Assembly: GCA_021199235.1 (NCBI GenBank)
Contig: JAJQIL010000156.1
Location: 1 to 34,045 of the forward strand
Origin: Lachnospiraceae bacterium
GTDB lineage: Bacteria > Bacillota > Clostridia > Lachnospirales > Lachnospiraceae
Length of the DNA stretch: 34,045 nucleotides
Direction: 5' to 3'
Below the pieces are notes generated by a model. The model had not been told where the DNA came from, made no database searches, and saw nothing but the letters and a program-made list of their open reading frames with translations. A program made the translations under genes and the position numbers. Positions 1 to 34,045 of the stretch are shown here, piece by piece (positions within the stretch are counted from its first letter, which is position 1; each line of letters begins with the position of its first letter).

Positions 1-68
1 GATTATTTTGACGGAGAAGGACGGGTATTGGAAGCGGATAATGTGCGGAATAACACTATGTAGAGATC

Positions 69-1013
69 ATGAGAAATCTGCTGGAGCATACCAATCCTTT
101 GTATGGGCGCATTGATCTCACCATCAATTTGAAGCCCATGGATTATTATGAGTCGGCAGAGTTCTATCCAGGCTTTTCCGAAGAAGACAGGGTGAAAATC
201 TATTCTGTGTTCGGCGGAATTCCCTATTATAACCGGTTGGTGGACGATTCTGTTTCCGTGGAAGAGAACCTGATGGAACTCCTGGTTGCTCCGGAATCGC
301 GGTTGGAAAATGAGGTTTCCATGTACCTGAATGCGGAAATTTCCAAAATAACAAATGCGAATGAGGTGTTTGAGGCCCTGGCCAGAGGTTATTCAAAGTA
401 CAAGGACATTCTGGATCAGTCGCACGTATCCAGCGGTCCCACACTGGTGGATGTACTTGATAAACTCTCCAATATGGAAGTTGTGGAGAAAAGAACCCCC
501 ATCAATGATGAGGGAAACAAAAGAAAAGCAAGTTATCACATCAGTGATCCGCTATCCGCTTTCTACTATCGGTATATTTTTCGATATGCTTCTCAGAGAA
601 AAATTATGGATCCGAAAGTGTTTTTTGAGAAATACGTTCAGGAGGATTTTGAATCGATCTATGTGCCGCATTATTTTGAAGAGATCTGTAAGCAGTATTT
701 GATTCGAAGGAACCGGGCAGGAAAGATTTCGCCGGTCATAGAGAAAATCGGCAAATATTATTACGATCTCCCTGCGGAACGCCGAAATGGAGAATTCGAT
801 ATTGTTACGCAGGATGAAAACGGATATATCTTTTATGCGGTCAAATTCCGAAAGGAATATATCCCGGCCTCTGTGATCCGCGAAGAGATATCACAGGTCA
901 AGGCAACCGGCATGAACTGCTATCAATATGTTTTCATCTCCAGGTCACCGGTAATTTTAGATGGAATTGAAGATCCTGTAACAGTCATAACACTGAAGGA
1001 TCTTTGGAAATAG
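69..1013 (+). CDS. AAA ATPase with DUF234 C-terminal domain, 3' part, probably decayed
   Basis: The protein resembles the C-terminal two thirds of the archaeal-type AAA ATPases with a DUF234 domain. The NPLYGR segment near residue 10 normally follows the ATPase core, then comes a winged-helix region, and the end is a PD-(D/E)xK-like DUF234 fold. There is no P-loop in the visible part. The frame is closed by a stop at 51-53, but bases 2-49 in another frame read as YWKRIMCG, which resembles the sensor region (LILCGS) that should come just before. A frameshift near 46-56 is therefore likely. In the DUF234 core the expected EVK reads AVK (about residue 256), which would remove a catalytic-type acid. 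After the stop at 1011-1013 the same frame stays open for 30 codons of very acidic sequence (to 1103). The 5' end lies outside the window. I infer a pseudogene, but sequencing error cannot be excluded. Confidence 0.6.
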   Translation: MRNLLEHTNPLYGRIDLTINLKPMDYYESAEFYPGFSEEDRVKIYSVFGGIPYYNRLVDDSVSVEENLMELLVAPESRLENEVSMYLNAEISKITNANEVFEALARGYSKYKDILDQSHVSSGPTLVDVLDKLSNMEVVEKRTPINDEGNKRKASYHISDPLSAFYYRYIFRYASQRKIMDPKVFFEKYVQEDFESIYVPHYFEEICKQYLIRRNRAGKISPVIEKIGKYYYDLPAERRNGEFDIVTQDENGYIFYAVKFRKEYIPASVIREEISQVKATGMNCYQYVFISRSPVILDGIEDPVTVITLKDLWK

Positions 1014-1129
1014 AAAGTGGATGCGGATATACTTGATGAGGCTGAGGCTTCTGATGTGGCGGGAGATGACGCAGAAGAAACGGTAAGTGATACAGAAGCC
1101 TGATTTTATATGGAAATTGTAATATGTAT

Positions 1130-1158
1130 TTGACTATTTTTTAAATCTGTACTAAACT
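1130..1158 (+). promoter_or_regulatory. Sigma-A-type promoter of the panE-like gene
   Basis: TTGACT at 1130-1135 and TAAACT at 1153-1158 are separated by exactly 17 bp. This places transcription start near 1165 and leaves a leader of about 140 nt before the RBS. Confidence 0.6.
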
Positions 1159-1180
1159 TTCCAATGACAAAGACGTCGCT

Positions 1181-1239
1181 GATACCTGTCTGGTATTATG
1201 CGGCACCTTTTGCATGATGGGGATATTTTCCATCATGCA
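1181..1239 (+). promoter_or_regulatory. Two consecutive hairpins in the panE-like leader
   Basis: GATACC (1181-1186) pairs with GGTATT (1192-1197). TGCATGATGG (1211-1220) pairs perfectly with CCATCATGCA (1230-1239) around a 9-nt loop. Both lie between the promoter and the RBS. There is no U-run after the second stem, so it is not an ordinary terminator. I do not recognise a riboswitch class. Confidence 0.45.
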
Positions 1240-1302
1240 GAATCTGATTGTGTATGTATACAGGTTTTGGCGATGTTTGTCTGTCAGAAAGGAGAGTTCA
1301 AA

Positions 1303-2238
1303 ATGAAGATTGTAGTAATTGGCGCTGGCGCAATGGGCTGTCTTTATGGAGCTTTTTTAAGTGAAAAAAACGAGGTCGTGATGCTGGATTCCTGGCAGCC
1401 TCAGGTGGATGTGATCAGTAAAAACGGGATAACGATTGAGGAGAAAGGACAGGAAAAACAGTATCCGAACGCAAAGGCATGTCTTTCAGGGGAATACTCT
1501 GCAGCAGCGGATCTTGTCATTCTTTTTGTAAAGTCCATATATACGGAGGATGCGCTTGCTTTGAACAGCGGCTTATTTGGAGAAAATACGCTTGTAATGA
1601 CGCTTCAGAATGGAGCCGGGAATGACCGTAAGATTGCAAAATATGTCCGGCCGGAAAATATTATCATTGGAACGACAAAGCACAATTGTGTGAATCTCGG
1701 TTCAGGTAAAAGTCGGCATACTGGCGCGGGCGTGACAACGATTGGAAGCAATCATAATGCGGTTGAGAATCTGAACCGGGTATCGGAGACACTTCGCGAT
1801 GCCGGGTTTGAGGTAGAGGTTTCAGAGGATATCCAGCGCATCTTATGGAGCAAGCTGTTTGTGAATTTGTCCATTAATACGTTCACCGCGATTACGCGGA
1901 CAAAGATCGGGTTTATGGTGGAGGATAAGTATGCCTGGGATTTTGCGAAGCGGCTGGTCTATGAAGCAGTGGAAGTAGCAGAGGCTGACGGCACCTATTT
2001 TGACCGGCGTGAAGCGCTGGAGAGCGTCCGGAAAGTATGTATCGACGCTGCGGATGGCTATTCTTCCATGTATCAGGACGTCATGCGTGGGAACAAGACG
2101 GAGATTGACGCAATCAACGGGGCGATCGTGGAGCAGGCGAAGCTTTATGGTGTGGCCGTACCATATAATTCCCTGATCGTGGACCTGATGCATGCTATTG
2201 AAAGTGCGTACAAATACAACCAGCAGGAGCGGACATGA
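1303..2238 (+). CDS. panE: 2-dehydropantoate 2-reductase family protein (PanE/ApbA-like)
   Basis: The family reduces ketopantoate to pantoate with NADPH in the coenzyme A pathway, in the cytosol. The protein is 311 aa, the usual length. It opens with the Rossmann motif MKIVVIGAGAMGCLYG (glycines 7, 9 and 12). It keeps the family segment LWSKLFVNLSINTFTAIT, with the catalytic-type lysine, and NKTEIDAINGAIV near the C-terminus. The ATG at 1303 is preceded by AAAGGAGAG at 1288-1296. An upstream in-frame start at 1198 would lie inside the leader hairpins and has no RBS. No other pantothenate genes are nearby, so the substrate may be a different 2-oxoacid; many accessory paralogs exist. The stop overlaps an ATGATG that opens a 20-codon frame ending at 2297, perhaps a remnant of a lost downstream gene. 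Confidence 0.85.
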   Translation: MKIVVIGAGAMGCLYGAFLSEKNEVVMLDSWQPQVDVISKNGITIEEKGQEKQYPNAKACLSGEYSAAADLVILFVKSIYTEDALALNSGLFGENTLVMTLQNGAGNDRKIAKYVRPENIIIGTTKHNCVNLGSGKSRHTGAGVTTIGSNHNAVENLNRVSETLRDAGFEVEVSEDIQRILWSKLFVNLSINTFTAITRTKIGFMVEDKYAWDFAKRLVYEAVEVAEADGTYFDRREALESVRKVCIDAADGYSSMYQDVMRGNKTEIDAINGAIVEQAKLYGVAVPYNSLIVDLMHAIESAYKYNQQERT

Positions 2239-2381
2239 TGGCAAAGCGAAAAATTGCCGGGCGGTTCAGTGGCATCCGGAATTTGATTATCATGTAAATC
2301 CAGCCAGTAAAAGGATATTTGAGGCTTTTGTTAGTTTTTAAAGCCAAAGGCACTAAAACCGGCCTGTTCCGCTTGCTTTTA

Positions 2382-2410
2382 TTGATGACATGGGATATAC
2401 TTTGTATATA
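2382..2410 (+). promoter_or_regulatory. Promoter and palindromic operator of mazEF
   Basis: TTGATG (2382-2387) and TATATA (2405-2410) are 17 bp apart. ATATAC (2395-2400), TTT and GTATAT (2404-2409) form an inverted repeat over the spacer and the -10 element. Known MazE-MazF complexes repress their own promoter from such sites. Assigning the repeat as their operator is inference. Confidence 0.5.
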
Positions 2411-2489
2411 CCAACTATATAAAGCTAAAAGGGCAAATTTTGCATAAACGTCTGTTTTTTATTCAGATGCTGAAGGGAGATGGAGGCAT

Positions 2490-2732
2490 ATGGTAGCACA
2501 GGTAAAAGCATGGGGGAACAGCCAGGGAATCCGCCTGTCGAAAGAGTTATTGGATTCGCTGGGGATTTATTTAAATGAGTATCTTGATGTGAAAGTGGTA
2601 AACGGAGATATTGTATTATCTAAGACGTTCCGACATAAGACACTGGAGGAGCGGGCTGCAGAGTATGGCGGTAAACCAGGCCCTTATGAGGAAATGTCAT
2701 GGGGCGAGCCTGGCGGAAGGGAGATGTGGTAA
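2490..2732 (+). CDS. mazE: MazE-like antitoxin (SpoVT/AbrB fold)
   Basis: This 80-residue protein has the MazE/AbrB-type N-terminal swapped-hairpin domain: VKAWGNSQGIRLSKELL followed by DVKVVNGDIVL, about residues 5-45. A short charged tail (residues 48-80) would wrap around and block the toxin. AAGGGAGA at 2473-2480 is well placed for the ATG at 2490. The stop is 4 bp before the toxin start, as expected for co-translated antitoxin-toxin pairs. The upstream palindrome suggests autoregulation. The family assignment is firm from sequence and context; activity is not shown. Confidence 0.85.
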   Translation: MVAQVKAWGNSQGIRLSKELLDSLGIYLNEYLDVKVVNGDIVLSKTFRHKTLEERAAEYGGKPGPYEEMSWGEPGGREMW

Positions 2733-2736
2733 TATC

Positions 2737-3060
2737 ATGTTTCCAATCTCGCAAGGGGATATTTTAAAAGTTGAAAACCTCTCTTTTCCTGTAGTTGTTG
2801 TCAGCAAGAATTTTTTCAATCAGTCAGAACAGATCATGGCCTGTCCGGTTCTGCGCAATGCTATGGCTGATCCGCTGCATATCCCAGTTACATGGAACGA
2901 TACGCAGGGGGTTGTTCTGTGTGAGCAGTTGAAAATATTAGACCTGCGGGTTCGTGGTTACAAGAAGACAGGGGGACTGAAAATAGATAGTATTATGGAC
3001 ATTACAGATGCTATCCAGAGTATTTTTGATTATTATCCTTCTGGCAGACAGGACAGTTGA
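2737..3060 (+). CDS. mazF: MazF/PemK-type toxin, putative mRNA interferase
   Basis: The 107-residue protein has the PemK/MazF layout. It starts FPISQGDILKV, continues with a core strand PVVVVSKNFFNQ, and has the CPVLRNA segment typical of the family's TPVT-like motif. A later strand, VVLCEQLKILDLR, matches the family's 'ql.tld..R' element. MazF proteins are small ribonucleases that cut mRNA at short sequences, and the upstream MazE would neutralise it. The ATG at 2737 directly follows the antitoxin stop. A longer frame beginning at 2611 lies inside the antitoxin gene in another frame and is not a real start. A good terminator follows at 3082-3116, so the pair is a self-contained module. Confidence 0.85.
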   Translation: MFPISQGDILKVENLSFPVVVVSKNFFNQSEQIMACPVLRNAMADPLHIPVTWNDTQGVVLCEQLKILDLRVRGYKKTGGLKIDSIMDITDAIQSIFDYYPSGRQDS

Positions 3061-3081
3061 TTTAAATTACAATAGCGAAGG

Positions 3082-3116
3082 GCCGATGAATTGTAAAATA
3101 ATTTGTCGGCTTTTTT
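3082..3116 (+). terminator. Rho-independent terminator of mazEF
   Basis: GCCGATGAATT (3082-3092) pairs with AATTTGTCGGC (3100-3110), an 11-bp stem with two G-U pairs, followed by six T (3111-3116). Confidence 0.8.
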
Positions 3117-3203
3117 GTTACCTTTTGGCTTTTAGGAGAACTGGGGAATTAATACAGGTCAGGAATCGGACAACAGAACTCTCAGAAAATAAAGGAGATC
3201 AGA

Positions 3204-3308
3204 ATGAAGAAAAACGTTGCGATTATAGTAGCTGTTTTCTGCACTTTGACAACATTTCCGGTGTACGCCGAAGAAGGAATGGAATTGCTCGTAATATGGA
3301 AATGTTGA
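3204..3308 (+). CDS. Very short exported peptide (34 aa), likely the remnant of a secreted protein
   Basis: A strong RBS (AAAGGAGAT, 3190-3198) precedes an ATG at 3204. The peptide begins with a textbook signal sequence: MKKN, a hydrophobic core VAIIVAVFCTLTTF, then PVYAEEG with a likely cleavage after the AxA-like YA. It ends after only about 10 more residues. Either this is a real secreted micropeptide or the start of a larger secreted protein whose body has been deleted or frameshifted. The sequence just after it becomes very AT-rich and codes for nothing recognisable, which favours the second reading. Confidence 0.4.
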   Translation: MKKNVAIIVAVFCTLTTFPVYAEEGMELLVIWKC

Positions 3309-3420
3309 AAAATTATATTTTTTTTATGCTTTCCATGTTATAATTTTTATATATGACTCAAATGGTGTAATGGTTATTCGAATATATAATCGTATGGATT
3401 TTGAGGAAGGAAGGTCAAAA

Positions 3421-4313
3421 ATGAAGCTTTCTCTGATGCGCGAATTTGTGACGTTGGCCAATGTACAGAATTTTTCGCGGGCCGCAGAAGAATTATATAT
3501 AGCGCAGCCGGCGCTTAGCAGGCATATAGCAGCGCTGGAAAACGAATTGAAAACAAAACTGATCGATCGTTCAAGGAACTCTTTTTGCACTTACCGTGCA
3601 GGGGGGAGGAAGCATTGCATTCTTTTCAGAAGATATTGCTGGAATATGAGGTGCTGATCGAACGGATAGCCCGTCAGGTGGATGCAGAAGGCGGAGAACT
3701 CCATGTTGGTTATCTCTATTATGATAAAGATTATTATGTAGCACGTATAAGAGAAACATTTCATCGGAAGTATCCGAAAGTTCGGCTGGTTTTACACCCG
3801 TATCAGCCTGCTGAACTGGAAAAAAATCTGCTGAGCGGGAAACTTGATGTGGCTATCATTTATGGTGCCAGCTATTGTGAGAATACGGACCTGCAATCGC
3901 AGGCGTTTCTTAAAATCCCATATTCCTTGTTTGTATCTGAACACCATCCACTGGCAGGGCTTTCTGAGATTGATGCGTCAGCTTTGAATGGAGAAAAACT
4001 TCTCTGCCCTGAAGAAACACTGCAAATAACAAAATCAAATATTGAGATGGAACGTATGCTGGAAGAATACGGGGTGGAGATCAGAGCAACCATTCCTGTT
4101 AATAATTTTGACGAGGTCCCGTGGATTCTGGAGGAGACTGGCGGCGTTTATATTGCTCCTATGGTTAATCTGTCAGCTTATGGCAACAAAGTAGTCAGCC
4201 GTTACATTATGCCGGAGAATTATTCCTGCGATGTCAGTGTTGTCTGGGAAAATGAAAATAAGAATCCAGGAATACAGCTGCTTTTATCCATTATCCGAAT
4301 CTGTTATGCCTGA
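3421..4313 (+). pseudogene. LysR-family transcriptional regulator, interrupted by frameshifts
   Basis: The N-terminal part (3421-3584) encodes a full LysR helix-turn-helix, including NFSRAAEELYIAQPALSRH. The effector-binding domain continues in another frame from about 3603 to 4313. At the junction the family consensus (LT..G) is recovered as FALTVQGEEAL only if one T is removed from the T run at 3582-3586 and one G from the G run at 3601-3606. As given, translation from 3421 stops at 3657. The ATG at 3421 has AAGGAAGG at 3406-3413. The intact product would be about 297 residues, normal for the family. Two single-base insertions in short homopolymers could be sequencing errors or true decay. 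The gene lies just upstream of the methyltransferase-like gene and was probably its activator. Confidence 0.8.
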
Positions 4314-4333
4314 TACATGGCTTATCTGAAAAT

Positions 4334-4387
4334 TGCATAAGCTATGCAGAAGCGTTATTTCACTTTTGAGTTTGATGCAGATATAAT
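4334..4387 (+). promoter_or_regulatory. Promoter with upstream palindrome, probable LysR-type control site
   Basis: TTCACT (4359-4364) and TATAAT (4382-4387) are 17 bp apart and serve the gene at 4439. Upstream, TGCATA-AGC-TATGCA (4334-4348) is a perfect palindrome centred about 53 bp before the likely start site. That is where LysR activators commonly bind. That the adjacent LysR binds here is inferred. Confidence 0.5.
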
Positions 4388-4438
4388 AAAAATATCAAAA
4401 ACGATCAAACAAATAAATGAAAAGTGAGGTAAACAAAA

Positions 4439-5752
4439 ATGGCAAGACAGTCAACGGATTTTTTGGACACAGCACCGTGTAATGATCAGGTGTTTCGGTA
4501 TGGGAATATTATGACTAAGATCATTCCCTGGGAAGGCGATCCCTTTATGGAGGTCGGGGAAAGCTATTTCAGCTCTTCTTACATTCATGCGGGGCTATCC
4601 GGCACCGAAGAAGTATTTAAAGGGCCGGATGCGGAAAAGCTGATGTCTGATTGCAGTATCAATAACGTTTACAAGTGGAAGGTTGGTAAATGCAAGCATC
4701 TGGTTGCACTGACACCGGATGGACTGGTTGCAAATCATGCACTTTTCTTTAAGGATGCGGATGATGCATTTCGTACAACAGCCGGCTGCAGCGTTCCTTA
4801 TATTCAGGCTATGCAGAGCGGGAACTATGATTGCGAATATAAGATAAGACAGTGCTTTATTTTCCAGATGTCCGGTCCTTTATCACTGACGATTCTGGAA
4901 AAGGTAACACAGACCAGCCTGCGGGATGTTAAATTCCTGGATTTTAAGCCGATCACCATCCCGGGTATAGATGCGGAACTTGAGATCTGCCGGATCGGTA
5001 TGAGTGGGACGCTGGCTTATGAAGTGCATGGCGCAGCAGAAGATGGCCCGGCTGTTTATGATAAGATTGCTGAAGTTGGGCTGCCGATGGGATTGAAGAG
5101 AATGGGGTGGAAAGATTATACGGTGAATCATACATTTGCCGGATATGCGCAGATGACAGTTAATTTCGAATCTTCTCTTTATCAGTATCCTGATTTTTGC
5201 GCAAGTGCTCCGTTTTCTCTTGACTGCAGAGGAAGTGTTGATCCGGAGGACAAACGTGCCAGATTCCGTACCGCAGTAGAATGTGACTGGGGCTGGATGG
5301 CAAGATTTGATCATGACTTTACGGGACGCGAAGCACTGGAAAAAGAATTAGCAGCGCCGAAGAGGAAGCTGGTTACGCTGGAATTTAACGCGGATGATAT
5401 TGCAGATGTGTATCGCTCCCAGTTTACAGACGATCCTTACAAATACATAGATCTGCCATGCGCAGATCCGCAGCCGGCCGGTGGTCATCAGGATTATGTG
5501 ACGGACAAGAACGGAAATAAGATCGGTATTTCTGCAGACCCAACATTTAGTTCTCATTTCCATACTATGGTAAGCCATGCAATTATTGATGTGGATCAGG
5601 CGGTTGAAGGAGCAGAAGTGCTGGTTCAGTGGGGAGATTATGGAAAGAAAATCAAAAATCTTCGGGCAACGATAGCAAAGTTTCCGTATATTCATGGTGT
5701 CGCAGATAATAAGGATTATGACCTGACGACAGTTCCTTCAGGTCTGGAATAA
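4439..5752 (+). CDS. GcvT-fold aminomethyltransferase family protein, LigM-like (putative THF-dependent O-demethylase)
   Basis: The 437-residue protein resembles the glycine-cleavage T-protein fold, and more closely the stand-alone LigM/DesA-type demethylases that move a methyl group from a methoxy-aromatic to tetrahydrofolate. The segments KWKVGKCKHLVALTPDGLVANHALFF, split here as KWKVGKC and VALTPDGLVANH, and CRIGMSGTLAYEVHG match the family core. GREALEKELAAPKRKLVTLEF is the usual linker into the C-terminal barrel and can be recognised at GREALEK. It is longer than GcvT (about 365 aa), and no gcvH or gcvP is present, so glycine cleavage is unlikely. AAGTGAGGT precedes the ATG at 4439, and a terminator follows, so it is monocistronic. 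DMSP- or sarcosine-type demethylation are alternatives. The substrate is unknown. One-carbon units released here could feed folate-linked metabolism. Confidence 0.7.
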   Translation: MARQSTDFLDTAPCNDQVFRYGNIMTKIIPWEGDPFMEVGESYFSSSYIHAGLSGTEEVFKGPDAEKLMSDCSINNVYKWKVGKCKHLVALTPDGLVANHALFFKDADDAFRTTAGCSVPYIQAMQSGNYDCEYKIRQCFIFQMSGPLSLTILEKVTQTSLRDVKFLDFKPITIPGIDAELEICRIGMSGTLAYEVHGAAEDGPAVYDKIAEVGLPMGLKRMGWKDYTVNHTFAGYAQMTVNFESSLYQYPDFCASAPFSLDCRGSVDPEDKRARFRTAVECDWGWMARFDHDFTGREALEKELAAPKRKLVTLEFNADDIADVYRSQFTDDPYKYIDLPCADPQPAGGHQDYVTDKNGNKIGISADPTFSSHFHTMVSHAIIDVDQAVEGAEVLVQWGDYGKKIKNLRATIAKFPYIHGVADNKDYDLTTVPSGLE

Positions 5753-5787
5753 GACCGTATCTTTTCAATATTTACGAATGTCTCGGG

Positions 5788-5818
5788 CTTCCCACATCTC
5801 ATCGGTGTGGGAAGTTTA
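5788..5818 (+). terminator. Rho-independent terminator of the LigM-like gene
   Basis: CTTCCCACA (5788-5796) pairs with TGTGGGAAG (5806-5814), a perfect 9-bp stem followed by TTT. It separates this gene from the convergent amidase gene. Confidence 0.65.
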
Positions 5819-5853
5819 AAATGCATACGGATGAAAAGAAAAATTCTCTTGAT

Positions 5854-6621
5854 TTAACTGAACACATCTATTTTTAACTGTTCCCATGCGTCCTCATGTT
5901 CCACGTAATATAATGGGCAGGATTTTCCACTCACATCGTAATGGCGGAGGATATCTTCTTCTGATAAATGATACATATGGCATAGGGTACGAAGCAGCCG
6001 GATCAGAGAAGAATATGTTTCGGAAGTAAAAGCACCGTCTTCGCCTGGATGACAGCATTCGATGGAAATCGTGTCATAGTTCCGGTTATTCGAGCAGTAG
6101 GCAACTTCATCCATAGGCACACATTGAAGGATTTCGCCGTCAAGTCCAATGATGAAATGGCTGCTTGCGTAGGCATCGCCCGATGTCGCAAGCCCTGCAA
6201 AATAGCTTCGGTTTTCTTCCGCTGTTGTTCCGGGATTTCCAACATAATGTACAACAACTGCATTGATCTGCTCTATCTGAATCCCGGGTCTGGAATACTG
6301 GTTTTCCGGGAGCAGGGAGATTGTTACCCAGTCTTTATTAAGTAAGGGAACCGGTTTGCCGGAATCCAAACGGAAATTATGGATTAGAAATACAAGCAGG
6401 AGCAGCACAGTACATCCGGAGAGGATGGCCGTAATTCTTCGCCGTAAGAATCGCTGACGTGCAATTTTCCATTGTGGCTTTGGTTTGCACGAGGAAATAT
6501 GCTTGTCAAATTCGTCCGGCGAATCATTTCTACCATTTTGAGAAACGCTGTCTATATTATAAGGGTGGTCATTTGTGCCTGTACTGTCACTTGGGTTTTT
6601 CTCCTGATATTTGTAATTCAT
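5854..6621 (-). CDS. Membrane-anchored N-acetylmuramoyl-L-alanine amidase (amidase_2/PGRP fold)
   Basis: The 255-residue protein has a polar, low-complexity cytoplasmic N-terminus (1-60) and one membrane segment (about 63-80). The external catalytic domain (about 95-250) has the T7-lysozyme/PGRP fold. Zinc ligands are visible as H125 (VVVHYVGNPGT), H227 (LRHYDVSGK) and C235 (GKSCP), and K233 fits the conserved lysine. The domain also has SHFIIGLDGEI and NYDTISIECCHPG. Such enzymes cut between MurNAc and the first peptide residue of peptidoglycan. Only one catalytic domain and no cell-wall binding repeats are present. GAGGAGGAAC lies just upstream of the ATG. The gene stands alone, convergent to the methyltransferase gene. 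A role in spore cortex or growth remodelling is possible but not shown. Confidence 0.85.
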   Translation of the reverse strand: MNYKYQEKNPSDSTGTNDHPYNIDSVSQNGRNDSPDEFDKHISSCKPKPQWKIARQRFLRRRITAILSGCTVLLLLVFLIHNFRLDSGKPVPLLNKDWVTISLLPENQYSRPGIQIEQINAVVVHYVGNPGTTAEENRSYFAGLATSGDAYASSHFIIGLDGEILQCVPMDEVAYCSNNRNYDTISIECCHPGEDGAFTSETYSSLIRLLRTLCHMYHLSEEDILRHYDVSGKSCPLYYVEHEDAWEQLKIDVFS

Positions 6622-7082
6622 GAACGTTCCTCCTCGATTGATTTTATTTTATCATCGGAGAACGATTAATTTCGGAACTTTTTCTTAAGAGTATAAGTGT
6701 GTGGCAGTAGAAAATTGGAGACCTCTGTTTTTAACAATATTAAGAATTTTCGTAGGGAACCCAGAAATGGAACCTGCTATACTCAGAGCAATCACTAAAT
6801 TCTGATGTCTGTAACAAAGGAGAAGATACCTTTTTAAATAAGCTGAAAGAGATTCTTTGAAAGGTTCTTGATTGCAAGGAATTGGATATCGTGGAAGGAG
6901 TGAGTATTGGATATGCGATTCAAAAAATTGGTGTCGGGTAATACTGTTATCCGGATTCGGATGTTCTTATGAACAAACTGTTTTGAGAACAAATGCTTCG
7001 AAAACCGCATAGAATACCAATAAACGTTTGCCCGGCAGCTGCACGGCGGCCGGGCATATTCTGTTCTATGAGGCGAGGCGGT
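6622..7082. other. Intergenic stretch with a possible decayed coding remnant
   Basis: No intact gene is visible. From 6831 to 6986 one plus frame reads plausibly (NKLKEIL, DCKELDIVEGVSIGYAIQKI, DSDVLMNKLF) but is broken by three stops. A GC-rich inverted repeat (GCCCGGC 7030-7036 with GCCGGGC 7049-7055) precedes the subtilase start. This is also where base composition changes from AT-rich to GC-richer. Confidence 0.35.
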
Positions 7083-8846
7083 ATGGAAGATCAGAAGCTG
7101 GATAATCTGCTGAATCTTGCGTTGGATGCGACGAAGGAAGAACTGGAAAAATCAGAAGAACTGGACATGGGTTATGATCAGGGGGAACGGACCTGGGAGG
7201 TGATCGTGCGCTACAGCGGCAGTTATCAGGAGCTGCTGGCCGTACTTCCGGCAGACCCCGGACCAATGGAGAGCGTGGGGCTTTCCGGCGGCTACGCGAT
7301 CCTGACCGCTACCCGGAATCAGATCGAGGCGTTGGCGGCGCTTCCGCAGATCGAATATGTGGAAAAGCCCAGGCGCCTCTATTTTAGTGTGTCGATCGGA
7401 AGAACGGCCTCCTGCGTGTATGTATTGCAGACGGCCCCGTTTGACCTGTTCGGGGAGGGCGTGCTGGTCGCGGTGATCGATTCCGGGGTGGATTATTTTC
7501 ATCCGGATTTCCGAAAGGAGGATGGCAGCACGCGCATCCGGGCAATCTGGGATCAGAGTGCGGTGACTGCATCTCTCGGCCGTGTCCCAACGGGCTTTAC
7601 GCGCGGCATGGAATACACACAGGAGGATATCAACGCCGCGCTGGCGGCAGGATCCCGCGAGGCGGGGCTGGCACTGGTGCCGGAGCAGGATTTCAGCGGT
7701 CACGGGACGGAGGTACTCGGTATTGCTGCGGGCAACGGGCGCGCCTCCGGGAATCCCTACCGCGGCATTGCCGCGAAGAGCGATATTCTGGTGGTGAAGC
7801 TTGGTACGCCGCGGCCGGATGGATTTCCGAGTACCACGGAGCTGATGCAGGCCATTGAATACGTGATGCGAAAAGCGGAAGAGTTTGCGCAGCCGGTGGC
7901 GATCAATTTAAGCTTTGGCAATGTGTACGGCTCTCACCGTGGAAGTTCGCTTGTAGAGACGTACATTGATATGATGGCGCAGCGGGGGCGGAGTGTGATC
8001 GTTGCCGGGACAGGAAATGAGGGGAATACCGGCGGGCATGTGTCGGGGAAGCTGAGCAATGAAACTTCTGACGTGATCGAATTCCTCATCAGTGATTTTG
8101 AGCCCACTATGAATCTGCAGATCTGGAAGAATTATGCGGATGAATTTGAGATCATGATTGAGCACCCTGACGGGCGGACGGCCGGACCGTTTTGGGAGGA
8201 GATTGGAACGGTCCGCTACCGGCTCGGATTCACGGATCTTCTGGTTTACTATGGCGAACCCGGACCTTATCAGGCGGAGCAGGAAATTTACATTGATTTT
8301 GTGCCGGAGGAAGAGTACATCGACAGCGGCATCTGGCGGATTTTGCTGCGGCCAAAGCGAATTGTCACAGGCGGGTATTCCATCTGGATGCCGGATGGCC
8401 GCGCAAGAAATGAAAATACGCGTTTCCTGACGCCGACGCCGGACACGACCATGACGATTCCCTCGACGGCTGCGCGGGTCATTGCGGTCGGCGCTTACGA
8501 CGCGCGTCTGGATTCCTTTGCGTCCTTTTCCGGCCGCGGTTGGCCGGATACGCCGTATCTCAACCGGCCGGATCTGGTCGCTCCCGGCGTGGATATAACC
8601 ACCACTGCCGTCGGAGGCGGTTATGTGAGCGTCTCCGGCACTTCTTTTGCCGCGCCGTTTGTGACCGGCGCCGCCGCACTTTTGATGGAGTGGGGTATCC
8701 TTCGCGGGCGGGACCCGTATCTCTACGGAGAAAAAGTGCGGGCCTGTCTGCATCGCGGCGCCCGGCAGCTGCCCGGTTTCACACAGTGGCCGAACAATCA
8801 GGATGGCTATGGGGCGCTGTGTGTGCGGGACAGTCTGCCGGGGTAA
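7083..8846 (+). CDS. Subtilase-family serine protease (S8), Csp-like
   Basis: The 587-residue protein has a propeptide-like N-terminal region (1-115). The catalytic domain carries D133 (VAVIDSGVDYFHPDF), H207 (FSGHGTEVLGIAAG), the oxyanion asparagine N312 (GTGNEGN) and S521 (SGTSFAAPFVTGA). About 180 residues (325-505) between the oxyanion and serine blocks form an inserted beta-rich domain, as in the Csp proteases of clostridia, which act in spore germination by cutting pro-SleC. No signal peptide or membrane segment is present. The ATG at 7083 follows AGGCGAGG. An ATG at 7068 and an earlier frame at 6993 are possible but have weaker context. The complete triad implies an active enzyme, unlike the pseudoproteases CspA and CspC. 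No SleC gene is visible in the window, so a germination role is only inferred. Confidence 0.85.
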   Translation: MEDQKLDNLLNLALDATKEELEKSEELDMGYDQGERTWEVIVRYSGSYQELLAVLPADPGPMESVGLSGGYAILTATRNQIEALAALPQIEYVEKPRRLYFSVSIGRTASCVYVLQTAPFDLFGEGVLVAVIDSGVDYFHPDFRKEDGSTRIRAIWDQSAVTASLGRVPTGFTRGMEYTQEDINAALAAGSREAGLALVPEQDFSGHGTEVLGIAAGNGRASGNPYRGIAAKSDILVVKLGTPRPDGFPSTTELMQAIEYVMRKAEEFAQPVAINLSFGNVYGSHRGSSLVETYIDMMAQRGRSVIVAGTGNEGNTGGHVSGKLSNETSDVIEFLISDFEPTMNLQIWKNYADEFEIMIEHPDGRTAGPFWEEIGTVRYRLGFTDLLVYYGEPGPYQAEQEIYIDFVPEEEYIDSGIWRILLRPKRIVTGGYSIWMPDGRARNENTRFLTPTPDTTMTIPSTAARVIAVGAYDARLDSFASFSGRGWPDTPYLNRPDLVAPGVDITTTAVGGGYVSVSGTSFAAPFVTGAAALLMEWGILRGRDPYLYGEKVRACLHRGARQLPGFTQWPNNQDGYGALCVRDSLPG

Positions 8847-8857
8847 GAACAGGGGCA

Positions 8858-8883
8858 AAAAGGGGGCGTACCAGCCCCCTTTT
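8858..8883 (+). terminator. Strong terminator of the subtilase gene
   Basis: AAAAGGGGGC (8858-8867), loop GTACCA, GCCCCCTTTT (8874-8883): a perfect 10-bp stem with A and T tracts on either side. It could also work from the opposite strand. Confidence 0.85.
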
Positions 8884-8960
8884 CTGTTATCCGCCTGTGC
8901 ACAGTCTGCTTTCAGGCTGCGCTTCCTGTTGTGATCCTGCACCGTGATTTTTACGCTTCG

Positions 8961-9968
8961 TCATCCTTCCGCGCCCGTCAGTTCATCCGCCAGATCCTCA
9001 AGGCTTTCCGCTTCGCCGGAAGCGACCGCTTCCAGAGCTTCTTCCGGAACGGTGATCGCTTCTACGTTCTCGTCTGTGAATGTGTATTCCATGGACAGAT
9101 CATTGAGAGCAACCTCCACAGTAGTCGTGGTATCGGCATCTCCGCTGTCAAAATATCCTGCAACAAGGGTGGTCACGTAAGAATTGAGCGTGGTCAGATC
9201 GGTATCATTCAGGTCAATGCGGACTGCGGCCGGAAGACAGTCCGCCGTATTGATATAGTACTCGATATTGATCTTCAGGCCGTCCAGCATTTCCTCTATC
9301 ATGCTGACGGTCTCCTCGTCGAGCCCCATCTCGTCCGAGAATTCTGTGCCGACAAGCTCTTCGGTCTTGTCGATGACCGTGCGCAGGTTGGAGGAATCGA
9401 TAACAGCCGTAAGCAGATAGCACTCGCTGCCGTCATAATCAGCTGCCTCGTCGGCCAGCTCCCAGGTAAGCCCAAGCTTTTCCATCTGGCTGTAATCGAG
9501 GGAGGAAGACAGATCGAGCAATGTCTGCAGATCGTATTCGTCCGCGGAGACCAGGCTGTACGTCCAGGTACCCTCGCCTTCCTCATCGGAGGCGGAGTCC
9601 TCGGTGTAGGCATAGGTGACAACGCTCTCATCGCTGCTGATGACATAGGTTTTTACTATGATCTCCTCCCCGATACCGAAGGTAGAGAGGTTCACGTTCC
9701 CCTCGACGGATGCGGAAAACGGATCCGAGATGGTCTGAATGTCAAAATCCGCATCTGCGAGGACGGCGATCGCGGTCGTCGTCTCGCCATCTCCGATATT
9801 GATATCAATGTCGCAGTTCAGTGTAAAGTTTGAAGACATGACTGTCGATGAAGCCGAATTTTCGGATGCTTTTTCCAGAATGCTTTCTGCAGTTTCAGCG
9901 CTGTCAAATCCGCAGAGCAGAGAAACCGCCCCCAGAGCGGATAACAGGAATATTCCTTTTTTTCGCAT
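8961..9968 (-). CDS. Secreted acidic protein of unknown function (DUF6612/LolA-like?)
   Basis: The 335-residue protein starts with a signal sequence (MRKKGIFLLSALGAVSLLCG, residues 1-20). The cysteine at 19 follows SLL, which is not a good lipobox, so it may be secreted rather than lipid-anchored. The remainder is very acidic, rich in Ser, Thr, Asp and Glu, with alternating strands (for example NFTLNCDIDINIG and IEYYINTADCLPAAVRIDL). The start AESILEKASEN and the overall pattern recall extracytoplasmic DUF6612-type or LolA-like proteins, but I cannot confirm the family. An AAGGGATGAT RBS precedes the ATG, and a promoter lies at 10117-10145. It converges on the subtilase and diverges from folC. 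Two palindromic repeats occupy its 5' untranslated region. Confidence 0.7.
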   Translation of the reverse strand: MRKKGIFLLSALGAVSLLCGFDSAETAESILEKASENSASSTVMSSNFTLNCDIDINIGDGETTTAIAVLADADFDIQTISDPFSASVEGNVNLSTFGIGEEIIVKTYVISSDESVVTYAYTEDSASDEEGEGTWTYSLVSADEYDLQTLLDLSSSLDYSQMEKLGLTWELADEAADYDGSECYLLTAVIDSSNLRTVIDKTEELVGTEFSDEMGLDEETVSMIEEMLDGLKINIEYYINTADCLPAAVRIDLNDTDLTTLNSYVTTLVAGYFDSGDADTTTTVEVALNDLSMEYTFTDENVEAITVPEEALEAVASGEAESLEDLADELTGAEG

Positions 9969-9985
9969 GATTATATCATCCCTTC

Positions 9986-10012
9986 GTAACTGTTCAGTGC
10001 TTTCGCAGTTAC
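9986..10012 (-). repeat. Palindromic repeat copy 1 (core CTGAACAGTTACGAA, minus orientation)
   Basis: Read on the minus strand this is GTAACTGCGAAAG followed by CACTGAACAGTTAC, then GAAGGG leading into the RBS. It lies in the 5' untranslated region of the gene starting at 9968 and points toward it. See copies at 13749, 18415, 20254, 21034, 22634 and 25747. Confidence 0.7.
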
Positions 10013-10029
10013 TTCCTTTCCTTCGTTTT

Positions 10030-10050
10030 GTAACAGTTCAGAATGGTTAC
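10030..10050. repeat. Degenerate palindromic repeat copy
   Basis: GTAACAGTTCAG at the left and GGTTAC at the right keep the GTAAC...GTTAC ends of the family, but the interior is shortened. It is 17 bp from copy 1 and in the same leader. Confidence 0.45.
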
Positions 10051-10116
10051 ATTTTTGTATGTTTACTCGCCGCAGGAAATGTTATTTTGTCGTAATGTCC
10101 GGCAGTATTTGGCGAA

Positions 10117-10145
10117 AGTATAGCATTTTGGCGCCCTTATGTCCA
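10117..10145 (-). promoter_or_regulatory. Promoter of the secreted acidic protein gene
   Basis: On the minus strand TGGACA (10145-10140) and TATACT (10122-10117) are 17 bp apart. The resulting leader is about 140 nt and contains both palindromic repeats. Confidence 0.6.
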
Positions 10146-10244
10146 TAGAAGAAATCTGGAATCTTTTTTTTCATAGGAAACGACGTAAGAAAAAGTGTTT
10201 TTTTCGCTATAGGAAAATCTGGCGAAATCTGCGATAAATATTTC

Positions 10245-10273
10245 TTGAATTAAAAAGGGGCGGAGAGTACAAT
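10245..10273 (+). promoter_or_regulatory. Promoter of folC
   Basis: TTGAAT (10245-10250) and TACAAT (10268-10273) are 17 bp apart, about 50 bp before the folC start. Confidence 0.65.
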
Positions 10274-10323
10274 AGCGACAGCGCGTTTTGCCAGGCAGAG
10301 CTGCCGAAGGGAGAGAGCATTTG

Positions 10324-11760
10324 ATGAATTATACAGAAGCGGTGGATTATATAGAAAGTACACCGAAATTTACGAAGAAGAACGGGCCGGATAATACCCG
10401 CGAGCTGCTGGAGAGAATCGGTCATCCGGAACGGGAGATGAAGGTCATTCATGTGGCCGGAACCAATGGAAAAGGAAGCGTCTGCGCATTTCTGGCTTCG
10501 ATCCTTAAGAATGCCGGGAAGCATGTGGGGCTGTTTACTTCGCCGCATCTGGTGGAGATCACGGAGCGGTTTGAGATTGACGGGGAGCAGGTCTCGCATG
10601 AGACGTTTGCCCGGGCGCTGACACGCGTACTGGATGTGACGAAGGAAATGATCGCGGACGGGTTCGCGCATCCGGCGTATTTTGAACTGCTGTTTGCGGC
10701 CGGACTTCTGATTTTTAAGGAAGAAAAAGTCGAATATCTGGTGCTGGAGACCGGGCTGGGCGGGCGGCTTGACGCGACAAATCTCGTGGAGCATCCGATC
10801 GCCTGCGTGATTACGAGCATCAGTCTGGATCACATGGAATATCTGGGCGATACCGTGACAAAGATTGCCGGGGAAAAGGCAGGCATTATCAAGGAAGGCG
10901 TCCCCGTGGTCTATGACGGGCGGAATCCGGAGGCGGCCGCGGTGATCGCGAAGACAGCTGCTGACATGCACGCGCGCGCATACCGCTATGATGAGTCGAT
11001 GAGCCAAATACTGGGAAAAACGGATAAAAGCATTGATTTTCTGCTTGATTGCGGTTATGATGAAAAAATAAAAGTGACGGTGCCGTATCTGGCGCCGTAT
11101 CAGGTAGTAAACAGCTCGCTGGCGCTGATGGCGCTGCGGGCGATTGACCCGGAGCATTCAATCAGTACGGCACAGGCCGTGGAAGGGATTGCCGGAACAC
11201 GCTGGCCGGGCCGGATGGAGACTGTGCTGCCCGGCGTGGTGCTCGACGGCGCGCACAATGCGGACGGAATACAGGAATTTATCCGCACGGTGCAGAGCGT
11301 GCAGGGGAATACACGGCAGCCGGCGGACGGTGAGTCTGAACGGGAGCAGCCGCGCAGGGTGACGATTTTATTTTCCGCGGTATCGGATAAGGAATACGGG
11401 AAGATGATCCGCGAGATCTGCGAGGGCATACAGCTTTCCGCGGTGGTGGTGACACAGGTCGGAGGCTCCCGCGTTGTACCGGCAGAACGGCTCGCGGAGG
11501 CTTTCCGGATATGCCTGGACGGCTGTTCCGATACTTCCGCTGATTTTTCCGGCACGGGCGCTGCTGATCACGGGACAGACGAGGGATCTGCGCCGCGGAC
11601 AGATGCGAATCCGCAAATTCCCGTTTTGGTAAAGACGGATGTGCGGGAAGCGTTTGAGACGGCATTACGGTTAAAAGGGGACGGGATGCTGTTCTGCGCC
11701 GGATCACTGTATCTGGTGGGGGAGTTGAAGGCAATCCTGAAAGAAAAGCCTGCGTCATAG
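10324..11760 (+). CDS. folC: Folylpolyglutamate synthase / dihydrofolate synthase
   Basis: The 478-residue Mur-ligase-type enzyme adds glutamate to folates in the cytosol. The P-loop is at 46-52 (HVAGTNGKGSV). The folate-binding LETGLGGRLDATN follows, then HMEYLGDT, and the C-terminal domain begins with VLDGAHNADGI. The protein is longer than usual (about 430 aa). One reason is a Ser/Thr/Asp-rich insert around residues 398-425, before the final strands. The ATG at 10324 is preceded by AAGGGAGAG. A TTG at 10321 and an in-frame start at 10288 are less likely. A 17-bp-spaced promoter lies immediately upstream. Two small-protein genes follow after 47 bp in the same direction and may be co-transcribed. 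Confidence 0.93.
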   Translation: MNYTEAVDYIESTPKFTKKNGPDNTRELLERIGHPEREMKVIHVAGTNGKGSVCAFLASILKNAGKHVGLFTSPHLVEITERFEIDGEQVSHETFARALTRVLDVTKEMIADGFAHPAYFELLFAAGLLIFKEEKVEYLVLETGLGGRLDATNLVEHPIACVITSISLDHMEYLGDTVTKIAGEKAGIIKEGVPVVYDGRNPEAAAVIAKTAADMHARAYRYDESMSQILGKTDKSIDFLLDCGYDEKIKVTVPYLAPYQVVNSSLALMALRAIDPEHSISTAQAVEGIAGTRWPGRMETVLPGVVLDGAHNADGIQEFIRTVQSVQGNTRQPADGESEREQPRRVTILFSAVSDKEYGKMIREICEGIQLSAVVVTQVGGSRVVPAERLAEAFRICLDGCSDTSADFSGTGAADHGTDEGSAPRTDANPQIPVLVKTDVREAFETALRLKGDGMLFCAGSLYLVGELKAILKEKPAS

Positions 11761-11807
11761 ATCTGTGATGCATATCCGGGACAGGATATACGAGGAGGAG
11801 TATACAT

Positions 11808-11966
11808 ATGATTAATTATGAGGAGGAACTGAAAAAGTTCCATACCAGTATGGATGTCAATGAGGCTGAGGACGCGATCTACAGCCGTGACCTGACGGAT
11901 ATGAGCGACATCCTCAAGGAGATGCTGCGGGAAGAAAAGAAGAACAGAAAGCAGGGGAACCGATGA
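11808..11966 (+). CDS. Small acidic/basic helical protein (52 aa), coupled to the zinc-ribbon TPR gene
   Basis: GAGGAGGA at 11792-11799 precedes an ATG at 11808. The peptide MINYEEELKKFHTSM...REEKKNRKQGNR is predicted to be almost all helix: a repetitive acidic first half, the segment DLTDMSDILKEMLREEKK, and a basic end. Its stop overlaps the next start (ATGA at 11963-11966), which strongly suggests translational coupling. I do not recognise the family. A role as partner of the next protein is inferred from the overlap only. Confidence 0.75.
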   Translation: MINYEEELKKFHTSMDVNEAEDAIYSRDLTDMSDILKEMLREEKKNRKQGNR

Positions 11967-13582
11967 AATGTATTTACTGCAATACCCCTCTCGGTTCGTC
12001 TGACTACTGTTCGGGCTGCGGGGCGGATATTACAATTCAGAAGCGGATCGGGCGCATTTCGAATCTCCTTTACAATGAAGGACTGGAAAAGGCGCGCGTC
12101 AGGGATATGGAAGGAGCGATCACGTGTCTGAAGCGCAGCCTGAAGTTCTATAAAGCCAATACGGATGCCCGCAATCTGCTCGGCCTGTGTTACTATGAGA
12201 CCGGCGAAGCCGTTGCTGCGCTCTGCGAATGGGTCATCAGCAAAAACCTCCAGCCGGAGGACAATCTGGCCGATTATTTTATTGACCAGATGCAGAACAA
12301 TAAAAACAAACTGGATTCAATCAACCAGACCATCCGTAAATATAATCAGTCTGTCATGTATTGCCGGGAAGACAATGAGGACATGGCTATCATCCAGCTG
12401 AAAAAGGTCATCAACCGCAATCCGAGGCTGGTGAAGGCATATCAGCTGCTGGCTCTGCTGTATATGAAGCGGCAGGAGTACGGACGTTCGCGCAGGCTGC
12501 TCAAAAAGGCCATCCAGATTGACGCGACGAATACGACGACACTGCGCTATCTGCAGGAGATCGAGACGGCCACCGGCAAAGGCACGAACCTGAATCGCAG
12601 GCACAAACGCTATGAGAAGGAAGGCGAGGAAGAGCAGGTATCCGGGACGCTCCGGTATTTAAGCGGGAATGAAATGATCATTCAGCCCACGACGTTCCGC
12701 GACAGCTCGACAATTGCGACCTTTATCAATATTATTCTGGGAATCCTGCTGGGCGGCGCGATCGTGTGGTTTCTGATCGTACCGGCGAGCCGGCAGAATG
12801 CAAATGATAACGCGAATAAGCAGGTGACAGAAGCCAATGCAAAGTTTGCGTCCGTGCAGGTGCAGGCGGAGGAACTGCAGGAAGAGATCGACGGCTACGA
12901 GGAACAGATCGCGGAGGCCCAGGAAGACCGGGACGCGGCGCTTGCCAAAGCGGACAGCTACGATGAGCTTCTGGCGATCGCGGACCTTTATGTCAGCGGA
13001 GACGAATCAGAGGCGGCAGAGCAGCTGCTCGAGCTGAGCTCGGATGTATTTGAAGGCAATGCCCTGTCTCTGTATGAGTCTTTGAGCAGCGCGGTATCCG
13101 CCAGCCTGTTTACGGAGTACTATAACGCGGGCACGACGGCCTATGTACAGAAGGATTACGAGACCGCCGCGGAGAATCTGGCAAAAGCCGTGGAAGCGGA
13201 TCCGAACCGCGAGCAGTCGAAGCATTATGATGCGCTTCTGTATCTCGGGATGGCGTATTATTATCTGGGCGACCGGGACAGTGCGGATGAGATCTTCAAC
13301 CAGATCATCGAATACTATCCGTCTTATGCGTCAGTCGTTCAGGGATATATTTCCTCGTCCTCCTCGGACGGCGATACGTCCACGAATACGCTGGATTTAA
13401 GCGGACTCGGAGACGCGGCGACGGACGTCACGGCCGATACGACAGATACTACGGGCACCAGTACGGCCGATACGGGCGATGATATTACGATTTACGATGA
13501 CACCGCGACCTCCTCGGAGGTGGTGTGGACAGATCCGACGACCGGGCTGTCGTACGACGCGTCCGGAAATGTGATAGATTAG
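11963..13582 (+). CDS. Zinc-ribbon, TPR and coiled-coil membrane protein of unknown function
   Basis: The 539-residue protein has a clear multi-part layout. A zinc ribbon with C3, C6, C16 and C19 comes first. TPR-like helical repeats cover about 35-100 and 128-200, including AYQLLALLYMKRQEYGRSRRLL. A basic linker leads to one membrane helix (251-274). A coiled coil (about 280-332) comes next. A second TPR block (about 380-440) includes FTEYYNAGTTAYVQKDYETAAENL. The final Ser/Thr/Asp-rich tail is at 450-539. The N-terminal TPRs would be cytoplasmic and the C-terminal ones extracellular. Such proteins usually act as scaffolds. Start and coupling to the upstream small gene are fixed by the ATGA overlap. 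No catalytic motif is visible, and I do not assign a function. Confidence 0.8.
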   Translation: MKCIYCNTPLGSSDYCSGCGADITIQKRIGRISNLLYNEGLEKARVRDMEGAITCLKRSLKFYKANTDARNLLGLCYYETGEAVAALCEWVISKNLQPEDNLADYFIDQMQNNKNKLDSINQTIRKYNQSVMYCREDNEDMAIIQLKKVINRNPRLVKAYQLLALLYMKRQEYGRSRRLLKKAIQIDATNTTTLRYLQEIETATGKGTNLNRRHKRYEKEGEEEQVSGTLRYLSGNEMIIQPTTFRDSSTIATFINIILGILLGGAIVWFLIVPASRQNANDNANKQVTEANAKFASVQVQAEELQEEIDGYEEQIAEAQEDRDAALAKADSYDELLAIADLYVSGDESEAAEQLLELSSDVFEGNALSLYESLSSAVSASLFTEYYNAGTTAYVQKDYETAAENLAKAVEADPNREQSKHYDALLYLGMAYYYLGDRDSADEIFNQIIEYYPSYASVVQGYISSSSSDGDTSTNTLDLSGLGDAATDVTADTTDTTGTSTADTGDDITIYDDTATSSEVVWTDPTTGLSYDASGNVID

Positions 13583-13775
13583 TAACTATTCAGGACAGTA
13601 CCTCGCACTTGCTGCGAGGTACGTATGAAAACATAAATATTACAAGGGAAAATCCTTCGCCAGGACGGCATCCCGCACTTCGTACGGGATATGTCCCATC
13701 GCGGCGCTAAGCGGCAGCGGAGACGCGATTTTAAATGGATTTTCCCTCGTAACTGTGAAGGTACTGAACAGTTAC
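13582..13775 (+). repeat. Composite hairpin repeat element, long copy 1 (194 bp)
   Basis: The ends are near-perfect inverted repeats: GTAACTATTCAG at the left and CTGAACAGTTAC at the right. Inside are TACCTCGCA/TGCGAGGTA (13599-13621), the block GTATGAAAACATAAATAT, an outer stem GGGAAAATCC (13646-13655) with GGATTTTCCC (13737-13746), and an inner stem ATCCCG/CGGGAT (13670-13690). It starts on the stop codon of the preceding gene. The last 27 bp (13749-13775) are the palindromic repeat found elsewhere. No open frame here looks real. Confidence 0.75.
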
Positions 13776-13815
13776 GTAAATTAATTATTAACCAACCGAT
13801 AAACCCAAAAGTATG

Positions 13816-13850
13816 GGAGAGCGCAACGGAAGATCCGGCGCTCTCCTTTT
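13816..13850 (+). terminator. Terminator upstream of the spoIIA operon
   Basis: GGAGAGCGC (13816-13824) pairs with GCGCTCTCC (13838-13846), followed by TTTT. It ends only 30 bp before the spoIIAA start, so either it shields the operon from upstream transcription or it acts as an attenuator. I could not identify a convincing sigma-H promoter. Confidence 0.75.
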
Positions 13851-13880
13851 GCGTGCAAAACAGGAACAGGAGGGATTTTT

Positions 13881-14216
13881 ATGGATTCAGTATTTTCAAT
13901 CGCCGGAACGGTGATGACCGTACATCTGCCGGCGGAGATCGACCATCACACATCGGACCGGCTTTGCGCCGAGGCGGACAAACTGGTGCAAAGAAAACAT
14001 ATCCGCTGCATTGTTTTTGACTTTGCGGGAACCACATTTATGGACAGCTCCGGCATCGGCATGCTGATCGGCCGCTACAAGAGGATGCGTTTCATGGGCG
14101 GCACGGTGGCAGCGGTCAATGTCGGAGAGCGGATAAGGAAGATGCTTGAAGTCTCGGGTATCGGGAAAATCATGGATATTTATGAGGGAATGCCGTTGCG
14201 GACCCCGGCGTGCTGA
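13881..14216 (+). CDS. spoIIAA: Anti-sigma F factor antagonist SpoIIAA
   Basis: The 111-residue STAS-domain protein releases sigma F by binding SpoIIAB when unphosphorylated. The phosphorylation segment TTFMDSSGIGMLIGRYK is present, with S56/S57 as candidate targets. It continues with the typical VNVGERIRKMLEVSGI. AGGAGGGA precedes the ATG at 13881. It is first in the order spoIIAA-spoIIAB-sigF. Its phosphate would be removed by SpoIIE, encoded at 22706. The gap to spoIIAB (114 bp) is larger than in Bacillus, where the genes nearly touch. Confidence 0.93.
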   Translation: MDSVFSIAGTVMTVHLPAEIDHHTSDRLCAEADKLVQRKHIRCIVFDFAGTTFMDSSGIGMLIGRYKRMRFMGGTVAAVNVGERIRKMLEVSGIGKIMDIYEGMPLRTPAC

Positions 14217-14330
14217 AAGTATCACAATAAGAAGAACAGCAGCCGATAAGGCGCGGAGCAGTTATAAAGAATGGAATCCGGGTTTTAAGAAATGGAAAAA
14301 CCAGACACGGATTGAAAGGGGAGAATCAGG

Positions 14331-14933
14331 ATGCAGCAAAATGAAATGAAACTGGAATTTGACAGCCATTCCTGCAATGAGAGCTTTGCGCGGGTGACGG
14401 TTGCTGCGTTTATGACGCAGCTGAACCCGACGCTGGAAGAGGTGGCAGATGTGAAAACTGCCGTGTCCGAGGCGGTCACGAACGCGATCATTCATGCGTA
14501 TAAAAATGAATCTGTTGTAAAAAGCCGCTTTGTGAAAAGCGAAGATACAGCGGAAGAGGCGGGCAGGATATGGATTACCTGCCATATCCGGGACAACCTT
14601 CTGGAAGTGGAAGTGCGGGATACCGGCTGCGGCATCGCGGATGTAAAGCGCGCGATGGAGCCGTTCTTTTCGACAGCGGAAGAAAATGACCATTCGGGAT
14701 TGGGATTTGCGTTTATGGAAGCGTTTATGGATACGCTGGAGGTTGAATCTGCACCGGGAGAGGGCACCTGTGTGCGTATGACCAGAAGGATTGGAGGCGG
14801 CCGGCATTCGGAAAGTATATGCGGTAAAACAGATGCGTTTGATATGCTGCAGCCGGAGCAGGATGGAATGCCGCCAAAGAGCCAGTATGACGGAAACGAT
14901 GCCGGGAATATCCTGTTGTCAGATGGGCGGTAG
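14331..14933 (+). CDS. spoIIAB: Anti-sigma F factor / serine kinase SpoIIAB, with C-terminal extension
   Basis: The GHKL-type kinase binds sigma F and phosphorylates SpoIIAA. The N box (EAVTNAIIHAY), the G1 box (VRDTGCGI) and the G2 box (GLGFAFMEAF) are all present and in order. The canonical fold ends near residue 152 (VRMTRRI). This protein continues to 200 with a Gly/Asp/Asn-rich, disordered-looking tail, whereas the family is normally about 140-150 residues. An insert of roughly 10 residues around 58-75 (KSRFVKSEDTAEEAG) is also longer than usual. AAAGGGGAGAATC precedes the ATG. sigF begins 24 bp after the stop. Confidence 0.92.
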   Translation: MQQNEMKLEFDSHSCNESFARVTVAAFMTQLNPTLEEVADVKTAVSEAVTNAIIHAYKNESVVKSRFVKSEDTAEEAGRIWITCHIRDNLLEVEVRDTGCGIADVKRAMEPFFSTAEENDHSGLGFAFMEAFMDTLEVESAPGEGTCVRMTRRIGGGRHSESICGKTDAFDMLQPEQDGMPPKSQYDGNDAGNILLSDGR

Positions 14934-14957
14934 AAAAGGGAGATCGAGGACAGACGA

Positions 14958-15695
14958 ATGGAACAGACCCTTGCGTTGATCAGGAAAGCTCACGAGGGGG
15001 ATAAAGAGGCCAGAACGCAGCTGGCAGAGGAAAATATAGGACTGGTGTATACGGTTGTGCGCCGTTTTACGGGGCGAGGCTGTGAATATGAGGATCTGGT
15101 GCAGATCGGAAGCATCGGTCTTCTGAAAGCAATCGACAATTTTGACAGCTCTTTTGACGTGCGGTTTTCCACCTACGCGGTTCCGATGATCGCAGGGGAG
15201 ATCCGCCGTTTTCTGCGGGACGACGGAATGATCCGGGTGGGGCGGCTGCTGAAGGAAACGGCAGTACGGGCCATGCGCGCACGCGAGGAGCTGGAGCAGG
15301 ACGGCCAGACGGAACCGGCGATGGAGGAGCTTGCGCTTGCTGTTGGCGTCAGTCCGGAAGAGCTGGTGATGGCGTTGGAAGCCAGTTCTGACGTCGAATC
15401 CCTGAATCAGACGGTTTATCAGGGAGATGGTACGCCGGTGCTTCTGGAGGACCGGCTGCCGGACGAACGGGATCATCATGAAATTCTGCTTGATCATATG
15501 CTGCTTGACCAGCTTCTGAAAGCACTTGCGCCGGACGAGCGCAGACTGATCCGGATGCGTTATTTTGAAGATATGACGCAGGTGCAGACTGCTGCCTGCC
15601 TTGGCATGACACAGGTGCAGGTCTCCCGCGCGGAAAAACGGATCCTGCGCCGGATGCGGGAAGCGGCGGTGTGTAAGGATACATGGCAGCACTGA
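14958..15695 (+). CDS. sigF: RNA polymerase sporulation sigma factor SigF
   Basis: The 245-residue sigma-70-family factor directs early forespore transcription. Region 2 includes NIGLVYTVVRRF, YEDLVQIGSIGLLKAI and the -10 recognition segment RFSTYAVPMIAGEIRRFLRD (about 70-90). Region 3 has PAMEELALAVGVSPEEL. Region 4 ends with a helix-turn-helix, TQVQTAACLGMTQVQVSRAE, about 210-230. It is the third gene of the spoIIA operon and is held inactive by SpoIIAB. AAGGGAG precedes the ATG. No terminator is obvious directly after it; about 300 bp of non-coding DNA follow. Confidence 0.95.
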   Translation: MEQTLALIRKAHEGDKEARTQLAEENIGLVYTVVRRFTGRGCEYEDLVQIGSIGLLKAIDNFDSSFDVRFSTYAVPMIAGEIRRFLRDDGMIRVGRLLKETAVRAMRAREELEQDGQTEPAMEELALAVGVSPEELVMALEASSDVESLNQTVYQGDGTPVLLEDRLPDERDHHEILLDHMLLDQLLKALAPDERRLIRMRYFEDMTQVQTAACLGMTQVQVSRAEKRILRRMREAAVCKDTWQH

Positions 15696-15847
15696 GTACA
15701 GCAGAACAATGCATGGATTGAGACAGGTTGACCGCAATCCCATTGGTTTTAGATGAGGGGGAGTTCATAATAATATCTGCGATATGAAAATGGATTAAAA
15801 ATGGAATGAAATTGCAAAGAAAAGGATGTTTTATGGAAAATAAACGG

Positions 15848-15876
15848 TTGACATTTGGATAGACCGGTGATAAAAT
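15848..15876 (+). promoter_or_regulatory. Promoter of the HTH-Uma2 gene
   Basis: A perfect TTGACA (15848-15853) and TAAAAT (15871-15876) are 17 bp apart. The rest of the 15696-15992 gap shows nothing coding. Confidence 0.7.
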
Positions 15877-15992
15877 CGGGAAAACAACAGAAAGAATATA
15901 TGCTGTGACTGAGTGGACCAGCATAAAGGACGGTCTGCTGTATGGCAACACATAGGATAAGACGGTATATGAGACGATAAGGAGCAATTCTT

Positions 15993-16952
15993 ATGACAAT
16001 TGACGAGATGAAAAGAAAAAAGAACGAACTGGGATACTCCTATGCGCAGATTGCAGAGATGGCTGATCTTCCGGTCGGGACCGTGCAGAAAGTGCTGGGA
16101 GGCATTACAAAGTCTCCCCGCTACGCAACGCTGCAGGCGCTGCAGAAAGTATTTGATGATGGATCCGGTGCGGGATCAGAGCGTGGGTCAGGTTCGCCTG
16201 AGCCTGACAGGGGATCGGAATATACGCCGGGTTCGTCTGGGGCTTGCGGCGGAGCAGGACGTCCGGTTCCAAAGCATACGTACAACTATGATCATGCGGG
16301 GCTTACTTCCGCAGGTTTTGTTGCGGAACCGGCCATGGCTTATGGTACCCGCCCGGATTCATTTGCCGCGGAGTCAGCTCACGATACCCGCTCAGATTTC
16401 TTTACCGTGGCGGACTATCTGGCATTGCCGGAGGATCGGCATATGGAACTGATTGATGGCATCTTTTATGATATGGCGGCACCGACCCATATTCATCAGA
16501 TGATAGCGACAGAGATCTGGCGCTGCTTTTCAGAATACATTCGAAGCAGGCATGGTTCCTGCCGCCCCATGGTGGCTCCGCTGGATGTTCAGCTGGACTG
16601 TGATGACAGGACCATGGTACAGCCGGACGTGCTGATCCTGTGTGACCCGGATAAGATCAGGCATGGGAGGATCTGTGGTGCGCCGGATCTTGTGGTGGAG
16701 GTATTATCAGAGGCTACTGCCCTGAAGGACAGTCACCTGAAGCGTTTTAAGTATGCCCGGGCGGGTGTGCGTGAATACTGGCTGGTATATCCGAAAGAAA
16801 AAAAGATAGTAGTATATTGCTTTGAAGAGGATACTATTCCAAAGATATATGGATTTTCGGATCGGGTACCGGTTGGAATCTACCAGGGGGAATGTACGGT
16901 AGATTTTGCGGAGATTGAAGAATATATCGGCGACTGGTATGGGAGGCTGTGA
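15993..16952 (+). CDS. HTH domain fused to Uma2-family (DUF820) PD-(D/E)xK nuclease-like protein
   Basis: Residues 1-50 form an XRE-like helix-turn-helix (YSYAQIAEMADLPVGTVQKVLGG). A Gly/Ser/Pro-rich linker spans about 55-130. Residues 135-319 are a Uma2 domain, with the characteristic MELIDGIFYDM, VQPDVLILCDPDKI and PDLVVEVLSEATALKD, followed by KRFKYARAGVREYWLVYP. The acidic residues of the nuclease-like core (E in MELIDG, D in VQPDV, E in VVEVLS, with a downstream lysine) are kept. Uma2 proteins are widespread, but their biological role is poorly known. AAGGAG precedes the ATG and the gene has its own promoter. The protein could target the nuclease domain to DNA or regulate its own gene. 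Both ideas are inference. Confidence 0.85.
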   Translation: MTIDEMKRKKNELGYSYAQIAEMADLPVGTVQKVLGGITKSPRYATLQALQKVFDDGSGAGSERGSGSPEPDRGSEYTPGSSGACGGAGRPVPKHTYNYDHAGLTSAGFVAEPAMAYGTRPDSFAAESAHDTRSDFFTVADYLALPEDRHMELIDGIFYDMAAPTHIHQMIATEIWRCFSEYIRSRHGSCRPMVAPLDVQLDCDDRTMVQPDVLILCDPDKIRHGRICGAPDLVVEVLSEATALKDSHLKRFKYARAGVREYWLVYPKEKKIVVYCFEEDTIPKIYGFSDRVPVGIYQGECTVDFAEIEEYIGDWYGRL

Positions 16953-17045
16953 ATCATGGACGGCTAAGATCTGAGCGTCGGCCTGCGGTTTTAACAGTTT
17001 TTCATATTTTGATACCTTTCCTCATAAGATAGCCTATCGGAAAAC

Positions 17046-17112
17046 AATGGATGCCATCAGGCATCCATTTCGCAGCGTCTGCCAGCCGCAAAGCGGCTTC
17101 GGAATGGCAGAC
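17046..17112 (+). repeat. Two strong hairpins downstream of the Uma2 gene
   Basis: AATGGATGCC (17046-17055) and GGCATCCATT (17060-17069) form a 10-bp stem with a 4-nt loop. GTCTGCCA (17077-17084) and TGGCAGAC (17105-17112) close an outer stem around GCCGC-AAA-GCGGC (17085-17097) and TTCGGAA. The first could terminate the Uma2 transcript. The branched second structure is not a standard terminator. Confidence 0.55.
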
Positions 17113-17188
17113 GCGACTTGCCGCCGAGCGATAGCGAGGGGGCGTTACCATCTGACCGATGTCAGGCTGTCTAAGGGGAGGGCGCGGC

Positions 17189-18166
17189 ATGAACGACAGG
17201 GCTTTAAGGGTATTGGAGCAGTATGAACTGGAAGTGATCAGCACCAGGCGCGGACGGGGCTACTGGTATCTCGATACGTCCGCCGGATCAAGGATTTTGA
17301 GCGAATATGCAGGCACAGAGAACAGGGCACAGTTCCAGAATCGTGTGATGAGGGCGGTTTACGAAGGCGGTTACAGGAATGTAGATGAGATATTGCCCAA
17401 TAAAGAAGGGGCGCTGGTTTCCAGAGACTGGGAGGAGAAGCGCTATGTAGTGAAGAAATGGTATCCGGGCCGGGAGTGCGATCCGTCGAATGAGACGGAA
17501 GTGCTGAGGGCGGTGGAGAATCTGGCACGGCTGCACCGGCTGATGAGATTAGAGGAGGAAGATACCTGTTATGTCGCGCGGCCGCCTCTTGAGGAGCTGC
17601 GTGCCTGGAACGCGCAGCTGCGCAAAATCCGCACGTTTGTACGTACCCGGCGAAAAAGAAGCATGTTTGAACAGATGTTTCTGGATTCCTGTGAGCGATA
17701 TCTTGCGCAGGCAGCGGAAGCGGCTTCGCAGCTCTCACATGTAAGCGGCCTTCTGGAAGAATTTCGTGCGGAGCACAGCGGCTGCGTCTGCCATGGAGAT
17801 TACAGTCACCATCATATCCTGATCTGCGGCTATGAGATAGCGACGACGAATTTTGACTGCTGCCGCTTCGATTTTCAGGTGAATGATCTTTACCGCTTTA
17901 TGCGCAAAATTCTGGAAAAGCATGACTGGAACGCGCGTTTTGGCATGCATATGCTGGAAAGCTATGGCCGGGTGCAGCCGCTTTCGCATACGGAACGCAG
18001 GCTGCTCTATGTGCGGATGCTGTATCCGGAGAGGTTCCGGAAGCTTGCCGGTACGTATTATGGCGGAAATAAGGCCTGGATCTCCCGGCAGTATTCGGAT
18101 AAGCTGGTGAAGATGAACCGACAGGAAAAGGCAAGGGAGGCGTTTCTGAAGCAGCTGGAGACATGA
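17189..18166 (+). CDS. CotS-family spore coat kinase-like protein
   Basis: The 325-residue protein has the kinase-like fold of CotS/YsxE spore coat proteins. A lysine-bearing strand (YVVKKWYPG, about 86-94) is followed by the helix AVENLARLHRLM and the catalytic-loop-like CVCHGDYSHHHILI (HGD at 202-204). The later motif, normally DFD, reads NFD (221-223), so the metal-binding aspartate is asparagine. VNDLYRFMRKILEKHDW closes the family signature. AAGGGGAGGG precedes the ATG at 17189; an in-frame start at 17159 lacks an RBS. It stands alone between two structured intergenic regions. Mother-cell expression during coat assembly is expected from the family but no sigma-E or sigma-K promoter was secure. 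Confidence 0.82.
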   Translation: MNDRALRVLEQYELEVISTRRGRGYWYLDTSAGSRILSEYAGTENRAQFQNRVMRAVYEGGYRNVDEILPNKEGALVSRDWEEKRYVVKKWYPGRECDPSNETEVLRAVENLARLHRLMRLEEEDTCYVARPPLEELRAWNAQLRKIRTFVRTRRKRSMFEQMFLDSCERYLAQAAEAASQLSHVSGLLEEFRAEHSGCVCHGDYSHHHILICGYEIATTNFDCCRFDFQVNDLYRFMRKILEKHDWNARFGMHMLESYGRVQPLSHTERRLLYVRMLYPERFRKLAGTYYGGNKAWISRQYSDKLVKMNRQEKAREAFLKQLET

Positions 18167-18189
18167 GAGCAGCTCTGCGCATCATAAAT

Positions 18190-18267
18190 CGAGCAGGAGA
18201 CGGCTTGTCGGCTCCTGCTCGCCTGCGCGAGCTGCGTCCTGCGTAAGCCGGAAAACACCTTACGCAG
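18190..18267 (+). repeat. Two hairpins downstream of the CotS-like gene
   Basis: CGAGCAGGAG (18190-18199) pairs with CTCCTGCTCG (18212-18221). CTGCGTAAG (18239-18247) pairs with CTTACGCAG (18259-18267). GCAGCTCTGCGCAT occurs both before the first hairpin (from about 18171) and after the second (about 18264-18277), so direct repeats flank the pair. The A-rich stretch after it (AAAAAA) would suit termination from the other strand only. Confidence 0.5.
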
Positions 18268-18306
18268 CTCTGCGCATAAAAAAGGCTTAAAATGGCGGAA
18301 AAGCGG

Positions 18307-18335
18307 TTTTCATTTCAGAGAAAAGCTGATATAAT
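18307..18335 (+). promoter_or_regulatory. Promoter of the phosphoglucomutase gene
   Basis: TTTTCA (18307-18312) and a perfect TATAAT (18330-18335) are 17 bp apart. The leader of about 160 nt carries a palindromic repeat at 18415-18435. Confidence 0.6.
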
Positions 18336-18414
18336 CGTTTATCATGACAGATCGGAAGCATCGCCGGATACTATACAGGATGCAGCGAAGAAACTGTAAA
18401 AATCCCGAGGAAAT

Positions 18415-18435
18415 GCAACTGTTCAGAACAGTTAC
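18415..18435 (+). repeat. Palindromic repeat copy 3, in the pgcA leader
   Basis: AACTGTTC-A-GAACAGTT (18417-18433) is a perfect compact palindrome, followed by ACGAAG. The right half matches the shared core GAACAGTTACGAA and points toward the downstream gene. Confidence 0.65.
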
Positions 18436-18500
18436 GAAGATACGGTTTTTACAGGAAGGGGTGTGGCAGACTTCCGATACATAATTTAGGAGGAAATCAA

Positions 18501-20243
18501 ATGGAAGCGTACAGAGAAGCCTATGAAGAATGGCTTTCCAATCCGCATTTTGACGAAGAGACCAAGGCGGAACTGAAAGCAATTGAAAATGATGAGAATG
18601 AGATTAAGGAGAGGTTTTACACGGAGCTGGCGTTCGGTACGGCAGGCCTTCGCGGCATCATCGGCGCAGGTACGAACCGCATGAACAAATACGTTGTACA
18701 GAAAGCGACGCAGGGACTGGCGAATTATATCAACAAAGCCTGCGATGACCCGCAGAAGAAAGCGGTAGCGATCGCGTATGATTCCCGTCATATGTCACCG
18801 GAATTTGCGGATTTCGCGGCGCAGACGCTGGCAGCGAACGGCATTAAGGCGTACGTGTTTGAGTCTCTGCGTCCGACGCCGGAGCTGTCCTTCGCGGTGC
18901 GTGAACTGGGCTGCATCGCCGGCATCAATATTACCGCCAGCCACAACCCGCCGGAATACAACGGCTACAAGGTGTACTGGGAGGACGGTGCGCAGATCAC
19001 ACCGCCGCACGACACAGGTATCATGGCCGAGGTAAAGGCGATCACAGACTATACGGCGGCGAAGTCGATGGATAAGGAAGCGGCGATCGCGGCCGGGCTT
19101 TACGAGGTGATCGGGGAAAAGATCGACGACGCGTTTATCGGCTGCCTGAAGAAGCTGGTGCTCCATCCGGAGACGATCGAGCAGGAAAGTAAGAATCTGA
19201 AGATCGTCTACACACCGCTGCACGGCACGGGTAATATCCCGGCGCGCCGCGTACTGAAGGAACTCGGCTTTGAGAATGTTTATGTAGTACCGGAACAGGA
19301 GCTTCCGGACGGCGATTTCCCGACAGTCAGCTATCCGAACCCGGAAGCGGACGAGGCATTTGATCTGGGCCTGAAGCTGGCGAAAGAGCTTGACGCGGAG
19401 CTGGTGCTGGCGACGGATCCGGATGCGGATCGTCTCGGTGTCCGCGTGAAGGATTCAAAGACGGGCGAGTACCACACACTGACCGGCAATATGTCCGGCT
19501 GCCTGCTGGCGGATTATGAGATCGGTCAGAGGAAAGCCCTCAAAGGTCTTCCGGAGGACGGCGTCCTGATCAAGACGATCGTGACGACGAACATGGCAGA
19601 CGCGATCGCGAAATATTATGGGACAGGCCTGATCGAGGTCCTGACCGGATTTAAATACATCGGACAGCAGATCCTGGGATTTGAACAGAGCGGGAAAGGC
19701 ACGTATCTGTTCGGCTTTGAGGAGAGCTACGGCTGCCTGATCGGTACGCATGCACGCGACAAGGACGCGATCGTGGCAGTGATGGCGCTGGCGGAAGCGG
19801 CTGCTTTCTACAAGGCACAGGGCAAGACGCTCTGGGATGCGATGATCGAGCTGTATGAGCGCTATGGTTATTATAAAGACGATATCAAGTCCATCACGCT
19901 CAAGGGTATGGAAGGTCTGCAGAAGATCCAGGAGATTCTTGAGACCCTGCGGAAGAACCCGCCGACAGAGATCGGCGGCTACAAGGTTGTTTCCGCACGC
20001 GATTACAAGGCAGATACGATCACGGACATCGCGACCGGCGAGGTGAAGCCGACCGGTCTTCCGAATTCGAATGTGCTTTACTATGACCTCACGGATTCCG
20101 CATGGCTTTGCGTACGTCCGTCCGGCACGGAGCCGAAGGTGAAGTTCTACTATGGCGTTAAGGGCAGTTCTCTTGAAGACGCGGACGCAAAGTCGGCTGC
20201 GTTAGGCGAGCAGGTGCTCTCGATGATCAATTCCATGCTGTAA
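18501..20243 (+). CDS. pgcA: Phosphoglucomutase / phospho-sugar mutase
   Basis: The 580-residue enzyme of the alpha-D-phosphohexomutase family interconverts glucose 1- and 6-phosphate (possibly also mannose phosphates) in the cytosol. The catalytic phosphoserine is S147 in ITASHNPPEYNG. The metal loop is D306, D308 and D310 in ATDPDADRLGV. The sugar loop is GFEESYGC (about 405-412). The phosphate loop near the C-terminus is RPSGTEPKVKFYYG. The length fits the Gram-positive PgcA group (about 575-580 aa). AGGAGG lies before the ATG at 18501. It has its own promoter. The product feeds UDP-glucose and cell-wall or capsule glycan synthesis. Confidence 0.93.
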   Translation: MEAYREAYEEWLSNPHFDEETKAELKAIENDENEIKERFYTELAFGTAGLRGIIGAGTNRMNKYVVQKATQGLANYINKACDDPQKKAVAIAYDSRHMSPEFADFAAQTLAANGIKAYVFESLRPTPELSFAVRELGCIAGINITASHNPPEYNGYKVYWEDGAQITPPHDTGIMAEVKAITDYTAAKSMDKEAAIAAGLYEVIGEKIDDAFIGCLKKLVLHPETIEQESKNLKIVYTPLHGTGNIPARRVLKELGFENVYVVPEQELPDGDFPTVSYPNPEADEAFDLGLKLAKELDAELVLATDPDADRLGVRVKDSKTGEYHTLTGNMSGCLLADYEIGQRKALKGLPEDGVLIKTIVTTNMADAIAKYYGTGLIEVLTGFKYIGQQILGFEQSGKGTYLFGFEESYGCLIGTHARDKDAIVAVMALAEAAAFYKAQGKTLWDAMIELYERYGYYKDDIKSITLKGMEGLQKIQEILETLRKNPPTEIGGYKVVSARDYKADTITDIATGEVKPTGLPNSNVLYYDLTDSAWLCVRPSGTEPKVKFYYGVKGSSLEDADAKSAALGEQVLSMINSML

Positions 20244-20253
20244 TATGGAAAAT

Positions 20254-20303
20254 ACTGAACAGTTACGAATTGGCTTGACAAACGATTTATTACATTATAT
20301 AAA
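20254..20303 (+). promoter_or_regulatory. Promoter of the HU gene with adjoining half-palindrome repeat
   Basis: TTGACA (20276-20281) and TATAAA (20298-20303) are 16 bp apart. Just upstream, TACTGAACAGTTACGAA (20254-20270) is the right half of the dispersed palindromic repeat, 6 bp from the -35 element. Confidence 0.7.
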
Positions 20304-20357
20304 TAGTAGCGGGCACGAGATTGTATAAAATACAGATTTTTCACAGGAGGAATTAAA

Positions 20358-20633
20358 ATGAACAGGACTGAACTGGTTGCAGCAATTGCTGAGAAGACCG
20401 AGTTATCAAAGAAGGATGCAGAGAAGGCTCTTAAGGCGTTTACGGAAGTAGTAGCGGAGCAGCTTAAGAGCGGTGAGAAGATTCAGCTGGTTGGCTTTGG
20501 CACGTTTGAAGTAGCTACCCGCCCGGAGAGAGAAGGAAGAAATCCGCAGACTGGCGAGACAATGAAGATCGCGGCTTCCAAAACTCCGAAGTTCAAAGCC
20601 GGAAAAGCGCTGAAGGACGTTGTGAACGGCTGA
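20358..20633 (+). CDS. hup: DNA-binding protein HU
   Basis: The 91-residue histone-like protein binds and bends DNA as a dimer and organises the nucleoid. The N-terminal helices (MNRTELVAAIAEKTELSKKD) lead to the family signature GFGTFEVATRPEREGRNPQTG, which spans the beta arm with its proline-bearing tip, and the end is FKAGKALKDVV. AGGAGG precedes the ATG. The S4-domain gene starts 4 bp after its stop. In Bacillus relatives an HU gene likewise appears at the head of the yabO cluster in many clostridia. Confidence 0.95.
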   Translation: MNRTELVAAIAEKTELSKKDAEKALKAFTEVVAEQLKSGEKIQLVGFGTFEVATRPEREGRNPQTGETMKIAASKTPKFKAGKALKDVVNG

Positions 20634-20637
20634 TCCG

Positions 20638-20877
20638 ATGCGTCTGGACAAATATCTGAAGGTGTCGAGACTGATCAGGCGCAGGACTGTGGCGAATGAA
20701 GCATGTGACGCAGGGCGTGTGCTGGTCAACGGCAAGGCGGCGAAAGCATCCGTAGCCGTGAAGCCGGGAGATGTGATAGAGATTGGTTTTGGCTCCAGAA
20801 CCGTGAAGGTGGAAGTGGTATCCGTGGCGGAAACTGTCAAAAAAGAGGCAGCCGCGGAGATGTATCGCTATCTGTAG
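20638..20877 (+). CDS. rqcP: S4-domain RNA-binding protein RqcP (YabO)
   Basis: This 79-residue protein is almost entirely an S4 RNA-binding domain: MRLDKYLKVSRLIRRRTVAN, ACDAGRVLVNGKAAK and VKPGDVIEIGFGSR. In Bacillus, RqcP works with RqcH in ribosome-associated quality control, adding alanine tails to stalled chains on the 50S subunit. It is co-directional with HU, 4 bp away. The HU stop region (GGCTGATCCG) overlaps its translation start zone, so coupling is likely. The synteny with yabP, yabQ and divIC supports the assignment over Hsp15. Confidence 0.9.
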   Translation: MRLDKYLKVSRLIRRRTVANEACDAGRVLVNGKAAKASVAVKPGDVIEIGFGSRTVKVEVVSVAETVKKEAAAEMYRYL

Positions 20878-20889
20878 ATGCAACGGTGG

Positions 20890-21060
20890 CTATTCAGGAC
20901 AGTACCTCGCACTCGCTGCGAGGTACGTATGAAAACATATATTTTACAGGAAAAAGTCCCATCGCGCAGCGATTTTAAATGGACTTTTTCCCTCGCCGGG
21001 ATGGCATCCCGCACAGAGTGCGGGATAAGTCCCGTAACTGTGAAGATACTGAACAGTTAC
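20890..21060 (+). repeat. Composite hairpin repeat element, long copy 2 (171 bp)
   Basis: It shares with 13582-13775 the left block (CTATTCAGGACAGTACC, TACCTCGCA/TGCGAGGTA, GTATGAAAACATA) and the 27-bp palindromic right end (21034-21060). The outer stem is GGAAAAAGTCC (20949-20959) with GGACTTTTTCC, so both arms changed together relative to copy 1. The stem ATCCCGCAC/GTGCGGGAT lies outside that outer stem here, but inside it in copy 1. No coding frame looks real. Confidence 0.75.
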
Positions 21061-21109
21061 CTGTGAGGATACGGAGCAGGTACAGACTTTCGACAAAATT
21101 GATATGAAA

Positions 21110-21160
21110 AACAGGCCGGACATTTTTCCGAGAGGATTGATGTTCAGCCTGTTTTCTTTT
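21110..21160 (+). terminator. Probable terminator of the HU-rqcP unit
   Basis: AACAGGCCGGACAT (21110-21123) pairs with ATGTTCAGCCTGTT (21140-21153), with one mismatch and one G-U pair. A 16-nt loop separates the arms, and TTCTTTT follows. Confidence 0.6.
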
Positions 21161-21223
21161 ATGTTCTTAAAGCCGGGGTTTTTTCATATATTTAGAGCAA
21201 GGCGATTGCATCCGGAGAACGGG

Positions 21224-21502
21224 ATGGAAGAAAAAAAGAATGAAAGACCACACAGTATTTCGTGGAGAGACAGAGCAGAGGGTGTCGTGACAGGCGTGAC
21301 AGACGTCCTTTCCTTTGACGAAAATACCGTAGTGCTGCAGACCGAACAGGGAATGCTGACAGTAAAGGGGAAAGAGCTTCATATCGGTCGGCTGGAGCTC
21401 TCTTCGGGCGAAGTAAAAATGCACGGCAGTGTAGATGGTATCTTTTATTCCGGCGGCAATCCTGCAAAAAAAGGCAGCCTTATAAGGAGGATGCTGCAAT
21501 GA
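21224..21502 (+). CDS. yabP: Sporulation protein YabP
   Basis: The 92-residue protein matches YabP, which is needed for spore cortex formation. Its core VVTGVTDVLSFDENTVVLQT, then GMLTVKGKELHIGRLELSSGEV and VDGIFYSG, are typical. I place the start at 21224 (GGAGAACGGG upstream); an earlier in-frame ATG at 21104 falls inside the terminator stem. The last codons overlap the yabQ start (ATGA at 21499-21502). The gene should be expressed in the mother cell, but no sigma-E promoter could be fixed. Confidence 0.88.
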   Translation: MEEKKNERPHSISWRDRAEGVVTGVTDVLSFDENTVVLQTEQGMLTVKGKELHIGRLELSSGEVKMHGSVDGIFYSGGNPAKKGSLIRRMLQ

Positions 21503-21861
21503 GCAGTGTGGTACGGCAGGAGACTGCCGTATTTTTATTTTCCATTCTGCACGGCGCTGTGCTGACGATTCTTTATGATATCCTGCGCGCACTGCGAAGA
21601 AGTGTGCGGCATTCTCTGGCTGTGCTTTCTCTGGAGGATTTTTTCTACTGGATGCTGGCAGGGCTTCTGACATTTGGTCTGGCTTTTCAGGAGATGGATG
21701 GAGTGATCCGCGGTTACGCCGCCGCAGGAATGCTGCTGGGATTTCTGCTGTATCATTTTACGCTTAGTTCCGGCTTCGTGACAGTACTGAGCACGTTGTT
21801 TCGGGGGATAGCAAGGGTGCTGCGGCGAATTGCGGCACTGCGGTTTCATAAAAAGGGGTGA
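21499..21861 (+). CDS. yabQ: Spore cortex biosynthesis protein YabQ
   Basis: The 120-residue membrane protein has hydrophobic segments at about 8-28, 47-64 and 69-89. The early FLFSILHGAVLTILYDILR and LEDFFYW motifs are typical of YabQ, which localises to the outer forespore membrane and is required for cortex. It overlaps yabP by ATGA, and AAGGAGG at 21484-21490 serves as RBS. The third segment is followed by a basic C-terminus (RVLRRIAALRFHKKG). The family is somewhat variable in length. Confidence 0.88.
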   Translation: MSSVVRQETAVFLFSILHGAVLTILYDILRALRRSVRHSLAVLSLEDFFYWMLAGLLTFGLAFQEMDGVIRGYAAAGMLLGFLLYHFTLSSGFVTVLSTLFRGIARVLRRIAALRFHKKG

Positions 21862-21950
21862 ACAGCAGGCCGCAGCCTGGTCTTCGCTGCCGCTCCGGTC
21901 GGTGCTGTTCAGAACTGTTGAAAAATTTTGTAAATTTTGCAAGAAAAGAA

Positions 21951-21979
21951 TTGAAATCAGGCGAAAAAAGGCATACAAT
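21951..21979 (+). promoter_or_regulatory. Promoter of divIC
   Basis: TTGAAA (21951-21956) and TACAAT (21974-21979) are 17 bp apart. This gives divIC a vegetative promoter separate from the sporulation genes upstream. The symmetric GTTCAGAAC at 21908-21916 resembles the centre of the dispersed palindrome. Confidence 0.7.
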
Positions 21980-22041
21980 GTCAGATACAGGTTTTGCGTT
22001 CGTGAGGGGAAGAAAATTCGTATCATAAGGGGTAGATGAAG

Positions 22042-22344
22042 ATGGCAGGACGGAAAAAACAGCTCAGCACGGGGAATCGCCTTGGAATGTATGCAATCGC
22101 GGCGATCATTGCAGTGCTGCTTACAGTGCTTCTGGTGCAGAGCAGGTCGCTTCGCACGGAGAATGCGGCGTATGCGGCGCAGGTGGATGATCTGCAGCAG
22201 CAGCTTCAGGATGAGGAGGTTCGCGCGGAAGAGATTGATGAACTGAGTGAATACCTGAATTCTGATGAATATGTTGAAAAGCTGGCCAGAGAAAAGCTTG
22301 GGCTGGTGTATGAGGACGATGTGATTTATCGTGCGGCAAACTGA
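22042..22344 (+). CDS. divIC: Septum formation initiator DivIC/FtsB-like
   Basis: The 100-residue bitopic protein has a basic N-terminus, one membrane helix (about 14-35), then a coiled coil (SLRTENAAYAAQVDDLQQQL). It ends with YVEKLAREKLGLVYEDD, the family hallmark. DivIC acts with FtsL and DivIB in the division ring. AAGGGG at 22027-22032 fits the ATG at 22042 better than the in-frame ATG at 22036, which would add only two residues. The place between yabQ and spoIIE is the conserved Bacillus position. Confidence 0.9.
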   Translation: MAGRKKQLSTGNRLGMYAIAAIIAVLLTVLLVQSRSLRTENAAYAAQVDDLQQQLQDEEVRAEEIDELSEYLNSDEYVEKLAREKLGLVYEDDVIYRAAN

Positions 22345-22364
22345 ATGACTGTGTTATTTCCTGA

Positions 22365-22397
22365 CAGGGCTCGGATTTGATTCCGGGCTCTGTTTTT
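22365..22397 (+). terminator. Terminator of divIC
   Basis: CAGGGCTCGGA (22365-22375) pairs with TCCGGGCTCTG (22382-22392) using two G-U pairs, followed by TTTTT. Confidence 0.75.
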
Positions 22398-22404
22398 ATG
22401 CGCA

Positions 22405-22569
22405 GGGGCGCGTAAGGAATTTAGCAGCTAAAGCTGCACGCGCCCCGCGCGGCGAGTAGGGGACAAGTCTCCCTACTCGATTGCACACGGCCGGGCAAGG
22501 AATTTTGCGGCTAAAGCCGCACCCGGCCGGCGCGGGCGGATAGGGGAGAGAACTCCCCCTATCCGATTG
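22405..22569 (+). repeat. Tandem pair of two-hairpin modules with compensatory changes
   Basis: Module 1 (22405-22483) has outer stem GGGGCGCGT/ACGCGCCCC, single strand AAGGAATTT, inner hairpin GCAGC-TAAA-GCTGC, then hairpin CGAGTAGGG/CCCTACTCG and ATTG. Module 2 (22488-22569) has CGGCCGGG/CCCGGCCG, AAGGAATTT, GCGGC-TAAA-GCCGC, then CGGATAGGGG/CCCCTATCCG and ATTG. The unpaired parts are the same. The paired parts differ on both sides but keep pairing. The second module ends in ATTGATTTTTT and may also terminate transcription. The function is unknown. Confidence 0.75.
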
Positions 22570-22590
22570 ATTTTTTAGAAAACAGACCGC

Positions 22591-22625
22591 TTTTGACAGA
22601 TTCTGCGGCAATCCGGTGTTATGAT
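22591..22625 (+). promoter_or_regulatory. Candidate Spo0A-activated promoter of spoIIE
   Basis: A perfect TTGACA (22593-22598) and TATGAT (22620-22625) are 21 bp apart. The Bacillus spoIIE and spoIIG promoters have a similarly long 21-22 bp spacer and need Spo0A. TTTGACA (22592-22598) is also a 6/7 match to the inverted 0A box TTCGACA, overlapping the -35 element as in Bacillus. Spo0A binding is inferred. Confidence 0.55.
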
Positions 22626-22633
22626 GAAGTGCC

Positions 22634-22660
22634 ATAACTGTGCAGGGACGGAACAGTTAT
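22634..22660 (+). repeat. Palindromic repeat copy in the spoIIE leader
   Basis: ATAACTGTGCAG and GGAACAGTTAT keep the 27-bp length of copies at 13749 and 21034. The outer pair G-C has become A-T on both sides, so the ends still pair. It lies between the -10 element and the RBS. Confidence 0.65.
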
Positions 22661-22705
22661 GAGAATCGGTAACGGCACAGGTGCGGAAAGAGGGGAGGAC
22701 GAACG

Positions 22706-24112
22706 ATGAGCGAGTGGGTACAGCCGGAGCAGGAGCAGATGAAAAAGTACGCGGAGGCTTTTTTTTCGCTGGCAGAGATGTATGAGAAGCTTCCCTGTCA
22801 GAAGGAAAGGCTGGGAGATGAGGAACTGCGGGCACTGCTGGAGGATGTGAAGGACCGGGCATGCGCGGGCTGTTCATATGAGGAGCATTGCTGGCAAGAC
22901 GCGTATTATGAGAACTGCAGGACATGGTATGAGCTTTTGAGGGAAATGGAACGAAGCGGTGATTTTTCCGTCATGCAAAGGATGCAGCTCAGGAAATCTT
23001 GCGAGCGCCCGGGACAGCTGATGCTGGCACTCCGGACAGGCTATGAGGAGGCGCGCACGAATCTGCTCTGGAGCAACCGTCTGCTGGAGCAGCGGCAGGC
23101 CGCGGGTGAGCAGATTGCGCGTACTGCGGAGCTTTTTGAGAGAACGGCGGAAGGGTTTGCTTCCCGGCCGCAGCTGGAAGCCCGGATTACGGGAAAGCTG
23201 AGGAGAGAGCTGCATTTTCTGCGTGTGGAACTGGATCAGATCCGGGCATTCCGGCAGGAGCCGGACAGGCAGGAATATTATCTGGTACTGCATATGGCGG
23301 GAAAGGGGCGGCTGCACTTTGACAGGGGAAGTGTGGTATCCGCCCGTTCGGTGGCGGAGGCGCTTTCCGACTGCTGCGGGGAGAGGATGCGCCCGGCCTT
23401 CAACTGCCGCGGGGCAGTTACCCCGGAGCCGATGCTTTTTCATTTTGTGCCGGATACAAAATATCAGTTTTTCTGCGGTGTTTCACATATCACAAAGGCC
23501 GGAGAGCTGGTGTCCGGCGACAATTTCACCATGCTTTGGCAGGATACGGGTAAAGTCGTGATGAGCCTCGCGGATGGCATGGGGTCCGGCACAGCGGCGA
23601 ATCTGGAAAGCGGGAAGGTGATCGAACTGCTGGAACAGTTTCTGACTGCGGGGTTTCCTCAGGAGACGGCGGTGCGGCTTCTGAACTCAGGCATACTGCT
23701 GCAGAATAACAGTCCGGTTTTTTCGACAATTGACTTATGTATGGTTGACTTATATAATGCCAGATGTGATATGATGAAATCAGGAGCTGCTCCGTCATTT
23801 ATCCGGAAAGACGGGCAGATTGAAGTGATCCGCGCGGATACGTTTCCGACCGGCGTGCTGCAGAAGTCGGATTACGAGAGCCTGCATCGGCAACTGGAGC
23901 CGGGGACAAACATCATCATGATGACGGATGGTGTTCTGGATGCGATGCCGGGGGAGGATCATGAGCAGGCGATGGCTGAGCTGATCGTTCGCCTGACGAC
24001 GCGCAACGCCCAGGAGTATGCGAGACGTCTGATGGAGCGGGTATATCTGATGCAGGAACTGAATGCGCGGGACGATATGACGATACTGGTCGGGACGATC
24101 TGGGAGAAGTGA
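22706..24112 (+). CDS. spoIIE: Stage II sporulation protein E, short form without membrane region (PPM phosphatase)
   Basis: The phosphatase dephosphorylates SpoIIAA and so activates sigma F after asymmetric division. The C-terminal PP2C-type domain (about 250-468) has the metal-site motifs SGDNFTMLW, LADGMGSGTAAN, MTDGVLDA and DDMTIL. Residues 1-250 hold a Cys-containing segment (CAGCSYEEHCW, about 53-63) and helices that match the region just before the phosphatase in longer SpoIIE. The protein is 468 residues, whereas Bacillus SpoIIE is about 827 with ten membrane helices at the N-terminus. No hydrophobic segment is present here or in the upstream 360 bp. AGGGGAGGAC precedes the ATG at 22706. 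Position between divIC and tilS agrees with Bacillus. Confidence 0.88.
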   Translation: MSEWVQPEQEQMKKYAEAFFSLAEMYEKLPCQKERLGDEELRALLEDVKDRACAGCSYEEHCWQDAYYENCRTWYELLREMERSGDFSVMQRMQLRKSCERPGQLMLALRTGYEEARTNLLWSNRLLEQRQAAGEQIARTAELFERTAEGFASRPQLEARITGKLRRELHFLRVELDQIRAFRQEPDRQEYYLVLHMAGKGRLHFDRGSVVSARSVAEALSDCCGERMRPAFNCRGAVTPEPMLFHFVPDTKYQFFCGVSHITKAGELVSGDNFTMLWQDTGKVVMSLADGMGSGTAANLESGKVIELLEQFLTAGFPQETAVRLLNSGILLQNNSPVFSTIDLCMVDLYNARCDMMKSGAAPSFIRKDGQIEVIRADTFPTGVLQKSDYESLHRQLEPGTNIIMMTDGVLDAMPGEDHEQAMAELIVRLTTRNAQEYARRLMERVYLMQELNARDDMTILVGTIWEK

Positions 24113-24184
24113 CCTGAGACCGGGAATGGCCTGTGGCTGGAGTGTCAGTTCGGCAGAAGAATTTTGGCGGGAGGCATATAGGGC

Positions 24185-25702
24185 ATGGACGATTTGATTC
24201 AAACTGTTTTTCACACAATCAAGGAATACCATATGATCGAAACGGGGATGCGCGTGATCGCCGGTGTCTCGGGCGGCGCGGATTCCATCTGCCTGCTGTA
24301 TGCGCTCCGGCAGTACCGCCGGGAGATTCCTTTTGAATTGCTTGTGGTACATGTGGAGCATGGACTGCGCGGACAGGAAAGCCTGGACGATGCTGCCTTT
24401 GTTCAGAAGCTGTGCGCCGAATGGGAGATTCCGTGCCGTGTGGAGACGGCTGCGGTGACGCAGAGAGCAGACAGGGAAGGCCTGTCTGTTGAGGAAGCAG
24501 CCCGTGCGGAGCGCTACCGTATTTTTGAGGAAACGGGCAGGGAATGGCATGCCGACCGGATTGCTGTGGCGCACAATCGGAACGATCAGGCAGAGACGGT
24601 GCTCTGGAATCTGGCCCGCGGCAGCTCTTTAAGAGGGCTGGGCGGGATTCGTCCCGTGCAGGGGAAGCTGATCCGCCCGCTGCTTTTTACGGATCGGAAC
24701 GATATAGAAGCATACCTGCAGAAAGCTGGACTTGACTGGCGGACGGACCGCACTAATCTGGAGACGGACTATACGAGGAACCGGATACGTCTTTCTCTGC
24801 TCCCACAGATGGAAAAAGATCTGAACGCGCAGGCGTCGCGGCATATCGCGGAAGCGGCGGACAGACTCCGCGGCGTGCAGGACTATCTTGACCGGGTGAC
24901 GGACGAGGCCGCCGGGCGCTGTATCGCCGTGGAGAACGGGGATGCGGACGAGGCCGCCGGGCGCTGTATCGTTGCGGACGGTTTTGGGCCGGGATGTTCC
25001 GTAGTGATCCGGCTGGAAGCCTATAAAAAAGAGGAAGCCCTGATCCGGCAGGAACTCCTGAAACGTGCGGTTGAGCTGTGTGCGGACGAAAATAAAAAAA
25101 GCGGCTTAAAAGACATCGGCGCGGTACATATTCATATGCTTGAAGAACTTGCGGATATGGACTGCGGGAAACGCTGCAATCTGCCCGGAGGTATTTGCGC
25201 TGTGCGGGAGGATGGGATCCTGCGGTTTATGAGGCACAGGGGGGCGGCAGGAATGAGGATGGACTCCGCAAGGGCTGGCAGAAGCTCAGCCAGCCTTATC
25301 CTGCCGGATTGTGATAATGGTCCGGAAACCGGCAGGATTTTCGCCGGCATTTCCGTGACTGCAGAGCTGCTTTCCAATACGCCGGAGCTAAAAAAATATT
25401 TTTTGGAAGAAAAAAAGTATACGAAATGGATTTCCTATGATACAATAAAAAGTAATTTGCTGTTGCGGACCAGGCGGCCGGGAGACTACCTCGTGGTGAA
25501 CGCTGAGGGCGGGAAGAAAAAGCTGAAGGACTATCTGATCGATCAGAAGATTCCGCGGGATAAGCGGGATGGGATTCTGCTGCTGGCAGACGGCTCCCAT
25601 ATCCTCTGGGTGGTCGGATGGCGGCTCAGTGAGGCCGCAAAGGTCACGGATGAGACGCGGCAGGTGTTGAAGGTTGCTCTGACGGGCGATGGTATTTCAT
25701 AA
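24185..25702 (+). CDS. tilS: tRNA(Ile)-lysidine synthase
   Basis: The 505-residue enzyme adds lysine to C34 of the CAU-anticodon isoleucine tRNA, so that AUA is read correctly. The N-terminal PP-loop is at 29-34 (VSGGADSICLLYAL). HVEHGLRGQESLDDAAF, AHNRNDQAETVLWNLARG, GIRPVQGKLIRPLL and TDRTNLETDYTRNRIR follow in the expected order. A C-terminal TilS_C domain ends the protein (LKDYLIDQKIPRDKRDG, WVVGWRLSE). A 15-residue in-frame duplication lies near 239-263 (DEAAGRCI repeated). GGGAGG precedes the ATG at 24185. The order spoIIE-tilS-hpt-ftsH matches Bacillus. Confidence 0.94.
   Translation: MDDLIQTVFHTIKEYHMIETGMRVIAGVSGGADSICLLYALRQYRREIPFELLVVHVEHGLRGQESLDDAAFVQKLCAEWEIPCRVETAAVTQRADREGLSVEEAARAERYRIFEETGREWHADRIAVAHNRNDQAETVLWNLARGSSLRGLGGIRPVQGKLIRPLLFTDRNDIEAYLQKAGLDWRTDRTNLETDYTRNRIRLSLLPQMEKDLNAQASRHIAEAADRLRGVQDYLDRVTDEAAGRCIAVENGDADEAAGRCIVADGFGPGCSVVIRLEAYKKEEALIRQELLKRAVELCADENKKSGLKDIGAVHIHMLEELADMDCGKRCNLPGGICAVREDGILRFMRHRGAAGMRMDSARAGRSSASLILPDCDNGPETGRIFAGISVTAELLSNTPELKKYFLEEKKYTKWISYDTIKSNLLLRTRRPGDYLVVNAEGGKKKLKDYLIDQKIPRDKRDGILLLADGSHILWVVGWRLSEAAKVTDETRQVLKVALTGDGIS
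24900..24971 (+). repeat. Direct repeat inside tilS, 45-bp period
   Basis: A 27-bp sequence beginning CGGACGAGGCCGCC occurs at 24900-24926 and again at 24945-24971. The 45-bp spacing keeps the frame and repeats DEAAGRCI in the protein. Confidence 0.85.
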
Positions 25703-25746
25703 ATTCGTACCCGAAGGAGCGTAGATCACATCAGGATAATTATTAA

Positions 25747-25762
25747 GGCACTGAACAGTTAC
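25747..25762 (+). repeat. Half-palindrome repeat copy just upstream of hpt
   Basis: GGCACTGAACAGTTAC is followed by GAATCAGGAGA, so the shared core CTGAACAGTTACGAA runs straight into the hpt RBS. Confidence 0.65.
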
Positions 25763-25779
25763 GAATCAGGAGAAAAGTG

Positions 25780-26307
25780 ATGAAGGAAAACGTGAAGATC
25801 CTGCTATCGGAGCAGGAGGTTGACCGGCGGATTGAAGAGATTGCGGGACAGATCAGCAGAGATTACGCGGGGCAGGAGGTACACCTCATCTGCGTGCTCA
25901 AGGGCGCTGTCTTTTTTATGTGCGAGCTGGCAAAGCGGATCACGGTGCCGGTGACGATGGATTTTATGTCAGTAAGCAGCTATGGCAACGATACGAAATC
26001 GAGCGGCGTGGTGAAGATCGTGAAGGATCTGGATGAGCCGCTTGACGGCAAAAACGTGCTGATCGTGGAAGATATTATTGATTCCGGCCGTACCTTAAGC
26101 TACCTGATCGAGATCCTCGAAAAGAGAAATCCGGCGTCCTTGCGCCTCTGTACGCTGCTTGACAAACCGGAACGGCGGATCGCTCAGGTGACGGTGGATT
26201 ATACCTGCTTCAATATTCCAGATGAATTTGTCGTAGGATACGGCCTGGATTATGCGCAGAAATACCGGAATCTGCCGTTTATCGGTGTGGTGACCTTCTC
26301 GGATTGA
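25780..26307 (+). CDS. hpt: Hypoxanthine phosphoribosyltransferase
   Basis: The 175-residue enzyme salvages hypoxanthine and guanine to IMP and GMP using PRPP. The PRPP-binding motif is [17 protein letters not shown] (about 93-109). [15 protein letters not shown] is the first loop and [14 protein letters not shown] sequence ([16 protein letters not shown]) is the flexible loop. The C-terminal [20 protein letters not shown] is the purine site. AGGAGA precedes the ATG at 25780; GTG at 25777 is possible but adds only one residue. It lies between tilS and ftsH as in Bacillus. Confidence 0.95.
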
Positions 26308-26378
26308 GCGAATTCAGGTATCTGTTCAGAAGGGGCTATGGCAGCAGCGCGAATACAACAGACAGGAGATGCAAAGAA

Positions 26379-28190
26379 TTGACGAAAAACGCAAAAGGGA
26401 TCGGACTGTATCTGGCGGGCGTCCTGATCATCCTGATCCTTCTTATGACGTTCCGCGGCGGAATGGAAGCCGCGCAGACATGGAACAGCAGTGAGCTGAC
26501 CGAAGCGCTGGAAAACGATGAGGTCGCGGCGATTACGATCACGCCCAATGAGGAGACGCCGACCGGTACTCTGAAAATCGTGCTGAAGACCGGCGATGTC
26601 CGGTACGTGAATGTGCTGAATGTCGAGACCGTGGCGGAAGAGCTGGAAGCGTATGAGATCGAGCCGGAGATTGAGGATGTGGAGCGCGAGAGCGCAGTGC
26701 TGATCTGGCTGTTCCCGACCGTGATCATCTGCGTGGTGATGATCGTGATGTTCACGATGATGAACCGGCAGGCGGGCGGCGGCAATTCCCGGATGATGAA
26801 TTTCGGCAAAAGCCGGGCGAAAATGATCTCTCCGGACGCGAAACGCGTGACATTTGAGAATGTGGCCGGATTAAAAGAGGAAAAAGAGGATCTGCAGGAA
26901 ATCATTTCGTTTTTGAAAGAGCCGGACCGCTTTGTCCAGATCGGGGCGCGCATTCCCAAGGGCGTGATTCTGGTGGGCCCTCCGGGCACCGGCAAGACAC
27001 TGCTCGCGAAGGCGGTCGCCGGGGAGGCGGGCGTACCGTTTTTCTCCATATCCGGTTCGGATTTTGTGGAAATGTTCGTCGGCGTCGGTGCGTCCCGTGT
27101 GCGCGACCTGTTTGAGGAAGCGAAAAAGCACCAGCCCTGCATCGTCTTTATCGATGAGATCGACGCGGTCGCCAGACGGCGGGGCACCGGTATGGGCGGC
27201 GGGCATGACGAGCGCGAGCAGACGCTGAACCAGCTGCTGGTGGAGATGGACGGCTTCGGTGTCAACGAGGGCATTATCGTGATGGCCGCAACGAACCGTG
27301 TGGACATCCTCGATCCCGCTATCCTGCGGCCGGGACGTTTTGACCGTCAGGTATCGGTGGGACGGCCGGACATCAAAGGCCGGGAGGAGATTCTGGAGGT
27401 TCACGCAAAGGGCAAGCCTCTGGCGGACGATGTCGATCTGAAAGAGACTGCGCGCACGACGGCGGGCTTTACCGGCGCGGATCTGGAGAATCTGATGAAC
27501 GAGGCTGCCATCATGGCCGCAAAAGAGAAGCGCGCCTATATCTGCCAGTCGGACATCAACCGTGCGTTTATCAAGGTCGGGATCGGTGCGGAGAAAAAGA
27601 GCCGCGTGATCTCCGAAAAGGAGAAGCGCATCACCGCTTATCATGAATCCGGGCACGCCATCCTCTTTCATCTGCTGCCGGATGTCGGGCCGGTGCATAC
27701 GGTCTCCATCATACCGACCGGGCGGGGGGCAGCCGGCTATACGATGCCGCTTCCGGAAAAGGATGAGATGTTCAATACCAAAGGCCAGATGGAGCAGAAT
27801 ATCATTGTCAGTCTTGGCGGCCGGGTAGCGGAAGAGCTGGTCATCGGCGATGTGACGACCGGCGCTTCGCAGGATATCAAGCAGGCGACCGCGATCGCCC
27901 GGGCGATGGTGACCAAATACGGCATGTCGGAGAAAGTCGGCCTGATCAACTATGATAACGAGGACGACCAGGTGTTTATCGGAAGAGACCTCGCGCATAC
28001 CCGCGCGTACGGCGAAAAGATTACGTCCCTGATCGATGAGGAAGTAAAGCGCATTGTCGATGAGTCGCATGAAAAAGCGCGCGAGATGATCTCGGCGCAC
28101 ATCAATGTGCTCCACGCGAGTGCGGAGCTGCTGATCGAGAAGGAAAAGATAGGCAGGGAAGAATTCGAGGCGCTCTTTGAGACGGAGTGA
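26379..28190 (+). CDS. ftsH: ATP-dependent zinc metalloprotease FtsH
   Basis: The 603-residue membrane protease degrades short-lived and damaged membrane proteins. Membrane helices are at about 9-25 and 106-127. Walker A GPPGTGKT is at 200-207, Walker B is IVFIDEID (about 255-262), and the second region of homology is [21 protein letters not shown]. The zinc site HESGH is at 422-426, with the third ligand region downstream in [12 protein letters not shown] choose the TTG at 26379 because AGGAGA (26365-26370) lies 8 bp before it and the product then begins directly before the first helix. A TTG at 26304 overlapping the hpt stop would add 25 non-conserved residues. The stretch 26308-26378 carries GTATCTGTTCAG, the same 12 bases that open the repeat at 31612. 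Confidence 0.94.
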
Positions 28191-28195
28191 GTAAC

Positions 28196-28786
28196 ATGGC
28201 GAAGCACAATGCCCGCAACACCCGCAGCCGCATTGTTCAGGCGGCCTGGGAGCTGTTCTATGAAAACGGGTACGATGAGACGACGGTAGACGAGATCGTA
28301 GAGCGGTCCGGGACATCGAAGGGATCCTTTTACCATTATTTTGCGGGGAAGGATGCTCTGCTTTCGTCTCTTTCCACGCTGTTTGATGAAAAATACGAGG
28401 AACTGAATAAACAGATCCCCGAAGATATGAACAGCTTCGATCAGCTGATCTGGCTGAACCACGAGCTGTTCTTCATGATTGAGAATTCTGTGTCACTGGA
28501 TCTGCTCGCCAGGCTGCTGTCCACGCAGCTGATCACGACGAGCGAGAAGCATCTGATGGATCAGAACCGCTATTACTTCCGCCTGCTTCGCAGGATCTGT
28601 CTGGACGGGCAGAAGGAAGGTGAACTGCGGGAAGATATTTCCGTCAATGAGATGGTGCGCACCTACGCGCTTCAGGAGCGGGCAATGATGTACGACTGGT
28701 GCATCTGCGGCGGGAACTACTCACTGAGCCAGTATTCCTCCACACAGCTGCCGCTTCTGCTGAGCTATCTGAGGAAAGAAAATTGA
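28196..28786 (+). CDS. TetR/AcrR-family transcriptional regulator
   Basis: The 196-residue protein has an N-terminal TetR DNA-binding domain (about 8-52): RSRIVQAAWELFYENGYDETTVDEIVERSGTSKGSFYHYFAGK, recognisable by the segment TSKGSFYHYF. The remaining helices form an unassigned ligand domain. The ATG at 28196 has GGAG at 28184-28187. A GTG at 28187 overlapping the ftsH stop adds three residues. It is likely co-transcribed with ftsH. The stop is directly adjacent to the stop of the convergent HTH gene with no base between them. The target is unknown. Confidence 0.88.
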   Translation: MAKHNARNTRSRIVQAAWELFYENGYDETTVDEIVERSGTSKGSFYHYFAGKDALLSSLSTLFDEKYEELNKQIPEDMNSFDQLIWLNHELFFMIENSVSLDLLARLLSTQLITTSEKHLMDQNRYYFRLLRRICLDGQKEGELREDISVNEMVRTYALQERAMMYDWCICGGNYSLSQYSSTQLPLLLSYLRKEN

Positions 28787-29428
28787 TTACCAATATTCAA
28801 TCAACTCATCGGTTCCGCATCCAAGTACCTGCGACAGCCGGATGACATATTCTGCGCGCACTTTATTAATGTTTTTTTGCTTCTGCTCGTATTGCTGCAG
28901 TGTTCGAAGAGGAATTCCGGCCATATCGGCCAGCTTTTGCTGACTGTACCCGGCCCGCATACGCATCTGCTTTAACCTCGTGTTCTTTTGCGCTTCCCGG
29001 CATTTTTCATCCATCCGGTCCGCGAACTGACGGATATCCATTTCGTGGTATGGAGAATAAAGCTGTTGGATTTCTTCAATCGGAACCAGACATGTAATGG
29101 CCTGAAAAGGCAGGGCTTTTTCCCACTGATACCAGGCAAGAGCCCATCCGGTCCAGTATTCTTCACTGCGGTTTCTGGTATGGCAGGGGGTTATGCGCCT
29201 GACGCAGAGCCCGGACTCGTCTAATACCGTGTAGGCGATTTCTATTCCGGATTTTCCCACTGTCAGAGTGAAATCTCCTTCACCGAACCGCCGGGCAACT
29301 CCGGAGGTCAGAAAAAGATTCCAATAAGCGGGCAGTTCGAATTTCATGTCATATACGGCAAAATCCAACATGCGGCCCAGAGCGGTCCGCGCTTTTTCTA
29401 CATAGGTTTCATCGTAAGCGTGCATCAT
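28787..29428 (-). CDS. Helix-turn-helix protein with long N-terminal domain, antitoxin-like
   Basis: The 213-residue protein carries an XRE-type helix-turn-helix at its C-terminus (about 152-210: RMRAGYSQQKLADMAGIPLRTLQQYEQKQ). The N-terminal domain (1-140), beginning MHAYDETYVEKARTALGRMLDFAVYD and containing EYWTGWALAWYQWE, resembles a family I know from Lachnospiraceae gene pairs with DUF3990/DUF3791 proteins of suspected toxin-antitoxin systems. Here no DUF3990 is visible; the upstream frame is unlike it. GAGGAGATGA precedes the start. The AT-richer composition and the abutting convergent TetR gene suggest insertion between ftsH-tetR and putP. Confidence 0.75.
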   Translation of the reverse strand: MMHAYDETYVEKARTALGRMLDFAVYDMKFELPAYWNLFLTSGVARRFGEGDFTLTVGKSGIEIAYTVLDESGLCVRRITPCHTRNRSEEYWTGWALAWYQWEKALPFQAITCLVPIEEIQQLYSPYHEMDIRQFADRMDEKCREAQKNTRLKQMRMRAGYSQQKLADMAGIPLRTLQQYEQKQKNINKVRAEYVIRLSQVLGCGTDELIEYW

Positions 29429-29434
29429 CCGGCT

Positions 29435-29653
29435 TCATCTCCTCATCCAGTATTTGCGTGATATAAAGACCGCCTCTTTGCCATCTGCTTCGATCTGTAT
29501 GAAAGTATTCCCGGCGGGCGGCTTTATCTCTCTCCATTTTCTGCGCATACCAGTCGTTGCTTCCTGCGATTTCATATCCAGTGAATCGAATTCGCTCAAA
29601 AGAAAGCCTGCTTTTATATACTCCTGTGGGAGTATATTGAGTATATTTGTCAA
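29435..29653 (-). CDS. Uncertain small ORF upstream of the HTH gene
   Basis: Two overlapping frames compete. The frame 29435-29653 (TTG start, 72 aa) ends 6 bp before the HTH start and reads GNTFIQIEADGKEAVFISRKYW, normal-looking protein. Another frame (29409-29674 from an ATG, 88 aa) overlaps the HTH start by 20 bp and reads FERIRFTGYEIAGSNDWYAQKM. Neither has a good RBS and I recognise neither. It may be the partner of the HTH protein or a decayed gene. Operon-like spacing favours the shorter frame. Confidence 0.35.
   Translation of the reverse strand: MTNILNILPQEYIKAGFLLSEFDSLDMKSQEATTGMRRKWREIKPPAGNTFIQIEADGKEAVFISRKYWMRR
29617..29653 (-). promoter_or_regulatory. Operator-like inverted and direct repeats
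   Basis: TATACTCC (29617-29624) and GGAGTATA (29629-29636) form a perfect inverted repeat with a 4-base centre. A further GAGTATATT half-site follows at about 29639-29647, next to TGTCAA (TTGACA on the minus strand, 29648-29653). This could be the control site of the HTH gene, but I see no correctly spaced -10 element. Confidence 0.4.
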
Positions 29654-29804
29654 GGAAAAATTTATTCATGTAGATTACAGCAGAGTTATTATTCACAGCG
29701 AGCCTGACACTCGCTGTCAGGCTGCACCAGAACACGTTTCGTATGTGTAACGCAGCAGATGCGAAGTCCTGTGCCAAATAGATTTGCAACAGCATGGAGA
29801 TGGA

Positions 29805-30005
29805 ATGTCGAAAAATAAAAGAATTAAGATTCGTACAAATGATAATCTAAACTTTAGTCTAATAAAAAAACCTTTAAATCCGGCACTTTTTTTGGAAAAC
29901 AGAAAAAATAAGTATAGACTTCATTCTGCATTGCAGTCTGTTTTTCGTGGGTGTATACTGTCCTTTAATTGCGGCCTGAGGAAAAAGAACGGTTCCGGTA
30001 ATTAA
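29805..30005 (+). CDS. Uncertain small basic ORF (66 aa) upstream of putP
   Basis: An ATG at 29805 follows GGAG at 29796-29799. The product is Lys/Asn/Arg-rich (MSKNKRIKIRTNDNLNFSL), AT-rich in codons and unlike any family I know. It runs over the putP promoter at 29931-29959, which argues against it being real. Otherwise 29675-30065 is non-coding, with a hairpin AGCCTGACA/TGTCAGGCT at 29701-29723. Confidence 0.2.
   Translation: MSKNKRIKIRTNDNLNFSLIKKPLNPALFLENRKNKYRLHSALQSVFRGCILSFNCGLRKKNGSGN
29931..29959 (+). promoter_or_regulatory. Promoter of putP
   Basis: TTGCAG (29931-29936) and TATACT (29954-29959) are 17 bp apart, about 105 bp before the putP start. Confidence 0.55.
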
Positions 30006-30065
30006 GCAGTTCTTGAACAGCTGCCCGATCCAGAACAGCAGGCGGCAGGAAAGAGGAGGAAGATT

Positions 30066-31598
30066 ATGGATTCAAGGAGTATTTTGGTTCTGGTAACAAT
30101 GATCGTGTATCTGGTCGGGGTAGTCGGGATTGGTGTCTGGTTCTCCCGGTCGAACAAATCCACCGGCGACTTTTATCTGGGTGGCCGGAAGCTGGGCCCG
30201 CTGGTGACGGCGATGAGCGCCGAGGCATCGGATATGAGTTCCTGGCTGCTGATGGGTCTGCCGGGCGTAGCGCTGCTTGCGGGCGTACCTGAGGCCGTGT
30301 GGACTGCGGTTGGCCTTGCAGTCGGTACATATCTGAACTGGCTCTTCGTGGCGAAGCCGATCCGTCACTATTCGCAGCACATCGGCGCGACGACGATCCC
30401 GGAATTCTTTTCCAAACGCTATCATGATGACAAACATATCCTGTCGCTGATCGCAGCGGTCGTCATTGTCGTATTTTTCGTGCCGTACACCGCATCTGGC
30501 TTCAATGCCTGCGGTACGCTGTTTTCCAGTCTGTTCGGTGTGAACTATCTGACAGCGATGCTGATTTCAGCGGTAGTCATTACCCTGTATACGACGCTGG
30601 GCGGCTTCATGGCGGCTTCTACTTCGGACTTTGTGCAGTCCATCGTGATGACGATCGCGCTGATCGTTGTTGTGTTCTTTGGCATTAACGCAGCCGGAGG
30701 CTGGTCTGCGGTGGTATCGAACGCACAGTCCCTGCCGGGCTATCTGAACCTGACACAGGGTTATGATGCGGCGACCGGTGCGGCGGCATCCTATGGTCCT
30801 CTGACCATTGTATCTACGCTGGCATGGGGGCTTGGTTATTTCGGAATGCCGCACATCCTGCTGCGCTTTATGGCAATTGAGGATCCGAAGAAGCTTCCGC
30901 TTTCCCGCCGTGTCGCGACCGTGTGGGTTGTGATCTCGATGGGCGTGGCTGTTCTTATTGGTATTATCGGAAACGCAATGATCAGCGCGGGTGCTCTGGA
31001 AGCACTCTCTTCCTCTGACTCTCAGCGGATCGTCATTAAGATCGCGGAGCTGATCAGCACGCACGGCGTCCTTCCGGCGATTGTGGCGGGCGTGATCCTC
31101 TCCGGTATCATGGCAGCGACGATGTCCACGGCGGATTCTCAGCTTCTGGCGGCTTCCTCCAGTGTTTCACAGGATATTGTCCGTGATACCCTTGGCGTGA
31201 AGCTTTCGGATAAGGCACAGATCATTATCGCGCGGTGCACCGTTGTGGCGGTAGCTGTGATCGCGATGATCTGGGCCAGAAATGAGGGCTCAGTGTTTTC
31301 CATCGTATCATTTGCATGGGCGGGCTTCGGCGCGGCATTTGGTCCGGTCGTTCTGCTGGCTCTGTTCTGGAAGAGAAGCAATAAATGGGGCGCGATCACC
31401 GGTATGATCGCCGGCGGCGCCATGGTATTCATCTGGGAATATGTCATCAGCCCGCTGGGCGGTATATTTGCCATCTATGAGCTGCTTCCGGCATTCCTGA
31501 TCGCGATCGTGGTGGATGTGGTCGTGAGCCTTGCGACTGGTGCACCGGATAAGTCGATCGAGAAGGAATTTGACGAAGTGGCCGCAATGAAAGACTGA
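30066..31598 (+). CDS. putP: Sodium/proline symporter
   Basis: The 510-residue integral membrane protein belongs to the sodium:solute symporter family, with about 12-13 membrane segments. Diagnostic pieces are STGDFYLGGRKLGPLVTAMS and ASDMSSWLLMGLPG (sodium and proline site region) near residues 32-68. Others are YTTLGGFMAASTSDF and the later GIMAATMSTADSQLLAASS, the family's second sodium-site signature. Length and start MDSRSILVLVTMIVYL fit PutP. AGGAGGAAG precedes the ATG. It is monocistronic with its own promoter. Pantothenate or other amino-acid transport is a less likely alternative. Confidence 0.9.
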   Translation: MDSRSILVLVTMIVYLVGVVGIGVWFSRSNKSTGDFYLGGRKLGPLVTAMSAEASDMSSWLLMGLPGVALLAGVPEAVWTAVGLAVGTYLNWLFVAKPIRHYSQHIGATTIPEFFSKRYHDDKHILSLIAAVVIVVFFVPYTASGFNACGTLFSSLFGVNYLTAMLISAVVITLYTTLGGFMAASTSDFVQSIVMTIALIVVVFFGINAAGGWSAVVSNAQSLPGYLNLTQGYDAATGAAASYGPLTIVSTLAWGLGYFGMPHILLRFMAIEDPKKLPLSRRVATVWVVISMGVAVLIGIIGNAMISAGALEALSSSDSQRIVIKIAELISTHGVLPAIVAGVILSGIMAATMSTADSQLLAASSSVSQDIVRDTLGVKLSDKAQIIIARCTVVAVAVIAMIWARNEGSVFSIVSFAWAGFGAAFGPVVLLALFWKRSNKWGAITGMIAGGAMVFIWEYVISPLGGIFAIYELLPAFLIAIVVDVVVSLATGAPDKSIEKEFDEVAAMKD

Positions 31599-31611
31599 AG
31601 ATAGTGGAAAT

Positions 31612-31675
31612 GTATCTGTTCAGGACAGTACTTCGCACTTGCTGCGAGATGCGTATGAAAACATAAATATAACAA
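31612..31675 (+). repeat. Left half of the composite hairpin repeat (copy 3)
   Basis: GTATCTGTTCAGGACAGTAC, TACTTCGCA/TGCGAGATG and GTATGAAAACATAAATAT match the left block of the elements at 13582 and 20890. The right half with the palindromic end is absent or unrecognisable. Confidence 0.7.
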
Positions 31676-31692
31676 AAGAAATAACGATACGG

Positions 31693-31749
31693 AGGTGTTT
31701 CCCTGACGGGAGGCGCCTTTCCTTATGGCATAGCCGTAGCCATAAGGAA
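31693..31749. terminator. Hairpins between convergent putP and histidine kinase genes
   Basis: AGGTGTTTCCC (31693-31703) pairs with GGGAGGCGCCT (31708-31718) using G-U pairs, followed by TTTCC. TTCCTTATGGC (31719-31729) pairs perfectly with GCCATAAGGAA (31739-31749). At least the first could end the putP transcript. The T-tract is short, so efficiency is uncertain. Confidence 0.5.
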
Positions 31750-31821
31750 TCCTCCGACTTCGTCGGCATCTTCGCTTCGCTGCGGTCCGCGCTAAACGAG
31801 TGCCACTGGCACTCAGCGCCC

Positions 31822-33141
31822 TTATGGCATAGCCCGCAGGCTTACGGAAGCATAGAAAATGCCGCCTTCCCACCGGAAATCCGCGCGGCCCTGATGGCGC
31901 TCGGCAATTGCGCGCACGGATTCGGTGCCGAGCCCGTAGCCCTCGTGACGGGAGGAGAGGAACCGCCCGGCCTTTATTGTCGGGGCGGATACAGCCGTGT
32001 TGTCAACGGTAAGAAGAAGCTTTTGATCATCCGCTTTTGCAAGAACACGTATAAACGGCGCTGTTCCTTCGAGGTTCCGGCAGGCCAGAAGCGCGTTTTC
32101 GAGCAGGTTGCCGAGGACAGAAGTAAATTCCGGCTCGCTGATGGGCAGCTCCTCCGGCAGGTTCATCTGCGCGGTGAAGTCAATGCCCGAATTTTCCGCT
32201 TCCTGAAAATAATAGCTGACGATCGTATTCACAGCAAAATTTCTGCACCAGGAACGGCTGGTATCCGGCGGGAGGGAATGCTGGTAGTTTTCTACATATT
32301 CCTTCAGTGCGGCTTCGCTGCCGGTACTGATGTAATTGTTGATAATGCGCAGATGCTGTGCGAGATCATGCCGCGCCTGACGCGTCTCCTGTATATGGCG
32401 GGAGAGCTGGCTGTACTGTGTGCGCTGGAGCGCCAGGAGATTTTCCTGCTGGGCGGCCTGTTCCTCCAGTGCGGCTTCATTGCGGATGATGTCCAGTGCC
32501 TGAAACAGGACGCCGTACAGGCTGAACATACCGAAGATCAGAAGCACACGGGAGAGCAGAAAACGAATCTGCCGCACATTTTCCGGAGAGAGATCTCCTG
32601 TATACAGCAGCACGATCAAAGTCGTAAAGACCGGGAGCAGCCAGATCACCTTCCACAGGGAAGGAGCGTCTGTGTGAAATACCCGTTCGGCGGTTCTTTT
32701 GAGGAACAGGAGCATAAAAGGCGCGGTCACCGCGAGAGCGATCAGGTTCAGCAGCAGACTGCGAAGAGAGTTAAATTCCAGATCCGGGCTGTAGAACAGC
32801 CGGGCTTCGGTAAAAAGCGAGATTCCGCGTACGAGGATGATATAATCGAAAAGAAACACATACAGAAACAGCGTTTTCCAGCGATCCGCGTCAATGCTGT
32901 TTGTGTAGATCAGAAAACAGACCGCGGCAAAGAAAAACTCCAGAAAGCGCTCGCCGCCGAGATCCTGCACTGTGAGCCAGGCATAGAGTGCCGAATGGAG
33001 CAGCTGCGTGCATCCGATCAGGAGCGCGACCGTCCACATCGGATAGAGCAGACGTTTCCGGAACGGATAGTATCCCATAAGCCGATAGGGAAGTGTGGAA
33101 ACTGTCTCATATAGAAAACAGATCAGAAAAGGAATATTCAT
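31822..33141 (-). CDS. GHKL-type sensor histidine kinase (AgrC/VirS-like)
   Basis: The 439-residue protein begins with about six membrane segments (1-215), with little outside sequence. A coiled coil (about 220-250) leads to the phosphoacceptor H258 in QARHDLAQHLRIINNYI. The ATP-binding domain has the N box GNLLENALLA (N349) and the G2 box GYGLGTESVRAIAE. This is the HPK10-like layout that pairs with LytTR regulators. It lies 18 bp after the LytTR gene in the same operon. No peptide-pheromone gene (AgrD-like) was seen nearby, so the signal is unknown. The last codons lie in a 15-bp repeat also present at 31721-31735. Confidence 0.88.
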   Translation of the reverse strand: MNIPFLICFLYETVSTLPYRLMGYYPFRKRLLYPMWTVALLIGCTQLLHSALYAWLTVQDLGGERFLEFFFAAVCFLIYTNSIDADRWKTLFLYVFLFDYIILVRGISLFTEARLFYSPDLEFNSLRSLLLNLIALAVTAPFMLLFLKRTAERVFHTDAPSLWKVIWLLPVFTTLIVLLYTGDLSPENVRQIRFLLSRVLLIFGMFSLYGVLFQALDIIRNEAALEEQAAQQENLLALQRTQYSQLSRHIQETRQARHDLAQHLRIINNYISTGSEAALKEYVENYQHSLPPDTSRSWCRNFAVNTIVSYYFQEAENSGIDFTAQMNLPEELPISEPEFTSVLGNLLENALLACRNLEGTAPFIRVLAKADDQKLLLTVDNTAVSAPTIKAGRFLSSRHEGYGLGTESVRAIAERHQGRADFRWEGGIFYASVSLRAMP

Positions 33142-33159
33142 CGCCGGGCCCTCTTATCT

Positions 33160-33906
33160 TTATCGAACTCCTTCGCTGCGCATTGCCATGAACTGATAAT
33201 GGTCATAGGCGGCAAGCGTTTCTTTCAGCTTTCTTCTGCTGCAGAAAATCCGTTCTTTTTTTCCGAGGGAGATTTCTCCGTTTTCTGCAATCGCTGATAC
33301 AAAAGAAAAATTAACGGTCAGCCCCCGGCTGCACTCGTAAAAACGCCCGGAATTCGGAAGCTGACGAACGACGTCCGCATAGGTCTGGCCGGTACGTATT
33401 GTGTCCTTTCGGGTATGGATCAGCAGGCCGTTCCGCACCGATTCCATGTACAGAATATCATCCAGCGGGATCATCCGGTTCGTTGATGTCCGGTCCTCCG
33501 CGATGCTCCGCACAGTCAGCACGACAGGAGCCGCCAGCACATCACGCAGCCGCTTCAGACACCAGGAGAGCGCATTTGCCTGCACAGGTTTTACCAGAAA
33601 ATCCATGGCATGGACGCCGTAGCTCTCCAGCGCAAAGTTCCGTTCCGTGGTTGTAAAAATGATCGGAATTTCTTCATCCGTCTCGCGGATCTTCCAGGCT
33701 GTATCGAGACCGGTCATCTCGCCTTTTAGCATGATATCCAGAAAAACAGCACTGCAGAAGCCTCTGCGGAATTCTTTGAGAAACGCTTCTCCGCTCTCAT
33801 AGACCGACAGATCCGCGTTTTCCTGATGTGCGGCACAGTCTTCCCGAATGAGGTTGATAAGATTCTCCTGATCGGATTTCAGATCCTCTACGATGGCAAA
33901 ATGCAT
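33160..33906 (-). CDS. LytTR-family response regulator
   Basis: The 248-residue protein has a receiver domain (1-120) with acidic E7/D8, phosphoacceptor D57 (AVFLDIMLKG), T85/T86 and K106 (MDFLVKPV). A LytTR DNA-binding domain (about 135-240) follows, including IPLDDILYMESVRNGLLIHT and RFYECSRGLTVNFSFV. I choose the ATG at 33906, with AAAGGAG upstream; an earlier frame start at 33936 adds ten residues and has no RBS. It is the first gene of a two-gene operon with the histidine kinase. Such systems often control secreted or cell-surface functions; the target here is unknown. Confidence 0.9.
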   Translation of the reverse strand: MHFAIVEDLKSDQENLINLIREDCAAHQENADLSVYESGEAFLKEFRRGFCSAVFLDIMLKGEMTGLDTAWKIRETDEEIPIIFTTTERNFALESYGVHAMDFLVKPVQANALSWCLKRLRDVLAAPVVLTVRSIAEDRTSTNRMIPLDDILYMESVRNGLLIHTRKDTIRTGQTYADVVRQLPNSGRFYECSRGLTVNFSFVSAIAENGEISLGKKERIFCSRRKLKETLAAYDHYQFMAMRSEGVR

Positions 33907-34045
33907 GGGAACTCCTTTCCGGGGGCGGCGTTTCACACTGCGTGCGGTACCTGTGCCGGATATGCCCTCTCAGGGTGCGGATTACCGTTTAGTTACAGGT
34001 CACACCCTAGCCAGGACTCACTGAAACGGATTTGAAGACTAAATT

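What the first reader, a model, noticed from the sequence alone, without database searches (positions are those of the whole stretch)
9986..25762. Dispersed palindromic element that always points toward the next gene
The sequence CTGAACAGTTAC, usually followed by GAA, recurs in intergenic DNA at 9986 (minus), 13749, 18415, 20254, 21034, 22634 and 25747. Full copies are 27-bp palindromes (GTAACTGT...ACAGTTAC). At 22634 both outer bases change together and still pair. In all seven cases the asymmetric right end faces the downstream gene, including the only minus-strand gene (start 9968). Several lie between a clear promoter and the RBS (9986, 18415, 22634, and next to the hpt RBS at 25747). None is seen in 1-9.9 kb. 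This could be a regulator-binding site, a 5'-UTR RNA element or a REP-like mobile repeat. The consistent orientation argues for a function tied to transcription or translation of the following gene.
Basis: seen in the sequence. Interest (0 to 1): 0.75.

Follow-up and report, generated by a model that had tools for sequence, protein, structure and literature searches.

The report
Tiny IS66-type mobile palindrome, Lachnospiraceae
The repeated palindrome is a very small jumping DNA element of gut bacteria whose ends match a known class of transposon; it tends to face the next gene, in good part because of the kind of DNA it inserts into.

Summary
The motif is the right end of a non-autonomous mobile element (MITE): 161 copies (<=3 mismatches to the 27-mer; reversed control 0) in this 3.47-Mb Lachnospiraceae genome. 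It occurs alone (27 bp) and as the right end of a longer form (mostly 132-136 bp; left end GTAACTATTCAG, two covarying hairpins, then the 27-mer). Both are flanked by 8-bp direct repeats, also in other genera, and some copies have empty orthologous sites in a close relative. The ends equal the consensus of autonomous IS66-family, ISBst12-group elements (9 delimited here; near GTAACTRYTCAG, 8-bp duplications). This draft genome shows no IS66 transposase; the relative G008 keeps a remnant. Orientation towards the next gene is real (70 of 88 copies between co-directional genes; 58 of 70 in G008) and partly predicted by a strand-asymmetric, C-poor target. An RNA role is not supported (no sense-strand G-U excess; no Rfam match at gathering score). 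RAYT/REP membership fails. Open: whether the 27-bp form moves by itself or arises by deletion.

The parts
9986..10012 (-). solo 27-bp copy (GTAACTGCGAAAGCACTGAACAGTTAC), flanks match 6 of 8 (gaaaggaa/gaagggat)
10030..10050 (-). related 21-bp palindrome remnant, no convincing target duplication (4 of 8)
13582..13775 (+). long form, 194 bp, outer left end GTAACTATTCAG, hairpins with an extra module, 27-mer right end; target duplication 6 of 8 (atagatta/gtaaatta); in relative G008 only a short element-like remnant (GTTCAGAACAGC) is at this site
13749..13775 (+). 27-bp palindromic right end of the long copy (exact consensus)
18415..18435 (+). 21-bp version GCAACTGTTCAGAACAGTTAC, flanks match 5 of 8; not at this site in G008; a 27-mer lies here in G014
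20255..20266 (+). right-end remnant; G008 has a fuller copy plus a partial tandem copy here
20886..21060 (+). long form with decayed left end (GTGGCTATTCAG), no clear target duplication left; shared with G008, not at this site in G014 and G013
20993..21033 (+). about 41-bp hairpin module present in this copy but not in the G008 orthologue (edges depend on the alignment)
21061..21083 (+). degenerate tandem 27-mer-like copy
22634..22660 (+). 27-bp copy with paired outer changes (ATAAC...GTTAT); flanks match 3 of 8
25736..25762 (+). decayed 27-bp copy, flanks match 6 of 8 (acatcagg/gaatcagg)
31612..31690 (+). left-half remnant of the long form (left end GTATCTGTTCAG plus hairpin 1)

Best explanation
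A family of miniature, non-autonomous transposable elements with the ends of the ISBst12 group of the IS66 family. A transposase supplied in trans (inferred, not shown) recognises GTAACT(A/G)TTCAG ends and inserts the element with a staggered cut that duplicates 8 bp (duplication shown). It goes mainly into intergenic, C-poor, A-rich sites led by G (shown statistically). Two forms exist: a long form with two variable hairpins, and a 27-bp form that is the palindromic right end on its own. Orientation towards the next gene follows in good part from the strand asymmetry of the target, with perhaps some loss of opposite copies by selection (inferred).
For: 8-bp direct repeats flank the 27-mer: 12 of 121 perfect against 0.00014 expected, with 0-2 of 121 at each other length from 4 to 12 bp; 7 of 78 perfect in other Lachnospiraceae and Clostridiales contigs, control 0. 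Of 282 copies, 79 are solo with >=6 of 8 (null 0.85%) and 115 long with the duplication (>=5 of 8) outside the whole long unit. Filled and empty orthologous sites: solo at L388 against L049, solo at L037 against L393, long at L407 against L035. ISBst12-group IS66 elements delimited in plasmid records (Geobacillus, Anoxybacillus, Planococcus, Nostoc, Deinococcus, Chlorohelix) and one viral contig: 9 of 10 inspected gave ends, all 9 with perfect 8-bp duplications; 7 of 18 ends fit GTAACTRYTCAG exactly, the other 11 differ by 1-2 bases; 4 ends are exactly GTAACTATTCAG and one exactly GTAACTGTTCAG (several of these elements are close relatives of one another). Published ISDge4 ends GTGACTACTCAGCA/GTAACTGCTCAGCA with 8-bp repeat (PMC12898284, passages). 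Relative G008 holds a C-terminal IS66 remnant followed about 80 bases after its stop by GTGAATAGTAAC, 10 of 12 to the end (24 of 2000 shuffles reach this; looked for after seeing it).
Against: No IS66 transposase found in this genome (TnpB; PF03050, a model that scores two ISBst12 transposases at 1e-50 and 1e-64), and no intact autonomous element with these ends in 2.85 Mb of fetched loci, overlaps included. The inner left arm of the 27-mer, GTAACTGTGAAG, departs from the ISBst12 consensus at positions 9-10. 88 of 282 copies show neither form's duplication. The target models leave part of the orientation bias unexplained.
Confidence: 0.86

Rival explanations
1. The 27-bp form is not itself mobile: the long form inserts, then slippage between the direct repeats GTAACTAT (outer) and GTAACTGT (inner), helped by the hairpins, deletes the left part and leaves the 27-mer with its target duplication.
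For: The two 8-bp left arms are direct repeats flanking hairpins; other internal deletion sizes exist (11 of 115 long copies are 45-96 bp); solo copies show the same orientation bias as long ones (24:4 and 22:5 in G000).
Against: At orthologous G000/G008 sites with flanks at least 80% identical (35 rows one way, 34 the other), 7 long and 5 solo sites keep the same length (7 and 4 the other way), no long-to-solo change is seen, and one lineage-specific solo is found in each genome (small numbers). Hybrid left arms expected from slippage are rare: position-5 T in 3 of 79 solos against 22 of 115 outer left ends (the solo set is partly chosen as exact 27-mers, so this is weak).
Confidence: 0.4
2. 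A REP/REPIN-type repeat moved by a RAYT tyrosine transposase.
For: Short palindrome, high copy number, intergenic.
Against: 8-bp target duplications; the only Y1 transposase matches in this genome (C83:90224-90511, two pieces) have no copy of the palindrome in the fetched loci L031/L032; the end is GTAA, not the GTAG tag of REPs described in PMC3733652 (passages).
Confidence: 0.02
3. A 5'-UTR RNA element or regulator-binding site selected in place upstream of genes.
For: Orientation bias; G000 copies with a downstream sense gene lie at a median of about 60 bp before the called start; covarying stems (16 of 29 pairs with both-side changes).
Against: Covariation is strand-symmetric: of 100 long copies the antisense fold is more stable in 61 and the sense fold in 37, and G-U pairs are 250 sense, 277 antisense; no Rfam match at gathering score; copies are present or absent at orthologous sites in a close relative; copies also lie between divergent and convergent genes (15 and 5 in each genome); copies identical to the consensus are already biased (48:15 pooled over both genomes).
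Confidence: 0.05
4. Orientation is imposed by transcription or by purging of opposite insertions rather than by target sequence.
For: An 8-bp target model predicts only 0.54-0.61 and the non-circular 40-bp model 0.69, against 0.80 and 0.83 observed; where genes oppose the local G-rich strand, 7 copies follow the genes and 0 the strand.
Against: The bias is present in copies identical to the consensus; the target model is trained on only 49 sites and may be too weak; the circular version, trained on all 133 sites, reaches 0.86.
Confidence: 0.35

Closest known systems
IS66 family, ISBst12 group (e.g. ISDge4 of Deinococcus geothermalis; IS66-like element of Geobacillus plasmid pHTA426)
   Same: Ends near GTAACTRYTCAG, 8-bp target duplication; ISDge4 also has A at position 7 of one end and G at the other
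   Different: The nine delimited here are 1454-1895 bp with a transposase gene; ours are 27-236 bp without a gene, and the right end is a near-palindrome
Classical IS66 elements of Lachnospiraceae (L413, L423, L465, L467, L469, L471, L473, L474)
   Same: GTAA at the tip and perfect 8-bp duplication
   Different: Ends continue GTAAGCGTCAAAT or similar; outside GTAA the match to our ends is not better than chance (p 0.08 for the right end, 0.28 for the left)
Bacterial MITEs such as QMITE1 of Coxiella or Chunjie (PMC10969869, passages)
   Same: Non-autonomous, TIRs, target duplications, size variants; QMITE1 is described down to 39 bp
   Different: Here a 27-bp form is of the same order of frequency as the long form and is exactly one end of it
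Small dispersed repeats of cyanobacteria, Elhai et al. 2008
   Same: Similar size and apparent mobility (paper not held; recalled, and cited in PMC3116915 and PMC2884548)
   Different: No comparison of sequence or target duplication was possible here
REP/REPIN with RAYT (PMC3116915, PMC3733652, passages)
   Same: Short intergenic palindromes in >100 copies
   Different: No RAYT neighbour found, no GTAG tag, 8-bp target duplication

Membership tests
MITE of the IS66 family, ISBst12 group | Terminal inverted repeats near GTAACTRYTCAG | tested here: met
   Outer left GTAACTATTCAG (consensus of 115 long copies) and right GTAACTGTTCAG equal ends found in delimited ISBst12-group elements
MITE of the IS66 family, ISBst12 group | 8-bp target duplication | tested here: met
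MITE of the IS66 family, ISBst12 group | Short, no transposase gene, intergenic | tested here: met
   27-236 bp; 1 of 115 G000 copies and 0 of 98 G008 copies inside a called gene
MITE of the IS66 family, ISBst12 group | (usual, not defining) autonomous partner with the same ends in the same genome | tested here: not met
   No PF03050 match in G000, a draft 95% complete; in G008 only a remnant with a decayed end was seen
MITE of the IS66 family, ISBst12 group | Transposition by that transposase | not testable with these tools
   Needs a bench assay
REP/REPIN-RAYT | RAYT gene flanked by the repeat | tested here: not met
REP/REPIN-RAYT | GTAG or CGTC tag | tested here: not met
   Ends are GTAA/TTAC (tags from PMC3733652)
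cis-regulatory RNA | Stem covariation with G-U tolerated on the transcribed strand | tested here: not met
   no sense-strand excess
cis-regulatory RNA | Match to a described family | tested here: not met
   Searches (window; four loci): no family covers an element at its gathering score; one sub-threshold mir-90 match in L149
Cyanobacterial small dispersed repeats | Sequence or mechanism in common | not tested
   Paper not held

The most novel reading that the evidence does not exclude
The 27-bp palindrome, two IS66-type ends back to back with three bases between the arms, is a complete transposable unit that multiplies by itself. It would be one of the smallest DNA transposons known, and would force a model in which one transposase complex works on two overlapping ends or on an extruded hairpin.
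Probability: 0.4. Interest if true: 0.7.

Novelty: new variant of a known kind. Interest (0 to 1): 0.47.

Why it matters
It explains what look like conserved promoter palindromes, up to more than a hundred per genome in some gut Lachnospiraceae, as insertions, so motif-based regulon predictions there should mask them. It links an orphan MITE family to a named transposase group, gives presence/absence markers, and supplies a natural system for asking how small a DNA transposon can be and why insertions face genes.

Tried and rejected
Classical IS66 as parent: no TnpB or PF03050 match in this genome, and the tips of eight delimited Lachnospiraceae IS66 elements differ beyond GTAA. RAYT parent: rejected. 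De novo search for an autonomous element with these ends and >=7 of 8 duplication over 400-6000 bp in 2.85 Mb of loci: 7 pairs, none convincing. Right ends outside 27-mers in 12 genomes: 30 loci fetched, only the 110 bases before the end were read, further hairpin elements and no sign of a gene end. GTAACWRTTCAGRACAG with up to 1 mismatch in four named genomes: found in 1. Other transposase families (IS256, ISL3, IS1595, IS6) were not searched. Plasmid collection with the long form: no match; phage collection: 4 unannotated faecal 'Bacteriophage sp.' records, not followed up; viral contigs with the exact 27-mer: 0; viral contigs with GTAACWRTTCAGRACAG: 22 stretches, not inspected beyond the pair scan. 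Slippage hybrids: inconclusive. RNA reading by covariation alone: covariation is strong but strand-symmetric; quasi-palindrome correction during replication (recalled mechanism) could also produce it. Literature: searches listed no description of this element; one search covered the letters themselves and its 16 papers were judged unrelated by title and abstract start only. Papers seen, passages only: PMC10969869, PMC3733652, PMC3116915, PMC2884548, PMC11946415, PMC12898284, PMC8024623, PMC10017437; Elhai 2008 not held (recalled).
Full report
Observation. The 12-mer and its palindromic 27-bp extension are real and far beyond chance: 16 places with up to 2 mismatches in the window against 1.13 expected, 118 exact 12-mers in the 3.47-Mb genome and 161 27-mers GTAACTGTGAAGGTACTGAACAGTTAC with up to 3 mismatches, 34 exact; the reversed control gives 0. 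Coordinates need the small corrections given in the observation check.

Mobility. I fetched stretches around the 100 listed of the 161 copies; a scan of them and the window gave 122 copies with up to 5 mismatches. In 121 with enough flank, the last 8 bases before the 27-mer repeat the first 8 after it perfectly in 12 (expected 0.00014 per copy), mean identity 0.50 against 0.26 for mismatched flanks; at each other length from 4 to 12 only 0-2 copies match perfectly and mean identity stays near its control.

Two forms. Many copies without a duplication at the 27-mer are the right end of a longer unit that begins with GTAACTATTCAG; there the 8-bp duplication lies outside the whole unit. Of 282 copies classified (122 from this genome, 160 from elsewhere, the latter partly chosen as exact 27-mers), 79 are solo (at least 6 of 8; null 0.85%), 115 long (at least 5 of 8) and 88 neither. 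Long copies run from 45 to 236 bp; 67 of 115 are 132-136 bp and 11 are 45-96 bp.

Presence and absence. In the syntenic relative G008 (about 92% identical over its main blocks, less elsewhere) the long copy at 20886-21060 is shared, while G014 and G013 lack it; at 13582-13775 G008 has only a short element-like remnant, and G014 and G013 have short remnants there too. For 115 copies of G000 against the fetched G008 stretches, both flanks were found for 39, and for 36 of 98 in the other direction. With flanks at least 80% identical there are 35 and 34 rows. First direction: same length 7 long, 5 solo, 5 unclassified; shorter in G008 3 long, 1 solo, 3 unclassified; longer 3 solo, 8 unclassified. 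Reverse: same length 7 long, 4 solo, 6 unclassified; shorter in G000 4 long, 1 solo, 3 unclassified; longer 4 long, 2 solo, 3 unclassified. Three shorter cases read as clean empty sites: solo L388 against L049, solo L037 against L393, long L407 against L035. The longer rows of solo copies hold no long form, and no long copy faces a solo 27-mer, so no long-to-solo change was seen. Several rows are messy because the flanks diverge.

Parent. The genome has no IS66 TnpB match and no IS66 DDE transposase match. Eight classical IS66 elements of other Lachnospiraceae that I could delimit have GTAA tips and perfect 8-bp duplications but otherwise different ends. The lead came from a paper on ISDge4, an ISBst12-group IS66 element with ends GTGACTACTCAGCA and GTAACTGCTCAGCA and an 8-bp repeat (PMC12898284, passages). 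I then delimited elements with related transposases: pHTA426 of Geobacillus, 1635 bp, ends GTATCTATTCAGCC and GTAACTATTCAGCC, duplication GACGAGTT perfect, and eight of nine further loci, all eight with perfect 8-bp duplications (L480 gave none). Of the 18 ends, 7 fit GTAACTRYTCAG exactly and 11 differ by one or two bases; four equal our outer left end letter for letter and one (L477, a viral contig) our right end. L478 and L479 are nearly the same element, and L476, L477 and L485 are close kin, so the ends are not independent. A random 12-mer fits GTAACTRYTCAG with probability 2.4e-7. G008 keeps a C-terminal transposase remnant (34% identical over 82 residues) with a decayed end, 10 of 12, about 80 bases after its stop; 24 of 2000 shuffles do as well. 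Pfam PF03050 scores two ISBst12 transposases strongly, so its absence from this draft genome (95% complete) is meaningful though not absolute.

Hairpins. An alignment of 31 of 57 non-redundant long forms gives three hairpins, the last being the 27-mer; 16 of 29 pairs show changes on both sides. Symmetric variants of the 27-mer exist in other genera: GTATC...GATAC in G395, G450, G341 and G484, and GTAACTAT...ATAGTTAC in 5 of the 10 listed places of G380. In L441 the outer left end stays GTAACTGTTCAG while both arms of the 27-mer changed, so the right end is kept as a palindrome in its own right. Folding 100 long copies on both strands shows no sense-strand preference, which argues for DNA-level structure or replication-based palindrome repair, not RNA.

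Orientation. With a home-made gene caller, copies between co-directional genes face the downstream gene in 70 of 88 cases in G000 and 58 of 70 in G008 (the two genomes share some sites, so they are not independent). Left out of these counts: in G000 1 inside a gene, 20 between divergent or convergent genes and 6 without a neighbour on one side (of 115); in G008 20 and 8 (of 98). Copies identical to the consensus are biased too (48 of 63 pooled). The target is asymmetric: G is the first duplicated base in 59% of 133 sites and C is rare around the site. Target models predict 0.54-0.61 (8 bp) and, trained on 49 sites outside the sense class, 0.69 (40 bp); the circular version trained on all sites reaches 0.86. 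Target choice therefore explains much, perhaps not all. In stretches over 12 kb, 7 copies follow genes against the G-rich strand and 0 the reverse, so replication direction is a poor explanation.

Distribution. 27-mers (up to 2 mismatches) occur in 23 of 144 genomes: this one, 18 of 46 further same-genus genomes, 4 of 42 from other genera of the family, and 0 of 55 of other families of the order. In the family sample, 35 of 397 genomes and 32 of 334 genera carry them with up to 3 mismatches. The highest counts are 187 copies in G008 and 187 in G380.

Verdict. An orphan, high-copy IS66/ISBst12-type MITE family with an unusually small 27-bp form. The kind is known; the assignment, the two-form architecture and the measured orientation bias were not found in print by the searches listed under Tried and rejected.

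Noticed in passing
window 17071-17153 (+): GA-cis RNA (RF02987), 53.4 bits against a gathering score of 34.7, upstream of the gene called at 17189.
   Followed up: no
window 13653-13697, 20993-21033; also L154, L163, L189, L300: A hairpin module (TCGCC..GGCATCCCGCAC..GTGCGGGATA..TCCC, with variants) sits inside long copies at different positions and is lacking from an orthologous copy in G008, as if hairpin modules are gained and lost inside the element.
   Followed up: partly
G000:C26:38515-38587, L009, L296, L303, L309: A second miniature element with the same kind of ends (GTAACWGTTCAG...) and a different inner hairpin (CAGCAGGCC/GGCCTGCTG type).
   Followed up: no
G000:C89 about 5600-5730 and C31 about 32280-32360: Tandem or stacked arrays of decayed 27-mers.
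   Followed up: no
G008 contig ends (e.g. C15, C54, C68, C95): Several contigs end 21-28 bases after a 27-mer, so these repeats seem to break short-read assemblies.
   Followed up: no
G000:C83:90224-90511: A Y1 (IS200-like) transposase in two pieces at a contig end, with no copy of the palindrome in the fetched flanks.
   Followed up: partly
MT836459, MT839789, MT837311, MT835858: Four unannotated faecal 'Bacteriophage sp.' records hold parts of the long form; phage carriage or host DNA.
   Followed up: no
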